Assembly: GCF_000633635.1 (NCBI RefSeq)
Contig: NZ_AYPQ01000006.1
Location: forward strand, 62,001-126,000
Length of the DNA: 64,000 nt
Direction of reading: 5' to 3'
Source: Enterococcus crotali
GTDB taxonomy: Bacteria; Bacillota; Bacilli; Lactobacillales; Enterococcaceae
Position numbers and translations under genes: made by a program. The notes beneath the pieces were generated by a model that worked only from the letters and a program-made list of their open reading frames with translations, was not told the origin of the DNA and searched no databases. How positions within the stretch are numbered: the stretch's first letter is position 1; each line of letters opens with the position of its first letter. Of the stretch, positions 1-64,000 are shown one piece after another.

Positions 1-1153
1 TATGACCGCCGACCATGGTATAAGGAATGTTTGATTTCAACAGCATTTCTTCCATTACACGTGACTGGGCATTCGTACGATACAAGACTGCAAAATCTCC
101 ATAAATACGGTCTTTTTCGCGCATTTCTTTTTGGATCTGTCCCACGATAAACTGCGTTTCATCCCGTTCATTATCGCCACGATAATAAACGATTTTTTCT
201 CCGTCGGTATTTTCTGTCCATAATTTTTTATCACGACGATTACGGTTATTTTTGATAACATTATTCGCTGCATCCAGAATTTTTTTAGTTGAGCGATAAT
301 TTTGTTCCAACATAATAACGGAAGCATCTGGATAATCTTTTTCAAAATCCAAGATATTCTGCATATCTGCGCCACGCCAACCGTAGATACTTTGGTCAGC
401 ATCACCCACGACACATAAATTTTTGAAACGTGCCGCCAACATATTGACTAAAGTGTACTGAGCATGGTTAGTATCTTGATACTCATCTACGTGAATATAG
501 TGGAATTTATTTTGATAATACGTCAATGAATCAGGATGTTCATTGAATAAACGAATCGTATTCATGATTAAATCATCGAAGTCCATACACTGATTGTTTC
601 TTAATTCTTTTTGATACATCTTATAACATTTTGCAACGACTTGCTCATATGGTGTTCCTTGCAATTCCTCCACTTTTTCAGGAGTTTGCAGCTCATTTTT
701 AGCATTACTGATTGTTCCTAAAATCGAGCGAGGATCATATTTTTTCACATCAATATTCAGTTCATTTAAAATTCGTTTCATTAATGTCCGTTGTTCAGAA
801 GTATCAATGATCGTAAAATTGCGATTATAACCAATATGGTCAACATCTCTGCGCAAAATTCGTACACACATTGAGTGAAATGTGGAAACCCAAACATCAT
901 TTCCGCCAACCTCTAATAATTTCCCAACCCGCTCTCTCATTTCTTTTGCGGCTTTATTGGTAAATGTGATCGCTAAAATATTCCACGGATTCACATCTTT
1001 TTCTTCAATTAAATAGGCAATGCGGTGTGTTAATACTCTCGTCTTTCCGCTACCTGCACCCGCCATAACTAATAAAGGCCCTTCTGTATGTAGAACGGCT
1101 TCTTTTTGTCTCGGGTTCATACCTTGGATCAAGGCGTTTTCTTGTGCCATCAT
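1..1153 (-). CDS. pcrA: ATP-dependent DNA helicase PcrA (N-terminal part)
   Basis: Superfamily 1A 3'-5' DNA helicase acting in DNA repair and in rolling-circle plasmid replication of Gram-positives. The reading frame stays open to the left edge, so only about 384 N-terminal residues of a ~740-residue family are present. Visible motifs: Walker A AGAGSGKT near residues 31-38, the ITFTNKAA motif Ia, the DEYQDTN Walker B box, and [14 protein letters not shown] (motif III). The start is the first of two adjacent ATGs (1153 and 1150); GAGAGG lies six bases upstream. The CRISPR array lies upstream of its start. Identification is firm; the C-terminal half is outside the window. Confidence 0.96.
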
Positions 1154-1310
1154 CAACGTCCTCTCTCTTTTTTCAATCTTATACATTATACCAAATATAG
1201 CAGGAAAATTCTTTAATAATGATGGAATTCTCGGAACAATATTTTCTTTTTGAACGATGTTGATTATGATGACAACTCAACTTTACTTATTGTTTTTGTT
1301 GATTCGAAAG

Positions 1311-1880
1311 GGATAAAAAAACTCACTCAATAAAGAGTGAGACCAAAAAATAAAAAGTACAAAGACTGCTAAATAGTATTTCAATCCACTCACTCAATAA
1401 AGAGTGAGACCTAAATTGCTACCCCAACCAGCTAGACGACCACTAATTTCAACCCACTCACTCAATAAAGAGTGAGACACACAAGCAGAAGGTTCTGATT
1501 TTTCACACGCAGATTTCAATCCACTCACTCAATAAAGAGTGAGACTCAATTTTTTGTTTCAAATCATCCATCAACTTTTATTTCAATCCACTCACTCAAT
1601 AAAGAGTGAGACTGGAATGACGAGTTGAAGTATCAAAAAGGCTTACTATTTCAATCCACTCACTCAATAAAGAGTGAGACTCTTTCGCACTGATCACGCT
1701 AACTTTCTTCTTAGAATTTCAATCCACTCACTCAATAAAGAGTGAGACCGAACAAAGTCCAGCTTGTTGATTTTCGTAAAACATTTCAATCCACTCACTC
1801 AATAAAGAGTGAGACGTTTTAAAGAAAAATCGTTCCTTTTATCGTTAATTTCAATCCACTCACTCAATAAAGAGTGAGAC
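1311..1880 (-). CRISPR. CRISPR array, type I-C-like repeats, no cas genes in window
   Basis: Nine 33-base repeats at 1311-1343 (degenerate), 1378-1410, 1446-1478, 1513-1545, 1580-1612, 1648-1680, 1716-1748, 1783-1815 and 1848-1880, separated by eight unique spacers of 32-35 bases. Read on the minus strand, the repeat begins GTCTCACTC, has a six-base loop, and ends GAGTGAGTGGATTGAAAT. The 7-bp stem and the GTGGATTGAAAT 3' end are hallmarks of type I-C repeats. The leftmost repeat has lost its last ten bases and the third from the left has a T-to-C change (CAACCC). This puts the old, leader-distal end on the left and transcription on the minus strand. Neighbours are pcrA and an amylase, with no cas genes. 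Confidence 0.97.
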
Positions 1881-1988
1881 AGCGAAAAAGTAATAAAAAA
1901 CTTACAAATTCGCTATTTTAAAATATTAAATCCAACTGAAAATGAAAAAAAGATGAGAAAAAATGCTATTCACCCTCTATTTTCAGCT
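1881..1988 (-). promoter_or_regulatory. Candidate CRISPR leader
   Basis: A/T-rich stretch next to the intact, leader-proximal end of the array. By position it should hold the promoter and the integration site for new spacers. I see no unambiguous -35/-10 pair, so the call rests on location, AT content and array polarity. Confidence 0.45.
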
Positions 1989-2046
1989 AAATTCTGGTGC
2001 GGATCTCCTAGTAATTCCATGGGCACTAACGGTCCGCACCAAATTT
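1989..2046. other. Long imperfect hairpin between CRISPR leader and amylase
   Basis: TGGTGCGGA (1995-2003) pairs perfectly with TCCGCACCA (2033-2041). The stem extends outward as AAATT/AATTT (1989-1993 with 2042-2046) around one bulged C, giving 14 bp. The loop contains CTAGT..ACTAA and the palindrome CCATGG. There is no immediate U-run on either strand, so this is not a standard terminator. It could be a small structured RNA, a protein site or a relic of a palindromic repeat. Confidence 0.5.
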
Positions 2047-2167
2047 CCATGTATCCTAAATTTTTTCTTACTATACTTAGTATAATTATTCTTTAAACGG
2101 AAGTCACGCTCTATTTTATATATCATTTAACACGAGTGGTAAGTACTTCTTTTCATTATTCTCCTTA

Positions 2168-3652
2168 CTAAGTCAGACCTTCAATTCCCCTACTCAATTT
2201 TTCAACACTCTCTTCATTTACATAGACAGAAATTTCGCCACCGTTTACTGGAAATGTTCCTGCACCTGTTTCATCTAATGTTACTTTCGTATCATTATTT
2301 CCTAAAATATCAACAAATATTTTACCAGCGTGTACTGCGCTGATCGTCATTATTTTTTGCCCCGCCTGGGCGTTCGTCATGATAACCGCATAGCCGGACT
2401 TTTCTCGATCGAATGTGCCCGTTCTAATCCAGCCGATTACATTTGGATCATCAAAATAATCCATTTCACTCCCATAGGCTAAATGTTCACGAATTTTCAG
2501 CAATAATTCTAGATCTTTTCCTACAGCATCTACATCTTGCGTTGGAATCCCAAACAAATCTCCCCAAAAAACGACTGGTGTTCCTGCTTTTCTCAACAAA
2601 ATCAGTGCATACGCATGCACTTTGAACCAGCCATCGACCCATGACTCTAAACTTTGACCTTTTTGAGTGTCATGATTATCAACAAAAGTCACAGCCCATT
2701 CTGCACGCTCTTTAGCCAATGTTCCTTCAAAAATATTACGCATATCGTAGCGGCCGTCAGAGTTAGCAGCTTCATAAAAATGATAATGCAACGGCACATC
2801 AAATAAAGAGATCAGTGTTCCAGAACTATCGATATAATTCGTTAATTTTCCCAGTTCACCATTCCAATACTCTCCAACTACAAACAAGTCTTTGCCTTTT
2901 TCTTTTCTTCTATTTAATAACCAATCGACAAAATAATTAAATTGAATATGTTTGACCGCATCTAAACGATAACCATCAACATCTGTCAAACTCTGATACC
3001 ATTTTCCCCATTTGTCTAGCTGCTGAATTGTTTCAGGGTATTCCATGTCTAAATTACAACCCATCAAATAATCGTAGTTGCCATTTTCATTATCAACTTC
3101 TTGTTCCCAGCCCTTTCCACCAAAATTGAAAATACCATGATCCTTCCTTCGATCATCATAATCAACACCTGAAAAATTTTTCCACGTCCAAATATACTCA
3201 TTGTATTGACCGTTTCTTCCTGGAAAAGTAAATTTCGTCCACGCTGAAATCTCTTCTTCACCACTTAGCGCTTCGTTCCGATCATCAGGATGATATTTTA
3301 CTGCTGAAACATCTTCTTCTTCATCTGCACCCATAAAATGATCAAAAACAATATCTCCATAAACTTCCATTCCATTTGCTTTCAATACTTTGATACAAGT
3401 CAAATACTCTTCTAGTGTGCCATATTTCGTTGGAATCGTTCCCTTTTGATCAAACTCGCCTAAATCATATAAATCATAAGGTGCGTATCCTACATCTTCT
3501 AGACCATTTGCTCCTTTATAAGCAGGTGGAAGCCAAACCCCATTGATTCCTTTGTTATGCAAATTTTCGGCTAATTCGCTCAGACGCTTCCAATGTTGCC
3601 CATCTGCTGGTAGGTACCATTCAAACCCTTGTAAGATTGTACGATTATGCAT
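2168..3652 (-). CDS. Cytoplasmic alpha-amylase (GH13, subfamily 5 type)
   Basis: A 494-residue glycoside hydrolase of clan GH-H that hydrolyses internal alpha-1,4 bonds of maltodextrin or glycogen. There is no signal peptide, so it should act in the cytoplasm. The (beta/alpha)8 motifs are present: DIVFDH near 100-105, DGYRLDAVKH with nucleophile Asp231, GEYW with acid/base Glu261, and FVDNHD with Asp328. The start follows GGAGGG seven bases upstream. It is a single gene, divergent from fruR; the two share a ~185-base promoter region. Maltohexaose-forming specificity is possible in this subfamily and cannot be settled here. Confidence 0.93.
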   Translation of the reverse strand: MHNRTILQGFEWYLPADGQHWKRLSELAENLHNKGINGVWLPPAYKGANGLEDVGYAPYDLYDLGEFDQKGTIPTKYGTLEEYLTCIKVLKANGMEVYGDIVFDHFMGADEEEDVSAVKYHPDDRNEALSGEEEISAWTKFTFPGRNGQYNEYIWTWKNFSGVDYDDRRKDHGIFNFGGKGWEQEVDNENGNYDYLMGCNLDMEYPETIQQLDKWGKWYQSLTDVDGYRLDAVKHIQFNYFVDWLLNRRKEKGKDLFVVGEYWNGELGKLTNYIDSSGTLISLFDVPLHYHFYEAANSDGRYDMRNIFEGTLAKERAEWAVTFVDNHDTQKGQSLESWVDGWFKVHAYALILLRKAGTPVVFWGDLFGIPTQDVDAVGKDLELLLKIREHLAYGSEMDYFDDPNVIGWIRTGTFDREKSGYAVIMTNAQAGQKIMTISAVHAGKIFVDILGNNDTKVTLDETGAGTFPVNGGEISVYVNEESVEKLSRGIEGLT

Positions 3653-3758
3653 ATGTATCCCTCCGATTTATCTAACTTCATTAAGCCAAAGAACAAACCT
3701 CTTTGTCAAATAATAAAATTTGGGTTCTTTTACACTACTTCTTGAGCGTTTTAAAACT

Positions 3759-3817
3759 TTTTTGATCGTTTTTGACTGTTTTTGATTGCATCAGCTATTT
3801 AGATATGCTATTATAAT
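3759..3817 (+). promoter_or_regulatory. fruRKA promoter with three tandem decamer operators
   Basis: Three back-to-back decamers, TTTTTGATCG, TTTTTGACTG and TTTTTGATTG (3759-3788), precede a -10 box TATAAT at 3812-3817. A partial fourth copy (TTCTTGAGCG) lies near 3739. DeoR-family sugar regulators typically bind such direct repeats, so this is probably the FruR operator. No good -35 is seen at the right spacing, which suggests that the operator overlaps it. Confidence 0.6.
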
Positions 3818-3837
3818 CATTGAAAAGAGGTGTGAAA

Positions 3838-4590
3838 ATGCTTACAGAAGAAAGACATCAAGCAATTTTACGTTTACTAGACCAACAGTCAGTTGTTAAA
3901 TCTCAAGAATTATCTACCCTTTTAAACGCTTCTGAATCAACAATTCGTCGTGATCTACAAGAATTAGAGGACGCAGAGTTACTTGAACGTGTTCATGGCG
4001 GTGCTAAACGGATTCTAAATTTAGGTTTTGAACAAGACATGACTGAAAAATCAGTCAAAAACACTCAAGAAAAACAAGCAATCGCTTCTTTAGCTGCTGA
4101 ATTTGTTCATGATGGCGATGTTATATATCTAGATGCTGGTTCAACTACTTTAGAAATGCTGCCATTTTTAATAGGTAAAAATATCACAGTTGTTACAAAT
4201 TCTGTCCATCATGCTGCGAAATTAGGCGACCTAAACATTAATACGATCATTCTTGGCGGAGCGCTAAAACTATCTACAAAAGCAATTATCGGAGCAACTG
4301 GGATGGAGCAACTAGCTCATTTTCGCTTCAATAAAGTCTTTATGGGCATGAATGGTGTCCATCTTGAATTTGGTTTGACCACTCCTGATCCTGAAGAAGC
4401 TGCTTTAAAACGTTTGGCTATTGCCCAAGCAGAAGAAGCATATGTTTTAGTTGATCAAACTAAATTAAACAAAGTAACCTTCACAAAAGTAACTGAGCTA
4501 CAGGATGTGACTCTACTTACCAACCACTGTTCCTCAGAGTTACTTGAACAATTTCAGAAAATAACAACGATCAAGGAGGCAGGACAATGA
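3838..4590 (+). CDS. fruR: FruR, DeoR-family regulator of the fructose operon
   Basis: A 250-residue repressor of the DeoR family. The N-terminal winged helix (EERHQAILRLLDQQ...TIRRDLQELE, about residues 4-55) binds DNA. The C-terminal sugar-phosphate sensor (DeoRC) has the usual DAGSTTLEM and TNSVHHA motifs and should sense fructose 1-phosphate. A TTG 18 bases upstream is in frame, but the ATG at 3838 has GAGGTG at correct spacing and fits family length. The stop overlaps the fruK start (ATGA), implying translational coupling. Likely autoregulated through the decamers just upstream. Confidence 0.93.
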   Translation: MLTEERHQAILRLLDQQSVVKSQELSTLLNASESTIRRDLQELEDAELLERVHGGAKRILNLGFEQDMTEKSVKNTQEKQAIASLAAEFVHDGDVIYLDAGSTTLEMLPFLIGKNITVVTNSVHHAAKLGDLNINTIILGGALKLSTKAIIGATGMEQLAHFRFNKVFMGMNGVHLEFGLTTPDPEEAALKRLAIAQAEEAYVLVDQTKLNKVTFTKVTELQDVTLLTNHCSSELLEQFQKITTIKEAGQ

Positions 4591-5501
4591 TTTACACAGT
4601 AACATTAAATCCTTCAATCGATTATATCGTCCATGTAGAAGGTCTTAAATTAGGTGATTTAAATCGAATGACCAATGACTTTAAGTTACCAGGCGGCAAA
4701 GGAATCAACGTTTCAAGAATATTAAAAAGGATTCATGCTGAATCAACGGCACTAGGTTTTTTAGGTGGATTTACAGGGACTTTCATTGCTGATTGGTTGG
4801 CCAAAGAACAAATCCAGACTAATTTTACAACCGTTCGTGAAGATACTCGGATCAATATCAAACTAAAATCTGAAACAGAAACTGAGATCAATGGTTTAGG
4901 ACCTGCTATCTGCAACGAAGAAATGCAAGACCTCAAGCAAGCATTAAGCCTTATTTCAGAAGGAGACATCGTCGTCCTTTCTGGAAGTACACCTGCAACA
5001 CTACGTGAAGGGTTTTATGAAGAATTGATTCAGATCATCAAAGATAAAAATGCTGAGTTTATCATTGATACAACAGGCAAAGATTTATTAAATGCATTAC
5101 CTCAAAAACCACTACTGATCAAACCGAATAACCATGAATTAGCTGAACTATTCAATGTTGAATTTCAAACGATGGAAGATATTTTACCATTCGGGGAACG
5201 TTTATTAGAAGATGGTGCTAAACATGTAATTATTTCAATGGCTGGCGACGGCGCTTTGCTCTTTACAGAAGAAGGCATCTATCGCTCAAACGTATTAAAA
5301 CGACCATTAAAAAACTCTGTAGGCGCTGGCGATTCGATGATTGCTGGATTTGTCGGAACATTTGCTAAAAATGGTGACCCAATTGAGGCGTTCAAGTGGG
5401 GAGTTGCTTGTGGCAGCGCTACTGCTTTTTCAGATGACTTAGCATCTGCTGATCTTATCAATGAATTAATTTCAGAAGTGGACATTGAGAAAATTAAGTA
5501 A
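4587..5501 (+). CDS. fruK: 1-phosphofructokinase
   Basis: A 304-residue PfkB/ribokinase-family kinase that converts fructose 1-phosphate + ATP to fructose 1,6-bisphosphate, feeding PTS-imported fructose into glycolysis. The N-terminal PfkB signature (GGKGINVSR, about residues 38-46) and the C-terminal anion-hole/catalytic-base motif VGAGDSMIAGF (Asp near residue 250) are intact. It overlaps fruR by four bases and is followed, after two repeat copies, by fruA. This is the standard fruRKA order. Confidence 0.95.
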   Translation: MIYTVTLNPSIDYIVHVEGLKLGDLNRMTNDFKLPGGKGINVSRILKRIHAESTALGFLGGFTGTFIADWLAKEQIQTNFTTVREDTRINIKLKSETETEINGLGPAICNEEMQDLKQALSLISEGDIVVLSGSTPATLREGFYEELIQIIKDKNAEFIIDTTGKDLLNALPQKPLLIKPNNHELAELFNVEFQTMEDILPFGERLLEDGAKHVIISMAGDGALLFTEEGIYRSNVLKRPLKNSVGAGDSMIAGFVGTFAKNGDPIEAFKWGVACGSATAFSDDLASADLINELISEVDIEKIK

Positions 5502-5540
5502 CTTTAAATTTTCTATAGGATTAACCGATTTGTTCCGCTT

Positions 5541-5782
5541 TTATACTATCTAACTTCAAGGGCTAGCCTTTCGGGAAAAAGATAAAATCCGATTGTGGTA
5601 AAAAACGCCACCCTCTGATTTTCCTATTTTCCTGTCAAGGCTGACCAAGCTCTTTCAGCTTTTATACTATCTAGCTTCAAGCGCTAGCCTTTCGGGAAAA
5701 AGATAAAATCTGATTGTGGCAAAAAACGCCACCCTCTGATTTTCCTATTTTCCTGTCAAGGCTGACCAAGCTCTTTCAGCTT
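5541..5782 (+). repeat. Tandem 121-bp palindromic repeat between fruK and fruA
   Basis: Two near-identical 121-base units (5541-5661 and 5662-5782). Each folds as nested stems: AGCCTT/AAGGCT, GGAAAA/TTTTCC, AAAATC/GATTTT, and an apical GTGGC (or GTGGT)-A-rich loop-GCCAC hairpin. The second copy ends in TTTCAGCTTTT and runs into the fruA Shine-Dalgarno (AGGAGG at 5791). A module just before it (about 5505-5540, AGGATTAACCGATTTG...) recurs before pucR. It belongs to the dispersed family also found at 12777, 18790, 24040, 25935, 27108 and, degenerate, at 30591 and 58165. Confidence 0.9.
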
Positions 5783-5803
5783 TTAAAATTAGGAGGAAAA
5801 ACA

Positions 5804-7726
5804 ATGAACATCAAAGACTTACTAGTCAAAGACGTGATGATTATGGATCTGCAAGCGACCGATAAAAAAGGTGCGATCGATGAAATGGTCCAAAAAATGT
5901 ACGATGGCGGTAGAATTTCTGATATCAATACTTACAAAGAAGGAATTTTAAACCGAGAAGCTCAAACTTCAACAGGTCTTGGCGATGGAATCGCCATGCC
6001 TCACGCCAAAAATAGTGCTGTCAAAGAAGCTACTGTCCTATTTGCCAAAAGCAATAAAGGTGTTGATTACGAAGCCTTAGATGGACAACCAACTTACTTA
6101 TTCTTTATGATTGCTGCTCCAGAGGGCGCTAATGACACTCATTTACAAGCATTGGCCGCCTTATCTAGATTGTTGATTGATCCTGATTTTGTCGCAAAAT
6201 TAAAAGAAACAAAAACGCCAGAAGAAGTTCAAAATCTATTTCAATCTGCCGAAGAAGCGAAAGAAGCCGAAGAAAAACAAGAACAAGTGGAAGAAGCCTC
6301 TAAAAACACTCAGGATACCAACCGTAAATTCGTCGTTGCTGTTACCGCTTGTCCTACTGGAATTGCCCATACATACATGGCTGAAGATGCCTTGAAGAAA
6401 AAAGCCAAAGAAATGGGTATCGAGATCAAAGTTGAAACAAATGGGTCTGAAGGAATTAAAAATCGTCTAACTGCTGAAGACATCGCTCGTGCAGATGGTG
6501 TCATTGTTGCAGCCGACAAAAAAGTAGAAATGAATCGCTTTGATGGCAAAGAATTAGTCAACCGTCCAGTTAGCGATGGGATTCGTAAAACAGAAGAATT
6601 AATCACACTGGCAACGAATGGTTCAGCACCGATCTTTCATAGTTCTGAATCAGATACAAGTGAAGAAGATAGTTCTGCCGATGGTTCTGTTGGTTCAAGA
6701 ATTTATAAAGACCTGATGAATGGCGTCTCTCACATGCTTCCTTTTGTTATTGGCGGCGGGATCGCAATCGCACTTTCATTTATGATCGATCAATTTATTG
6801 GTGTTCCTCAAGATCAGCTAAGTATGCTTGGTAATTATAATGAAGCAGCTTCTTGGTTCAATCAAATCGGTAGTGCAGCCTTTGGATTTATGTTACCTGT
6901 CTTAGCAGGATTTATTGCTTCAAGTATTGCTGATCGTCCTGGATTGATTGTAGGGTTCGCTGCTGGTGCGTTAGCGAATACCGGTGGGGCTGGGTTTTTA
7001 GGTGCTTTAGTAGGTGGTTTCCTTGCTGGATATGTTATTATTTTCTTGAAAAAACTTTTCAAAGGTTTGCCTAAATCACTTGATGGCATCAAAACAATTC
7101 TATTTTATCCAGTTTTTGGTTTACTGATTACTGGTGGATTAATGCTCTTAGTTAATATTCCAATGAAAGTTATCAATGATGGATTGAATGGTTTCTTACT
7201 AAGTTTAGATGGAACAAATGCCGCACTTTTAGGCGCTTTACTTGGCGGGATGATGGCGATCGACTTAGGTGGTCCGATCAACAAAGCAGCTTATGTATTC
7301 GGGACAGCTTCCATTGCTGCAACTGTTACAGAAGGCGGTAGTATCATTATGGCTTCTGTTATGGCAGGTGGTATGGTTCCTCCATTGGCTATTTTTATTG
7401 CAACGTTGATCTTCAAAAATAAATTTACGCAAGACCAAAAAGATGCTGGATTGACCAACTTAGTAATGGGTCTATCTTTTGTTACTGAAGGGGCGATTCC
7501 ATTTGCTGCAGCTGATCCGATACGAGTGATACCAAGCTTTGTTGTTGGTTCAGCATTAGCTGGTGGTTTAGTCGGTGGTTTTGGGATTCGCCTACTAGCT
7601 CCTCATGGCGGAATCTTTGTAGCATTATTGCTTAGTCACCCAATCTTATATTTGGTATTTATCGCAATCGGGGCAGTTATTTCTGCTTTGATTTTAGGAA
7701 TTGTAAAAAAACCAGTTACACAATAA
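5804..7726 (+). CDS. fruA: Fructose-specific PTS enzyme IIABC
   Basis: A 640-residue membrane permease that phosphorylates fructose to fructose 1-phosphate during uptake. Domain order: EIIA (1-150; phospho-His67 in GDGIAMPHAKN), an acidic linker, EIIB (about 174-275; phospho-Cys183 in TACPTGIAHT), and EIIC (about 300-640, ~8-10 hydrophobic segments). The frame is open upstream to 5714, but that part is repeat DNA. The ATG at 5804, eight bases after AGGAGG, is the natural start and matches EIIA alignments. Co-transcribed with fruR and fruK, with a strong terminator after it. Confidence 0.96.
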   Translation: MNIKDLLVKDVMIMDLQATDKKGAIDEMVQKMYDGGRISDINTYKEGILNREAQTSTGLGDGIAMPHAKNSAVKEATVLFAKSNKGVDYEALDGQPTYLFFMIAAPEGANDTHLQALAALSRLLIDPDFVAKLKETKTPEEVQNLFQSAEEAKEAEEKQEQVEEASKNTQDTNRKFVVAVTACPTGIAHTYMAEDALKKKAKEMGIEIKVETNGSEGIKNRLTAEDIARADGVIVAADKKVEMNRFDGKELVNRPVSDGIRKTEELITLATNGSAPIFHSSESDTSEEDSSADGSVGSRIYKDLMNGVSHMLPFVIGGGIAIALSFMIDQFIGVPQDQLSMLGNYNEAASWFNQIGSAAFGFMLPVLAGFIASSIADRPGLIVGFAAGALANTGGAGFLGALVGGFLAGYVIIFLKKLFKGLPKSLDGIKTILFYPVFGLLITGGLMLLVNIPMKVINDGLNGFLLSLDGTNAALLGALLGGMMAIDLGGPINKAAYVFGTASIAATVTEGGSIIMASVMAGGMVPPLAIFIATLIFKNKFTQDQKDAGLTNLVMGLSFVTEGAIPFAAADPIRVIPSFVVGSALAGGLVGGFGIRLLAPHGGIFVALLLSHPILYLVFIAIGAVISALILGIVKKPVTQ

Positions 7727-7737
7727 ATAACTTATTA

Positions 7738-7783
7738 AACCTCAACGAAAGAGAGTACGCTCTCTATTCCTTGAGGTTTTTTC
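7738..7783 (+). terminator. Rho-independent terminator of fruRKA
   Basis: CCTCAA...GAGAG-TACG-CTCTC...TTGAGG stem followed by TTTTTTC, directly after the fruA stop. Confidence 0.9.
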
Positions 7784-7933
7784 TTTGACACAAAATTTGG
7801 ATCGTTTACGTTTATATCATTCGCTTTAAAAAAAAATCTATATTAAACTATAATTGAGAAACATGCACTCTTTACGCATTAAATATTTCTTCACTAAAAC
7901 AATAATATCTTTAAGACTGATCAGAAAGGATGA

Positions 7934-7955
7934 CTATAATGATTTTTCATTATAG
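7934..7955 (+). promoter_or_regulatory. Hairpin over the start region of the SDR gene
   Basis: CTATAATGA-TTTT-TCATTATAG is a perfect 9-bp hairpin. CGGTTTTTT follows four bases before the SDR start codon. It covers the ATG of the small upstream ORF. As RNA it could act as an attenuator or hide the ribosome site. Confidence 0.5.
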
Positions 7956-7971
7956 CGGTTTTTTAATATGA
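7939..7971 (+). CDS. Possible 10-residue leader peptide overlapping the SDR start
   Basis: The ORF ATG ATT TTT CAT TAT AGC GGT TTT TTA ATA TGA encodes MIFHYSGFLI. An AGAAAGGAT ribosome site sits about eight bases upstream. Its TGA overlaps the ATG of the SDR gene (ATGA), and the SDR gene has no ribosome site of its own. This looks like translational coupling to a leader ORF. It is very short, so chance remains possible. Confidence 0.4.
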   Translation: MIFHYSGFLI

Positions 7972-8714
7972 ATAGATTATTAGGTAAAGTAATGTTGATT
8001 ACAGAATGCGACAGCAGTATTGGTGTAGCTACAGCCAAATTAGCTGCCAATGAAGGGGCTATTGTCGTTTGCACAGCTAAGAATATGGATAAGCTTTCTA
8101 CTGTTATTTCAGCTACCTCTCAGCTCAATGGTGTAGCTACAGCGTTTCAACACAACATAAGTAATGTCAAAAGTTGGCGGAAAGTCATTTCTAATACCAT
8201 AAAAAGTTATGGGAAAATCGATGTGTTAGTTAATAATGCGGGCATTGCTGCTCCAAAAATGATGTTAGATTTATTAGCTGAGGATTGGCAAAAAATTCAA
8301 AGTATCGATGTAAATAGTCTCGTGTTCAGTATCAAGGAAGTCATTCCCTTTATGATAAAAAATGGAGGCGGCTCGATCGTAAATGTTTCATCCCTGGAAG
8401 GATTGGTTGGTTTATCAGACAATAGTCCTTACACTGCAGCAAAGGATGTTATTCGCTCGGTCTCACTTGAAGCGGCTTTTGAATATGCTAAACATAATAT
8501 TCGTGTCAATTCAATCTGTCCTGGCACTATCGATACACCTATGATTGAGACCACTTTTCCAACTATCAAAGCAACTTATAAAAAATCGGTTCATTTTCCC
8601 TACTTAGGAAAACCTGATGATATCGCTAATGGAATTATTTATCTTGCTTGTGACGAAGCCAGTTTTGTAACTGGTGCAGAATTAGTGATTGATGGAGACA
8701 GAATTGCACTGTGA
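7968..8714 (+). CDS. Short-chain dehydrogenase/reductase, atypical cofactor motif
   Basis: A 248-residue classical SDR. It has the NNAG structural motif, a catalytic Ser in the VNVSSLEG strand, YTAAK (Tyr-x-x-x-Lys), and the PG(T)IDTPM segment after beta-6. The N-terminal glycine-rich dinucleotide loop, normally TGxxxGIG, reads TECDSSIG, so two of the three glycines are missing and cofactor binding may be altered. The substrate is unknown. There is no Shine-Dalgarno at its own start; translation probably depends on the leader ORF at 7939. It is flanked by terminators, so probably monocistronic. Confidence 0.8.
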   Translation: MNRLLGKVMLITECDSSIGVATAKLAANEGAIVVCTAKNMDKLSTVISATSQLNGVATAFQHNISNVKSWRKVISNTIKSYGKIDVLVNNAGIAAPKMMLDLLAEDWQKIQSIDVNSLVFSIKEVIPFMIKNGGGSIVNVSSLEGLVGLSDNSPYTAAKDVIRSVSLEAAFEYAKHNIRVNSICPGTIDTPMIETTFPTIKATYKKSVHFPYLGKPDDIANGIIYLACDEASFVTGAELVIDGDRIAL

Positions 8715-8794
8715 TCACACTCGTTTAGCTAAGTTTTTGTCACGCACTTTCAAAAAATAACAAAGTAGATAAACAAATAGAGGAATCATAAAGC

Positions 8795-8831
8795 TAAAAC
8801 AGGATTTGCACTCATTGCAAATCCTGTTTTA
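8795..8831. terminator. Bidirectional terminator, SDR / HxlR
   Basis: Perfect 16-bp stem TAAAACAGGATTTGCA / TGCAAATCCTGTTTTA with a five-base loop, between two convergent genes. A/U tracts lie on both sides. Confidence 0.9.
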
Positions 8832-8861
8832 ATGTCTAACAAACAATTATCTTTTACGACT

Positions 8862-9209
8862 TTAAAAATGGTGTTTATTCTCGTCATACCAATGATTAAA
8901 AACTTCGTATACTGGTAGAAGACTAGCTCCTAAATCGGTCAGTAGATATTCCACTCGAGGTATAATTTCAGGATATTCTATTCGAGAAATCAAACCGTCC
9001 TTCTCCAGATATTTTAATTGTGCGGACAATACTTTGTGACTAATTGCAGGAATTTTTTTCTTGAGCTGCCCATATCTAATATTTTGGTTTCCGCTTAAGT
9101 GATAAATAATTTGTATTTTCCACTTACCACTGATCATTGCTAAGACTTTTTCAAGGTCTGCGAAACCATGATCTTCTACTGTGCAGATATTCCCCTTCTC
9201 TAATTCCAA
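8862..9209 (-). CDS. HxlR-family transcriptional regulator
   Basis: A 115-residue winged-helix protein of the HxlR (DUF24) family. The signature GKWKIQIIYHL (about 30-40), the RYGQLKKKIPAISHKVLSAQL recognition region (about 46-66) and a wing (DGLISRIEY..PRVEY) are all present. A cysteine near residue 9 is at the position where YodB/HypR-type members sense thiol stress. It is divergent from the YrdB-like membrane gene across about 135 bases and is likely to regulate it. The effector is not evident. Confidence 0.92.
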   Translation of the reverse strand: MELEKGNICTVEDHGFADLEKVLAMISGKWKIQIIYHLSGNQNIRYGQLKKKIPAISHKVLSAQLKYLEKDGLISRIEYPEIIPRVEYLLTDLGASLLPVYEVFNHWYDENKHHF

Positions 9210-9344
9210 TTGATTACCTCCAGCCCCTACTTACTTTTTTGTGCGTAATTGTATGTATTTATCTACTATTATATACTGAAAACAGTGGCAAAGAGAGTAA
9301 TTATTAAAGATAAAATATTTATCATACTGAAAGAGGAGAACATA

Positions 9345-9686
9345 ATGAATTTAATTAAAAATAGTAATATCTTACTCGCTTTTTTGTTAGAGATATCAGC
9401 TATATTTATTTTGGGTTATTGGGGGATCAACCTACCGATTAAGAAAGCTATCTCTGTTACAATTGGCTTGTCGCTTCCTGTGTCAATAATTGTCATTTGG
9501 AGCATTTTTTGTGCTCCATCATCGAATTATCGATTAGAGGGGCTATGGCTTATTTTAGTAAAAAGCATAATTTATGCCATCGTGATTTATTGTTTATTCA
9601 GCATGGGTCATACTACTTCAACAATTATCTTTGGATTTTTTGTTCTGATCAACCTAGGACTCAGTATTTATTTTAAAACTCTGTAG
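9345..9686 (+). CDS. YrdB-like membrane protein (DUF2568 type)
   Basis: A 113-residue protein with four predicted membrane helices (about 6-26, 30-52, 66-86 and 90-110). The loop FCAPSSNYRLEG resembles the conserved loop of the YrdB/DUF2568 family, whose function is unknown. An upstream in-frame extension to 9249 is open, but the ATG at 9345 has AGAGGAG seven to eight bases upstream and gives the family length. Gene pairing with a divergent HxlR regulator suggests a small stress-responsive unit. Confidence 0.75.
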   Translation: MNLIKNSNILLAFLLEISAIFILGYWGINLPIKKAISVTIGLSLPVSIIVIWSIFCAPSSNYRLEGLWLILVKSIIYAIVIYCLFSMGHTTSTIIFGFFVLINLGLSIYFKTL

Positions 9687-9797
9687 TGTAGCTACTTTTG
9701 AACAAGTAATACGCATATTTTTAATAGATAATAAACACCCAATTTTCTCGAAGTTAGATGCTTTTGTCTTGACTTCCTTAGTCTTTTTTAAACATCA

Positions 9798-11129
9798 CTA
9801 TTCACTGATATCCATTGTTTGATGGATCGATTCCAAATGGCTAGAATCTAAAAACACAACACGCAGATGATTTTTAGCCTTTTTCAAATCAAAACGTATA
9901 GAGACTTCTTTTTGCTTTAAATTGCTAATATTCATGTCAAAAAGCTGATCCCATAAAGCTTCTAAAGGGAGTTGCTGCATCGATTCTTTTGGTAAATAAA
10001 AACGTAACACAGAAACAAAATCATCATATTTTTGATCCAAGACATCAATTTCTAAAAACTGGCGAATATAAAATTCGTATGCTGAAAGACCGTTATCAAT
10101 TGCCATTTTGGGATCTAACACCCGATAATTCATCATCTTCCGACTCTTCTCATCGATCCAGGGAAAATAAGCTTGCGCATTCAAAATTCCCCTTGTCCGG
10201 TTCACTACATATTTTTTGTGGATCTTATCATAACTTCTAGTGACGAAATACGTTGCACGTTTCTTTTCAATAGGCTGATAGTAGCTATTTTGATATTGAA
10301 CAGTCTGGATAACCTCTTCTCCAAAAGCGTATTCAATATACGGCTGGCGTAACACACCTGTACCGTTATTCCAAGCTAATTGATCATAGCCCATCTGATC
10401 TCTAAATAACCGTTGATATTTTTGATTAACGGGCAAAATCCAATTAAATGGATCATTAAATAACGTTATTTTGATTACTTGATTGGTTATTTCTTCTACA
10501 GATTGCACTTGTTGGACTTCCAAAAAAATCGGTTTTGGAATAACTTGAAAATATAAACTGGAATAATACATTTTCCAGCAAGAAGTCAAACATAATCCTT
10601 TAAAATAAATATCATAACCCGCCAGTTGATTGCAATCAACAATCACCGCTTGTTTACTATTATAACGTTTAGGTAAATCAGAAATCTCTTTTTCTGTTTC
10701 AAATGTTCTCTTTTCGATAATTTCCACATTATTATACAAATATTCATCCAACGAGCGAATATACCCGTAAATGCCATTTTTGCTCATTCGAGTATCACAG
10801 TAGTCTTCGATTATTGATCGATAGGCTGAAAATACAGCTCCATCTAAAACTGCTCGCTCATGAAGATTCAACTTAGAAACATGGAGCTGAAATTCTCCGT
10901 CTTGACTATTTACTTTGATCCATACATTTTCTTTCTCTGTCAATTGTTGAATTCGATGAGTAATTACATGTAAATCAAACGTCTGTACCTCTTCTTCACC
11001 GAAGCGACAGTTTTCAGGAACCGTCAAAATTCGTAAAAAACTCAACCAATCGTAGACATCTTGTTGCAATTCTTCTAAAGAAAAACTAGCCCGTTGAATT
11101 ACCATATACATTTTCTCTGTTTTTTTCAT
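9798..11129 (-). CDS. Uncharacterised 443-residue protein
   Basis: I do not recognise this family. The protein is soluble (no signal peptide or membrane segment) and rich in aromatic and charged residues. The N-terminal third (LEELQQDVYDWLSFLRIL...) and a helical tail flank a beta-rich centre. The ATG at 11129 is preferred over 11156 because GAGGTGAGG precedes it by a few bases. It stands alone on its strand, with an inverted-repeat terminator between it and allB. The overall size and a possible helix-rich N-terminus recall transcription-factor-like sensor proteins, but no HTH can be assigned. Confidence 0.75.
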   Translation of the reverse strand: MKKTEKMYMVIQRASFSLEELQQDVYDWLSFLRILTVPENCRFGEEEVQTFDLHVITHRIQQLTEKENVWIKVNSQDGEFQLHVSKLNLHERAVLDGAVFSAYRSIIEDYCDTRMSKNGIYGYIRSLDEYLYNNVEIIEKRTFETEKEISDLPKRYNSKQAVIVDCNQLAGYDIYFKGLCLTSCWKMYYSSLYFQVIPKPIFLEVQQVQSVEEITNQVIKITLFNDPFNWILPVNQKYQRLFRDQMGYDQLAWNNGTGVLRQPYIEYAFGEEVIQTVQYQNSYYQPIEKKRATYFVTRSYDKIHKKYVVNRTRGILNAQAYFPWIDEKSRKMMNYRVLDPKMAIDNGLSAYEFYIRQFLEIDVLDQKYDDFVSVLRFYLPKESMQQLPLEALWDQLFDMNISNLKQKEVSIRFDLKKAKNHLRVVFLDSSHLESIHQTMDISE

Positions 11130-11235
11130 TTGCCTCACCTCATTCTTATAAGACAAGTATAGCGAAAAAAAAGAGAGACTTCATCTAATATACTTCTAAA
11201 ATCAAAGTTTAACTCTTCAAAACTTTTAAATAACT

Positions 11236-11293
11236 AAAAAATACTTTATCTCTTTCAATTAAAAAAAAGTTTGCAAGAGATAAAGTATTTTTT
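11236..11293. terminator. 19-bp perfect inverted repeat, bidirectional terminator
   Basis: AAAAAATACTTTATCTCTT (11236-11254) and its exact complement (11275-11293), with A/T runs at both ends. It lies between the allB terminator and the promoter region of the 443-residue gene. It would act as a second terminator for read-through from allB. Confidence 0.8.
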
Positions 11294-11321
11294 TCAAAGG
11301 TTTGAATTTCATCTATGGTAT

Positions 11322-11369
11322 CGAAAAAGCAATCAGACCATAAAAATAGTTATTTTCATGTCTAATTGC
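11322..11369 (-). terminator. Terminator downstream of allB
   Basis: On the minus strand GCAATTAGAC pairs with GTCTGATTGC (one mismatch) and is followed by TTTTTC. Confidence 0.75.
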
Positions 11370-11390
11370 TCTTAAACGCTGTTGACCTAT

Positions 11391-12758
11391 TTATTTTTTG
11401 ATAAACGTGCCAACGAAATCAGCTGAGACACCTTCGTCTTTTGTATAAATCACATGACCTCTTAAAATCGTTCCTACAACTTGGGCACCAATTTCACGAC
11501 CAATGTACGGACTGATTTTGTTACGATATTCCAAATCTTCGGCTTTTAATGTGTAAGGAGCATTCGGTTTGATCAAGACAAAGTCAGCATCTTTCCCAAT
11601 ACTGATTCGGCCTTTTTGATCCAAATCATAACGGTCCGCTGGATTAGCAGCAATGATATCAGCAAATTGTTTCAAAGACATCCCTCTTTTTTGGACACCT
11701 TCATCAAAAAGTACATCTACATTGTTTTGGACGCCAGAAATGCCACCCCATGCTTCAAAAGCATTGTCTTTATCTTTTAGATCTGGTGTGCATGGAGAAT
11801 GATCAGATGTAACAAAATCAATCTCCCCTGATAGAATTTTTTCCCACATGCCGTTTTGGTTTTCTTTATCACGAATCGGCGGTGAACATTTTACAATTGG
11901 GCCAATAGCATCTAGTTCGTCTGTATCAAAATAAAGATAATGCGTACACGTTTCACATGTCACATCAACTCCTGCCGCTCTTGCTTTGGTCACCTCTTCT
12001 ACGCCTTCCGGGCAAGCAATATGGCAAATATGAATGCGGCAGCCTGTTTCTTTAGCAAACAAAATTGCTCTTCGAATTGGTTCAACTTCAGTGAAAACAG
12101 GTCGCGTTGCAACGTAGGCCTTCAAAGTAGTTTCACCATTTCTATAGGCAATTTCACCTAATTTATCTGTAATCGCAGCATTTTCTGCGTGGATCGCCAA
12201 TACTTTACCAGTCTTAGCGACTTGCTTCATCCCCTCATAGAGAGAGTAGTCATCAACATTCATAAAATCGCCATCAATACTACGATCACCGCAAGTTGCC
12301 ATAAAACACTTATATGCTGCGACTCCACCATCATTCAACTCTTGGATACCACCAGTAAGGTTGAAAGGCACCAAACCACCAAATGATCCAACATCTGATT
12401 TCAATTTTCCTTTTCCAGCAGTGTATTTTATTTCCAATGATTCACCATCGACAGTTGCTGGAACTTGGTTTAAAGGCATCTCCATAAATGACGTTACGCC
12501 ACCTTTCGCACAAGAAGCAGTTCCAGTGATATACCCTTCCCACTGATCACGGTAACCACCGCCAGGATCTGTAATGTGCACATGCGCATCCACCATACCA
12601 GGACTAACAACTAGCCCTTTTGCATCAATGACTTTATTCGCCTCACCAAGATCATTTCCAACAGCAACGATCAATCCATCTTTTACAGCAACATCTGTCT
12701 CAATTTCTCCCGATTCTAGAATAACTAAACCGTTTTTGATTATTAAATCATGCATCAT
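11391..12758 (-). CDS. allB: Allantoinase
   Basis: A 455-residue cyclic amidohydrolase that opens allantoin to allantoate, the first step of the pathway. The binuclear metal site is visible: His59 and His61 in DAHVHITDPG, the carboxylated Lys150 in AAYKCFM, His190 in AIHAEN, His246 in the HICHIACPEG block and Asp in VTSDHSPC (near 318). The length is normal for AllB. Two adjacent ATGs follow AGGAGG. It is the last gene of the minus-strand block pucG-MFS-DAACS-pucI-allB and carries a repeat element directly before its ribosome site. Confidence 0.95.
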   Translation of the reverse strand: MMHDLIIKNGLVILESGEIETDVAVKDGLIVAVGNDLGEANKVIDAKGLVVSPGMVDAHVHITDPGGGYRDQWEGYITGTASCAKGGVTSFMEMPLNQVPATVDGESLEIKYTAGKGKLKSDVGSFGGLVPFNLTGGIQELNDGGVAAYKCFMATCGDRSIDGDFMNVDDYSLYEGMKQVAKTGKVLAIHAENAAITDKLGEIAYRNGETTLKAYVATRPVFTEVEPIRRAILFAKETGCRIHICHIACPEGVEEVTKARAAGVDVTCETCTHYLYFDTDELDAIGPIVKCSPPIRDKENQNGMWEKILSGEIDFVTSDHSPCTPDLKDKDNAFEAWGGISGVQNNVDVLFDEGVQKRGMSLKQFADIIAANPADRYDLDQKGRISIGKDADFVLIKPNAPYTLKAEDLEYRNKISPYIGREIGAQVVGTILRGHVIYTKDEGVSADFVGTFIKK

Positions 12759-12776
12759 TTACTTTCCTCCTAATTT

Positions 12777-12912
12777 AAAAGTTGAGTGAGCTTGGTCAGC
12801 CCTGACAGGAAAATAGGCAAAAAAGACAGAGACATTTTTGGCCTCATTTATTTTTTACCTTTTCCAGCAAGGCTAGCTCTTGAAGCTAGATAACTTACGG
12901 TAACAACGTTCT
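12777..12912 (-). repeat. Palindromic repeat upstream of allB
   Basis: A member of the dispersed repeat family, in the orientation of allB. Minus-strand order: AACGTTGTTACCGTAAGTTATCTAGC, here broken as AACGTTGTTACC + GTAAGTTATCTAGC; then GCTAGC...GGAAAA; an apical GAGGC-CAAAAAT-GTCTC hairpin; TTTTCCTGTCAGGGCTGACC; and finally AACTTTTAAATTAGGAGG, which is the allB ribosome site. The apical stem differs from the GTGGC/GCCAC copies yet still pairs (one G-U). Confidence 0.85.
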
Positions 12913-12924
12913 ATTTTGCTAGAC

Positions 12925-14385
12925 CTATTTCTTATCAAAAAAATTTCTTAACACTAAATATAAAACAAAAGCAGATACAAAACCAGAAATCCAAGAAATA
13001 TCCGAAATCACTTTTAAAACAGGAATGAAATTCCCACTTAAACAAATAACTAATGCCACAACTGTAGCAACATACGCAGGTTTATTCAATCGTTTGTATA
13101 TATTATGACTATTGTCAGATTTTGGATCCATGTACAACTGATTCAAGTCGATCTTTTGTCTCTGAACAAAATAGTAATCAGCAATCATTGTTCCCGCAAC
13201 AGGTCCTAAGACTGCACCGATCGTATTCAAGAAAATAAAAATACTAGCTGCATTTTCCATTAATTTCCACGGCATGATCAGAAAACTAATCACGCTGGCA
13301 ATCAACACACCTTTTTTATAATCGATCTTTTTAGGAAATAATGCGCACAACTGATAAGCAGCGGGAATAATATTTCCCGTTGCATTTGTAGATACCGTTG
13401 TTAATAAGAATACTAGCATCGCAACAATAATCGCAAATGAATTGTCCCAACGATCCACAATATTTAAGATATTCCATTCCTGAATTCCGTAACGAATCGA
13501 GCCGCCAATCAAAATCACCACACTTGAAAAAGCAAAGATACCATAGCCAACTAAAAAGCTAGCTGTTTGACCAATCGTTTGATCTTTTGTTGATTTCGCA
13601 TTTTGAGTAAAATCTGAAACACTAGCTCCTGGTGCTGCCCAAACGGCTAAAACCGAATTGATGATCATCAAATAGACAAAAACTGGTGAAATATTGTGAG
13701 TTGCCCCTACAACATCATAGGATAAAATAGGTCCAAGACCACCAGCTGCATTAATCGCCCAAATTGCTATTCCGCCAAAAACGATATAAATCAGCGGACT
13801 CAAAATTGCTGTAAATTTATTTAAAATCTTACCTCCGCCGAAACCGATCAACACATTTACAACCCAAAATAACGTAAAAGAGATCAATCCGGGAACCGAA
13901 ATTCCCAAGATCATCCTATCCCCACCTAAAACTAAAAAGTCAGGCCAAATTTTGCCAATCAAAATCAAAAGCGCAAGGGAACCTGTATAATTTTGTAATC
14001 CAAACCAAGCAATCGCCGCAACACACCCTCTGAGAAACCCTGGTAGTTTTGCACCGATATCGCCATAAGTTGAACGTAAGTGAATAGCAAAAGGAATACC
14101 ATATTTTGAGCCTGCCCGACCATTAAAGGTCATAAATAAAGCGACTGCCATTGCACTGATCACTAAAGCCAACATAATATTGATTGGTGATAATCCTAAA
14201 AATAAAAATCCTCCAACAGCGGTATAGTTAGGGATATTATGTACTGAACCCATCCACAATGTAAAGTAGTTCATCTTGCCCATCATCCTTTTGGACAACG
14301 GTTTCGGTAACAGATCTTCATTGTATCCTCGCTCTCGATAACGTTGAAGTTCTTCTTCCGTGATTTGATAATCATGGTTTCCCAT
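12925..14385 (-). CDS. pucI: NCS1-family allantoin permease
   Basis: A 486-residue nucleobase:cation symporter-1 protein with about 12 membrane helices. The family signature after helix 1 (LWMGSVHNIPNYTAVGG) and the helix 3 region (GIPFAIHLRSTYG) are present. Genomic position next to allantoinase makes allantoin the likely substrate, as for PucI/AllP. The start was moved to 14385, where AGGAGG sits eight bases upstream; the longer ORF to 14442 lacks one. Other hydantoins or purines remain possible substrates. Confidence 0.9.
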   Translation of the reverse strand: MGNHDYQITEEELQRYRERGYNEDLLPKPLSKRMMGKMNYFTLWMGSVHNIPNYTAVGGFLFLGLSPINIMLALVISAMAVALFMTFNGRAGSKYGIPFAIHLRSTYGDIGAKLPGFLRGCVAAIAWFGLQNYTGSLALLILIGKIWPDFLVLGGDRMILGISVPGLISFTLFWVVNVLIGFGGGKILNKFTAILSPLIYIVFGGIAIWAINAAGGLGPILSYDVVGATHNISPVFVYLMIINSVLAVWAAPGASVSDFTQNAKSTKDQTIGQTASFLVGYGIFAFSSVVILIGGSIRYGIQEWNILNIVDRWDNSFAIIVAMLVFLLTTVSTNATGNIIPAAYQLCALFPKKIDYKKGVLIASVISFLIMPWKLMENAASIFIFLNTIGAVLGPVAGTMIADYYFVQRQKIDLNQLYMDPKSDNSHNIYKRLNKPAYVATVVALVICLSGNFIPVLKVISDISWISGFVSAFVLYLVLRNFFDKK

Positions 14386-14496
14386 TATTTCGCCTCCTTT
14401 TAAACGCTCAAATCCATAAATCAATTCAAATTTAAAATACAATTAGTCCTGTATACTGAATATTGTTTTCTTTAAAAGAACATTAGTATAAAATAA

Positions 14497-14532
14497 CCCC
14501 TGAAAATCAGCTATAAATCCAATTTTCAAGGG
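14497..14532 (-). terminator. Terminator downstream of the DAACS symporter gene
   Basis: CCCTTGAAAAT pairs with ATTTTCAGGGG on the minus strand and is followed by TTATTTT. Confidence 0.7.
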
Positions 14533-14559
14533 TATATTTCATTTTATCAATGTTCTTAA

Positions 14560-15780
14560 TCATGCATTAAATACATCATAATCTAGTTCTTTTTCATCGG
14601 CAGCAATGATCAAAGCTACCGTTGTATCAGCATCAACATTTAGTAAGGTTCGGAACATACCAGAAAACCAGTCAATTCCTGCTAAAAGCGCGATACTTTC
14701 TGTAGGTAAACCTAACATAGGCATAACTGTAGCAAGTGCTACTAAACCTCCGCCAGGGACAACTACTGTACCTAGACAGGCTAGTGTTGACAACAAGACA
14801 GCTTTTACTAGCTCCCCTATTCCCATTTGGATATTATAAAATTGTGCAAATGTTACGATGGCTAATGACAAAAACATCGCTAAACCATTACTGTTTAATG
14901 TCATTCCTAAAGGCATGACTAGTTTTGAAATACGATCACTAATGCCTAATTTATCTCGACCATCTTCAATTTGTATGGGTAAAGTAATTGCTGATGATGT
15001 CGTTGTAAATGCAACAATCGACATTCTCCACATATTTTGTGCCAATTTTTTAACACTTACTTTACAATACAATGCTGTTATCAGTAACCAAACGATCAAG
15101 AACAATAGGGCGCTGACTCCAAGGGTCAATAAAAATTTCATTAGTGTAATCAGTACACCTGTGCCGATAGTTCCTATTACAGGAGCTATTAAACAAAAAA
15201 TACCGATTGGCGCGAGTTTCATGATCAGCGTTACCATTTTCAAAATAACATTATTGAAAGCTGAAACGACCTCAAGTAAAATTGAATTTTTGTCTTTATC
15301 CTTGATCAAACTCAACGCTAAACCAAATAGTAATGAAAAAATAATCACTTGTATCATATTCGCTTGCGCCATTGCTTCAATAATATTCTTTGGAACAAAA
15401 TCAACAATAATTTCTTGTAGACTTTCTGTGCTGGCTTTAATGTTGCCAACCTCAAAACCACTAACTTCTAATCCTTTGCCTGGTTGTATCAACAGTCCAA
15501 ACAAAACACCTATCACAGCAGCTAAGATCGTCGATCCCATAAACCATATAAATACTTTCAAACCGATTTTCCCAAGCTCTTTTGCCGCTAAGCCACCAAC
15601 GGCTTCAATCACTGCTCCCATAATCAAAACAACTACAGACATCTGAATTAAACGCAGAAATAAGTCTCCAATAACTTTGAGCGATTCGACTTTTTCTTGG
15701 AAGATGATCCCTACTACAACTCCTAGTATAGTGGCGATCATCACTTGATTTGTCATACTTATGTTGCGAATTTTTTTCAT
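14560..15780 (-). CDS. Dicarboxylate/amino acid:cation symporter (DAACS), unusual substrate site
   Basis: A 406-residue SLC1/DctA-GltT-type secondary transporter with eight membrane helices and two re-entrant hairpins. The HP1 serine motif reads TTTSSAITLPI, and the helix 8 motif RTLLNVDADT keeps the substrate-binding Arg, Asn and Asp. The helix 7 motif, usually NMDGTA with a sodium-binding Asp, reads NSNGLA here. The change suggests a non-glutamate substrate. Sitting in the allantoin block, it may move an organic acid intermediate such as oxamate or ureidoglycolate (inference). The start at 15780 has GAGGA eight bases upstream. Confidence 0.88.
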   Translation of the reverse strand: MKKIRNISMTNQVMIATILGVVVGIIFQEKVESLKVIGDLFLRLIQMSVVVLIMGAVIEAVGGLAAKELGKIGLKVFIWFMGSTILAAVIGVLFGLLIQPGKGLEVSGFEVGNIKASTESLQEIIVDFVPKNIIEAMAQANMIQVIIFSLLFGLALSLIKDKDKNSILLEVVSAFNNVILKMVTLIMKLAPIGIFCLIAPVIGTIGTGVLITLMKFLLTLGVSALLFLIVWLLITALYCKVSVKKLAQNMWRMSIVAFTTTSSAITLPIQIEDGRDKLGISDRISKLVMPLGMTLNSNGLAMFLSLAIVTFAQFYNIQMGIGELVKAVLLSTLACLGTVVVPGGGLVALATVMPMLGLPTESIALLAGIDWFSGMFRTLLNVDADTTVALIIAADEKELDYDVFNA

Positions 15781-15851
15781 GACTAGGTTCCTCACTTTAA
15801 GATACCAACTGACAACTTTCTAACCATCTACCAGTAAAAATTTTGTTTAAC

Positions 15852-17117
15852 TTATGCACTTTTCTTTTTATTCAAGTTAGCTAATAAAAATAGAAGCGTT
15901 CCTACAACCAATAAGATAACGGAAATATAAAAGCCCATTACTTTTGAACCAGTTGCATCTGAAATTGAACCAGTTAATGTTGGTGCAATAACAGATGACA
16001 TCATTCCGAAAAAGTTGAATACGCCAAGTGTTGTACCAATTCCCACTTTAGGTGCATTTTCACCAAGCCATGAAATAATAATTGGTTCTACCGCAAGTTT
16101 TCCTAAGAAACCGTACATAATCAAGCTAATCAGTAAGAATGTTGAATTTGTAGCTTGTACTGTAAATAACAACATTGCTGCAGCTAGCAGTTCTAAAATC
16201 ACGATAAATTGAACTTTTTTATGCATATATTTATCTGCTAAACGACTAAAGAACAACGCTCCTGGAATTGAAGCAAAAGCTACCAATGATGCAGAAAAAC
16301 CAATTGCTGCACCTTCAAAGCCTCTTTCAGTTCCTAAAAAGTTCGGCAACCATGTAACCGTCATATAATAGCCATAACAAGTTGCAAAGTATAAAATATA
16401 AGCAAATAACATTTTTGGTGAGAATAATTTTTTGATCGATACATGTTCTTTTTCTACAACTGTTTCTTCTTTCACTTCTGCTGCTTCTGCTACTTCAGAT
16501 TGTGCTAAGAATTCAGCATCTTCTTTATTATTACGAATAATTGCAATAAATGCGATCAGCATGATAACGATCAATGCTACTGAGATATACATCATTGTTT
16601 GCCACGGGAATTGTAATTGAACAACTAAGAAACTAGATAAGATCAAGCCTAGACCTGAACCAACTGCTGACCCGCTGTTTACAATAGCAGTAGAAAAGCT
16701 TCTTTTTTCTTTAGGAATGTTTTGAGATGTTAGGGAATACGCCGATCCATAGAAAGAACCGCAACCTAAACCTGCTAAAACACTACCAACATAAATCATT
16801 TGGATATTCGTAGCTTGAGAAATCAATAACGCTGCTAATCCAAAAACAATAAAACCTGGAATCAAAACTTTTTTCTTTCCGATTTTATCTACTAAAAAAC
16901 CTGCTGGAATCTGCATTGCTACATACCCAAAGAAATAACAAGTAGAAATAAAGCCTAATGCTGTATCCGTGATATTTCCGCCAAGTGACGCATTGATCTG
17001 TGGATATGCAGGTGATAACGCTGAACGATATACCCATATCGTTACCCAACCAGCACATAACAAAATAACAATTTTTTTCCAATAATCCATTCCTGAACCC
17101 TTACTTTTAGCATCCAT
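15852..17117 (-). CDS. MFS transporter, allantoin locus
   Basis: A 421-residue major facilitator with 12 predicted helices. The loop 2-3 motif DKIGKKKVLIPG is present, and a charged cytoplasmic loop (about 195-235) lies between helices 6 and 7. It resembles anion:cation or oxalate/hexuronate-type MFS members more than drug pumps. Located between pucG and the DAACS gene, it probably handles a ureide or an end product such as oxamate. The ribosome site GGAGG is eight bases upstream. A cre-like sequence about 100 bases upstream suggests catabolite repression of this part of the block. Confidence 0.85.
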   Translation of the reverse strand: MDAKSKGSGMDYWKKIVILLCAGWVTIWVYRSALSPAYPQINASLGGNITDTALGFISTCYFFGYVAMQIPAGFLVDKIGKKKVLIPGFIVFGLAALLISQATNIQMIYVGSVLAGLGCGSFYGSAYSLTSQNIPKEKRSFSTAIVNSGSAVGSGLGLILSSFLVVQLQFPWQTMMYISVALIVIMLIAFIAIIRNNKEDAEFLAQSEVAEAAEVKEETVVEKEHVSIKKLFSPKMLFAYILYFATCYGYYMTVTWLPNFLGTERGFEGAAIGFSASLVAFASIPGALFFSRLADKYMHKKVQFIVILELLAAAMLLFTVQATNSTFLLISLIMYGFLGKLAVEPIIISWLGENAPKVGIGTTLGVFNFFGMMSSVIAPTLTGSISDATGSKVMGFYISVILLVVGTLLFLLANLNKKKSA

Positions 17118-17219
17118 GTCTTTTCCTCCATATGTTATTTTTTATAAACTTGATAAGTAAAATCTTTGTGCAATTTCACATCAATTTTATAAGCAAACAA
17201 CTTCTTATTCATTAACAAT

Positions 17220-17233
17220 TGTAAGCGGTAGCA
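17220..17233 (-). promoter_or_regulatory. cre-like site upstream of the MFS gene
   Basis: TGTAAGCGGTAGCA differs by one base from the Gram-positive cre consensus TGWAANCGNTNWCA. The same ATTGTAAGCG core recurs upstream of allC and of the rhamnoside-locus MFS gene, so CcpA control is likely. Confidence 0.6.
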
Positions 17234-17329
17234 AACTTTCACGCATCATTAATTTTCACAAACTTGCCAAAAAATTGTGCAAAACGAACAATCACTTGTT
17301 CTTTCGCACAAATAATTTAACTTTTATTT

Positions 17330-18538
17330 CTATTTTTTATAAATACTTAATGCAGCTTTGACGGCTTCTCCTCTATTGATATCAGCCCCGTAATAATTAA
17401 GAGCACCTTCTAAAGCGGACAGTACATGAAGAACATTTGCTTTTCTACTACTGTAGCCCATATTTCCAATACGCCAAACTTTTCCTTGCAGCGCACCAAA
17501 AGATGAGGCGATTTCTACGCCGAATTCGTCTAACATTAGCGCACGAACCTGTTCACCATCGATCCCATTTGGAATCATTATAGGTGTAACAGTCGGCATT
17601 TTAGTTGATAAATCCCCATAAAAACCTAAGCCCATTGCTTTTATTCCGGCAACAATCGCTTGATCATTTTGAGCGTGGCGAGCATACACATTATCCATAC
17701 CTTCTTTTAACATCATGCGTAAGCCTTCATGCAGTCCGTAGATCATGCTTGTAGCTTCTGTATGATGATTGATTCGCTCTTCACTCCAATAACGCTGTAA
17801 CTGGCTCAAATCAAGATAATTACTACTGATGTGATTATCATTACGAATATCTTTGCTTAACCCTAATTCTTTTTGATAACGGCTCGTAAGAACTTTTTCT
17901 ACCCGGTCATTATAAGTAATCAAAGATAAACCTGAAGGAACACTTACACATTTTTGTGTTCCGGCAATTGCGATATCGACACCCCAAGCATCTACTTCAA
18001 GCGGCACACCACCATATGTTGCAACCATATCCACAACAAAGAAAATATCATTCGCTTTACAATGTTGACCGATTTTTTCCATTGATTGCATTTGCCCATT
18101 GGCCGTTTCACCATGAACCATAGCAACGATTTTAGGCTGAAACTTTTCGATTTCTTCAATTACTGTTTCTTGTTCAAATGGTGCGTCCCATTCTTTTTCA
18201 AGATAGTGAATCTCTGCCTTAGCGCGTTCACAGATTTCTCCTAAAAGATACGCAAAACGACCATAGACTGGAATCAAGACTTTGTCCCCTGGTTCAATCA
18301 AAGCAATCAAGGCTGCTTCTAATCCAGAACGAGATGTTCCATCGACTGCAAAAGCTTGCTTATTTTTTGTTCCAAAAGGAATCTTGATCATTTCTTTTAC
18401 TTCATCCATAATTTGTAAAAAGGCTGGATCAAATTGTCCTAAAATAGAAGCGGACATCGCTCTTAATGCTACAGGATGAGCTTCAACTGGTCCTGGAGTC
18501 ATGATGGTTCTACTTGGTACTGATATTTCTGAAAACAT
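17330..18538 (-). CDS. pucG: (S)-Ureidoglycine:glyoxylate aminotransferase
   Basis: A 402-residue class V, PLP-dependent aminotransferase of the alanine-glyoxylate type. PucG transfers the amino group of ureidoglycine to glyoxylate, giving oxalurate and glycine. The N-terminal TPGPVEAHP motif, GTSRSGLEAAL (cofactor phosphate region, about 67-77), VDMVATYG with the Asp170 that pairs with the pyridine nitrogen, and Schiff-base Lys196 in AGTQKCVSVP are intact. GAGGG lies nine bases before the start. It leads the minus-strand block and is divergent from pucR. Because AllE and AllD are also present, it provides a parallel route to oxalurate. Confidence 0.92.
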   Translation of the reverse strand: MFSEISVPSRTIMTPGPVEAHPVALRAMSASILGQFDPAFLQIMDEVKEMIKIPFGTKNKQAFAVDGTSRSGLEAALIALIEPGDKVLIPVYGRFAYLLGEICERAKAEIHYLEKEWDAPFEQETVIEEIEKFQPKIVAMVHGETANGQMQSMEKIGQHCKANDIFFVVDMVATYGGVPLEVDAWGVDIAIAGTQKCVSVPSGLSLITYNDRVEKVLTSRYQKELGLSKDIRNDNHISSNYLDLSQLQRYWSEERINHHTEATSMIYGLHEGLRMMLKEGMDNVYARHAQNDQAIVAGIKAMGLGFYGDLSTKMPTVTPIMIPNGIDGEQVRALMLDEFGVEIASSFGALQGKVWRIGNMGYSSRKANVLHVLSALEGALNYYGADINRGEAVKAALSIYKK

Positions 18539-18789
18539 AACGATTCCCTCTTTTCCGTTTTAATTTCATCCTACCCTTATCTCCGAAAAAGTCATTGTCA
18601 CTTTTGAATAAAAAATTAAAATTTTCAGTTATTATATACAAACCTTTCTTGAATCTGCATACGCTATCATTTAGAATAGAGATATATACAGAAATCTAAC
18701 AAGGTGATCTATTAATATTGATCGCTCTCATATCTGCTCCTCGTCTAGAAAGAGTTGGTTTAATATGACGGAGCTACTCATTCATACAA

Positions 18790-19181
18790 TGATCATCCAG
18801 CTTTTCGGAAAAAGAGGATGTCGACTGTGGCAAAAAAAACGCCACCCTCATCTTTTCCTATTTTCCTGTCAAGGCTGAACGAGCTCATTGTGCTTTTGCT
18901 TTAAAACACAGGGAACGAAGTGAACTGATGTTGAAAAGTACAAGGTGAAGCAAAGCGGAACGTTGTTACCGCAAGTTATCTAGCTTCATGAGCTAACCTT
19001 TCGGGAAAAAGATAAAAGAAGATTGTGGCAAAAAACGCCACCCTCATCTTTTCCTATTTTCCTGTCAAGGCTGAACGAACTCATTGTGCTTTTGCTTTAA
19101 AACACAGAGAACGAAGTGAACTGATGTTGAAAAGTACAAGGTGAAGCAAAGCGGAACGTTGTTACCGCAAGTTATCTAGCT
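18790..19181 (+). repeat. Tandem ~196-bp palindromic repeat upstream of pucR
   Basis: Two copies offset by 196 bases (for example GCCACCCTCATC at 18841 and 19037). The shared core is TGTGGC-A-rich loop-GCCACC, then TTTTCCTATTTTCCTGTC AAGGCTGAAC. This is followed by a ~100-base arm found only here in full (AACGAAGTGAACTGATG...GTACAAGGTGAAGC...ACGTTGTTACCGCAAGTTATCTAGCT). The second copy is followed by the 19190-19236 module (AGGATTAACCGATTTGTTCC), also seen before fruA, and then by the pucR ribosome site. The rest of this >300-base gap (18539-18790) holds the pucG promoter region; no clear boxes were assigned. Confidence 0.9.
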
Positions 19182-19251
19182 GTACAAATCAATCCTAATT
19201 TTCTCTAGGATTAACCGATTTGTTCCGCTTTTAATATTAGGAGGAAATCCA

Positions 19252-20892
19252 TTGACTACTTTAGAAGATTTATTAAAAATACCAAGATTTTCCGATCTAA
19301 AATTATTAACAAATCCTAGAAAATCCGATACAGTCGTTGAAAGTATCGAGATTTCTGAAACACCTGATGTGGCCAATTTTATTCCAAAGAAAATTTTTCT
19401 TTTAACAACAGCCATGGTTTATAAAAATAATCAAAAGGAGCTAATTGCTTTAATCGATTCTTTAAAAGAGCAAGAAGCTGCTGGGATCGGTATAAAAGTT
19501 GGACGTTTTATTGAAACAATTGATCCAGCTATTGTAGATTATGCCAATGAGATCGATTTTCCATTGGTTCAAGTGCCAAGTACTCAACCATTAGGTGCTT
19601 TGTTACACCAACTGCTGAACTATTTGTGGGATACCAAAACTGAGCAACTAAGTTATGCTTTAGACATTCAAAAACGTTTTTCTGATTTACTGATCCATGA
19701 CGTGAGTATCGCTCGTTTTATCGCAGATTTTGGAAAAATGATCAATACACCTGTCATTTTATTAAGTCCTTATCGAAAAGTAATCGCGCATTCAAAACAT
19801 TTTACACAGACTTCAAAACCTGCTGAGTATTATGTTGAACAGCTAGTCAGCAAATATGATAATTGGAACGAAGATAGTCATGCTTCCTTCATGATCAAGG
19901 ATTTAAACCAAGAAGCACTTCAAATTGCTGGATTCTCGGTTATTGTAAATAGTTATTTTCCACACTATTTACTTATTTTAAATCCACAACAGGTCCCATA
20001 TCCAATGTCAGAATTTGCAGTTGAGCAAGCTTGTTTAGTGTTGTCTTTTATGTTGTATAAAAATCAAAAAGTTCAGGAATCATTGGATTTTCTTAAAAGT
20101 GATTTTTTAGCTCAACTAATCGAATATCAACAAACACCTCATCAATCCAGGCGTGATTGGCTCGATCTTGGTGCAAATTACGGATTAAAGAAAAGTACTC
20201 AATATCAAGTTGTCTATGCTGTTTGCAGCCAAACAACAACTACCGCTACAAAGATCAAATATCAACAAGAAGAAAGTGATGTCGCCTTTCAATGGCTTCA
20301 AGAAACTTTGCCGCCTAGAATCAAGCATATCAGTATTTTTAAAGTGAAAAATACGAATCACTTAGCCATTTTGATTCAAAGCAGAGTGGATGATTTAGAA
20401 AGGATTCTAGCTGAATTATCATTGGAACTTTCCGAAAAATTACCGATTACGTTAACCTTTGCTTTAGGTAATTTGTATGAAAGTGTTGAACAAATCGCCA
20501 ATTCTTTCATCGAGGCTAAAACGGCTTATGAAGAAATGCTGACGATGACTAGTGGTTCCTTGACTCATCGCTATCATCCTAAAGGGATGAAAAGTTTATT
20601 TGAAAAAATGAGTCTTGAAGATATTCATTATTTTTGTGAGACCACTTTAAAGGAACTTGCTTATCCTGTTGAAGATTCATTTATTGAACTACGTAAAACC
20701 TTACAGTGTTATTTAAGTTTTCAGTGTGAAATATCAAAAACCGCTAAAGAAATGTATCTACATCGAAACACAATCAAATACAGAATCGACCATTGTGCAA
20801 AATTACTCGGAAAAAGTATTCAAGATCCAAATAATAGCTTGAATTTACGTTTAGCTTTAGAATTATCTGAACGCTCGAATCAGCACCAATAA
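19252..20892 (+). CDS. pucR: PucR-family regulator of purine catabolism
   Basis: A 546-residue regulator. The N-terminal PucR domain (about 1-125) probably senses a pathway intermediate. A middle GGDEF-like CdaR region spans about 300-420. The C-terminal PucR helix-turn-helix lies at about 480-540 (SKTAKEMYLHRNTIKYRID). It starts with TTG at 19252, seven bases after AGGAGG, with no better ATG nearby. It sits between, and is divergent from or convergent with, the two ureide blocks, the expected place for their activator. Its own leader carries two repeat copies. Confidence 0.93.
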   Translation: MTTLEDLLKIPRFSDLKLLTNPRKSDTVVESIEISETPDVANFIPKKIFLLTTAMVYKNNQKELIALIDSLKEQEAAGIGIKVGRFIETIDPAIVDYANEIDFPLVQVPSTQPLGALLHQLLNYLWDTKTEQLSYALDIQKRFSDLLIHDVSIARFIADFGKMINTPVILLSPYRKVIAHSKHFTQTSKPAEYYVEQLVSKYDNWNEDSHASFMIKDLNQEALQIAGFSVIVNSYFPHYLLILNPQQVPYPMSEFAVEQACLVLSFMLYKNQKVQESLDFLKSDFLAQLIEYQQTPHQSRRDWLDLGANYGLKKSTQYQVVYAVCSQTTTTATKIKYQQEESDVAFQWLQETLPPRIKHISIFKVKNTNHLAILIQSRVDDLERILAELSLELSEKLPITLTFALGNLYESVEQIANSFIEAKTAYEEMLTMTSGSLTHRYHPKGMKSLFEKMSLEDIHYFCETTLKELAYPVEDSFIELRKTLQCYLSFQCEISKTAKEMYLHRNTIKYRIDHCAKLLGKSIQDPNNSLNLRLALELSERSNQHQ

Positions 20893-20893
20893 A

Positions 20894-20940
20894 AAATAGA
20901 AGTTGGAAGAAATGTTGCTTGTCTCTTCCAACTTCTATTT
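20894..20940. terminator. Bidirectional terminator, pucR / carbamate kinase
   Basis: Perfect 17-bp stem AAATAGAAGTTGGAAGA / TCTTCCAACTTCTATTT between two convergent genes. Confidence 0.92.
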
Positions 20941-20948
20941 ATTTAGAT

Positions 20949-21887
20949 TTATCCTGTGATTCTTGTTCCAGCTCTACCCAATAAAGCTTGATCTGCTTCT
21001 TCTAAAGAGCAAATGATCGCAGTTTTTCCTTGCGCTGCAAAACCAATAGCTGCTTCCATTTTTGGTCCCATACTACCATCAGCAAAGTGACCTTCATCCA
21101 TATATTGTTGTGCTTGTTTTACAGAAATTGTTTCTAATTTTTCTTGATTTTCTTTACCGTAATTAATGTAGACATTGCTTACGTCTGTCAACATCATAAA
21201 GACATTTGCATCAACTTGTTCTGCTAATTTTTTACCTGTACGGTCTTTATCGATAACCGCTTCGATTCCTTTTAATAGACCATCTTGATCACGAACGACA
21301 GGAATTCCACCGCCACCGCCTGCAATCACGATTGTATTACGATTTAGTAAATTAACGATTGCATCTACACCATGAATTGCTTTTGGTTGTGGTGAAGGTA
21401 CGACACGACGATAGCCACGTCCAGCATCTTCCATCATTACCCAATTTTTTTCTTGCTCCATTTGTTTTGCTTCTTCTTCTGAATAAAAAATTCCGATAGG
21501 TTTGTTTGGATTATTGAATGCATCATCATCGGCTGACACTTCTGTTTGGGTCAATAATGTGATTACATTACTCGTCAGTCCTTTTGTTTCCAATGAATTT
21601 TTCAAGCTTTGTTCTAACATATACCCAATAAATCCTTGTGATTCTGCATTACAGACATCTAAAGGAAATGGTGGTACCACATCTTTTGCTTCTTCATTTT
21701 GTCTTAAAATATTCCCGACTTGGGGGCCATTTCCATGTGTTAAAACGATTTCATAATCGATCTCTTCTATTTTTGCAACCAAGTCCGCACTCAGTTTAAC
21801 ATTATCTAATTGCACTTCAAGTGTTGCCTCTTGGTTTGGTTTTAAAATTGCATTGCCTCCCAATGCGATTACGACGCGATTTGCCAT
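20949..21887 (-). CDS. arcC: Catabolic carbamate kinase (AllK role)
   Basis: A 312-residue amino-acid kinase that converts carbamoyl phosphate + ADP to ATP, CO2 and ammonia, the energy-yielding last step. Motifs: VVIALGGNAIL (residues 4-14), THGNGPQVG, IAGGGGGIPV and DKDRTGKKLA. It has the normal family length. As the last gene of the fdrA-allG-allH block it corresponds to AllK/YbcF of E. coli rather than to the arginine deiminase operon enzyme; there is no arcA or arcB here. AAGGAGG precedes the start by seven bases. Confidence 0.95.
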   Translation of the reverse strand: MANRVVIALGGNAILKPNQEATLEVQLDNVKLSADLVAKIEEIDYEIVLTHGNGPQVGNILRQNEEAKDVVPPFPLDVCNAESQGFIGYMLEQSLKNSLETKGLTSNVITLLTQTEVSADDDAFNNPNKPIGIFYSEEEAKQMEQEKNWVMMEDAGRGYRRVVPSPQPKAIHGVDAIVNLLNRNTIVIAGGGGGIPVVRDQDGLLKGIEAVIDKDRTGKKLAEQVDANVFMMLTDVSNVYINYGKENQEKLETISVKQAQQYMDEGHFADGSMGPKMEAAIGFAAQGKTAIICSLEEADQALLGRAGTRITG

Positions 21888-21900
21888 AAAAAATCCTCCT

Positions 21901-22752
21901 TCATTTACTCCTAAAAAATTTTATTGTAGTTATTAAGCCTGCCAATAAATCCACACCTGATGTGTGACCTACACTAATAATTGCTTTGACAGCTTTTTCG
22001 ATTTGCTCTTCATTACTGTTTGTTGTTAATGCCTTTACTAAATTTAAAACTGGTTCACTAAAACGACCTGATAGTGCGCATAACAAATAATGCTTGCTGA
22101 TATCTGTTGTCAGAGACCGTCCCGTTAACAGTTCAGTAAGTAAATGTATTAATATCGAATTTTCTTCTTTCAATAGCATTCTTGCAGCCAAATGTCCAAC
22201 GACCATATCATCACCAGATGGCGTTAGTCCTAATCCTCTACCTAAAAGAAAACTCAGACCTGATTCTTGCTGCGATCGATCTTCCAAGCATAAAAGATGA
22301 ACAGCTTCGCTAAATGGATCGATAGTTTCTATAAACTGAGCCAATGTATTTTGACTCCCCGTTTCTTTCACTATTGTGTTTACATATGAAAATAGCTTTT
22401 TAAGACTGCTCTCCACTAACTCTTCCGTTCCTTCCATCACAGATGAATAGCGTTGACCATGCATCAGAAACAGATGATTGCTAGAAAATTGTAGAATGTT
22501 TTGCTTCCAAGTTATTTGTTCACCGATCTCAACCATTGCCAATAACCTTGAGAAATCAGCTACTTCCAGATAAATTCCATTCGGCATAAAAGGATAGTTA
22601 GTGGTCGTTATGACCACTAACTGTTGTTTCCTCTCATCTTGAATATTGAAACTATTTTTATATTTGCTATGAACGTACCATTTTTGCGCTTCAGTCTCAT
22701 TGATTAGAAGACTTTCATCTATAAATCGAGCATTAACAAACAATGTCTTCAC
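21901..22752 (-). CDS. allH: DUF2877 protein, oxamate carbamoyltransferase subunit AllH
   Basis: A 283-residue soluble protein of the DUF2877 family (E. coli YlbF). The glycine-rich signature LLGRGLGLTPSGDDMVVGHL (about 189-208) is intact, as is HTSGVDLLAGL near the C-terminus. With FdrA and YlbE, the E. coli homologue has been reported to form oxamate carbamoyltransferase, splitting oxalurate with phosphate into oxamate and carbamoyl phosphate. It lies directly between allG (three-base gap) and carbamate kinase, as expected for the complex and its product. Confidence 0.88.
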   Translation of the reverse strand: MKTLFVNARFIDESLLINETEAQKWYVHSKYKNSFNIQDERKQQLVVITTTNYPFMPNGIYLEVADFSRLLAMVEIGEQITWKQNILQFSSNHLFLMHGQRYSSVMEGTEELVESSLKKLFSYVNTIVKETGSQNTLAQFIETIDPFSEAVHLLCLEDRSQQESGLSFLLGRGLGLTPSGDDMVVGHLAARMLLKEENSILIHLLTELLTGRSLTTDISKHYLLCALSGRFSEPVLNLVKALTTNSNEEQIEKAVKAIISVGHTSGVDLLAGLITTIKFFRSK

Positions 22753-22755
22753 CTT

Positions 22756-24024
22756 TTATTCTGTAAAACCTAATTTTTTTGCATAAGCTAAAACTGCTTT
22801 TTCAAAACAGTCGATTGGCGGTGTTACTGTTCCTGCACCAATTTGACCTAAGCCAGCTTTTTTATTTGCGATTCCTGTATTGATCACTGGAAGAATCCCT
22901 GTCTCAACAACTTTTCGTGCATCAATTCCAAGACAGATTCCTTTAAAGTCCCAAGTTGGAACTGGGAAATTAGGATTTGTATCAATACAAATTTCTGTCA
23001 TTTCATTACTTGTATTCAACGCATCGTAGAATCCGCCTGAACCTACAAAACGAGTAACTGCAGGTGCTGCGATCATCGCCATACCACCAACTCCAAATGT
23101 CTCAGTGATCGCACTATCTCCCATATCAGGAGCAGCGTCTGCCTCACTAAAGCCAGAGAAATATAATCCTTGAGGTGTATTGACCGGTCCTGTGAACCAT
23201 TCATCACCCATACCAGCAATACGGATACCAAATTCATAACCATTTCTACACATCGCTGTAACGATTGTTCCTTCTTGGATTTGTCTAGCGCCATCCATAA
23301 CAGCTTTAGCTGAAGCCATCATGATGTTTAAGAAGAATTGATCGGTATCTGCTAAGAATTGAACAACTTCTTCACGTTTTGTTTGGTCGATTTCAGTCAA
23401 CCCAACAATAATCGGTGCCATTTCTTTCAAGAATGCTAATGATGCCGCAATATTACGTTGATGGAATTCATCTCCCATAGCAATTGCTTTAGCAACCAAT
23501 ACATTGATGTTTAAGCCATCTTCTTTTGTTTTTAATGCAGCACTTAAAACAGGTGCTAAAGTGTCTCTCATCCATCTTAAACGAGTAATTACTTCATCAG
23601 AATAAGCACCAAAACGTAACACTGCACCAATTCCTTCGTTCATCGTACAAAAAGCGCGATTGCCGTCTGTTTTGTTTTCAACAACTAAGACTGCCATGTT
23701 TCCAGAAGTGATTCCACCCATAGGTCCAACCGCATTCACATGATGACAAGGTATCAGTTTGACTTCACCAGATTCTAACAATTTTCTTGCTTCTTCTTCT
23801 GTTTCACACCATTCTTCAAATAAAACTGCACCTACACAAGCGCCTTGAATTGGATCGACCATTTTATCGTAAGTGATTGGAGGACCTGCATGTAATAGGA
23901 CTTTGCCTTCATTCAATTCTTCGATTACTGAATTTGCTGGAACGACATCTAATAAGAACGGAGAACCAGCAACGATTTTTGCTGCTACCGCTTGGTTTGC
24001 TTCATCGATTGTTTTATATGACAT
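22756..24024 (-). CDS. allG: DUF1116 protein, oxamate carbamoyltransferase subunit AllG
   Basis: A 422-residue protein of the YlbE/DUF1116 family. Characteristic blocks are GPPITYDKMVDPIQGA near the N-terminus, HHVNAVGPMGGITSGNMAV (about 113-131), MCRNGYEFGIRI, and FVGSGGFYDALNTSNEM near 320-340. In E. coli the family is reported as part of oxamate carbamoyltransferase with FdrA and YlbF. The start has GGAGG eight bases upstream, directly after a repeat element. It is tightly linked to allH. Confidence 0.88.
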   Translation of the reverse strand: MSYKTIDEANQAVAAKIVAGSPFLLDVVPANSVIEELNEGKVLLHAGPPITYDKMVDPIQGACVGAVLFEEWCETEEEARKLLESGEVKLIPCHHVNAVGPMGGITSGNMAVLVVENKTDGNRAFCTMNEGIGAVLRFGAYSDEVITRLRWMRDTLAPVLSAALKTKEDGLNINVLVAKAIAMGDEFHQRNIAASLAFLKEMAPIIVGLTEIDQTKREEVVQFLADTDQFFLNIMMASAKAVMDGARQIQEGTIVTAMCRNGYEFGIRIAGMGDEWFTGPVNTPQGLYFSGFSEADAAPDMGDSAITETFGVGGMAMIAAPAVTRFVGSGGFYDALNTSNEMTEICIDTNPNFPVPTWDFKGICLGIDARKVVETGILPVINTGIANKKAGLGQIGAGTVTPPIDCFEKAVLAYAKKLGFTE

Positions 24025-24039
24025 TTTGATTTTCCTCCG

Positions 24040-24155
24040 TTAAAAGCTGAATGAGCTGGATCAGCTCCCACTGGAAATAGGAAAAATAGAATGTGGTGCT
24101 TTTTACCACAAACTATTTTCATCTATGTTCTGAGGAGTTAGCTCAGTAAGCTGGA
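24040..24155 (-). repeat. Palindromic repeat between fdrA and allG
   Basis: Same orientation as allG. The apical hairpin reads TGTGGT-AAAAAGC-ACCACA, a compensated version of the GTGGC/GCCAC stem at fruA. The outer arms GAGCTAACTCC and GGGAGCTGATCC flank it. The element ends ATTCAGCTTTTAACGGAGG, which forms the allG ribosome site. Confidence 0.85.
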
Positions 24156-24159
24156 TAAT

Positions 24160-25917
24160 TTATTTAGCTAATGCTACTTTATTTAAGAACTGTAATGCTT
24201 TTTGCAATGTAATGTTTCCGCCTGCAACTGGTTGCCAGTCATACTGAACCACTTTACCACCATGATTGATGATTGCTTCTGAGAAACTACGTAAACCAAC
24301 ATTGATAAATCCTTGATTTGTCAATAATGCTAACATTGCTTCTGTTGGTTCAATCGCAACTGGGCTCACTGCCGGTGCGGCTTCGATTGCTTTATCAGTT
24401 TGCGTCAATGGATGATCTAAAATAGCCAAGGCTAAACGAACTGCTTGCGCGTTACTATCGCAAAGGATCACACCAGCCTCTTTCATGATTGCTTCTTGCT
24501 CATGAATATTTTGCGGATCTTCGTCTGTCCCAACAATTGTACCAATTACAAATAATTCTCTACCATCAGTTGCTGCTTGGGCTTTGATTTCTTTGATTGT
24601 TGGTGCTAATTCTTGCGCCATATTAGCATGAGAACCATAACCTAATACAACATCCAAAAGAATGATTGCTGTTTCAGGATCTTTGCCTGCTTCTTCTAAC
24701 ATTTCTTTGCGTTTTGTCGGATCGATCATTGGATGAGGTTTGCCTTGTGTATAAACATCGTCACCTAAATCAATGATTTCATGTCCTTGATTTTGTAAGA
24801 TAAAGCCCTCTGGTGCATGTTCATCACCGGTTAAAGCTAATCCTTCTTTGATCAACATTGCTGCTTCATAAGCTAGCGTTCCGCCAGAGTATAAACCTTT
24901 GACATATTTTTGTTCCGGTTTGAAAGAATGAGTAGGAACTGATAAGGTTTCTTTCACTGCTGTGACAGCTTCTTTATTCAATAATTGAACAGCTGTTTGT
25001 GCTGCTTCTTCTAATGTATACGCACGATAAAGATTTTCTTCATGAGATGTTGGTTTTTCACCTAAGAAAATTGTTACAGCAGGTTTTGAAATGCTTCTTA
25101 AAAGATTTAAAACTTCATCACGAACTTCTGGTGCAGGTGGTTTCGAAATGACAACGACCACTTCTGTATTAGGATCTTTCTCTAATGTCATAATGCTGTC
25201 TTTTAATGTAATTCCGCCAATTTCAGCTTTTAAGTCACGCCCACCAGTACCGATTGCATTCGTCACTCCGCCACCTAGTTTGTGGATGATCGTCGTTACT
25301 TCTTGAATACCTGTTCCAGAAGCACCAACAACACCGATTTTCCCTTTACGGACAGCATTTGTAAAGGCTACTGGAATACCATTGATGATCCCAGTACCAC
25401 AGTCAGGACCCATTAATAGAAGTCCTGCATCATGTGCTTTTTCTTTTAAGCGTTTTTCATCTTCAATCGCGACATTATCACTAAAACAGAAGACATGTTT
25501 GCCTTCATCTAATGCTTTTTCAATTTCAAGTGCTGCGTGTGTACCAGGAATAGAGAAAACGACTACACCAGCATCTTTGCCAAGCTCAAAGGCTTTGTCC
25601 CAAGTTTTTACGACTTCTTCACCTGAAGCGTCGCCGCCACCTTTGGTTTGTTCTTCTAAAAATACATCGATTTCTGCTAATACTTGGTCGATCAATGAGT
25701 CGTCTTCAATATCTAATACGATCACCATATCGTTTGAAGATGCTTTTTCTAGCTCATCTGTATATAAACCACCTGTTTTGAAAATGTCTTTATTAGCAGG
25801 TGTTCCCATCATAACTGAAACATTATGAACGCCATCGATTGTATTTAATTTGTTTGTTAATAACATCAATACGATAGAATCTTGATAGCTATTCGCTTTA
25901 ATTATTGTATGCAGCAT
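24160..25917 (-). CDS. fdrA: FdrA-family protein, oxamate carbamoyltransferase subunit AllF
   Basis: A 585-residue member of the FdrA family, related to succinyl-CoA synthetase alpha/beta folds. It has a Rossmann-like segment GKIGVVGASGTGIQEV (about 192-207), then GTGGRDLKAEIGG and VVVISKPPAPEV. A second domain has SGGTLAYEAAMLIKEG (about 346-361) and ILLDVVLGYGSHANMAQEL. In E. coli, FdrA is the large subunit of oxamate carbamoyltransferase. It is the first of the fdrA-allG-allH-carbamate kinase group; repeats separate it from both neighbours. GGAGG is eight bases before the ATG. Confidence 0.9.
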   Translation of the reverse strand: MLHTIIKANSYQDSIVLMLLTNKLNTIDGVHNVSVMMGTPANKDIFKTGGLYTDELEKASSNDMVIVLDIEDDSLIDQVLAEIDVFLEEQTKGGGDASGEEVVKTWDKAFELGKDAGVVVFSIPGTHAALEIEKALDEGKHVFCFSDNVAIEDEKRLKEKAHDAGLLLMGPDCGTGIINGIPVAFTNAVRKGKIGVVGASGTGIQEVTTIIHKLGGGVTNAIGTGGRDLKAEIGGITLKDSIMTLEKDPNTEVVVVISKPPAPEVRDEVLNLLRSISKPAVTIFLGEKPTSHEENLYRAYTLEEAAQTAVQLLNKEAVTAVKETLSVPTHSFKPEQKYVKGLYSGGTLAYEAAMLIKEGLALTGDEHAPEGFILQNQGHEIIDLGDDVYTQGKPHPMIDPTKRKEMLEEAGKDPETAIILLDVVLGYGSHANMAQELAPTIKEIKAQAATDGRELFVIGTIVGTDEDPQNIHEQEAIMKEAGVILCDSNAQAVRLALAILDHPLTQTDKAIEAAPAVSPVAIEPTEAMLALLTNQGFINVGLRSFSEAIINHGGKVVQYDWQPVAGGNITLQKALQFLNKVALAK

Positions 25918-25934
25918 TGAAATTCCTCCGTTTG

Positions 25935-26035
25935 TTTAAAAGTGTAGCGGGCTCGTTCAGCTCCGACAGAAAAAATTGATGCGATCGAAGCAGAGCGTAG
26001 TGCTAGCCCGCGTAGCTAGATAATTTATTTTACAG
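25935..26035 (-). repeat. Short palindromic repeat upstream of fdrA
   Basis: A shortened family member in the orientation of fdrA. It keeps the outer arms (TATCTAGCTACGCGGGCTAGC and GAGCTGAACGAGCCCGC) and the TTTTAAAC...CGGAGG end. It lacks the apical A-loop hairpin and has an unrelated middle (ACTACGCTCTGCTTCGATCG). Confidence 0.75.
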
Positions 26036-26039
26036 AATA

Positions 26040-27089
26040 TTATTCTGCAAACTTATTTTTGTGATCATAACGATCATAATGAATATCGTCACTTACTAAA
26101 TATTCGTAGATATCATCTACGATTTCAATTCCATTTTCTTCATAATTTTTTTCACGTGCGCGTCCTCGTTCACCAGGATAATTAACCTCAGTAAAACCAG
26201 GACTCGGGCTGATTTCTTTTAGTTCATCCAACATTGTTGAGATGTTCTTTTTAAATACTTCTAAACCAATGAAGAAATCTGGATTGATCACAATATGAAG
26301 CTGACCTAATTCGCGGCCTTTAGATAAATCATGATACATGGAAGACACGTGTTTGCCAAATGGCACGCCTAATAAAATACCAGATAAAATATCCACCATC
26401 ATCATTAAGCCATAGCCTTTAGGTCCAGCAATCGGCAACAATGCATTTACTGCTGTTGAATCAGTTGTCGGGTTTCCTTTGGCATCTACCGCCCATGAAT
26501 CTGGTATGGCTTCTTTTTTAGAACGAGCATGAAGAATCTTGCCCCACGCCTGAACCGTTGTCGCCATATCAAACGTAATCACACGATCGTCATTACTAGG
26601 TGCCGCAAAGGCAATTGGATTTGTACCAAAATAAGGTTCGCTTCCTCCAAATGGTACAACCATTGGATCAGATTGGCAAACAGAAAGTGCTACCATATCT
26701 TGTTCTGCAGCTCTTTCTACATAATAAGCAAGCGCTCCGCTATGAGAGATATTACGGACTCCAACAACAGCGACACCGTTTTTCTTAGCCATTTCAATGG
26801 CTAAATCCATGGCTTTTTCTGCTGCAACAAAACCAGAACCATTATCGCCTTCAAACATACCACAGCTAGGAGCTGTTTGTTCAAAAGAAAAAGTAGGATC
26901 GTTCGTGATACCGCCTTTTACTATTCTTTCTGAATAATATTCTACACGCATTGCACCGTGAGAATGAATTCCCCTAGCATCTGCAAAAGTTAAAACATCA
27001 CTTACGATTCCTGCATGTTCCTCCGACAAACCAGCTTTTTGTATCTTATCTTTGATCAGTTGATGTAAATCCGCTTTTTTTACTCTCAT
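26040..27089 (-). CDS. allD: Ureidoglycolate dehydrogenase, paralogue 1
   Basis: A 349-residue NAD(P)-dependent dehydrogenase of the LDH2/malate-lactate (YlbC/AllD) family that oxidises ureidoglycolate to oxalurate. Family blocks: ARGIHSHGAMRVEYY (about 34-48; conserved His), ISHSGALAYYVE (about 114-125; catalytic His), MVVPFGGSEPYFGTNPIAFAAP, with P and N positions that contact the cofactor, and GPKGYGLMMMVDILSG. It differs from its downstream-strand neighbour (27308-28375) in about one third of residues by eye. A repeat supplies the region before its AGGAGG. Confidence 0.9.
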   Translation of the reverse strand: MRVKKADLHQLIKDKIQKAGLSEEHAGIVSDVLTFADARGIHSHGAMRVEYYSERIVKGGITNDPTFSFEQTAPSCGMFEGDNGSGFVAAEKAMDLAIEMAKKNGVAVVGVRNISHSGALAYYVERAAEQDMVALSVCQSDPMVVPFGGSEPYFGTNPIAFAAPSNDDRVITFDMATTVQAWGKILHARSKKEAIPDSWAVDAKGNPTTDSTAVNALLPIAGPKGYGLMMMVDILSGILLGVPFGKHVSSMYHDLSKGRELGQLHIVINPDFFIGLEVFKKNISTMLDELKEISPSPGFTEVNYPGERGRAREKNYEENGIEIVDDIYEYLVSDDIHYDRYDHKNKFAE

Positions 27090-27107
27090 TTAAAACGCCT
27101 CCTTATT

Positions 27108-27222
27108 TTAAAGCGAAGCGGGCTCTTTCAGCTTCGACAGAAAAATAGGAAAAATTGACTGAGGTGCTTTTTGCCTCATTCAATTTTTATCTTTTTTCCG
27201 AGAAGCTAGCCCGCGTAGCTAA
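27108..27222 (-). repeat. Palindromic repeat between the two allD genes
   Basis: Orientation as paralogue 1. Outer arms GCGGGCTAGCTTC / GAAGCTGAAAGAGCCCGC pair well. Inner stems GGAAAA/TTTTTCC and AAATTGA/TCAATTT follow. The apical hairpin is TGAGG-CAAAAAGCA-CCTCA, another compensated version. The end TTTAAAATAAGGAGG is the ribosome site. Confidence 0.88.
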
Positions 27223-27307
27223 ATACCATACGACAACAATTCTCCGCTTCGCTAATACTTATACGAACTAAACAACATTTTCATGAAGCATCATAGTTCA
27301 AAAAATT

Positions 27308-28375
27308 TTATTTTTTCTCACCAAAAGCATTTGTATTTTCATAGCGATCATAATGAAGTGTATCGCTCTTTAAATAATCATAAATATCTTTTACGATATC
27401 AATACCCTCTGCCATTGATTTTTCATAGTTGATTTGATTGATTTCACCAGGATAATAGACTTGCTCGAATCCGTCTGCTGCCGGAATCTCATGTAGCTCT
27501 TCTACCATACCGTTCACTGATTCTTTGAACATCTCTAAATCTGTGAAACGTTTTGGATCGATCAAAATATACATTTGACCAACATTACGCCCTTTACTTA
27601 TATCGTCATACATAGAAGAAACGTGTTTCCCAAATGGTAAACCTAACAGCATGCCAGATAAGATGTCTACCATCATCATCAAGCCGTAGCCTTTTGGTCC
27701 AGCAATTGGTAATAAGCCGTTGACTTTATGAGGATCAGTTGTTGGTTTTCCATCTTTATCAACTGCCCATGTATCTGGAATATCTTTATTTTTTGAACGA
27801 GCATCTAAGACTTTGCCCCAAGCTTGAACCGTAGTTGCCATATCGAAAACAACAGGTTCATGACCTTTTCTTGGTGCCGCAAAGGCAATTGGATTTGTAC
27901 CGAAATAATTTTCTTTCCCACCAAATGGCACAACCATCGGATCTGATTGACACATTGCAATTGCAATCAAATCTTGTTGAGCCGCTTTTTTCACATAGTA
28001 AGATAACGCGCCACTGTGGCTGATTTTTGAGATGCCAACAGCCGCCACTCCAGATTTTTTCGCCATATCGATCGCATAACCAAGACCAACATCTGCAACG
28101 AATTGTCCTGCGCCATTTTTACCGTGAACGATTCCTGAACTTGGTCCAGTCTCTTCAAATTCAATGTTTGGATCAAGCGTTACGCCGCCTTTATCGATTT
28201 GTTCTGCATAATATTCTACTCTAACGGCTCCATGTGAGTGGATACCGCATGCATCCGCAAATACCAAATGTGTCGCCACTTCATCTGCATGCTCTGGTTT
28301 TAAACCAGCTGTCGTTAATTTTTTTTCGATCAAATCATGCAATTCTTCTGGTTTCACTACAACAGTTTCATTCAT
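27308..28375 (-). CDS. allD: Ureidoglycolate dehydrogenase, paralogue 2
   Basis: A 355-residue AllD/LDH2-family enzyme with the same landmarks as paralogue 1: CGIHSHGAVRVEYY, KISHSGALSYYVKK, MVVPFGGKENYFGTNPIAFAAP and GPKGYGLMMMVDILSG. It directly follows allE with a 20-base gap and is the copy in the canonical allC-allE-allD order. Paralogue 1 may be a later duplicate with shifted cofactor or substrate preference. GAGGAAG lies nine bases upstream of the ATG. Known AllD enzymes are cytoplasmic and NAD-dependent. Confidence 0.92.
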   Translation of the reverse strand: MNETVVVKPEELHDLIEKKLTTAGLKPEHADEVATHLVFADACGIHSHGAVRVEYYAEQIDKGGVTLDPNIEFEETGPSSGIVHGKNGAGQFVADVGLGYAIDMAKKSGVAAVGISKISHSGALSYYVKKAAQQDLIAIAMCQSDPMVVPFGGKENYFGTNPIAFAAPRKGHEPVVFDMATTVQAWGKVLDARSKNKDIPDTWAVDKDGKPTTDPHKVNGLLPIAGPKGYGLMMMVDILSGMLLGLPFGKHVSSMYDDISKGRNVGQMYILIDPKRFTDLEMFKESVNGMVEELHEIPAADGFEQVYYPGEINQINYEKSMAEGIDIVKDIYDYLKSDTLHYDRYENTNAFGEKK

Positions 28376-28395
28376 TCTTAAACTTCCTCTTCAAA

Positions 28396-29181
28396 TTAAA
28401 TTTCTGGGTCTCGGTTGCAATCTTTTGAGTAAACATACATTAAAGGCTCATCACGACCTACAGCATAAGCTGCTTGTTGTACATATGAACTCATAAAGAT
28501 GTAATCGCCTTTTTCAACTGGCATCCATTCATTATCTAAATTGTACATGCCTTGTCCAGAAAGTAAGTAAGCACCGTGCTCTTGATAATGCGTTTCAATA
28601 TACCCATGGCTTGCACCTGGTTCAAATGAAAGAATGTGGAAGTTCATATCAAAACCTAAATCTTTAGGTAAAAAGTCCCATAAAAGAACGTCTTTCATGC
28701 CTTCATATTCGATTGGTTCCATATCATTTACATTGCCAACTACTTTATGCGCTTCATAACCTTCTAATGGTTGGTAGCGTTTTTTGTATAAGAAGATTTC
28801 TGTATCAGCCTCTTGACCATTTTCTAGATACATCAATGTGCTAGCTGGTAAATATACATAGCCACCTTTTGTTAATTTGTGCGTCTCTGTACCATCATTA
28901 ACATTTAGCACACCATCAATCACATAAACAATCGTTTCTACACCTTCGCCGCCGAAACCACGTTGGTTTTTACCGTCTTTGTGCATTGTAATGATATAAT
29001 CAACAAAATTTGCGCCTAATTGTTTAGAACCCAAAATCGAGCAATCACAATTTTCAAAACCTGGAATCACATTATTTACTAACCCATCATGAGGGATCAA
29101 AGCGTAATTATTTTTTTTGATAACAGCTCTAGATGATAATAAACCATCTAGATAACCTGTTTGATTATTTTTATAACCCAT
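28396..29181 (-). CDS. allE: (S)-Ureidoglycine aminohydrolase
   Basis: A 261-residue bicupin (YlbA/UGHY family) that releases ammonia from (S)-ureidoglycine to give (S)-ureidoglycolate. Two cupin barrels are visible. The C-terminal one has the metal-ligand pattern [23 protein letters not shown] (about 186-208: E, H, H and Q/E positions), followed by the conserved [12 protein letters not shown] strand. It is located between allC and allD, whose substrate and product it connects. Confidence 0.94.
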
Positions 29182-29201
29182 TTTTATTTTCCTACTTTCT
29201 T

Positions 29202-30428
29202 TTATTTATAAGCTAATTCGTATAATGTGCTAGCTAGAACTTTGACACCGTTGACTAAATCATCGATATCTGTCGCTTCAGCTGGATTATGGCTGATCCC
29301 ATTGATACTTGGTACAAAAATCATTGCTGTTGGGAAGTTTGGTGCGATGATTTGAGAATCATGTCCAGCTCCACTATGCATGACTTTGTATTTCATATTT
29401 TCAGTCTTAGCTGCTGTTTCGATTGCTGTTACGATTTCTTCATTCATTGGCACTGGAGCTTCATCCATCCACAAATCGATGTCGATCTCTAAGCCATGTT
29501 TTGCTGCGATATCTCTCATCAATTGTTCGATTTCTGCTGTAAAGGCATGAAGTTCACCGCTATCTGTATGACGGCAATCCATTGTAAATAGCACTTCACC
29601 TGGAACAACATTTACTGTATTTGGTTTCGGTTCAACTTTACCGAAAGTCAACACTAGCGGATCGCCAACTTCTAATGCGCGATCGATCGCTTCGGAACAA
29701 ATCTTAGCAAAAGCATAAACAGCATCTTTACGATACCCCATTGGTGTTGTTCCAGCATGGTTTGCTTCGCCTTTCAATACAATTGTATAACGTCTTTGTC
29801 CAGCAATATTGTTAACCACACCAATTTGTAATTGCTCTTTTTCAAGCACTGTACCTTGTTCGATATGGATTTCTACGAATGCCTTGATATCATCTCTTGC
29901 AGCTTTAGTTTCATCTCTAAAATCAAAGCCATGACGTTGCATTTCTTCAACAAATTTTAAACCTTCAAAGTCAGCGATTTCAATAACATCTTCTTTTTTC
30001 GCTTCGCCAACAAAGTTTTTACTACCCCAGAATACTGTAGGGAAACGGCTGCCTTCTTCTTCAGCCATTGAGATAACTTCTAATGAACGTTTTGGTTTAC
30101 CATGTGTTTCTAGTAAATATTGAATCGCAACATAGGCTGCAATAACACCAAATTGACCATCTAAATTCCCGCCATTAACGACAGTATCAATATGAGAACC
30201 TGATAAAACGGTTTCTTCTGGATGTTCTGTACCTTCTACTCTACCAAAGAGGTTACCGATCTCATCAAATGAAGCGGTCATACCAATTGCTTCTAATTTT
30301 TCTTTTACAGATTTTTGTGCTTCCAACCAAGAATCAGAATACAATAAACGTGTCATTCCACCGGTTGGGTCGTTGCCAATACTTGATAAGTGATCGATAT
30401 TTTCTTGTAAAACTTTTTTTAAATCCAT
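29202..30428 (-). CDS. allC: Allantoate amidohydrolase
   Basis: A 408-residue M20/peptidase-like binuclear amidohydrolase that hydrolyses allantoate to ureidoglycine, CO2 and ammonia. Metal ligands lie in [19 protein letters not shown] (about 75-93), in AEEEGSRFP (about 121-129) and in a C-terminal HSGAGHDSQ motif (about 353-361). The DTVVNGG and [21 protein letters not shown] (dimerisation lid) blocks are typical. The ATG at 30428 is preferred over 30437 because GAGGGAG is then nine bases upstream. First gene of the long ureide operon; a cre-like site lies ~35 bases upstream. Confidence 0.95.
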
Positions 30429-30462
30429 TTGATACATCTCCCTCTTTTATTATCACAACCAT

Positions 30463-30476
30463 TGTAAGCGGTTGCC
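30463..30476 (-). promoter_or_regulatory. cre-like site upstream of allC
   Basis: TGTAAGCGGTTGCC matches the cre core (TGTAAGCG-T) with two deviations. Its place just upstream of the first ureide gene fits CcpA repression when preferred sugars are present. Confidence 0.55.
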
Positions 30477-30590
30477 CGTTTTCATACACTATCCACATTT
30501 CACAAATTAACTCCTATCTTTGTGCGCATTAAACATAAAGACTGTAGCTATTTGGGTTAAAATAGAAATAAGTTAGTGAAATTTTCTGGA

Positions 30591-30633
30591 TTCATGGGCT
30601 AATTTTCGGAAAAATGGTAGAATGCAAATAAGC
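30591..30633 (+). repeat. Decayed copy of the palindromic repeat, allC / hydrolase gap
   Basis: TTCATGGGCTAATTTTCGG AAAAATGG... matches TTCATGAGCTAACCTTTCGG AAAAAGAT of the pucR copy, then breaks off. About 140 bases on, GTACAAGGTGCACGATGTTACC (30773-30794) resembles another module of that copy, just before the hydrolase ribosome site. The remainder of this 390-base gap is AT-rich promoter DNA in which I assign nothing else. Confidence 0.45.
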
Positions 30634-30817
30634 TCAACAATATCTCAGTCTTTTTTTCTATTGAAAGTACGTTATCTTATTATGCTCTAGTTTTGAGACA
30701 TGCCAAGAAATACAATGAATTTATGAGTTGATATTGATCACTCATGCGATTACTCGTTGCACGAAAACACTTGGTACAAGGTGCACGATGTTACCTATAA
30801 TTCAAGGAGGACTATTA

Positions 30818-31681
30818 ATGATTAAACAAACATTTCTTTACAGTAAACTAGAAGATTTAGATTTATCCATGACTTTCTACTCAAATGAAGATGACTCTTC
30901 TACAAAAGCCACACTCTTGTATTTTCATGGTGGCGGGCTTCTTTACGGAACTCGAGATGATTTACCCGAAACTTACTGTGAACTTTTAGTCGAGCATGGC
31001 TATAATTTATTGACTGTTGATTATCCTTTAGCTCCTGAAGTCAAACTGTCTACTATCGTTACTTGTTTAAAGGAAGCGATTGACTGGTTCCTTAAAAATC
31101 ATCAAACAACGTTAGGTTTGGAAAATTCGAATTATTTCTTGTTTGGACGCTCAGCTGGTGGCTTTCTTTCTTATTTATTATCTGCACGTTATTCTTTACC
31201 CGAACAAAAAGGCTTGATCAGCTTTTATGGCTATTATGATTTGACGAATCCGGCGTTCAGCCAGCCTAGCAGTTATTATAATCAATTTCCTAAGATTGCT
31301 CCTTTAACTGCTCAAGCATTGATCCAATCTAAACCTATCACAGAAGTCTCTATTAATGAACGTTTTTCCCTTTATTTATCTGGTCGCCAATTCGGTAACT
31401 GGTTAAGTTATCTGATCAACTCTCCAGGTGAAAAAGAAATCTTTACTCTTACAGACACAGAACTTACTGAGCTTCCGCCTGTATTTTTAGCTCATAGCTC
31501 AGCCGATCAAGATGTGCCAGTTGAAGTATCGCGTATTGCCAGTAATAAAATCCCCCATGTTACTTATGAAGAAGTTGAAGATCTCCCTCATGATTTTGAT
31601 GGTGATATTACTAAAAGTGAAGGGCTTCAGGTGTATCAAGCTCTGATTGCATGGCTTGATAAAACACTAGCCGTCATTTGA
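30818..31681 (+). CDS. Alpha/beta hydrolase, HGGG-type esterase
   Basis: A 287-residue hydrolase of the hormone-sensitive-lipase-like (alpha/beta hydrolase 3) group. The oxyanion-hole motif YFHGGG is at 35-40 and the nucleophile elbow GRSAGG has Ser112. Asp in SADQDVP and His in LPHDFDG complete the triad. It has no signal peptide. The ATG at 30818 follows AAGGAGG by eight bases; the longer ORF from 30728 reads through repeat-like DNA. It is a lone gene, divergent from allC. The natural ester is unknown. Confidence 0.85.
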   Translation: MIKQTFLYSKLEDLDLSMTFYSNEDDSSTKATLLYFHGGGLLYGTRDDLPETYCELLVEHGYNLLTVDYPLAPEVKLSTIVTCLKEAIDWFLKNHQTTLGLENSNYFLFGRSAGGFLSYLLSARYSLPEQKGLISFYGYYDLTNPAFSQPSSYYNQFPKIAPLTAQALIQSKPITEVSINERFSLYLSGRQFGNWLSYLINSPGEKEIFTLTDTELTELPPVFLAHSSADQDVPVEVSRIASNKIPHVTYEEVEDLPHDFDGDITKSEGLQVYQALIAWLDKTLAVI

Positions 31682-31716
31682 TTTTAACATACTTATCCTC
31701 TTCTATGGATATAGCA

Positions 31717-31750
31717 AAAAGACATTCCCAATCACTCAGGAATGTCTTTT
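31717..31750. terminator. Bidirectional terminator, hydrolase / tig
   Basis: Perfect stem AAAAGACATTCC / GGAATGTCTTTT between convergent genes. Confidence 0.92.
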
Positions 31751-31760
31751 AAAATTGCTT

Positions 31761-33043
31761 TTATTTTTCAGTTGCAGTTTCAGTAATCACTTCTACTGCA
31801 CGTTTCATGCGGATGTCATGTTTTAACATGTCTTCAGTTAAGACTTTTTTCACTTGATCGATCGGCATGTTGTATTGTTCTGATAAATCTTTGATTTCGT
31901 TATCCATATCTTCTTGAGATACTTCGATATCTTCAGCTTTAGCGATCGCTTCGATTACAAGATTTGTTTTCGTACGAACTTCTGCTTCTGCTTCAAATTG
32001 TTTGTGCAAGTCAGCTTCAGTTGTACCAGTTAATTGATAGTACATATCTGGAGCGATTCCTTGACGTTGCATGTTGTTTAAGAATTCATCCATTGAACGG
32101 TGCACTTCATCATGAACCATTACATGTGGAAGATCAACGATTTCAGCGTTGTCAACCGCTTGACGGATAGCTGCTTCGTCTTTTGCTTCTGTTGCAGCTG
32201 CTTCTTTAGATTCTGTTAATTCGTTACGGTATTTTTCTTTTAGTTCGTCTAATGATTCTACTGAATCATCAACATCTTTTGCAAATTCATCATCTAAAGT
32301 TGGTAATTCTTTTGCTTTCACTTCGTGAACTTTCACTTGGAAAACAGCTTCTTTACCAGCTAAATCTTCTGCTTGGTAATCTTCTGGGAAAGTTACTTTT
32401 ACTTCAACTTCTTCGCCAGCTTTTTTGCCAACTAATTGTTCTTCAAAACCTGGGATGAAAGAGTTTGAACCTAATTCAAGAGAATAGTTCTCGCCTTTTC
32501 CGCCTTCAAAAGCTTCTCCGTCTTTGAATCCTTCAAAGTCGATTACGACAGTATCGCCATCAACGGCTGCTTCGTCTTCTTTGATGACTAGTTCAGCTTG
32601 TGCTTCTAATTCACGTTGGATGCGTGCATCAACGTCTTCATCCGTTACTTCACGGTCTTGTTTTTCAACTGTTAAGTTTTTGTATTCGCCTAATTTAACT
32701 TCAGGTTTTACAGTCACTTCAGCAGTTACTACCCAATCTTCACCTTTATTCATGCTTTCAACATCAATTTTAGGTTGTGATACAGGATCGATCCCTGCTT
32801 CTTTCACAGCTGCTTCGTATACTTCTGGTAATACTGCGTTCAATGCATCTTCATACAATGCTTCTTCGCCGTACATACGGTTAAATACTTGACGTGACAC
32901 TTTTCCTTTACGGAATCCTGGTACGTTAAGATTTTTTTGACTTTATCGAATGCTTGTTTCAAGCCTTTTTCAATTAGAGTTTGATCAACTGAAAAAGTTA
33001 ACACACCATCATTGGTGCCTTTTTTTTCAAATTTCGCAGACAT
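31761..33043 (-). CDS. tig: Trigger factor, frameshifted near codon 38 as given
   Basis: Ribosome-bound chaperone and FKBP-type prolyl isomerase, ~427 residues if repaired. The first frame (start 33043, GGAGGG upstream) reads [13 protein letters not shown]...AFDKVKK and then goes out of phase. The next frame resumes at ...[17 protein letters not shown] and runs to 31761. One A is missing from an A8 run (seven T at 32932-32938 on the plus strand); adding it restores [14 protein letters not shown], the ribosome-docking loop. The FKBP domain (about 165-250) and C-terminal arms are intact. tig is highly conserved, so a sequencing error is the simplest explanation, but slippage or mutation cannot be excluded. 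Confidence 0.95.
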
Positions 33044-33218
33044 TTGTTTCCCTCCGAATAACTTAATTTTATACATGAATTTATGTTATGCATACCTTTA
33101 AATAGTACACTATCACTGGTTAAATGTAAACATTTTAGGTGAGAAGAAGGGAAATAAAACAAAAATTTCTTTTTTGATTGTAAAATGTTCTTCTCAATAA
33201 TGTAAATGACTCACTTGA

Positions 33219-34439
33219 CTATTTCTTATATTTTTCAATCAAGCTTAAATAGTCTGTATTGTTCTGTAACCCAGTTGACTGATTTTTTTTAGATTTTAGA
33301 TAGGCTCTTTTCATGAGCTTACTCTTGATGCCAAAAACGAGCCAAGAAAAAAAGCCTCCAAAAAATAATGATAGCGTAATAATTGAAAAAAGGACACCTG
33401 GCTCATTATTTCGATCGTAAGTCATAATAAGAATCAATGAAATTAAAAATGCTACGATGCTCCAACGATATTTTTTCTTATATTTCTTATTGATTTTGGT
33501 CAGTTCATCCTCTGGAAAATCACTTGCAGAAGGTTTACTGCCAACTAAGTTTATATTTTCTTTATCTGTAGCTGTAATTAAAACTTCAAATATGCTCTCA
33601 TTAATTTGATATTCAAGCTGCCAAATAGGAATATAAACAAATTCTGAAAAAGGTTCATATTGTAGATTTGTCACCCTTGCATTTCTATTCCGATCACCAG
33701 GCACTACTTTTCTCATCTCATCTTCAGCTGCATACTGCGTAACTGTTTGAAATAGGTTTAGTGTTTTCATTACTTCATCCGCTGCTATTTTTAATTGATG
33801 TGTACCAGTCAAATAATGGTCGTCATATGGAACCATTTTTAAAATCAAAGGCTTAAAAGAGGCGATTGAGAACAGTTTATCAGCTTCTATGTTCATTTCT
33901 TCTGAGACAGAAAAAAAGGAAAAACATTCCCCTGATATACGTCCGTCGCTATAGGACCAGTTTTCTCCTGAATTTTCTTGAAATGTAGTATAACCAACCT
34001 CAGCTTCCCAATGACATTCGTACCTAATTGTAACAACTGAAAATGGTATATAAACTTGCTTTAAAGTGATATTCTCTATAGCTACTGGTGACTCTTGATC
34101 CACTGAAAACCACTCGTAAAAACGCATCTTCGCTCGTTCTTGTTCCACTTGAAACGGAACTACCTTATCTGCTTGATAAAATTGAGCTATAGCATCTAAC
34201 TCTTTCTGTGTTGAAAAAGTCGATGCACAATGCTTACATTCAAAACACTGTTTTTCAATATTAAACACAATGGATGACCCACAGTTCGGACAGGTTTCAA
34301 TATTTTGATTTTTCTTATCAATTAAAGTTTGGATCTCATCTAACATTATTCCGCAGTTTGGGCAATATTTTGTATTTAGATCATTCAGCAGACCACCGCA
34401 AGACTTACATTTATTTGGGACAAGTAAATCTTCATTCAC
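33219..34439 (-). CDS. Zinc-ribbon membrane protein of unknown function
   Basis: A 406-residue protein. Two zinc-ribbon modules start it: CKSCGG...CPNCG (about 11-30) and CPNCGS...CKHC (about 51-72). A long beta-rich cytoplasmic region follows, and two membrane helices lie near the end (about 325-345 and 351-372), with a Lys-rich tail. The likely start is GTG at 34439, directly after AGGAGGAAGAACA; the ATG 18 bases upstream overlaps that ribosome site. The zinc-ribbon plus membrane anchor layout occurs in several uncharacterised Firmicute proteins; I assign no function. Confidence 0.8.
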   Translation of the reverse strand: MNEDLLVPNKCKSCGGLLNDLNTKYCPNCGIMLDEIQTLIDKKNQNIETCPNCGSSIVFNIEKQCFECKHCASTFSTQKELDAIAQFYQADKVVPFQVEQERAKMRFYEWFSVDQESPVAIENITLKQVYIPFSVVTIRYECHWEAEVGYTTFQENSGENWSYSDGRISGECFSFFSVSEEMNIEADKLFSIASFKPLILKMVPYDDHYLTGTHQLKIAADEVMKTLNLFQTVTQYAAEDEMRKVVPGDRNRNARVTNLQYEPFSEFVYIPIWQLEYQINESIFEVLITATDKENINLVGSKPSASDFPEDELTKINKKYKKKYRWSIVAFLISLILIMTYDRNNEPGVLFSIITLSLFFGGFFSWLVFGIKSKLMKRAYLKSKKNQSTGLQNNTDYLSLIEKYKK

Positions 34440-34500
34440 TGTTCTTCCTCCTATCAAAATCTTTCAAATATTGTCTCATAGTTTATTTTGATAGTAAATA

Positions 34501-34556
34501 TAAGATGAAAGAGAGGACCTACAACTTTTCAGCCGCAGGTCCTCTCTTTCATCTTA
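34501..34556. terminator. Terminator at the end of the gfr operon
   Basis: Perfect 20-bp stem (34501-34520 with 34537-34556) centred on GAGAGGACCT / AGGTCCTCTC. It overlaps the gfrF stop codon and lies upstream of the zinc-ribbon gene. Confidence 0.85.
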
Positions 34557-35558
34557 ATAATCAAACTGACGATAATAACGTCTGATATCTAACGGATGGC
34601 AATTCAACTGTTCCACATGAGCATCGATTCTTTGTGTTACACAATGCATCAACAAGAACGATAGAACTCGTCCGCGATATTTTTCGCTGATTCCTGCAAC
34701 GGGATAGTCTTTTGAGTCAATGATCGTATAGTTAGCACAAATACGCGGCAATAAATTTGCTACTCGTTCAGCCAATGGCCGTTGTTCGTCCTCACCAATA
34801 AATAATGTTACCGCAGTTGTTTCCTCTACGATTTCTAAAGTTCCATGTAAGAATTCAGCGGCATGAATCGATTTTGAAGGCAACCAGCTTTGTTCTTCCC
34901 AATAACACATCGCATAAGAATAGACTGCGCCCCATTGATTTCCCGCACCGATGAAATAATGCATCTCATCGTGACGATGGGCTTGGGCAAATTTCAATCC
35001 AAAGTCATCCGCCTTTTTCTCAGCCTCAACCAACCCTACAGGAAGATGTTCTTCTAATTCTTGATAATAATCTTCATAATCATCAAATTCGCCATTATTT
35101 TTCATCAATCGGTCGGCTAGCATAAAGAACTTGATTTGTTCCGTTCCTGGTGCCGGATAGGTCACGACATGGTCACATTTTCCAGCTAAAATACTCCCTT
35201 GTGCATCAATAAAGCCGATCAATGTTGCACCGACAGATTTAATTTCTTCTACCGCTTTAACGACTTCTTGGGTAGTTCCTGTTACAGAAGACAAAATAAC
35301 GATCGAATCTTTCGTTAAACGGCGATTCCCCGTCGTATAGTATTCAGCAGCATGTTGTACGTAAACCGGTAAATCGCTTTTTCCGTTGATATAAGTAACA
35401 GCTTGCATCGCTGAAGCATATGTTCCACCGATACCTAGATAATAAATAGAGTCAAACCCTATTTCCCAGACTTCATCCACAATTTTTTCAACTTCTGGAC
35501 GTAGTGCTAAAGCCCCTTTGATATCTTCGATTTGTTTTGTTTCGTTAAATTTTAACAT
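34554..35558 (-). CDS. gfrF: Fructoselysine 6-phosphate deglycase (GfrF/FrlB type)
   Basis: A 334-residue SIS-domain enzyme expected to split fructoselysine 6-phosphate into glucose 6-phosphate and lysine. Sugar-phosphate loops GIGGTYASAM (about 42-51) and SSVTGTTQE (about 89-97) are visible. The KSIHAAEFLHGTLEI motif (about 229-243) holds the Glu and His used by FrlB-type deglycases. It is the last gene of the operon and pairs with a second SIS enzyme, the arrangement described for Enterococcus faecium gfrEF. AAGGAG precedes the ATG. Confidence 0.85.
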   Translation of the reverse strand: MLKFNETKQIEDIKGALALRPEVEKIVDEVWEIGFDSIYYLGIGGTYASAMQAVTYINGKSDLPVYVQHAAEYYTTGNRRLTKDSIVILSSVTGTTQEVVKAVEEIKSVGATLIGFIDAQGSILAGKCDHVVTYPAPGTEQIKFFMLADRLMKNNGEFDDYEDYYQELEEHLPVGLVEAEKKADDFGLKFAQAHRHDEMHYFIGAGNQWGAVYSYAMCYWEEQSWLPSKSIHAAEFLHGTLEIVEETTAVTLFIGEDEQRPLAERVANLLPRICANYTIIDSKDYPVAGISEKYRGRVLSFLLMHCVTQRIDAHVEQLNCHPLDIRRYYRQFDY

Positions 35559-35570
35559 TATTTACGCTCC

Positions 35571-36620
35571 TTAAATTTTACTTTTTAATACTCGGTCGAA
35601 ATCATCAAAAATTCGTTTGTTTAAATCGATTCCTTTACCTGTAGCAATTTGATATGCTAAATATTGGAAGGGAATCACCAATAGAAGTGGACTGATTTTT
35701 TCAGGTATTTCGATAGACAAACTCAATGTTTGCGGCTCTGATTTTGCAACGGTTGTAATCGTGTAACAACTTGCACCATATTTGCTTAAATAGTCCTTTA
35801 ACGCTTGGCTTCTTCCATTCAATACATTATCATTCTCAATAAAAAACAATGAGTGGTTATGGTTTGCTTCTAAATAAGGGCCATGCATGTATGCTTCAAG
35901 TTCAAATCCTTGAGAAGGTAAACGAACTGTTTCGGTAAATTTTGTTTCAAATTCTTTGGCGGTCCCGACATTTGGCCCATAACCAATCGTAATAAAACGT
36001 GAGCCAGCAATTAAATCTGTTTGATTTTCCAACCAAAAATCACTGGTTTTTTCGATAACCGGATCTATTTGGCTGATTGCTTTCTTTAATTCTGACAACT
36101 CACTTTGTAACATTACTTGATCAATTGACCTGTTTTGATAAGCCAAACGTAATCCTAGTAACATCAAATTCAATACAGTTGCTGAATAGCCTTTCGTAAC
36201 AAAACCGACTTTCTCGATTCCCATATTTAAATCTAAAACTTCATCTACCACTTTAGTAATTGGACTACTTATATCACTAGTTAACGCAATTGTTTTGATG
36301 GATCTAGTTTGTGTTAACGTTTCTACTGCTTGAATGGTTGAAGCACTTTTACCACTTTGGGAAACTGCAATGATCAAATCAATCTTGGGATCGATCTTCC
36401 CATAATGTAGAAAATTAAACGGTTCTTCTATTTGAACGTATACAGGTGCTGTCTCTTCTAAATAATATTTTGCAGATAAACAAGCATTGTAAGAAGAACC
36501 AGTCGCTAAAATCAGACAGTGATTAACGTTTTTCACATTGATTTGTGCTACATCGAATGATTCAATAATGTGCTCCAACGTTTTCTGTTCCTCATTGATG
36601 TAATCCAACATCGTTTCCAT
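35571..36620 (-). CDS. gfrE: Glucoselysine 6-phosphate deglycase (GfrE type, SIS domain)
   Basis: A 349-residue double-SIS protein resembling the isomerase half of glucosamine-6-phosphate synthase. Motifs are ATGSSYNACLSAKYY (about 35-49), AVSQSGKSAST (about 84-94), GYGPNVGTAKEFETKFTET, and a GlmS-like FELEAYMHGPYLE (about 231-243). In E. faecium GfrE cleaves glucoselysine 6-phosphate. Its role follows from similarity to GlmS rather than FrlB and from the adjacent gfrF and PTS genes. The start is preceded by GAGGTGAGG. Confidence 0.82.
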   Translation of the reverse strand: METMLDYINEEQKTLEHIIESFDVAQINVKNVNHCLILATGSSYNACLSAKYYLEETAPVYVQIEEPFNFLHYGKIDPKIDLIIAVSQSGKSASTIQAVETLTQTRSIKTIALTSDISSPITKVVDEVLDLNMGIEKVGFVTKGYSATVLNLMLLGLRLAYQNRSIDQVMLQSELSELKKAISQIDPVIEKTSDFWLENQTDLIAGSRFITIGYGPNVGTAKEFETKFTETVRLPSQGFELEAYMHGPYLEANHNHSLFFIENDNVLNGRSQALKDYLSKYGASCYTITTVAKSEPQTLSLSIEIPEKISPLLLVIPFQYLAYQIATGKGIDLNKRIFDDFDRVLKSKI

Positions 36621-36646
36621 TGACCCTCACCTCACTATAAATGTGC

Positions 36647-37477
36647 TTAAAAAATTCCTATTAAAGAACCTAAAATCCCAACAAGTGCCATCCCTCCAAG
36701 AATCGCTAAAGGTTTCACTTCTTTTTTCAAAAGATAGAAGACCGCTCCAAATGTCGCTAATGGCAATAGTTTAGGCATGATATCATCAAAAATGCTCTGC
36801 ACTGTTACAGCTGTTTCACCACTGCCGCTGATCGTAACTGGAATCGATATATCGATCATCGAAGCTGTCATCCCACCAACTACCATCAAGCCAATGATCG
36901 AAGCACCTAAAGTCAAGCTTTCCATCATTCCATTCGCTTGAATCTTTTTCAAAAAACCTGTTCCTAATTTATAGCCCCACCCTGTGAAGAGATAGCGCAA
37001 AATAATATGTGGGACGTTAAAAATCAGTAAGAACAAAATCGGTCCTAAAACATTTCCTTGTAAAGCGAGTGAAGTTCCAACTCCAGTTGCGATCAAGCGT
37101 AATGTTCCCCAGAAAAATGAATCCCCTAAGCCAGCTAAAGGTCCCATCAGTGAAGTTTTAATGCTATCGATCGTGCTGACATCAAATTGTTCATCAAGTA
37201 CATTTTCTTCTTCCATCGCCGTATTGATCCCTAAAATCAATGTCACAATATGGGGGGTGGTATTGAAAAAGGCTAAATGACGTTTCAGCGCATGAGCCAT
37301 ATCAGCTTTTTTAGGATACAATTTCTTCAAAATCGGAATCATTGCAAACACATATGCCATATTCATTTGACGCTCGTAATTCCAAGAAAATTCCATTTGG
37401 AAAGACCGCCAGAAAACACTATTCAATTCTTTTTTAGTGATCAACTTTTCAGTTTGTTCCTTAGAAGTCTTCGTCAT
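36647..37477 (-). CDS. gfrD: Mannose-family PTS enzyme IID (GfrD)
   Basis: A 276-residue IID membrane subunit. The family N-terminal motif (WSFQMEFSWNYERQMNMAYVFAM-like, about 21-43, here FWRSFQMEFSWNYERQM), MGPLAGLGDSFFWGTLR (about 110-126) and several hydrophobic segments are present. It forms the sugar channel with IIC. The ATG at 37477 overlaps the end of the IIC gene by 17 bases and has GGGGAGG nine bases upstream. Substrate assignment comes from the deglycase genes downstream. Confidence 0.9.
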   Translation of the reverse strand: MTKTSKEQTEKLITKKELNSVFWRSFQMEFSWNYERQMNMAYVFAMIPILKKLYPKKADMAHALKRHLAFFNTTPHIVTLILGINTAMEEENVLDEQFDVSTIDSIKTSLMGPLAGLGDSFFWGTLRLIATGVGTSLALQGNVLGPILFLLIFNVPHIILRYLFTGWGYKLGTGFLKKIQANGMMESLTLGASIIGLMVVGGMTASMIDISIPVTISGSGETAVTVQSIFDDIMPKLLPLATFGAVFYLLKKEVKPLAILGGMALVGILGSLIGIF

Positions 37478-38249
37478 CGTCAATAACCTCCCCGTTTGAT
37501 GTTTGGATCATTTCTTTGCCTTTATTGTGATTCATGATATTAACCACGATCACAGCTGTGATCGCACCTAAAATTGCGATTCCTGTAACTGGAATTTCGA
37601 AATAAGCCATCAAAGCAAAACCTAAAAAGAAATACGGTGCTACTTGTTTGTTGATCAATAAACGTGCCAACATTGCAAAACCAAGTGCTGGAATAATTCC
37701 CGTTGCAACGGATAAGCCATGCTGAACAAACTCAGGAATCATATCCAATAAACCTTTGATCGTGTTACTCCCTACAGCAAATGAAATGGAAACAATTAGT
37801 GCCAACATCAGTGACAAGCCAAAACCAGCCGCCAAATGCATTCGCTCTACCCCTTTATAATTTCCATCATCCGCGTAATTATCAGCTTTTTGACTCATTG
37901 TTGGGATCACCAAACCTAAATAAACGTTTTTCAAAATCAGTGTTAATGTTGCGATCGGTAAGCCTAAAACCAAAGCCGTTTCTGTTCCAGCCCCTGCCGT
38001 AATCGCGAATGCAGTTCCTAAAATTCCACCTGTCACCACATCCGGCGGAATCGATGCTCCTACTGAAAATGAACCAATAAATGCTAATTCCAACGTTGCC
38101 CCCATAATAATACCTGTTTTAAGATCCCCTAAAACGATCCCTGTAAATAATCCGGTCACGATCGGTCGTGATAAAAGTGACGTGCCTAACGCATACTCAG
38201 ACTGAGCAATAAATGCAATAACTCCTAACAAAATTGCTTGTACAATCAT
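37461..38249 (-). CDS. gfrC: Mannose-family PTS enzyme IIC (GfrC)
   Basis: A 262-residue polytopic IIC subunit with about seven or eight hydrophobic segments. The family block GDLKTGIIMGATLELAFIGSFSVGASIPPDV (about 41-71) is conserved; it is quoted here in part as GATLELAFIG and GASIPPDV. An acidic tail (IDDDEDF) ends it. It sits between IIB and IID in the usual order and overlaps gfrD. Transports the glycated-lysine substrate together with IID (inference from context). Confidence 0.9.
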   Translation of the reverse strand: MIVQAILLGVIAFIAQSEYALGTSLLSRPIVTGLFTGIVLGDLKTGIIMGATLELAFIGSFSVGASIPPDVVTGGILGTAFAITAGAGTETALVLGLPIATLTLILKNVYLGLVIPTMSQKADNYADDGNYKGVERMHLAAGFGLSLMLALIVSISFAVGSNTIKGLLDMIPEFVQHGLSVATGIIPALGFAMLARLLINKQVAPYFFLGFALMAYFEIPVTGIAILGAITAVIVVNIMNHNKGKEMIQTSNGEVIDDDEDF

Positions 38250-38263
38250 TTTGATCTTCCTTT

Positions 38264-38734
38264 CTAAAATGCATCTAAAGCAGCAACTTTTTTATCATTG
38301 GGGACTTGTCTGATTTCAACAGCAACACCTTCAGCGATTAACTCTTTGACTAAACTTTCCTCAACTGCGGTTATATTGACCGCTTTAGAAATATTTCTGG
38401 TCCCTTCTCTGACTTTCATTCCACCAAGATTGATCTGCTTGATTTCAGGACAAGATTTCGCTAATTTATATGCATCTTCAACACTTTCAACAACAATAAA
38501 TAACTTATACTTATCCGTCACACCACTTTGCAAGGCACTGATTGAATCCTCAATATTTTTGATCACCAATTTAACACCAGCAGGTTTTGCTAATTTAATC
38601 GTCGTTTTACGGATATCATTTTGTGGTACATCATCATTGGCAATCAAAATGCAATCTACACCTAAACTTTGTGTCCACGAAAAGGCAACTTGTCCATGTA
38701 ATAAACGATGATCCACACGTACTAATTTAATCAT
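38264..38734 (-). CDS. gfrB: Mannose-family PTS enzyme IIB (GfrB)
   Basis: A 156-residue cytoplasmic IIB domain. The phosphorylation motif DHRLLHGQVAFSW has the active His near residue 14, and IANDDVPQND follows. It passes phosphate from IIA to the incoming sugar. Spaced 19 bases from gfrA and 14 from gfrC in one operon. Confidence 0.92.
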   Translation of the reverse strand: MIKLVRVDHRLLHGQVAFSWTQSLGVDCILIANDDVPQNDIRKTTIKLAKPAGVKLVIKNIEDSISALQSGVTDKYKLFIVVESVEDAYKLAKSCPEIKQINLGGMKVREGTRNISKAVNITAVEESLVKELIAEGVAVEIRQVPNDKKVAALDAF

Positions 38735-38753
38735 GATTAACTTCCTTTCTCTT

Positions 38754-39170
38754 TTAAAATTCTTCTTCGTCGTCTTTTACTTTTAATGCATTACAATATT
38801 GAATCGTTTCCTGAGAAGTTTTTATTGCTTGAGTGATCAATTTTTCCAAAGAGACTGCATTTTCTAATTGGGTATACAGTTCAATCAATAATGATAAATT
38901 CAATCCAGAAATTAAATGCACATTCGGCTGTTCAACATATTTGAAAAACTCATTATTCACGCTACCACCAAATATATCTGTGATGATCAACAATTCATTT
39001 TCATGATTTTCATTGATCGTCTTTTCCACCGTAGTACCTAAATCAAACCCTTCTTCCATATAGGCACAAATAACTTCTACATTCGTTGCTTTTCCACAAA
39101 TCAGTTCTAAAGAAGTTCTAATACCTTGCGCAAAATTTCCGTGTGTTGCTAAAATAATTTTTCTTGCCAT
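38754..39170 (-). CDS. gfrA: Mannose-family PTS enzyme IIA (GfrA)
   Basis: A 138-residue IIA protein. ILATHGNFAQGI holds the phospho-His near residue 10, and the IITDIFGGSVNN segment (about 78-89) is typical of the family. It takes phosphate from HPr and is the first gene after the sigma-54 promoter. The ATG at 39170 has GAGGTG six bases upstream; the GTG at 39179 is less likely. Confidence 0.92.
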   Translation of the reverse strand: MARKIILATHGNFAQGIRTSLELICGKATNVEVICAYMEEGFDLGTTVEKTINENHENELLIITDIFGGSVNNEFFKYVEQPNVHLISGLNLSLLIELYTQLENAVSLEKLITQAIKTSQETIQYCNALKVKDDEEEF

Positions 39171-39199
39171 CCCGCTCACCTCACTTACACTTTATTAAT

Positions 39200-39215
39200 A
39201 GCAAAAAGGGTGCCA
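39200..39215 (-). promoter_or_regulatory. Sigma-54 promoter of the gfr operon
   Basis: On the minus strand TGGCACCCTTTTTGCT is an exact match to the sigma-54 consensus TGGCAC-N5-TTGCW. Transcription should start near 39190, about 20 bases before gfrA. The -24 arm is the right arm of the activator gene terminator hairpin. A LevR-type sigma-54 activator is encoded immediately upstream. Confidence 0.92.
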
Positions 39216-39232
39216 ACTTTAGTGGCACCCTT
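39206..39232 (-). terminator. Terminator of the activator gene, overlapping the sigma-54 promoter
   Basis: AAGGGTGCCA / TGGCACCCTT 10-bp stem, loop of seven, then TTTTTGC on the minus strand, eleven bases after the gfrR stop. Confidence 0.85.
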
Positions 39233-39242
39233 GATTTATTGA

Positions 39243-42013
39243 TTAAAAATCAGTTTCAGCACTGATATATTCAGTGTTTTCAAATAAAACATCATGAACA
39301 TAAGAAAGCTCTGAATCTGGAATATTGACACTATAGACTTTCTCGATGACACTAAAGGCTTCTTTGATGTCCTTTAACTCTTTTTCGTGACACTCCTGTA
39401 AAGTGTCAAAACCACTATAAACTTCGATCGGTACATTGCGGATCAATCGTTCAACCAAACAGCTTACATGAACATACAACGCTAACTTTCGATCGTTGGT
39501 AATACGATGACCCCAGCGTTCTTCTAGCTGTTTCATAAATTCTTCAATTTGTTCAATGATTTTTTCTGTATCCAGAATCGTCACAGATTGAATCACACGA
39601 TCTAATGAAAAATTACGAATCAGCTGATTACTAAATTCTTGCTGAGAATCCAGGACTAGCTCTTTTTTCAACCACTCTAACAAGTTTTCGATCCCAATTC
39701 CGGCGATCAAATCCTCTAATGAAACAAAAGGGATATTTTCCACGGCTGGATTGGCTGTACCAACGATCCCCAGCACATCATACAATGAAAAAGCTTTTTC
39801 AAATTCAACGGGATCACGTAACTGACGGAATTCACATGGAATAAGTTTTACAGCAGTTGTATCTGGTAAACTTTTTTCAAGTAAATTACTAATTTGAACA
39901 GCTGTCCCAATACCGGTAGCGCAAGTCGTGAGAATGATTTTTTCTTTTTTCGTTTCCGGTTGAATAATTTCCCACTGATACTGATGACGATCGATCGCCT
40001 TGGCTGGGATCTCAACAAGTTGCTGTTGTCTTTGGATTCCTTCTCCCACCGCAATCGCTAAACTAGTTGTTACATTATTCATCAATACAATGGGTGCATT
40101 GGATTCTTTGGCAAAATAACGATGGATTTCCTTTAATGACCCCATATCAAATAAAATGATCAAGCCGTTTGATGTATCATTTCGTTCAATGTATTGCATC
40201 AGCTTTTCCGCAATTTTCTTTGGCGTGACATCGAGCGGCATATCGAAAGATTGAAACAACAATTCATTCAACATCCGATTAGCCACATTTGCAATACTGC
40301 TAGCTGTAGCGTAGCCATGTGCCACGATCACCGCTTTAGGATAAGCAGTTTCCTTGGTATAGCCTAGATTATCAATATAAACAGATAAAATAATCCGATC
40401 CATACTGGAAACTTCAATATCCAATGACGTTTTGACTAGATTTAAAATTTGCTCTGCATATCGATAACTACTCGGTAGCTTAGCTTTGATATCCAGTAAA
40501 AAGCTCTCGATCAACTGAACCATCTCAACTTCTGGCAGCCATTCTACATAACGTCGTTGAAACAGATAGTGACTGATTGCATACACTAAGCTTCCATTGA
40601 AACTAATTTGATAAGCAGATTCAATTTTTTCTAGCATCTGCCGCACATGCTGAGTAATAAATAGCAACATCTCATGCTTTTGGTCTCTTTTTGTTTCAAA
40701 TAATAAATAATCAAAAAGATAATCAATTTCCTTTGAAATCAAGCCTACTGAAGTGTTTAGTTCTGATTGGTTATGAACATAAGTTAGCAAAATTTTTTCA
40801 TAACTTTGAATAATTCTCTTTTGTTCTGGTTCACTTTCTTCAATTAAATAGTCCAAGTTACTTTGACTATCGATTCTTAAAAGTGAGTCGGCATCTGAAA
40901 ACGTCGTTTCATGATTTTCTGCTAGCAAATCACTAGGTAATGAATGCAAGGTGATCGGGATTTGTATTTTTTCATGATTGACAGTAAAACTTTTAGCTGT
41001 AATAATCTTGATCAGATTTTTCAATTCCCCTACATTCCCTTTGTATGAACGATTTTCTAGAATTTTGATGACCTGTGGTGAAACGAGTAACGGTCTCAAA
41101 ATGGTTTGCTGTTCTTCAAAGAAAGAGCGAATAATCAACTGTTTTCGTTCCGCCTGAGTCCGTTCATTAAGCGCTGGAATTTTGATTTGAACTGGAATTC
41201 GTCTTAAAAATGTCGTTAAAAAGGTACTGCTCACCTCTTCCGTCGTTGCAAAAGCCAATCGGCAATTAACTGCGATCGGATGATTACTTTCCCCCATTTT
41301 ATAAATAATTCCTTGATCCAGAAAAGTGAATAATTTTTCTTGTCCTTCTGCACTTAATCGATGAACTTCATCCAAAAATAGAAAACCATCTGTTGCTGCT
41401 TCAAAAGCACCCACTCTTTCAGTATCCGCTCCAGTGAATGCTCCTTTTACATGACCAAACAAATGGCTTGTCAATAATTCCGGGTTATCTGCATACTGCG
41501 CACAATTCACAGTGATAAATGGTGCATCACTAATCAATAGATCATTTGCTAAACAAAATTGATAGAGCAATTGAACTAAATAGCTTTTGCCTGTACCACT
41601 TTCTCCAGTCAACAGTAGCGGTAACCCACCATTTGGGTAGAGCGCTGCCATTTTTAGTTGTTCGATGGTTTGCGCTAAGCTGCCACGATTACCGATCACA
41701 TTTTGGAAAAAATCAATTTTCTTATCAAAAATCGGCTTCTCCTTTTCTATATCTGATAAATTTTGATAATACGAACTTTTTAGCGGATAATTTTGTAGCT
41801 CGAACGTTTTTTTATGAAAAAAGTAAACAGGACGTGTATTAACCTTTACTAAGATTCCTTCATCTGCAAGCTGGTTTAGATAATGGCTTGCTGTATTTCG
41901 TTTGATTGAGAATTTTTCAGCAATATCGGATGCTGAAAAATATCGCTTACATTTTCAGGATTGAAAAAAGATGTTTGATTTTTTAGATAGTCTAACAGTT
42001 TTTCTTTTAACAT
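39243..42013 (-). CDS. gfrR: LevR-type sigma-54 activator of the gfr operon, frameshifted in its HTH
   Basis: If repaired, ~923 residues. Order: N-terminal winged helix (SASDIAEKFSIKRNTASHYL), AAA+ domain (GESGTGKS Walker A; GHVKGAFTGA, the sigma-54 contact loop; FLFLDEVHRL Walker B), PRD1, a mannose-type EIIA-like domain (VIVAHGYATASS), an EIIB-like domain (TTCATGIGTA) and PRD2. The start at 42013 follows AGGAGG. The frame breaks after VSDIF, at 41936-41940, where T5 stands for an expected T6; the frame from 41931 onward is then open to 39243. As given, an internal start would make a protein lacking its DNA-binding domain. PRD/EII modules imply control by PTS phosphorylation. Confidence 0.9.
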
Positions 42014-42178
42014 ATGATCCCTCCTGCCTTCATCATAGCGAATGTTTTTATAAAAATAAATCTCTTTTTTCATCAGAAATCAAATTTATTTTCTTATTCT
42101 AACGATACGTTGACTATACGTGCAAAAAGTGAAATATTTGGATCTGATATTAGAAACACTCTTGTGTTCGAATTAAAA

Positions 42179-42213
42179 AAAGATGTTCCGCTTTTAAAAG
42201 CCTGAACATCTTT
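42179..42213. terminator. Terminator downstream of mtnN
   Basis: AAAGATGTTC / GAACATCTTT stem with an inner GCTTTTAAAAGC, between mtnN and the gfrR promoter region (42014-42178). Confidence 0.85.
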
Positions 42214-42218
42214 ATACC

Positions 42219-42926
42219 CTATGAATTATCTTCTGCCACTATCTGAATGAAGCGTTTCGTCTCTTGATACGCATGAAGTGCAGCCTTTTCTAAATGATTG
42301 TCAAAAGACTCCGCGGCTTCAACTCCGGCAATATCGGAAATCCCACGAATATTCACGACAGGAATATCATAAAAACTCGCAACTTGTGCGATTGCAGTAC
42401 TTTCCATATCAGAGGCTCTTGCTTCTGGAAAAAGCTCCTTCACCTTTGTCACGAATTCCGCTTCACTCATAAAGGAATCAGCTGTTACGATCAATCCTTT
42501 GTGTAAACCATATGCTTTAGGCTTTTCTAAGGACTCAAAAATAGCCAACCATTTTTGACTCAACCTGTAGTCTATTGGCATTTGCGGCACTTGCCCAAAC
42601 GCATAATCAAAGCCAGTCGCATCCACATCGCTATAGGTAAGTGTTGTTCCATAAACAACATCACCTATTTCAACTTCACTCAAAAAACCACCTGCTGAAC
42701 CTGTATTAATGATCACATCAGGTCGAATCGTTTCACAAACTAAACTAGCAGAAGCTGCTGCATTGGCTTTACCGATCCCCGTTTCCACTAAGAATAAAGA
42801 ATAACCTGGCTGACCTATTACTTCTTCGATCACGGTTTTGCCTCGTCTCAAAATCAAGTCCGACTGATAGGAACCTCTAAAAGGGGCTAATTCTTCCTGC
42901 ATTGCTGCTGCTATAGCGATTTTCAT
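42219..42926 (-). CDS. mtnN: 5'-Methylthioadenosine/S-adenosylhomocysteine nucleosidase
   Basis: A 235-residue nucleoside hydrolase (Pfs) that cleaves the adenine from MTA and SAH, giving S-ribosylhomocysteine for LuxS. Catalytic Glu in AAMQEELAPF (about 8-17), VNTGSAGG-like INTGSAGGF (about 74-82) and the ASDMESTAIAQV motif with catalytic Asp are present. It overlaps the end of metQ (ATGA), so it is co-translated. Last gene of the T-box-controlled operon. Confidence 0.96.
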   Translation of the reverse strand: MKIAIAAAMQEELAPFRGSYQSDLILRRGKTVIEEVIGQPGYSLFLVETGIGKANAAASASLVCETIRPDVIINTGSAGGFLSEVEIGDVVYGTTLTYSDVDATGFDYAFGQVPQMPIDYRLSQKWLAIFESLEKPKAYGLHKGLIVTADSFMSEAEFVTKVKELFPEARASDMESTAIAQVASFYDIPVVNIRGISDIAGVEAAESFDNHLEKAALHAYQETKRFIQIVAEDNS

Positions 42927-43789
42927 TTATCTGCCTCCCACAGTTTCCCGATATCTTCTTGCACATCGACTTTCGTCCCGCCAAAATGTTCTTTTATATA
43001 GTCTTTAACTTCTTGGCTATGATAAAGTTCTGCTAGTTTCTTTAACGCCTGATCCTGTTGACGGTTTTCTGTGGTTACTAAAACATTGATGCTTTGCTGC
43101 GTATTTTCATCGATTTCTTCTTTAAACAAAGCATCTTGCAAAACATTTAAGCCGCCTTCAAACGCAATTGTATTACTGATCAAAGCTAGATCGACATCTT
43201 GTAACACTCTTGGTCCAGTGGTATCATCGATCATTTTAAACTCTAACTGCTTAGGATTTTCAATGATATCAGATGGTGTGCCTGTTCCATTATCAAAATC
43301 CTTGGCTAATTTGATCAAACCAGCTGTTTCCATCAAGCGTAACCCACGTGCCGTATTCGCTGGATTATCTGCGATTGCAACGACTGCTCCGTCTTTGATG
43401 TCTGAAACTGATTTGTATTTATCCGAATAAATTCCCATCGGTTCCATATAGGTCGTCGCAATCGGCACTAATTTTTGATCGCTATCTTGATTAAAACTGT
43501 TTAAATAGCCTAAAGATTGGAAAGCATTCACATCAACTTGCTCTTCGACCGTCGCATTATTCAGTTGAGGACCGCCATTGATTTCTTTCACTTCAATCGT
43601 TAAATCAGCTTTCTTAGCTAAATCTGAATCTGCAATAAATCGCCAGATATCAGCATCACTGTCTACTGATCCTAAAACAATTTTGGTTGTTTCATTCTGT
43701 TCTTTACTTGCCTCTTCTTTATTCTGACTGTTACAACCCGTCACTAAAAACAAAGCCGCTAAGAGGCCAAATCCAATCCACTTTTTCAT
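42923..43789 (-). CDS. metQ: Methionine ABC transporter substrate-binding lipoprotein
   Basis: A 288-residue NlpA/MetQ lipoprotein. Signal peptide 1-18 with lipobox LVTGC (lipidated Cys19) anchors it to the membrane outer face. Family blocks: VEQVDVNAFQSLGYL, PANTARGLRLMETAGLI, and the C-terminal VKDYIKEHFGGT. The ATG at 43789 has AAGGAG upstream. No metN or metI gene is adjacent, so the ATPase and permease must be encoded elsewhere. Cognate ligand may be D/L-methionine; the T-box and neighbours support this. Confidence 0.92.
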   Translation of the reverse strand: MKKWIGFGLLAALFLVTGCNSQNKEEASKEQNETTKIVLGSVDSDADIWRFIADSDLAKKADLTIEVKEINGGPQLNNATVEEQVDVNAFQSLGYLNSFNQDSDQKLVPIATTYMEPMGIYSDKYKSVSDIKDGAVVAIADNPANTARGLRLMETAGLIKLAKDFDNGTGTPSDIIENPKQLEFKMIDDTTGPRVLQDVDLALISNTIAFEGGLNVLQDALFKEEIDENTQQSINVLVTTENRQQDQALKKLAELYHSQEVKDYIKEHFGGTKVDVQEDIGKLWEADK

Positions 43790-43823
43790 AACAGTCTCCT
43801 TCAACTATTTACTATGATTCAAC

Positions 43824-44297
43824 CTAAATGATATCTCGCTCAAAAGCCGCTGTACTGATTCCTTGAGCCAATACTAATTTAGCCCATTCTTTTGCTGAAA
43901 AAAGAGAATGATCTTTATAATTCCCACAACTTTTTGCATCCGTCCCTTGAACGTCAGACCATTGAATTTCCTCTATGATTTGAGTTAACGTTTCTTTTAA
44001 CGCTTGTCCAACTTTTTGCGCTGGATAATTGCCCCAAACAATCAAATGAAACCCTGTGCGACAACCAAACGGTGAAACATCAATGATTCCATCTAAACGA
44101 TCCCGCAATAAATCAGCTAGTAAATGCTCTAACGTATGAATCGCCGCTGTCGGAATTTCTGCTTGATTTGGTTGGGCAAAACGCAAATCGTAATTAGTGA
44201 TTTCGTCTCCTTTTTTCCCAACCTCTGTCGTAATCACTCGCACATAAGGAGCAATCACTTTATTATGATCTAATGTAAAACTTTCAACCTCTGCCAT
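43824..44297 (-). CDS. luxS: S-ribosylhomocysteine lyase (AI-2 synthase)
   Basis: A 157-residue metalloenzyme converting S-ribosylhomocysteine to homocysteine and DPD, the precursor of autoinducer-2. Metal ligands His54 and His58 in [10 protein letters not shown] and a Cys in KSCGNYKDH (near 123) are present, as is the conserved [11 protein letters not shown]. The family N-terminus is [11 protein letters not shown], so the ATG at 44297 is chosen. An in-frame ATG at 44309 abuts the ribosome site GGAAGG, and the GTG at 44303 is possible too. Next to mtnN and a MetE-like gene, it completes SAH recycling to methionine. Confidence 0.96.
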
Positions 44298-44330
44298 GGT
44301 CACACTCATCCTTCCAGTTCACTATTTTGC

Positions 44331-45443
44331 TTAACCCCAAACCTCATTCGCCACATCAATCACTAACGCTAGCTTTTTCCACTGATCTTCCTCAGTCAAA
44401 ATATTGCCTTCTTCTGTTGATGCAAATCCACATTGAGGACTTAAACTCAAGCGCTCCAAGGGAACAAATTTACTTGCCTCTTTAATTCTATTCACTAAGG
44501 TTTCCTTCTCTTCTAACGTACCATCCTTACTCGTAACCAAACCTAAAACCACTTGTTTATCTTCTGGAACAAAACGTAACGGCTCAAAATCCCCAGAACG
44601 CTCATCATCAAATTCCAAGAAAAAGGCCTCAACCTTTTGATTACCTAATAGTGTATCTGCGACCGGCTCATAGCCGCCAGAAGTGGCCCATGTTGAATGG
44701 TAGTTACCACGACATACATGAGTTGTTACATGTAAATCTTCTGGTAAATCAACGATCGCATCATTATTCAAACGTAAATACAACTCTTGCAACGCTTGGG
44801 TATCATATTCCCCATTAGTCATCGTCGTCCAAAAATTCTTATCCACTAACATGCCCCATGTACAATCATCTAATTTTATATCCCGACAACCTAAATCATA
44901 TAAAGCTAAAATCGTTTCCCGATACGCCTTAGCAATATCTTGATATAAAACTTCTCGATCTGGATAAAATTCATCAACCTTTTCTTCATTAGAACTACGA
45001 ACTAACTCCGCTAACAACTGTGCTGGTGCAGGTATACTTTGACGAACAGGTGTCCCATCCGCAATTTCAGTCAAAAATTCGTATTCTTCAAAAACCGGAT
45101 GCTCTGGATTAAAAGCGATTTTTCCAGTCAAACGTGCTGAATCAGCTCTTGTTTCTTCTCCATGAAATAAATAGCCTTGATCCATTACATTATGCTCAAC
45201 CCCTTTAAAGCCCCAGAAAAAATCAAGATGCCAGTAACTACGACGGAACTCCCCATCACTGATGACTTGTAAGCCGATTTCCTTTTGTTTTGCGACTAAA
45301 TCCCGAATGGCTTGATCTTCGATTGCTTTTAATTCATCTGCTGAAATTGCACCAGAAACAAACTCTTCCCGCGCCTTTTTTAACGATTCCGGACGTAAAA
45401 AACTTCCTACGATTTCATAACGATGTACTGAATTTTGACACAT
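44331..45443 (-). CDS. MetE-like cobalamin-independent methionine synthase family protein
   Basis: A 370-residue protein covering only the C-terminal-type domain of MetE (YxjG/YxjH group). Key parts: RYEIVGSFLRP at the N-terminus, GLQVISDGEFRRSYWHLDF (about 51-70), DIKLDDCTWG, and a zinc-site pattern THVCRGNYHSTW (His and Cys, about 240-251) with a later SLSPQCGFAST Cys. Such short members likely make methionine from homocysteine with an unidentified methyl donor. First gene behind the Met T-box. The ATG at 45443 is chosen because GAGGGG lies ten bases upstream. Confidence 0.9.
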   Translation of the reverse strand: MCQNSVHRYEIVGSFLRPESLKKAREEFVSGAISADELKAIEDQAIRDLVAKQKEIGLQVISDGEFRRSYWHLDFFWGFKGVEHNVMDQGYLFHGEETRADSARLTGKIAFNPEHPVFEEYEFLTEIADGTPVRQSIPAPAQLLAELVRSSNEEKVDEFYPDREVLYQDIAKAYRETILALYDLGCRDIKLDDCTWGMLVDKNFWTTMTNGEYDTQALQELYLRLNNDAIVDLPEDLHVTTHVCRGNYHSTWATSGGYEPVADTLLGNQKVEAFFLEFDDERSGDFEPLRFVPEDKQVVLGLVTSKDGTLEEKETLVNRIKEASKFVPLERLSLSPQCGFASTEEGNILTEEDQWKKLALVIDVANEVWG

Positions 45444-45476
45444 AATTAATTTCCCCCTCATTTTTTAAATAGAAAA

Positions 45477-45774
45477 CAAAAAAATCCCTAGAAAAGTCAA
45501 AGACTCTTCTAAGGATGTAATAAACATACATGGTACCACCTTAATTCACAAAAATCATAGGATTTTTGCCTCTACTCTAATACGCCGCCACTGCTTGATA
45601 TTAGGATTCTTGCTAACGGGAATAACCGTGCACCTCTAAAATAATCTCTCGAAATGCCCACTCAAAAGCCATTTTCAAATTCGTTTTCTTCCGCCTCTTT
45701 TCAGCTACCAAGGCTCTCTTTTAGAAATTCCACAGAATTTTACTTTCTTTTTCTACGTGTTTTTTTATTTATTT
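45477..45774 (-). promoter_or_regulatory. T-box leader, methionine specifier
   Basis: Minus-strand leader RNA of ~300 nt. Stem I carries GGTAGCTGAAAAGAGGC, and a specifier loop reads AAAATGGC followed by TTTTGAGTGG; ATG suggests tRNA-Met sensing. The T-box AAGGTGGTACC (near 45535-45545) is followed by a terminator, TCCTTAGAAGAGTC / GACTTTTCTAGGGA then TTTTTTT, ending near 45477. Uncharged tRNA-Met would favour the antiterminator and switch on the metE-like-luxS-metQ-mtnN operon. Confidence 0.93.
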
Positions 45775-45780
45775 TTAATT

Positions 45781-45809
45781 ATGATAGCAGATGGTTTTTG
45801 TGATGTCAA
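45781..45809 (-). promoter_or_regulatory. Sigma-A promoter of the T-box operon
   Basis: TTGACA (-35, minus strand, at 45804-45809), 17-base spacer, TATCAT (-10, at 45781-45786). Predicted start near 45774. Confidence 0.85.
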
Positions 45810-45877
45810 ATGAATAATTAAAAAAATGAAGCTACTTAGCATAGTAATCATTTATAATATACATTTGGAGGATGAGA

Positions 45878-46164
45878 ATGAAAGATAAACTAAAAAAAAT
45901 GTTTCAATCATTTTTGGTTTACTTTTAATAATAACTACTAGCCTTTTGGCAAATTATTACAGTAACTATCACTCTGTCTAGGAGCTATTTCTAAAATCGA
46001 TCTTGCTGATAACAACTATAATAAGAACATCCAGACACTGTAACAGTTTAGCAAAAAAATTAATTATTCCAGTATTATCCCAAATAAGCAAAAATGGAGA
46101 AATCCTGACTTTTTCTATTATCGATCTAGAACATCTTTCGACTTTTAATGCTGAAAAAATTTGA
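45878..46164 (+). pseudogene. Decayed gene for a small secreted or membrane protein
   Basis: A good ribosome site (GGAGGATGAGA) precedes ATG at 45878, but the frame stops after 16 codons. Adding one A to the A8 run at 45892-45899 gives a signal-like segment, VSIIFGLLLIITTSLLANYY. Coding-like stretches continue in other frames: LGAISKIDLADNNYNKNIQTL, quoted in part as AISKIDLADNNYNKNI, then LAKKLIIPVLSQISKNGEIL and FSIIDLEHLSTFNAEKI, ending at 46164. At least three frame changes are needed, so this is decay rather than one read error. The family is not recognised. Confidence 0.5.
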
Positions 46165-46460
46165 GAAATAAAAAAAGGCAATTAATATCTTTGGTATTCC
46201 GAATGATATGAAAAAATAAAGAATGAATAATTAAAGCTACTTAGTTATGGGAACCTCAACTTTTTGGTGTCGAGTTGACTCTCGAAAATACTCGAATAAC
46301 TAACATCATGATTTGATACAAAAATCTTAAATATAGGAATTTTTATTTTGAACATAAAATAGCTTTTGTTCATTTTTTTACTCTCTATCACTGGATTATA
46401 AAATATAGCTAAGAAAAATTTTTTGTTATTTTTCCTTATATATAAGAGAGAGGATTTTAA

Positions 46461-46538
46461 GTGTTATTTAATCGAGGAATGTCAGATTTTTTATTGCGAA
46501 CAGTTGTTTTTTTCGGTATACTAATAGCCATAGGATAG
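46461..46538 (+). CDS. Possible 25-residue membrane peptide
   Basis: GTG start with AGAGAGG seven bases upstream; encodes MLFNRGMSDFLL followed by RTVVFFGILIAIG. It may be a genuine small hydrophobic peptide or the surviving start of a decayed membrane protein. The surrounding DNA (46170-46460) is AT-rich with no supportable gene. Confidence 0.25.
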   Translation: MLFNRGMSDFLLRTVVFFGILIAIG

Positions 46539-46581
46539 AAATAATTAACAAGAGGAATAGTAATCATTCGCTTAGCACGAA

Positions 46582-46874
46582 ATGAGTGAATTAGATGCAC
46601 TTTCTCCTAACGATAAAACTAAATAATTGGCACTTCCTGATCTGGCTACCAACCAAACTAGAGAAGTTTTGATTAAACAGCGTAACCTGCTTAAACAAAT
46701 CGCCAATAGTGTATGTCATGCTCCTATTTTTACATACTTTTGTCTACCAGAAGACCGCAAATCTTCTCCTTTCAAGTACAAACGAGTAAAAATAGCTATT
46801 TTTTGACTTGCCTATTGTCAACGATTGCAGGTGTAACTGTAGTCGTTTTTTTGTTGCCATCCTATAAAATTTGA
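46582..46874 (+). pseudogene. Decayed gene with a C-terminal membrane segment
   Basis: A frame from ATG 46582 (MSELDALSPNDKTK) meets a TAA at 46624 but continues coding-like to 46805 (ALPDLATNQTREVLIKQ, RNLLKQIANSVCHAP). A shifted frame then gives a hydrophobic end, LLSTIAGVTVVVFLLPSYKI. No clear family. The gap from 46875 to 47090 holds no supportable gene. Confidence 0.4.
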
Positions 46875-47090
46875 GAAAAAGAGCAAAATAAATAGGCACT
46901 TCACTCACTGGTACCACCCAGTAAATGAAGCCCTGAATAGACAGCGTAACCCATCTATCCAAGTTGCCTGATTACTAGTACCGTAGCACTAGCTTCTTTA
47001 TTGTACCTAATTTTTGTAAGAATTTCTAGACAGTTTAGTAAATTTGTTCAGATTGGGTAAAGAATCGTGCTGTAGTCTGTTAGTCATCCC

Positions 47091-47123
47091 AACGATAGAG
47101 GCGGCAATCTCTATCGTTTTTTC
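47091..47123 (+). terminator. Terminator closing the decayed patch
   Basis: AACGATAGAG / CTCTATCGTT stem with an eight-base loop, then TTTTTC. Confidence 0.85.
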
Positions 47124-47177
47124 TTTTTCTCACTTGTTAGTTGTTATTAAAATAAACAATAAAAGGAGAACTTACTT

Positions 47178-47450
47178 ATGAAAAATTCCGCACTTTGTAT
47201 TAAAGCTGTTCCTTATCAGGAAATTATTGATCTTAGAGATACGGTTGAACGACTGCAATCGTGGCAAGAACCGTTGGTGGTTTTGGAGAAGTATTTTACA
47301 AATCCAAATACGCCGATTAATAAGAAACAGGTTGTGAAAGATTATTATGCATGTTCAAAATTATTTTCAATATTTATTGAAGATTACCAACATTTACTAA
47401 AAACAGCACATTCAGATTTATTAAAATTAATCACACAAGAAAAAATATAA
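47178..47450 (+). CDS. 90-residue orphan protein
   Basis: An uncharacterised, probably all-helical small protein (IIDLRDTVERLQSWQEPL... and LFSIFIEDYQHLLKTAHSDLL). AAGGAG is eight bases before the ATG, and convincing terminators lie on both sides, which supports a real gene. It has no signal peptide or membrane helix. Convergent with the Asn/His-rich membrane protein gene. No function can be given. Confidence 0.65.
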   Translation: MKNSALCIKAVPYQEIIDLRDTVERLQSWQEPLVVLEKYFTNPNTPINKKQVVKDYYACSKLFSIFIEDYQHLLKTAHSDLLKLITQEKI

Positions 47451-47478
47451 AACACCTCTAATAAAATTTCTTTACAAA

Positions 47479-47517
47479 AAAAAGAGAAAACCATACTCTA
47501 TAAAGTTTTCTCTTTTT
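47479..47517. terminator. Bidirectional terminator
   Basis: AAAAAGAGAAAAC / GTTTTCTCTTTTT stem between convergent genes. Confidence 0.9.
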
Positions 47518-47533
47518 CTAGATATATAAAATT

Positions 47534-48415
47534 TTAAACAATGCCTAGAGCAAAAGCAATTACTTGTACCAAAATACCACTAGCAGTATTTTGAAACAGA
47601 TCTGATAAAAATTCGGCTTTATTTTTTTTAATAATTGATTCAAATAAAGTCTTATCTTGTTTTTCTGCAGCTTTTAATGCTTCTTGACTAGCAGCTTTCA
47701 CTGGTGAATCAATCTTAATACTTGATATAACAGTCTTTAATGCTAACTCAATTGACTGCCAATCATAATTTCCTTCTGAATCTTGACTCACATTATTTTT
47801 ATTTCCAATCGTTGAAGAATGAATTGAACTATTTTGAATATCTCCTACGTTTACAGAAGAATGATCATCCCTATGATTAAAGGAATTAGCATTATGCGAG
47901 TTAACATTCGTATCTTTTTGAATTCCCCAATTCAAATTATTATGATCTCCTTTAAACTCATGATGGTCACCTTGAATAATTTTTTGTTCAGCAACATTTA
48001 CAGTGTAATCTACATTTTGTTTATTAAATGCCATTTCTACTTTCGCTCGTACGTCTTCCAAAAAGTCACTATCTTTAAAGAATATAGAATAGTACGTTCC
48101 TGAATTAAGAAGAAAAGATAAATAAATCCTTCCACTCAGATATGCTTGATAAATCGAAAATATATACCATCCAGAAAGCACACAACCAATAATTCCTATA
48201 AGTGGCTGTATAAATATTAATAATAGCGAAATAATAAAAACTGCAATGGCTGGAATTGGAATTTTTAATGTCTTTTTCCCAGCATAAATTCGAGAGATAT
48301 TACTTAATTGAAGTGTGACATCCTCAAATTTTAGCAGGTTGTCTTTGATAACAAAAGTATCTGTAATAATTTCATTATCCGTTGACTCTAAAAATTTTGT
48401 TAAATTATTGCTCAT
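47534..48415 (-). CDS. Membrane protein with DUF6232-like N-terminus and Asn/His/Ser-rich middle
   Basis: A 293-residue protein. A PH-like beta domain (about 10-50), two adjacent membrane helices (about 54-68 and 70-90) and a second beta part (IYLSFLLNSGTYYSIFFKD) resemble DUF6232. Residues about 150-215 are polar and low in complexity, with recurring N-x-N/S-S and GD/GN steps (HHEFKGDHNNLN, NVGDIQNSSIHSSTIGNKNN). The C-terminus is helical and ends hydrophobic (TASGILVQVIAFALGIV). Similar polar spacers link sensor and effector parts in some conflict-system proteins; that link is speculative. AAGGAG precedes the start. Confidence 0.75.
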   Translation of the reverse strand: MSNNLTKFLESTDNEIITDTFVIKDNLLKFEDVTLQLSNISRIYAGKKTLKIPIPAIAVFIISLLLIFIQPLIGIIGCVLSGWYIFSIYQAYLSGRIYLSFLLNSGTYYSIFFKDSDFLEDVRAKVEMAFNKQNVDYTVNVAEQKIIQGDHHEFKGDHNNLNWGIQKDTNVNSHNANSFNHRDDHSSVNVGDIQNSSIHSSTIGNKNNVSQDSEGNYDWQSIELALKTVISSIKIDSPVKAASQEALKAAEKQDKTLFESIIKKNKAEFLSDLFQNTASGILVQVIAFALGIV

Positions 48416-48561
48416 CTTGATAACTCTCCTTTATTTTTTTCTTTGGATGTATTAATTAAGTCTAAAAAAATATACATACTTATAGAAATAAATAAACAAC
48501 CTAATATATAATACCACACTTAAAGTAAATAACAATATTCTTTTAGATTTTTTATTTCAAC

Positions 48562-48611
48562 AAAAAAATCAATAGAATAACACAGATTTTGGAATTCTGT
48601 GTCACTCTATT
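48562..48611 (-). terminator. Terminator of the GPH symporter / rhamnoside operon
   Basis: AATAGAGTGACACAGA pairs with TCTGTGTTATTCTATT (two G-U), then GATTTTTTT on the minus strand. Confidence 0.88.
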
Positions 48612-48655
48612 AACTCTTAATAGATCAAAAAATACTTTTAAAATTCACTACAAGT

Positions 48656-50014
48656 TTAACTCTGTATACTTCGTTCCTCCAACTCTCTTTTAATCTCCGG
48701 ATAAATCCGATCCAACTGATAAAATAGCATCGTCACAACCGAGCAAACAATCAAAATCATTGGAATATACAAATACATCGCCTTGATCGCCACGATCGCT
48801 TGACTACTTTGAACAGCTACGCCAGGTCGATAATTTCCCCAAGCTAAAAATGCACCAGCAATCCCACCAGCTAGAGCCTGGGCAACTTTCCCTAAGAAGC
48901 CATTGATCGCTGATAACGAACCAGAAACATTCAACCCAGTTTTCCACTCACCATAATCAACTGGATCAGCCTGCATTGAAAAGTAAATACTCTCTTTCAT
49001 TCCATAGCCAATCGCTGAAATGAATGCGCCCACTAAAATCACAGCATGATCAATACCTGCGATCAGCATAATCAACAAGCCAAACAATTGAACCAGAGAA
49101 GCTGAGATATACAGATTTCGTTTGCCTAAACGCTTTGCAATCATTGGAACTAAAAAATTAGCAAACATCGGTACGATTGACATGATCGTTGCAACTGTGA
49201 TCGATAAACCTTGACTTTTTACAACCACCGCAAAATAATACACCAACGCACTTGTTTGAATAAAAAATCCTGTCCACATAAACAAAATATTCAACGCAAA
49301 AATCAACCACGGTTTATTTTTTCTTAATGATGAAAGAACATTTTTTAGAGAAACTTTTTCCGTTGAAACCACTGGAAGTTCTCGCACATTAAAGAAAGTG
49401 AAAAAGAACAAACCACAACCAATAATTCCAAAAATCGCCATGACCAGTCTAAAGCCGACAATTTGATTCCCATGACCTAAGCGATTTACAAGAGTTAGCG
49501 CTGTTGAGCTAACGATCGTTGCACCTAGAAATCCAAAAAACTTACGGGAAGTCGATAACGCTGTCCGCTCATTTGCATCATTGGTCAAGCTGGGTAGAAT
49601 CGAAGCCATCGGCACATTGACCAGCGTATACGCACACGAAAGTCCAAAGTATGTGATATAGGCATAAACAAGTTTCCCTGTCGCCGAAATGTCGGGAACA
49701 TTAAAACACAAGAAAGCAAATAGAGCAAAAGGAATCGCACCATAAAGAAAATACGGCCTAGATTTTCCCCAGCGTGTATTAGTATGATCGATCAAATAGC
49801 CGACGAGCAAATCCGTAATGCCATCCGCAAATCTTGTCAGTACAAACATCAAACTAACCGCTGCCGCACTTAATTCCATGATATCCGTGTAAAAAAACAA
49901 TAGATACAATGAAATCATCTGCCAAATCAAATTACAAGCTAAATCAGAAACACCGTAACCGATTCGCTGACGCCATTTAGACATTGGTTTGGTCTGTTCA
50001 TTTAACACATCCAT
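48656..50014 (-). CDS. GPH-family sugar:cation symporter (MelB type)
   Basis: A 452-residue 12-helix symporter of the glycoside-pentoside-hexuronide family. Signature regions: YGVSDLACNLIWQMISLYLLFFYTD near the N-terminus (cation-site Asp), RFADGITDLLVGYLIDHT with further Asp residues, and NTRWGKSRPYFLYG. Next to a GH78 enzyme it probably imports a rhamnose-containing or similar glycoside. The ATG at 50014 has AGGGAG upstream; the GTG at 50023 overlaps that site. Eleven bases separate it from the GH78 stop. Confidence 0.9.
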   Translation of the reverse strand: MDVLNEQTKPMSKWRQRIGYGVSDLACNLIWQMISLYLLFFYTDIMELSAAAVSLMFVLTRFADGITDLLVGYLIDHTNTRWGKSRPYFLYGAIPFALFAFLCFNVPDISATGKLVYAYITYFGLSCAYTLVNVPMASILPSLTNDANERTALSTSRKFFGFLGATIVSSTALTLVNRLGHGNQIVGFRLVMAIFGIIGCGLFFFTFFNVRELPVVSTEKVSLKNVLSSLRKNKPWLIFALNILFMWTGFFIQTSALVYYFAVVVKSQGLSITVATIMSIVPMFANFLVPMIAKRLGKRNLYISASLVQLFGLLIMLIAGIDHAVILVGAFISAIGYGMKESIYFSMQADPVDYGEWKTGLNVSGSLSAINGFLGKVAQALAGGIAGAFLAWGNYRPGVAVQSSQAIVAIKAMYLYIPMILIVCSVVTMLFYQLDRIYPEIKRELEERSIQS

Positions 50015-50034
50015 TTTTTCCACTCCCTTATCTA

Positions 50035-51618
50035 CTAGTTAAAGAGATAATCTTTGATCAAATACGCCGGCGTACAACTCCAGGCATGACAATAACTATT
50101 GATGATCGGACTACCATAAGGCGAAAAATCAGGGTCTTCTAATTTGAACGCTTCCCAAAAGGTATCCGCACCCATCTCGATCATTTTGCCCCAATAGTTT
50201 TTCATCAGTTTTTCGCCATTGGTTGTAAGTCCAGCGACAAATAATGCTTCCACAATATGATGATACATATAAGGTGTCGCAATACCTGTGATTGGAAATT
50301 GCGTACGGATTGTTTCTGTCATGATCTCCTTGTTTGTTTGCTCATTCATTACTTGTGCTAAAACCATCCAAACTTGACTCGCTACATTGATTTCGCCAGT
50401 TCCTTCTACGATAAATTGTTGTTTTTTCTGATCGAATAGCTTTTCTTTAGCAAAAGTTTCCATATTTTCCAAAGCTGTCTGATAAACATTCAAGTCTTGA
50501 TCGTTTATTTGGCGCACCAATTCAATAAATCGTTTCAGCGTATAGATAAATACAGCTTGTCCCGCAGTTGCTTTGTCAAATTCATTTGACCAATCGATGA
50601 ATACCGGCCAGGCTTCATCTAAAACCAATCGTCCAGCTTCATCTACCTGTTTTAAAGCGAAATCGATTTGTTTTTTAGCCACTGGATAAAGATCTTCCAT
50701 CACTTCTTTATCATTTGTATGCTTGACATAATCGAATAAAATCACTGCAAAGAATAAACTATAATCAAACAAAAACGTATCATCTGGAATCAAGCTAGGC
50801 GCAGTAAAGACATTTGCCGGAATCTTCCCTTCTTCTGTGGTCATTCCACCAAACAAATACAGACATCTTTTCACTAATGCTACATCATCGAACGTGGCAT
50901 AATTGGCTAACGCTTGGAGACGTAAATCTCCGATCCAAAGGCGACGGTCTCGTTTGGGTCCATCTTCAAAAACAGTTTGCATACAATCTTGTAAGGTTTT
51001 AACGGAAACATCATGGATTGCTTGTAACTGTTCATCCGCCAGCTCAATTTTCTCAACGTCATCCAACGTAACTGAACTTTCCGCAATAAATGTTGGCTTG
51101 CTAAAACTAGCTTGCCATTTTGGTGAGGTATCGATCACTTCAAGCTCAATATAGCGACAGCTGTATCGGCGAGGCATTTCCAAGGTCACTGGCAATACAT
51201 CGATATGGACAAACTCCTCTTGAATCCATGATTTAGACAGCCAACCATCATATTCTTTCGACTCAGCCATGATTTCTGCTGGTACTTCAGCAAATTTGAA
51301 ATGTAAATATAACGGCGCATCCATTGGTGAACCGACCGAATCAATATCGATCGTAAATTTCCCAACATAATGATCGCCTAAATCTAATATCAGTTTTTCA
51401 TCACGTTTCAATCCGTATTCTGAAAGTTTACTGATTTCTTTCTCGCTAGAAACCGCTTTAAATCCATTGATAGAATGATTATCCGCGACGATCTCAACGA
51501 GCCTAGTCGGTTGGATTTCTGTGTGAATCAGTTTAGGCGTGTTCATTTCCGCTTTCTTAAGTAAGCGTTCATTTCGATTCCAGACAACATCATCATTGAT
51601 TTGAAAAGTAAAAGCCAT
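50035..51618 (-). CDS. GH78-family alpha-L-rhamnosidase-like enzyme
   Basis: A 527-residue protein built around the (alpha/alpha)6 catalytic domain of GH78. The signature FEDGPKRDRRLWIGD (217-231) holds the general acid/base region; GADTFWEAF and the closing NSYCHAWSCTPAYLI motif are typical. N-terminal beta domains are shorter than in ~900-residue GH78 enzymes. No signal peptide, so it should act on imported small glycosides. Start at 51618 after GGAGG. Between two transporters and under an AraC regulator, it is the catabolic core of the locus. Exact substrate unknown. Confidence 0.87.
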   Translation of the reverse strand: MAFTFQINDDVVWNRNERLLKKAEMNTPKLIHTEIQPTRLVEIVADNHSINGFKAVSSEKEISKLSEYGLKRDEKLILDLGDHYVGKFTIDIDSVGSPMDAPLYLHFKFAEVPAEIMAESKEYDGWLSKSWIQEEFVHIDVLPVTLEMPRRYSCRYIELEVIDTSPKWQASFSKPTFIAESSVTLDDVEKIELADEQLQAIHDVSVKTLQDCMQTVFEDGPKRDRRLWIGDLRLQALANYATFDDVALVKRCLYLFGGMTTEEGKIPANVFTAPSLIPDDTFLFDYSLFFAVILFDYVKHTNDKEVMEDLYPVAKKQIDFALKQVDEAGRLVLDEAWPVFIDWSNEFDKATAGQAVFIYTLKRFIELVRQINDQDLNVYQTALENMETFAKEKLFDQKKQQFIVEGTGEINVASQVWMVLAQVMNEQTNKEIMTETIRTQFPITGIATPYMYHHIVEALFVAGLTTNGEKLMKNYWGKMIEMGADTFWEAFKLEDPDFSPYGSPIINSYCHAWSCTPAYLIKDYLFN

Positions 51619-51686
51619 TTTTATTTCCTCCATTATCTTCTTAAAAGAGTCCTCCTAACCTAGACCAGTCAGGAGAGCTCTGTGAG

Positions 51687-52982
51687 TTATTTTTGAGTAT
51701 CTTGTGCTACTTTATATTTCTTTTGTAACCGCATCATCACTATTCCTGCAATTGTTGCCAACAACACAATTCCAGCAAAACCATACATCGACGTTTGAAT
51801 TCTGTCTGGTGCCACTAAAAATGGAGTGACAAAAGCGAAGAGTCCACAGCACATTCTAGAAAAACCATTGATGAACCCTTGTAATGAAGCGCGCGTTTCA
51901 GCTGGAAATGATTCTTGTGTCCAAACTTTATAAATTGCTTCACCTGCCAAGGGGTTCCCAAAGTTATAAAAGGCAATCGTAATTGCCAACGCGATAAAAC
52001 CAGCACCGCCACCAATCATAGCCATGCCCAGCATTGCTGCAAATTGAACAAATGCGCCAATAAAGAAAGCTTTGTTACGGTATTTTCCACCTGCGATCGA
52101 TGCAAAAATAATCGTTGTCACAAGAGAAACCACATTTAAAATAATTCCTAAGCCAGTCGCTTGCATTTGGCTAGCTCCAGCATTTGTTAGCGCATACGTT
52201 TGGAACTGTCCCCAGGTATTTGCTAATAAATTCCAGCACACGTAGAAAATCAAAATAGCGAAAAAGAAACCTAAATATTTATTTTTATTTTTTCCAAATA
52301 ACACTGTTTTAAATGAAACTTCTTGTACATCAGAAGAAGCAGATTTTTGTAAAGCTTGACGGGCTGCGCCTTCATCATGAAACCGTTTGAATTTACTTGA
52401 AAAACTGCGCCATAACCATGTAATAATTGCAAAACCAAAAAGAATGCCAAATACAATTCTAGCGCCAAGTACACCTTGAATCCCCGACAAAAGAAAAGAA
52501 CAAATATAAGAAATAAAAACGCCTATTTGCCAGAAAACTTGTGTCGATGAGACTAAACTTGCAGAAGTTGTTTCATCTGGTGCATCATGAGACACGACAG
52601 TCAAACTAATCGGCAAATCAGCGCCAGAAGAAAAGCCCATCACAATCACACCCGCTAATAACATTGCAAAACTATTCGATAAAATACAAATCGCAGCTCC
52701 GATCGCATAAAAAAGGTTCAACCAGTTAAATGATCGAATCAGCCCAAATCCCTTGGTGATCTGTCCTGCAAATAATGATCCGAATGCGATAGCAAACGTT
52801 AAGCCGCCTGAAATAATTCCGACTTGTCCTGTTGTTAAATTTAAACCCTGTTGCCAAACTGGAATGGTTGCTGATAATCCAACAATACATCCTGATCCTA
52901 ACATCGAACCGATACCAGCTGCTGTTGCTAATGGTGAGTATTCTTTCACCAAAGCTGAATTTGATCCATTTTGTTTACTCAT
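51687..52982 (-). CDS. MFS transporter, rhamnoside locus
   Basis: A 431-residue 12-helix major facilitator with a cytoplasmic loop (about 200-235) in the middle. Membrane segments include GIGSMLGSGCIVGLSATIPVW and the C-terminal pair near 375-420. It is the first gene of the operon, 54 bases... upstream spacing to GH78 is short (68 bases), so co-transcription is likely. The ATG at 52982 has GAGGAG upstream. A cre-like site and a -10 box precede it. Substrate inferred only from neighbours. Confidence 0.85.
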   Translation of the reverse strand: MSKQNGSNSALVKEYSPLATAAGIGSMLGSGCIVGLSATIPVWQQGLNLTTGQVGIISGGLTFAIAFGSLFAGQITKGFGLIRSFNWLNLFYAIGAAICILSNSFAMLLAGVIVMGFSSGADLPISLTVVSHDAPDETTSASLVSSTQVFWQIGVFISYICSFLLSGIQGVLGARIVFGILFGFAIITWLWRSFSSKFKRFHDEGAARQALQKSASSDVQEVSFKTVLFGKNKNKYLGFFFAILIFYVCWNLLANTWGQFQTYALTNAGASQMQATGLGIILNVVSLVTTIIFASIAGGKYRNKAFFIGAFVQFAAMLGMAMIGGGAGFIALAITIAFYNFGNPLAGEAIYKVWTQESFPAETRASLQGFINGFSRMCCGLFAFVTPFLVAPDRIQTSMYGFAGIVLLATIAGIVMMRLQKKYKVAQDTQK

Positions 52983-53059
52983 GATCGTCACGCTCCTCTA
53001 CTCTTTTAACAAGTAGTCAATTGATTCAACTGATTACTTATTCTGCTAACAAATACAAT

Positions 53060-53088
53060 TGTAAGCGTATTATCAGGTTTCTACTATA
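53060..53088 (-). promoter_or_regulatory. Promoter with cre-like site for the rhamnoside operon
   Basis: Minus-strand -10 TATAGT (53083-53088). Just downstream is ATACGCTTACAATTG (about 53056-53070), the same TGTAAGCG core as at 17220 and 30463. A cre at the start point would block initiation when CcpA is active. Confidence 0.5.
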
Positions 53089-53124
53089 GCGAAATCACAC
53101 ACATTTCTTTGCCAAATCACAGAT

Positions 53125-53156
53125 AAAAAAACCTCTAACAATTGTTAGAAGTTCCT
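53125..53156 (-). terminator. Terminator downstream of the AraC-family gene
   Basis: AACTTCTAACAATTGTTAGAGGTT self-pairs (minus strand) and is followed by TTTTT; quoted halves are AACTTCTAAC and GTTAGAGGTT. Confidence 0.85.
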
Positions 53157-53176
53157 TTTCAACTAATTCAATTTTT

Positions 53177-54151
53177 TTACTTATTCAATAGGCTTTTTAC
53201 TGTTTTCGGGGTTTGATCGGTATACTTACTAAATAGTTTATACAAAGAAGGTACCGAGTCAAAGCCTATATCATGAGCGATTTCTTCTAAATTCTTATCC
53301 GTTTCTCTCAGTAGATCTAAGGCCGTTTGGTAACGCATATTATTGATCAACTTTTGGAAAGAGTAGCCTGTTTCCTTTTTTAGTTTATTACTCATATAAT
53401 TAGAGTTGTAGCCAAAGAACTTCGCTAGATCTGATAAGGTTAATGCTGTAAAATGACTTTCAATATAACGAAGGATCGTTAAAATTTCTTCATCTTGCTC
53501 TTGAGAATTTTCTAGACTATCTGCTTCGATCACCCGCGTCAGCTCGATCATAAGTAAAGACAATAGCAAATTAATTGAACGCATATAATAATTCTCTTTT
53601 TGATAATATTCGAGAATCATTTTTTGAACGATCTCTTGTACCTCTTTTTTCTGACCAGATCGAAAATAAATAAAGGCATTATGATCGCTATAATCATTAG
53701 AAGCGCTTAGTAGAAATTCATTCACTAGACCATTCGATTTCACCATGTTGACGATAATTCCTGTTGTGATTGAATCTCCTTTTAATAAAATGTTGATCAA
53801 AATATCGTCTTTACCCAACGGTTCGATTCGTTGGACGATATCTTTATCCATCAAAAGAATTTCGCCTTCTTGCAAATCAATACGTTGTTCATTGACATAC
53901 TGGACACAGTGACCTGAAAGCATATAATTAAATTCAACAAATTCATGAGTATGAGCAGGCATTTCAGAGTAACGATGATGCTTATTGATAAAGATATTGC
54001 CATCTGTAAAAAAATTAGCTTCCGGCATTTTAGGTATCGCCATTTCTTCAAAAGGCAGATGCTGATCATTGACATTATGTCCTTCAAGGCGCTGTTCTTG
54101 CTCGATTTTATTTTCCTGCCATAGTTTGATTTTTAACTCTTCAAAATTCAT
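53177..54151 (-). CDS. AraC-family regulator with cupin sensor domain
   Basis: A 324-residue regulator. The N-terminal cupin (MPAHTHEFVEFNYMLSG, about 61-77) should bind a sugar. The C-terminal double HTH spans about 225-322: LSDLAKFFGYNSNYMSNKLKKETG and LEEIAHDIGFDSVPSLYKLFSKYT. It lies upstream of the MFS-GH78-GPH genes on the same strand, behind a terminator, and is the likely activator. The start at 54151 lies inside the end of the GNAT gene (11-base overlap), so the two are translationally coupled; the ribosome site is weak. Confidence 0.9.
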   Translation of the reverse strand: MNFEELKIKLWQENKIEQEQRLEGHNVNDQHLPFEEMAIPKMPEANFFTDGNIFINKHHRYSEMPAHTHEFVEFNYMLSGHCVQYVNEQRIDLQEGEILLMDKDIVQRIEPLGKDDILINILLKGDSITTGIIVNMVKSNGLVNEFLLSASNDYSDHNAFIYFRSGQKKEVQEIVQKMILEYYQKENYYMRSINLLLSLLMIELTRVIEADSLENSQEQDEEILTILRYIESHFTALTLSDLAKFFGYNSNYMSNKLKKETGYSFQKLINNMRYQTALDLLRETDKNLEEIAHDIGFDSVPSLYKLFSKYTDQTPKTVKSLLNK

Positions 54152-54575
54152 TGTTTGTCTTCTCTCTATTATCATGATCAAGTTTTTTTACCATCATTAT
54201 TTCATAAGGCTCATTTGTTGGGAAAAATCCCCCTACTGTTTTAAACCCTAATTTAAGATATAAGTGTTGCGAATACTCTTCACTGGAAGTTGATAGCATA
54301 AGTTCTTTAAACCCCTGAATGATCATTTCATGTTCAAAAAAATGCATTAAATCTGTCCCATATTGTTTACGTCTGAAAGGTTCCAAGATAAACAACATAT
54401 CCACAAATGGAATAGAGTCCCAAAAGAAACTAAACCTAAGCCAACCAATCATTTCATTTTCTTCAATAATCAGAATTCTATTTTCCTCAATGGCTGAGCG
54501 AAGTCTTTCTTGAGGGATGTGAGTATCATGTATCGCTAACAAATCTAGATCCATTAATGTTGCAACTCGTATCAT
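54141..54575 (-). CDS. GNAT-family N-acetyltransferase
   Basis: A 144-residue acetyltransferase. The acetyl-CoA motif A region is FILEPFRRKQYGTDLMHFFE (R/Q-x-x-G/A pattern, about 62-81), and YLKLGFKTVGGFF (about 110-122) is motif B. The acceptor substrate is unknown. The ATG at 54575 is preferred: GAAGG lies nine bases upstream, and the protein then begins with the usual first beta strand (IRVATLMDLD). Overlaps the AraC gene, a pairing that may be fortuitous. Confidence 0.82.
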   Translation of the reverse strand: MIRVATLMDLDLLAIHDTHIPQERLRSAIEENRILIIEENEMIGWLRFSFFWDSIPFVDMLFILEPFRRKQYGTDLMHFFEHEMIIQGFKELMLSTSSEEYSQHLYLKLGFKTVGGFFPTNEPYEIMMVKKLDHDNREKTNNEF

Positions 54576-54665
54576 CCGTGATAACCTTCTTTCATACCGT
54601 TTTATAGATTGATTATACAATAAAAAGTATGTTTTATTTCTTAATTATTCACACTTACAAAATAA

Positions 54666-54756
54666 TGAGGCTGAGACATAACTCTACGAGTCACATCTCA
54701 GCCTCAAGGTATCCGGATAAATCGTGGGAGCAGAAGTAACACTTGTCCCAACCTCA
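54666..54756. repeat. Two-hairpin palindromic repeat
   Basis: TGAGGCTGAGA / TCTCAGCCTCA forms an 11-bp hairpin (54666-54706). A second hairpin follows: GGGA..AAGT-AAC-ACTT..TCCC (54726-54749). The outer TGAGG and the terminal CCTCA (54752-54756) can also pair. The design recalls the two-stem EFAR palindromic repeats of E. faecalis. It lies between two minus-strand genes and could terminate transcription from the DUF1002 gene. Confidence 0.75.
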
Positions 54757-54772
54757 TCAAGCTTTACTTATT

Positions 54773-55729
54773 CTATTTTCCAGTAACAGAATCCCAAAGT
54801 CCACTAAAGAAACCTTTAATATTCTCCCAAAGTCCTTTAGATTTCTCTTGAATTTGCTCTTTCGTTTTAGACAAATCTAGTTGATTCACAAAGTCTTCAA
54901 AAATATTTTTATCTTTCATATCACTCATCAATGTCGTTAATTCTTTCACCTGATCTGTTGACATCACATCTTTGATCCCTTGACTTTGTAAGGCACTTTC
55001 AACGGTTTGTTGAATATCTTCTTGGGTTAACTTCTTCCCATCAGCCGTTTTTACAGCGAGTTCTTTTTTCGCTTGTTCTTGTGCTGCATTCAAGGCTTCG
55101 TCGGAATAGCCTTCTTTGTCTTTGTTTTCTTCTGTGATCTTAGATAGTACATCCATTTCGTCCTGTGCTACACCGACACGATCACGATTGATGATTCCGC
55201 CAGATTCTTCGACGATTTTATAAACACCTGCTAAAGCACCAGAACCATCGATTGGTACGGCTGATGCCACAGTTAGTTTGGCATCAGTGATCCCAGCAGT
55301 CAAAGCTGCATTTTGGTACTGAGCTTCAGTGATTTTCGTGATATTTTTAGGTGTGGCAATATCTACAGAGATTCCTGCCCCTTTTTTCTGAGTTTCCATT
55401 CGAACAGAGCTGTAAACAGCCCATTCTGGCGTGAAACCACCGTCAGGGATAAAACTCATAAGGTCTTTTCCTGTTGTTGTATATTGAGGTGTTTCCCCTT
55501 TGATGCCTAGTTCTTTTAAGGTAAAATCCTTTTGCTCCTGAGTCAGTGCATTGCCTAGAGCAACTGCGTTGATTTGTAGGTTTTGTTCAGCGCTGCTACT
55601 TGTCTCTGTATTCGTTGAGCTGGTTGCTGTGCTTTGTTCTGTCGCAAATACTGTTGCTCCACTATATATACTTGTTGAAATCAAAAGTAAGCTCATCGCT
55701 ACTGCTAGTTTTTTTTGTTTATGTTTCAT
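54773..55729 (-). CDS. Secreted DUF1002 protein
   Basis: A 318-residue exported protein. Signal peptide about 1-30 (MKHKQKKLAVAMSLLLISTS...ATVFA), then a Ser/Thr-rich stretch (31-50). The DUF1002 core has ALTQEQKDFTLKELGI, then YSSVRMETQKKGAGISVDI (about 105-123) and AALTAGITDAKLTVASAVP (about 140-158), then GSGALAGVYK. An acidic helical tail ends it. YpuA-like proteins have no known biochemical role. No LPXTG or lipobox, so it is presumably released or wall-associated. Stands alone. AGGAGG is close to the start. Confidence 0.9.
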   Translation of the reverse strand: MKHKQKKLAVAMSLLLISTSIYSGATVFATEQSTATSSTNTETSSSAEQNLQINAVALGNALTQEQKDFTLKELGIKGETPQYTTTGKDLMSFIPDGGFTPEWAVYSSVRMETQKKGAGISVDIATPKNITKITEAQYQNAALTAGITDAKLTVASAVPIDGSGALAGVYKIVEESGGIINRDRVGVAQDEMDVLSKITEENKDKEGYSDEALNAAQEQAKKELAVKTADGKKLTQEDIQQTVESALQSQGIKDVMSTDQVKELTTLMSDMKDKNIFEDFVNQLDLSKTKEQIQEKSKGLWENIKGFFSGLWDSVTGK

Positions 55730-55845
55730 AAAAATCCTCCTAAAATAACTTCTATTTGTTTCATACTATACAACACTTTTTTTAGTTATTCCTTAAGGAC
55801 GATCCCGTTTTAATAAATTTTTACCCTATTTTAACTTCTGCACCC

Positions 55846-56819
55846 TCATTGATCTAAATATTTAGGGTAAAATAATTCTCGTTGTTTTCTAAGTCGATAT
55901 TGAATTTGCTGAATAAAACGATTTGGAGCCGTTACTTTTAAAAAGGGACCAAACGACATTACTTGAATCAACAACTCTGTTTCATCTTGCGCCAAATAAA
56001 AAATAGTCAGCTGATACATCGCTTCACCTTCTAATTTTTGGGTAACTTTTCGGTAGTTTGAAAAGTGAAATATTGCCCTTTCTAGTGTATCGCGTTCGTC
56101 TTTCAATAAACATGTGATTGATTTTTCAGTTGTACGTTGCAAGTTTTCATTTTCAAAATGTTGCGCTAATAAACGAACCGCTTGTATTTCAGATACATTC
56201 AATAGACAATTTTCCCAATTACCTCTTCTTGTTTGGCGTTTTGCTTTTAAGCGAAATTTATTATTTTTATGTGAGTACTCAATTTTATCTGGTTTTATTT
56301 TATGGGTAATGATCGTTTGATTTTCTAACCCTTGGTAATCTATTTCAAGATACAGCCGCTTTTGAATACCTTCGACCAATAAGTGAATATTTCGTTGATA
56401 CTCAGTATCCTGAAAGCGATCATCTGTTTGAAATTGATCGTAATAAACTGTATCTTCTGGTCCAAATAAAACGGAAACCTCCTGCAATTGATTCAATAGA
56501 TGCAACTGCTCAGCTTCAGTTAAAAATAAGGAAATTTTTTCATCTTGCAGAATTGTTTTTAACCATTGTTTTTCCAGTAGAGTCACTGGACGTTGTGGCA
56601 ATTGGCGTAAAATAGACTGATAATCTTGAGCGTCTGGTTTAACTAAATGCCACGCATCTTCCTCATTAAAAAAAGCATCTGAAAAGTGAAAGGCGTCTCA
56701 CCATACCCATTCTCCTCAATCATTTGTTGAATCTCATTTTTATTCAATGGTAATTGTCGCAGGATTTTTTCTGCAATCGCAAAGTATTGTCCATAAATTT
56801 CGTGGAATAGAGGCATCAT
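55846..56819 (-). CDS. WYL-type regulatory protein 2, frameshifted as given
   Basis: The start (56819/56816, after GGAGG) reads MMPLFHEIYGQYFAIAEKIL...ENGYGETPF and then goes out of phase. One extra T at 56684-56687 restores HFSDAFFNEEDAWHLVKPD..., joining the open frame that runs to 55846 (about 324 residues in all). The repaired protein has a helical N-terminus and a WYL-like beta domain (IHLLVEGIQKRLYLEIDYQG, HKIKPDKIEYSHKNNKFRLKA). A typical WYL C-terminal extension follows. It partners WYL-type protein 1 and is divergent from hen1, so it probably senses a ligand controlling RNA repair. Confidence 0.8.
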
Positions 56820-58050
56820 CTTTCCTCCCCCTCTTCAAAGTATAGAGAGCACATTTTTGATAATCTTCCCAAAAATGTTTTTCCCACAGACGATTCGTAC
56901 ATTGAATTTTCTCGATACGTCCAAAAAAGGTTCTTAGAAATGGTGTAATAGCTACCATATCAGCCAATTTTATTTGAAAAAGATAGCGATTTTTTTCTAA
57001 TCTTATAATATCCCCTTGCCGTTTTTCTTTTTCCAAGCGCCGAATCAAATACATTTCCTGCTCTTCATCGATCAAAAAGAAGACTTTTAATTCTTGCGTT
57101 GGTCGATTGGCGATAGCGGCGTTCCACACCATTTCTTTTTGCTTTAAAAGTTGTTCTTGGTACTTAAGAGTTTGGGGATTTACAGCTTTTAGTTTTACAT
57201 GACTGATTGTGTGTAACCGTATCGAATATAAGCGTTTTTTGCCTTTCAACTTACCGACAAGGTGTTGACGACCAGACTCACAGCTACTATATATTTTTAG
57301 AGGTAGAAACTGTACCTCCTGTTGTTTGTACGTTTGAAAACACACTTCTCGTTGTTGGTGAATTGCTTGTAACAATAACAAGGTAACCTCAGCATCAAAT
57401 GTCTGATGAAAAAATGTATGCTTAAAAACATAAGGAGACGCTTGAATCTTTGGCTCACGAGCTAAAAGATGCTCCCCGATAATTCCAACAGGGAAAACTT
57501 CTTTATAAAATTGAATTGCTTGAATGACGTTTTCAGACAAAAGCATTCTTGGTTGCTGCTGATAGTAGAGTGTTTTCCCTTGCTTGCTTTCTTGTAAAAT
57601 ACCTAGTGAAACATACTCTTTCACTTTTTTTCTAATGGTCAAAGAATCTAGCATATAATCATCTTGAAAAACACTCAAATAATCCTTGTCAATAAGCTCA
57701 ACTAATTCAGTAATCGTACATTTTTTCTGATCTGTAAAAATATCCAACAAAACAAAGTGCAGAAAAATATCATTTTTTGTAAACGACTTACTCTTCCATA
57801 GCCGCTGAAATGGATTTTCACTTCTTCGATGACCGTCAATCGAAAGGCGTAGTGTCTTTTTCCCTTGATTATAGTCTGTCTCAATAAACTCTGAAAAAAG
57901 ACTTTCAATTCTTCGGCGTTCATTATCATAGCTTCGTGTACTCCCATATGTAAATTCTTCTCGATCTTTAAAACCATAAATATAAAAATCTCTTGCGTAT
58001 CTACGCAGTATTTCACTATTTTTTACTAATTCCTGAAACTTCTTTGCCAT
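56740..58050 (-). CDS. WYL-type transcriptional regulator 1
   Basis: A 436-residue ORF as given. The N-terminal part is a DNA-binding region (DNERRRIESLFSEFI; SLTIRKKVKEYVSLGILQE). Residues about 200-300 form a WYL-like domain (VCFQTYKQQEVQFLPLKIYSS, LVGKLKGKKRLYSIRLHTI). The C-terminal extension ends near KCALYTLKRG. The last ~30 residues overlap the next gene by 80 bases and look spurious. One more G in the G5 run near 56829 would end the protein at a TGA overlapping the next start. GGAGAG precedes the ATG. Divergent from hen1-pnkp, likely its regulator. Confidence 0.82.
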   Translation of the reverse strand: MAKKFQELVKNSEILRRYARDFYIYGFKDREEFTYGSTRSYDNERRRIESLFSEFIETDYNQGKKTLRLSIDGHRRSENPFQRLWKSKSFTKNDIFLHFVLLDIFTDQKKCTITELVELIDKDYLSVFQDDYMLDSLTIRKKVKEYVSLGILQESKQGKTLYYQQQPRMLLSENVIQAIQFYKEVFPVGIIGEHLLAREPKIQASPYVFKHTFFHQTFDAEVTLLLLQAIHQQREVCFQTYKQQEVQFLPLKIYSSCESGRQHLVGKLKGKKRLYSIRLHTISHVKLKAVNPQTLKYQEQLLKQKEMVWNAAIANRPTQELKVFFLIDEEQEMYLIRRLEKEKRQGDIIRLEKNRYLFQIKLADMVAITPFLRTFFGRIEKIQCTNRLWEKHFWEDYQKCALYTLKRGRKDDASIPRNLWTILCDCRKNPATITIE

Positions 58051-58164
58051 ATACTCTCCTTTTTCTCCCTTTTATCTTATTTAATCAAAGGAAAGCATTC
58101 TGCGCAACTTTTCTTAAAAGATAAGTCCACGATTATCTATTATGATGAAAACAACTTAAATATC

Positions 58165-58225
58165 TCTCGTTTCATGAGCTAGTCTCTTGAGAAAAAGATA
58201 GAATAAGCTCATTACATTTTTACTT
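58165..58225 (+). repeat. Truncated palindromic repeat upstream of hen1
   Basis: TCATGAGCTAGTCTCTTGAG AAAAAGATAGAAT matches the left arm of the repeat family, but the apical hairpin is missing. It then passes via AAGCTCATTAC to TTTTTACTTCTAGGAGG, the hen1 ribosome site. The same orientation and position as the intact copies. Confidence 0.6.
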
Positions 58226-58241
58226 CTAGGAGGAAGTTAGC

Positions 58242-59516
58242 ATGGCTTTTATAAAATTACACTCTACTAATCCAAAATTATCTTATCTCTTATACAAAAA
58301 CCCTGCGAGTGGGATGCAATTAAGAAAAATCAGAAAGGGATTTGGCTATGGCTGGTATCCAGATGAGTTCACCTATTGTGCATACTTTTCCGATTCAGAT
58401 TCAACCATTTCATTTCGCCCAACAAGAGAAGAGGAAAATCATTATTTAAACGTCTCACAATATCAAGCACCTTTAGCTTATCTAGCATTATTAACCGAAT
58501 ACTTTAGTTACCCTATGAAAGAGCAAGAATTTGATGAAAAAGGCAATACGCATACCTTAGTTTTTGCCTCTATTGCGGTTCGACGTAAACATTTTTTACG
58601 TTTTTTCCAGCAACAATTTCCTTCAATTTCTCTAACCTATGAAGAACAATTGGAAAATGTTGGTACATTAACTATTCAAACCGAGGAATCTTTACATGAC
58701 TTGCTTCATTACACACAACTCTTTTTATTTTTCCAAGCATTATTCGCACCCGAGTTTTTAGATGAAGCAGAATCATCCATCAGCAAACAAATTACTTCAT
58801 TAAAGGCAATCGATGCACCATTTTACTTACGAAATCTTTTTGTTCGACATTTTTTAAATCGCAGAAATCTTTTCAATCGTTTTAAGGAAGAAATTGAAGA
58901 AACAACACGTTATACGATCCAGTTTGCTTTTGGTCAAACCAATTTACAAAGACGAAATTTGGCGGAGTCCTTGCTAGATTTTGATCACAGTATCGTTGAT
59001 ATTGGTTGCGGTGAAGGTTACTATATTTCGCATTTTTCACAAAAGTTAAACGAAAAATCTTACTCAGCAATTGATATTGATTCCGATGCATTAGCGGTTG
59101 CCAAAGAAAAGGTTGCAAAAAAAGAACTAGAAAATGTCGATTTTTATTCTTCGCTAGAGGAATGGGTCATGATGTCGCAAAGTAATGAGCCAATCGATGT
59201 TTTGCTGATGGAAGTCGTTGAACATATGGAAAAGAGCGTGGCTACGACTTTTGTTCAACAAATCCTACAGCAAAATATCAACAAGCTGATACTTTCAACA
59301 CCTAATCGTTCATTTAATCAACACTATTATTTAACAGAAGGACAAATGCGTCATGACGATCATGACTGGGAAATGAATGAAACAGAATTTAAAACGTGGA
59401 TAACAGAGTTGGTAGATTTAACACAATATACGATAGAATTTTTAGCTATCGGGGATCAAGTTGATCAAGTAAGCACAACACAAGGCGTTTTGATCAAACG
59501 AAAGGAGCAATCATAA
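58242..59516 (+). CDS. hen1: Bacterial Hen1, 3'-terminal RNA ribose 2'-O-methyltransferase
   Basis: A 424-residue protein with the bacterial Hen1 layout. The N-terminal domain (about 1-235) contacts and activates Pnkp ligase. The C-terminal methyltransferase (about 240-420) has SAM motif VDIGCGEGYY (252-261), the metal-binding EVVEH (Glu324, Glu327, His328) and the HDDHDWE motif (371-377) that supplies the last His. It methylates the 2'-OH of the 3' end of cleaved RNA so that the repaired junction resists recleavage. AGGAGG precedes the ATG by eight bases. The stop overlaps the pnkp start (TAATG). Confidence 0.95.
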   Translation: MAFIKLHSTNPKLSYLLYKNPASGMQLRKIRKGFGYGWYPDEFTYCAYFSDSDSTISFRPTREEENHYLNVSQYQAPLAYLALLTEYFSYPMKEQEFDEKGNTHTLVFASIAVRRKHFLRFFQQQFPSISLTYEEQLENVGTLTIQTEESLHDLLHYTQLFLFFQALFAPEFLDEAESSISKQITSLKAIDAPFYLRNLFVRHFLNRRNLFNRFKEEIEETTRYTIQFAFGQTNLQRRNLAESLLDFDHSIVDIGCGEGYYISHFSQKLNEKSYSAIDIDSDALAVAKEKVAKKELENVDFYSSLEEWVMMSQSNEPIDVLLMEVVEHMEKSVATTFVQQILQQNINKLILSTPNRSFNQHYYLTEGQMRHDDHDWEMNETEFKTWITELVDLTQYTIEFLAIGDQVDQVSTTQGVLIKRKEQS

Positions 59517-62059
59517 TGATTATCGAAACAAAAATGCATACTATCTTTTTATTAGTTGGACCAACTGAATGTGGCAAGACAACTTTTTCAAAAGATATTT
59601 TAATGAAACAATTAACCGTTACAGATTCAGAAAAAAACTTTGTCAGCAATGTTCAATATCTATCTTCTGATGATATTAGACAAGACTTACTTGGACATTC
59701 ATTCGATAAATATGATCGAGTGATGCTAGAAGCTAGTAACGTGGCCTTTCCCTTTTTAAAAGAAAAATTACAGGCAGTTACGACTTATCCAATCAGCGCA
59801 GAATTTGTCATTGTGGATACAACTGGATTGGCAAAAGAATTCCGTGAAGAAATCTCAAAACTTGCCCGAGAACAAAACTATCACATCGAAACAATTGTTT
59901 TCGACTATAAAAATCGTGAGGATTACTACCAGAGTGAACGTTCACGTCGATTAATCAGTGATCACATTCAACGATTAAAACGAGAAGTATTGCCGCAATT
60001 AGCCCGAGAAAATTATCATATGATCCATCGAGTGACAAAAAATGATTTTTCAGATATCTCTGTGACGATTACAGATCAAGAGGACTACTACTCATGCCTG
60101 CTGCCGGCAAATCAGGAGTATGATGTCATTGGTGATATTCATGAGTGTGTAGACACGCTTAAAGAATTACTAACGACCCTAGAGACTTCAGCAAGCAAAA
60201 ATGCTGCTATAGATTCAACTAAAACTATTCTCGTTGGTGACTGGATTGACAAAGGAAATAATACTAAAAAAATAATAGAGTTCCTCTACGATAATCAAGA
60301 CAAATTTCTATTTACTATTGGTAATCATGAAAACTTTGTTTATAAATATCTGAAAGAAACGATCAAAGGAACGCAAAAAGAAGTTCTTGAGACCTATTTC
60401 GATTCTATACCGGTCTTACAACAAGACCAAAAATTAGCTGAAAAGTTTTTCCATTTAGTCGAACAAAGTAAACCATTTTTCCGTCGAATCGGTACTGACA
60501 AACAATCATTTATTGTGACTCATGCGCCATGTAAAACGAAATACTTAGGCAAATTAGATAGTCTTTCCCGAAAGAAACAGCGGAATTTCCGTTTAAATCG
60601 GGAAGCAGATATTCAAGAACAATTAGCTTTTCTTGAGGAGGAAAGTTATTTCAACTTACCCTTACACATTTTTGGCCATGTTGCGAACCAAGAAGCATTT
60701 CGCTTGAAAAACAAACGTAGTATTGACACTGGAGCCGTTTCAAAAAATCGTTTAACAGCTATTCGTGTACTCCCATATAAAACAATGCTGTATTCTGTTT
60801 CATCTAACGAAGGAGTAAAAGCACCACTTCCTCTTTTATTCGCTAAACCCAAACGAGCATCCTGGAAATTACTTTCAGATGATCAAAAACGGAAACTTCG
60901 TTATATGGTCAAAAACAAAATTCAATTTGTCTCAGGAACGATGGCACCTTCTGCAGCAGATGAAGCAAATAATGAGCTAGAATCATTAGCGCAAGGGCTT
61001 CTTTACTTCAAACAAAAAGGTGTTAAGGAGTTGATTTTGCAACCTAAATATATGGGCTCTCGCTGTAACCTCTATCTTTTTAATGACCTCGATAAATGTT
61101 ATGCTATCACACGAAATGGTAATAGAATCCAACATTTAGATTTAAGTGCTATCTATCGGCGATTGTTGACAAAATTTAGCTCTTATATGCAAAAACACAA
61201 CATCGACATGCTATTATTAGACGGAGAATTATTGCCTTGGTCTGCTTTAGGTGATGGACTCATTAGAAAAGAGTACCAACCTATTGCTAAAGGTTTAGAG
61301 ATAGAAAACACTTTTTTAAAGGAACATCACTTTGATCAAGCTTTTACAAAATTAAACGAGGATATGGTAAATACGAACTATTCTTATGATGTAAAACACC
61401 ACAGTAAAAAAGAGATGAAAAAGAAATATGGTGAATTTAAGGCAAGCCAATACAAGTATTTATCAGAGGTTGCACCCTACCACGTTCCAGTTGCTGAAAG
61501 AGAGCCCTTCGTGAAGACCTATGAAAAACAGCTTGAGTTGTATGGAGTAGAAGCTGAACTAACTTACAGTCCGTTTGATTTGTTAAAGATTGTCTATAAA
61601 AACGGCTCTGAAGAATTACCAAATTGGTCCAGTATAGAACGTTATACATTCGTTTCAAACGATCTCTTTCAAGTCATTGATTTACAAAAACCTGAAGCTT
61701 TACAACTAGCAACCCAATTTTTCGATTCAATCACTGTGGATCAACAAATGGAAGGAATCGTATTAAAACCAAACCATTTGCCAGAAAACACTGTACCTTT
61801 TATGAAAGTTCGTAATAAAGATTACCTAACTTTGATTTATGGCTATGATTATCAATGGGAACCGCGATATAAAAAATTAACTGCAAATAAAAAAACGACA
61901 GGAAAATTAAAAACTTCCTTGAAAGAATATGAATTGGCAAAAGAACTCTTAGCAATTCCGGTTCATGAAATCAATGAAAATAATGAAATTTATCTCACTA
62001 TTTTAGCGGATTTACTGTTTGAATTATCAAAAGAAAAAGAACTTGATCCTCGTCTATAA
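59516..62059 (+). CDS. pnkp: Polynucleotide kinase-phosphatase-ligase, Pnkp
   Basis: An 847-residue three-domain RNA end-healing and sealing enzyme. Kinase: P-loop GPTECGKT (15-22). Phosphatase: binuclear metallophosphoesterase with GDIHE (206-210), GDWIDKG (241-247), GNHENF (269-274), THAP (His335) and FGH (His388). Ligase/adenylyltransferase: nucleotidyl Lys511 in KYMGSRC and the DGELLPWSALG motif (569-579). It heals 2',3'-cyclic phosphate and 5'-OH ends and, with Hen1, seals them. Full family length, no damage. Targets are probably tRNAs cut by ribotoxins. Confidence 0.96.
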   Translation: MIIETKMHTIFLLVGPTECGKTTFSKDILMKQLTVTDSEKNFVSNVQYLSSDDIRQDLLGHSFDKYDRVMLEASNVAFPFLKEKLQAVTTYPISAEFVIVDTTGLAKEFREEISKLAREQNYHIETIVFDYKNREDYYQSERSRRLISDHIQRLKREVLPQLARENYHMIHRVTKNDFSDISVTITDQEDYYSCLLPANQEYDVIGDIHECVDTLKELLTTLETSASKNAAIDSTKTILVGDWIDKGNNTKKIIEFLYDNQDKFLFTIGNHENFVYKYLKETIKGTQKEVLETYFDSIPVLQQDQKLAEKFFHLVEQSKPFFRRIGTDKQSFIVTHAPCKTKYLGKLDSLSRKKQRNFRLNREADIQEQLAFLEEESYFNLPLHIFGHVANQEAFRLKNKRSIDTGAVSKNRLTAIRVLPYKTMLYSVSSNEGVKAPLPLLFAKPKRASWKLLSDDQKRKLRYMVKNKIQFVSGTMAPSAADEANNELESLAQGLLYFKQKGVKELILQPKYMGSRCNLYLFNDLDKCYAITRNGNRIQHLDLSAIYRRLLTKFSSYMQKHNIDMLLLDGELLPWSALGDGLIRKEYQPIAKGLEIENTFLKEHHFDQAFTKLNEDMVNTNYSYDVKHHSKKEMKKKYGEFKASQYKYLSEVAPYHVPVAEREPFVKTYEKQLELYGVEAELTYSPFDLLKIVYKNGSEELPNWSSIERYTFVSNDLFQVIDLQKPEALQLATQFFDSITVDQQMEGIVLKPNHLPENTVPFMKVRNKDYLTLIYGYDYQWEPRYKKLTANKKTTGKLKTSLKEYELAKELLAIPVHEINENNEIYLTILADLLFELSKEKELDPRL

Positions 62060-62082
62060 TCGTTTAAAAAGGAGGTTTCCAA

Positions 62083-62841
62083 ATGGATCAAACAATAAAA
62101 TACGAACTCGATAAAATCGCAGAAAAAGAACATATCCAAATTTTATATGCTGTAGAATCAGGCAGCCGAGCTTGGGGATTTCCTTCAAAAGATAGTGATT
62201 ACGATGTTCGTTTTATCTATATTCGACCAAAAGAATGGTACCTACAACTACAACCTACAAAAGATGTACTGGAATATCCAATTTCTGGTGATTTAGATAT
62301 CAGCGGTTGGGATCTAGATAAAACATTAACGTTACTAAGAAAAAACAACCCAGCGCTATTAGAATGGCTAGCTTCTCCTATTGTTTATAGGAAGAATGAA
62401 ACATTCCATCATGAATTGAGCTTACTCGCTGATAAAATCCAACAACCTAAAGGATTGATCTATCATTATTTGCATATGGCTAAAGGGAATTTTAGAGATT
62501 ATTTGAAGCAGGAACAAGTGAAAAGCAAAAAATATTTTTATGTTTTGCGTCCCTTACTTGCCTGTATGTGGATTGAGTATTATCATGAAAAACCACCAGT
62601 CGCTTTTGAACAGCTACTAACCATTCCTAGTTTATCGACTAAATTTTTAGAAGCTGTAGCACAATTATTAGTAAGAAAAAAAGCAGGCGAAGAATTAGCA
62701 TTAGAAAAACAAATTCCGGAGATTCAAGTGTTTATCAAAGAAAAAATCGCTTATTTTGAAGCCTATGTCCAAACGTTAGAAACACTTTCTTCAATTACCT
62801 ATGACGAATTGAATGACTTCTTTTTAAAATGGCTAGAATAA
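62083..62841 (+). CDS. Pol-beta-type nucleotidyltransferase linked to RNA repair
   Basis: A 252-residue protein of the predicted nucleotidyltransferase group COG3541/YcgL. GSRAWG (27-32) and DSDYDV (37-42, Asp39 and Asp41) form the catalytic signature, with a third acidic site likely in GDLDISGWDL (69-78). A helical C-terminal domain (about 110-250) follows. AAGGAGG lies eight bases upstream, 23 bases after pnkp, so it belongs to the operon. It may add nucleotides to damaged 3' ends (as in CCA repair) or modify RNA or protein; that role is inference. Confidence 0.85.
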   Translation: MDQTIKYELDKIAEKEHIQILYAVESGSRAWGFPSKDSDYDVRFIYIRPKEWYLQLQPTKDVLEYPISGDLDISGWDLDKTLTLLRKNNPALLEWLASPIVYRKNETFHHELSLLADKIQQPKGLIYHYLHMAKGNFRDYLKQEQVKSKKYFYVLRPLLACMWIEYYHEKPPVAFEQLLTIPSLSTKFLEAVAQLLVRKKAGEELALEKQIPEIQVFIKEKIAYFEAYVQTLETLSSITYDELNDFFLKWLE

Positions 62842-62845
62842 CAAC

Positions 62846-62889
62846 AGAAACTAGAAGCCTGAGTCGATTATCTCAAGCTTCTAGTTTCT
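62846..62889. terminator. Terminator of the RNA-repair operon
   Basis: AGAAACTAGAAGC / GCTTCTAGTTTCT stem extended inside by TGAG/CTCA. No long U-run. The following 200 bases up to ptsI hold no supportable gene. Confidence 0.8.
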
Positions 62890-63090
62890 CTATTCATATC
62901 TATTATTTGAACAATATATTGGTCTATTTACTGATCTTGCACATTTGTGAGGATCGATACAGTTATGTAAGTAATTTTAGCATAACTTTTCTCAAAATTT
63001 TTAACTTTAAAACACCAGTCTGGCCAATTTATCTAAAAAACTTCCACTACTCAGAACGGATTCTGAACAGCGAAAGCTTTTAATTACTAT

Positions 63091-64000
63091 TTATTTCGTA
63101 TAATCCTTAACCAAGTCAATAACTTCTTCCATTGTATCGCAGTCATTCAACGCACGATCGGCAAGTTCAGCCATTTTCTTAGTGTCTAGACGTTTCATCA
63201 AGCTACGAGTTTGAAGAATAGATGTCGCACTCATTGAGAACTCATCTAAGCCCATTCCTACCAATAATGGAACAGCCATTTGATCGCCACCCATTTCTCC
63301 ACACATACCAGTCCATTTACCTTCAGCATGTGAAGCATCAATAACGTTCTTGATCAAACGTAGGATTGATGGGTTATATGGTTGGTATAGGTAAGAAACA
63401 CGTTCGTTCATACGGTCTGCTGCCATTGTGTATTGGATCAAGTCATTTGTTCCAATACTGAAGAAATCAACTTCTTTGGCGAATTTGTCAGCAATTACAG
63501 CTGCTGCAGGAATTTCGATCATGATACCAACTTGAATCGTATCAGAAACTTTTGTTCCTTCAGAAACTAATTTTGCTTTTTCTTCTTCAAAGATTTTCTT
63601 CGCTGCTCTAAATTCTTTTAACGTTGCAACCATTGGGAACATGATGCGTAAGTTACCGTGAACAGAAGCACGTAATAATGCGCGCATTTGTGTACGGAAC
63701 ATTTCATCGCCACGTTCAGATAAGCTGATACGTAAAGCACGGTAACCTAAGAACGGGTTCATTTCATGCGGTAATTGCAGATAAGGTAATTCTTTATCTC
63801 CACCGATATCCATTGTACGAACCACAACAGGTTTGCCGTTCATACCTTCAAGTACTGCAGTATAAGCTGTATATTGTTCATCTTCTGTTGGGAAATCTGG
63901 AGAATCCATGTAAAGGAATTCTGTACGATATAAACCAACAGCTTCAGCACCATTGTTGTGTACGCCTTCTAAATCTTTAGGCGTACCAATGTTTGCAGCT
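63091..64000 (-). CDS. ptsI: PTS enzyme I (C-terminal part)
   Basis: The frame is open through the right edge, so about 303 C-terminal residues of a ~575-residue protein are here. Enzyme I transfers phosphate from phosphoenolpyruvate to HPr for all PTS permeases, including FruA and GfrABCD in this window. The PEP-binding domain motifs are intact: [47 protein letters not shown] (quoted in part as [11 protein letters not shown]), [14 protein letters not shown], and the active-site Cys in GMCGEMGGD. Its N-terminal part and ptsH lie beyond the window. Confidence 0.96.

Follow-up and report, generated by a model that had tools for sequence, protein, structure and literature searches.

Placement at Shine-Dalgarno sites, strand-specific folding and possible mobility of a palindromic repeat in Enterococcus crotali

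Is a palindromic repeat that recurs directly upstream of many genes, and whose stem keeps its pairing while its bases change, a portable leader of the mRNA or a piece of mobile DNA? The question is raised by a window of 64 kb (the whole stretch of DNA analysed) from Enterococcus crotali, in which the initial annotation had described such a repeat before fruA, allB, pucR, allG, fdrA, allD and hen1. The repeat is real at all seven loci and has the orientation of the downstream gene at each of them (Table 1). Copies were detected with a model, R1, built from 25 element copies; the hen1 copy is absent from the R1 match list and was read from the sequence, and the name hen1 rests on the Pfam family Hen1_N, the NCBIfam score being below the cut-off.

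The element was also said to run into an AGGAGG ribosome site. It does so except at pucR, allG and fdrA. At pucR neither copy itself reaches the Shine-Dalgarno sequence (SD), from which both are separated by an additional module and by a short hairpin of another kind that ends GCTTTTAATATTAGGAGG. The SD reads AGGAGG at the fructose PTS gene, allB, pucR, allD and hen1, whereas allG and fdrA both have CGGAGG. A half copy of the short alternative hairpin module is found at 5507-5543 (direct repeat D18).

Table 1. Element copies, accessory modules and SD sequences in the window
Feature	Position	Strand	Basis
Element copy 1, fructose PTS gene	5546..5664	+	R1, 132.4 bits
Element copy 2, leading into SD of fructose PTS gene	5667..5785	+	R1, 139.2 bits; sequence
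AGGAGG of fructose PTS gene (start 5804)	5791..5796	+	Sequence; fructose PTS IIA/IIB/IIC family matches
Element copy upstream of allB	12776..12893	-	R1, 99.8 bits
AGGAGG of allB (start 12758)	12766..12771	-	Sequence; AllB match
Degenerate element copy upstream of pucR	18782..18898	+	R1, 56.5 bits
Second element copy upstream of pucR	18976..19094	+	R1, 131.7 bits
Accessory module, AAGTACAAGGTGAAGCAAAGCGGAACGTTGTTACC type	19095..19181, also 18899-18975	+	Direct repeat D5; sequence
Short alternative hairpin module, end GCTTTTAA at pucR SD	19182..19235	+	Sequence
AGGAGG of pucR (start 19252)	19239..19244	+	Sequence; PucR match
Element copy upstream of allG; SD CGGAGG 24034-24039	24041..24158	-	R1, 96.2 bits; sequence; AllG match
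Short element variant upstream of fdrA; SD CGGAGG 25925-25930	25937..26023	-	R1, 41.6 bits; sequence; FdrA match
Element copy upstream of allD; SD AGGAGG 27098-27103	27108..27226	-	R1, 129.4 bits; sequence; AllD match
Truncated element without apical part, upstream of hen1; SD AGGAGG 58228-58233	about 58161..58222	+	Direct repeat D6; sequence
Weak, doubtful match, perhaps a decayed copy	30582..30690	+	27.6 bits, E 0.003

The element is a palindromic DNA repeat of about 119-120 bp with the ends TTA-TCTAGC...GCTTTTAAAATTA, and the consensus structure of the 25 copies is one long hairpin of 31 pairs. This genome contains at least 139 R1 matches in 85 clusters, a lower bound because R1 scores were obtained for the best 150 of 3522 candidates; the doubtful match of Table 1 is included in the count. 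R1 matches, either single or arrayed head to tail, are present in all 22 genomes of the genus that were searched and sum to at least 2,028, two of the genomes each contributing at least their listed matches (best 150). By eye, uS2 of all 22 genomes differs from PDB chain 7nhk_c, which we take to be that of E. faecalis. The wider spread comprises 49 of 105 genomes of the family and 73 of 295 of the order. When the window was searched against Rfam at gathering score, the element gave no match, and a T-box elsewhere in the window was the sole match. A distant BLASTN search of plasmids and phages with one element copy returned no match and thus, at the sensitivity used, no evidence for copies on known mobile replicons. 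One R1-matching contig from a viral collection has scores equal to those of a region of this genome (C2); it is probably chromosome or prophage of the same species and was excluded from the evidence for mobility.

Placement was read for the 84 clusters that are readable, with the doubtful match counted as an SD miss. Sixty-four of them end no more than 12 nt from an SD with its ORF, in the orientation of the gene, and the offset to the SD is 4-5 nt in 54 of these 64. The chance level, determined with a nearly identical rule on 40,000 random intergenic points, is 1.95% (binomial p about 3e-91). No cluster of the 84 lies inverted at an SD, and 20 miss the SD test. The right end is mostly found at TTA-GGAGG, the SD of a same-direction gene, and 49 of 87 arrays combine a recognisable, TTA-TCTAGC-like left end with an SD. 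Neither random placement or orientation nor uncompensated stem changes, the outcomes that the initial annotation had set against its own reading, were found in this genome. Among the carriers are the housekeeping genes tsf, ddl, nfo, serS, recG, fabD, trpB, lgt and dapA. Relatives of the element elsewhere mostly end in GCTTTTC or GCTTTTT, away from SDs: in two genomes of other genera only 0 of 23 and 1 of 20 clusters read are at SDs; leader placement is therefore no defining property of the wider element.

The covarying stem had been taken as an argument for a portable mRNA leader. Pairing is indeed kept, but the compensating changes are not limited to the apical stem, since two-sided changes occur in 18 of the 31 consensus pairs (25 copies). 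G-U pairs are the signature of an RNA helix. On the gene strand, 237 copies (296 distinct rows left by a length filter, minus 59 dropped by a motif filter for well-formed copies) contain 116 G-U vs 166 A-C cells, with the pairs chosen for this very strand. For the 16 pairs common to the structures of both strands the figures are 89 vs 146 cells, or 75 vs 103 when counted as events; this asymmetry is modest and thus makes a stronger case against the gene strand than for the opposite one. Model-fitted alignments give 121 G-U vs 147 A-C (A2) and 63 vs 127 (A3). A T-box control from the same genus (30 leaders with loci, 19 predicted pairs only) has 28 G-U vs 0 A-C, and 0 G-U and 17 A-C on the wrong strand. 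The minimum free energy of the element is lower on the opposite strand in 204 of the 237 copies, and likewise in 31 of 37 and 46 of 47 copies from two genomes of other genera. The stem covariation does not support an mRNA-leader function, and in its foldable form the element resembles DNA of the non-message strand more than it does a regulatory RNA. Apical loops were detected 314 times in 402 rows (copies of three genomes and of the named genomes), and 296 of them are A-rich on the gene strand.

Could the transcribed hairpin still be a functional 5' leader, acting through mRNA stability, attenuation, protein binding or help to the ribosome, its place at the SD being the result of selection? 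Such a role would agree with the strict placement and orientation, the housekeeping genes among the carriers and the conserved A-rich loop; at ddl, moreover, a conserved promoter-like stretch precedes the element and the SD follows it (by eye). We nevertheless consider it unlikely, given that G-U is not preferred on the transcript strand, that the window search yielded no Rfam gathering-score match, that relatives of the element in the two genomes of other genera are hardly ever at SDs, and that its presence at the same gene is patchy across species (by eye, 10 of 22 genomes lack it before the ddl SD).

Filled and empty alleles exist at the orthologous tsf, ddl and nfo loci, and the tsf locus has one to four copies. 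Some tandem copies have equal bit scores, and the gene-distal copy is the lower scorer in 23 of 34 arrays (p 0.03). At ddl, the linker AAAAATTA is found in 11 of the 12 filled alleles, the twelfth (G011) having AAAATTTA, and in none of the 10 empty ones (by eye), a pattern that fits a single old insertion with subsequent losses better than it fits a series of new insertions. The same locus hinted at a target-site duplication, which we rejected, as a permutation test on 49 arrays showed left and right flanks to resemble each other no more closely than permuted ones do. The arms are shuffled between copies: among 219 copy pairs whose middles are at least 95% identical, 73 differ at three or more two-sided outer pairs. 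Half-and-half copies are present (8 of 234). According to the available text of PMC8794818, template switching is able to create and maintain hairpins. Loop inversions were discarded as a signature of such switching, the opposite-orientation loops being antisense-strand hits or doubtful hairpin picks. In one genome (G060) a single copy pair, L277 and L306, looks inverted by eye.

Homology might have placed the copies at SDs with no SD-directed enzyme: from a founder at one SD, later copies would have arisen by template switching or gene conversion, with AAAATTAGGAGG as the right-hand homology. Many genes share the SD context in which the right junction falls, orientation would follow automatically, and the different ends of the relatives elsewhere, away from SDs, are as expected from a single SD-type origin. 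At opuAA, 13 of 18 orthologues have the linker AAAATAA-GGAGG in common, with hairpin arms that vary (by eye). Left ends, however, are recognisable too, as in the 49 arrays above, and left-hand homology beyond TTA is not evident, so that we regard this route as rather improbable. That the folded strand acts as RNA, in a transcript antisense to the gene, is very improbable: the opposite strand folds better and has G-U in excess of A-C (87 vs 19 in G093, 127 vs 13 in G065), but these ratios are inflated because the pairs were selected on that strand, and the copies are spread over many unrelated operons.

We prefer to read the element as non-autonomous palindromic mobile DNA, EFAR-like and processed as a bottom-strand hairpin, which in this lineage lies 5' of TTA-GGAGG; we hold this to be about an even bet. 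The view of the initial annotation that these are dispersed, modular palindromes at ribosome sites, once or still mobile, is supported. The working form would be single-stranded DNA, folded from the bottom strand, and its entry site would adjoin CCTCC-TAA, the complement of TTA-GGAGG, with no target duplication. The proposed strand-specific reaction would lead to fixed orientation, exact spacing and tandem arrays. Recombination, together with template switching at hairpins, may afterwards have shuffled the arms and re-matched them. The element would be largely tolerated freight in 5' untranslated regions, and any effect on expression would be secondary. More tentatively, and on balance doubtfully, the palindrome may home to the translation-initiation signal, its bottom-strand hairpin inserting beside CCTCC and new copies arising SD-proximally to give polar arrays, with the RNA-like covariation made at the DNA level. 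The mobile-DNA reading is opposed by the lack of a Y1 transposase in this genome (PF01797 search), by the A-rich apical loop as a strand-specific constraint on the gene strand, and by the ddl linker pattern and the 20 clusters off SDs.

REP/RAYT and IS200/IS605 systems use a strand-specific hairpin, with orientation fixed at a short target and no target duplication. Our element likewise has, in this genome, a fixed orientation at its site and no target duplication, and it has one strand that folds preferentially, but its hairpin is far longer and its site is tied to the SD. The PF01797 search also gave no match to a Y1 (HUH) transposase in this genome, and such an enzyme was rejected as the present driver here; 12 of the 22 genus genomes have a match, and nine further ones, several of them copy-rich, have none. 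In the available text of PMC3733652, REPs are possible miniature elements linked to RAYTs, and the enterococcal EFAR palindromic repeats are classed among MITEs. Efa-1 is listed in the accessible portion of PMC2267715 with 163 and 65(18), class I, which we take as length, members and intergenic, and has a predicted structure of two adjacent stem-loops. By description, EFAR/Efa-1 and our element are alike as dispersed palindromic repeats of enterococcal intergenic space. Our element differs from Efa-1, as portrayed there, in being a single long hairpin, and SD placement is absent from the descriptions of EFAR/Efa-1 in those parts of PMC3733652 and PMC2267715. BOX, RUP and SPRITE of pneumococcus, set beside it through the descriptions in the available text of PMC3049150, are also modular interspersed repeats with variable numbers of tandem modules; they are read as parasitic and in several cases are transcribed beside genes, but no SD-exact, single-orientation placement is described for them in that text.

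The element carries a warning for the discovery of RNAs: in 5' untranslated regions, a covarying hairpin of textbook form fails the strand test of G-U vs A-C, and RNA function is therefore not demonstrated by covariation alone. The test is general and of low cost. If our reading is right, a mobile element is addressed to the start signal of translation, and the 5' untranslated regions of dozens of unrelated genes, housekeeping genes included, would have been rebuilt in a lineage-specific manner.

The element copies named in the initial annotation are real. R1, a covariance model of this palindromic repeat (about 119-120 bp) trained on 25 copies from the own genome, identifies eight copies, full or short, within the window, and an additional truncated copy before hen1 was recognised from the sequence. 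The own genome (3.9 Mb, 20 contigs) has at least 139 R1 matches at E 0.01 or better, a count from scoring 150 of 3522 candidates. They group into 85 clusters (single copies or tandem arrays), none of mixed strand, with tandem copies oriented head-to-tail and a longest run of six. An accessory module lies repeatedly to the left of the element, in the window and in several other clusters of this genome; its positions are tabulated with other features of the window.

Accessory modules and other features of the window (positions within the window)
Feature	Position	Strand	Remarks
Accessory module	18899-18975		AAGTACAAGGTGAAGCAAAGCGGAACGTTGTTACC type
Accessory module	19095-19181		AAGTACAAGGTGAAGCAAAGCGGAACGTTGTTACC type
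Accessory module	12894-12947		AAGTACAAGGTGAAGCAAAGCGGAACGTTGTTACC type
CRISPR-like array	1307-1884		nine repeats, spacing 65-68 nt
T-box leader	45508-45764	-	116.9 bits
Two allD-like genes in tandem	26040-28375		DNA identity 72-74% over aligned blocks

We read the placement of 84 of the 85 clusters (one on contig C10 was left out), requiring a Shine-Dalgarno (SD) sequence no more than 12 nt downstream and a same-strand ORF of at least 50 codons. Both are present at 64 clusters, against a chance level of 1.95% for random intergenic points and strands passing a nearly identical test. The SD begins 4 or 5 nt past the end of the model in 54 of the 64. The remaining 20 were all scored as misses; by eye, about eight of these look like ribosome sites where the SD is weaker, the ORF short or a partial element intervenes. 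At least three clusters lie away from any SD, with both flanking ORFs on the opposite strand. No readable cluster in this genome has its left end at an opposite-strand SD. GGAGG precedes 111 of 393 element-free ORFs in the same stretches (starts chosen roughly), and TTA stands before it in 12 of the 111. The genes downstream are functionally unrelated: a scan of 23 proteins (three scanned twice) from among the 64 SD-placed clusters gave tsf, nfo, ddl, trpB, recG, serS, fabD, lgt, dapA, queG, a dihydrolipoyl dehydrogenase, a betaine-type ABC transporter ATPase and the window's allantoin genes.

The consensus forms a single long hairpin with interruptions; of its 31 pairs, 18 show two-sided changes. 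The compensatory stem changes are genuine, with the five outer pairs fully matched between arms in 139 of 234 copies; arms are mismatched at two or more of these pairs in 28 of 234, compared with approximately 163 when arms are shuffled. On the gene strand, pairs chosen by RNAalifold in 237 copies contain 116 G-U versus 166 A-C cells (parsimony events, 102 versus 118), and the 16 pairs shared by the structures of the two strands give 89 versus 146 cells and 75 versus 103 events. The same treatment of 30 T-box leaders from this genus gave 28 G-U and no A-C. On the gene strand, the element thus does not covary as an RNA helix would. Opposite-strand counts are inflated, since pairs were picked on that strand, and our argument therefore relies on the gene-strand count, which does not favour G-U. 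Folding energy is lower on the opposite strand in 204 of 237 copies. The same holds for relatives in two genomes of other genera (31 of 37 copies in G093, 46 of 47 in G065), where G-U versus A-C on the gene-type strand is 18 versus 26 and 12 versus 37, respectively. A putative leader function, as initially proposed for these portable 5' elements, is possible.

We compared arms in 219 copy pairs with at least 95% identity across the middle 60 columns; the pairs share copies and are non-independent. The outer stem differs by three or more two-sided, still-paired changes in 73 pairs, by one or two such changes in 49 and by one-sided changes only in 68, and is identical in 29. Two different, individually common arms occur within one copy in 8 of 234 cases. 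Arms thus change as a unit, as expected after recombination with subsequent arm-to-arm correction; selection on the DNA hairpin would also fit. Template switching has been described as a way in which hairpins are maintained (PMC8794818). The apical hairpins of two copies from one genome, G060 (L277 and L306), appear mutually inverted by eye, a possible template-switch footprint.

R1 matches occur in all 22 genus genomes, with 3 to at least 150 each (two genomes contribute at least 150) and at least 2,028 in total, in 49 of 105 genomes across the family (E 1e-5) and in 73 of 295 sampled across the order (E 1e-8). Among named genomes, the strict core pattern is found in Enterococcus moraviensis, caccae, ureasiticus, quebecensis, termitis and others, and in one Isobaculum melis, which we take to lie outside Enterococcaceae. 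The latter copy (L069:2966-3130) is near-consensus (131 bits) and ends at a gene's SD, which suggests horizontal transfer. A contig filed as viral (L308, L309) gives the same element scores as C2:617-619 kb of the own genome, and probably represents a bacterial chromosome, or a prophage, from that species. In 20 stretches fetched from each of G093 and G065, clusters at SDs number 0 of 23 and 1 of 20, and the ORF that follows shares the cluster's strand in 12 of 23 and 13 of 20; 11 of 43 right ends lie -2 to 4 nt from an opposing ORF's end (ORFs of at least 80 codons, unfiltered). These relatives end mostly in GCTTTTC or GCTTTTT, not GCTTTTAAAATTA. Given the rare SD placement and the different ends, SD placement seems to characterise a single lineage within a wider palindrome family.

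Among orthologous loci, some sites carry the element and others are empty. At tsf, R1 finds one to four copies in 16 of 17 loci searched and the seventeenth holds a remnant; the remaining five genus genomes (22 in all) are empty by eye. At ddl, copies are found in 11 of 12 loci searched, and by eye 10 of 22 genomes have no element directly before the SD. Among main-subclade genomes, the SD and following bases of ddl are much alike in filled and empty alleles. The linker AAAAATTA occurs in 11 of 12 filled alleles and 0 of 10 empty ones; AAAATTTA is found in the filled allele of G011 and three of the ten empty alleles. This difference suggests that the insertion is old and was later lost from some genomes. 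In an outlying species (G005, locus L251), a related element ending GCTTTTCTTA lies, by eye, upstream of a promoter-like stretch of ddl and not at the SD. Also by eye, nfo is empty in G010 and five outlying species and has a different module at the SD in G006 and G008, and 13 of 18 opuAA orthologues share the linker AAAATAA/GGAGG with differing arms. Target duplication was undetectable: across 49 arrays, the left flank resembled the right no more than permuted flanks did. In 23 of 34 arrays the lower score belongs to the gene-distal copy, which fits array growth at the SD end; decay of distal copies also fits.

By host and kind, the element likely belongs to the EFAR repeats of Enterococcus faecalis. 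The Efa-1 model (PMC2267715) has two hairpins, whereas the element here is a single long one. The orientation is fixed, the spacing exact, target duplication lacking and the opposite strand preferred; together these point to strand-specific single-strand chemistry. IS200/IS605 elements use such chemistry, and a reaction of this kind would move the element. We infer this step, since a search of the 22 genus genomes found the own genome and nine others to lack a matching Y1 (IS200/IS605-type) transposase. The best-supported reading is that the element is a non-autonomous mobile palindrome working at the DNA level, of which the lineage described here is tied to the 5' side of TTA/GGAGG.
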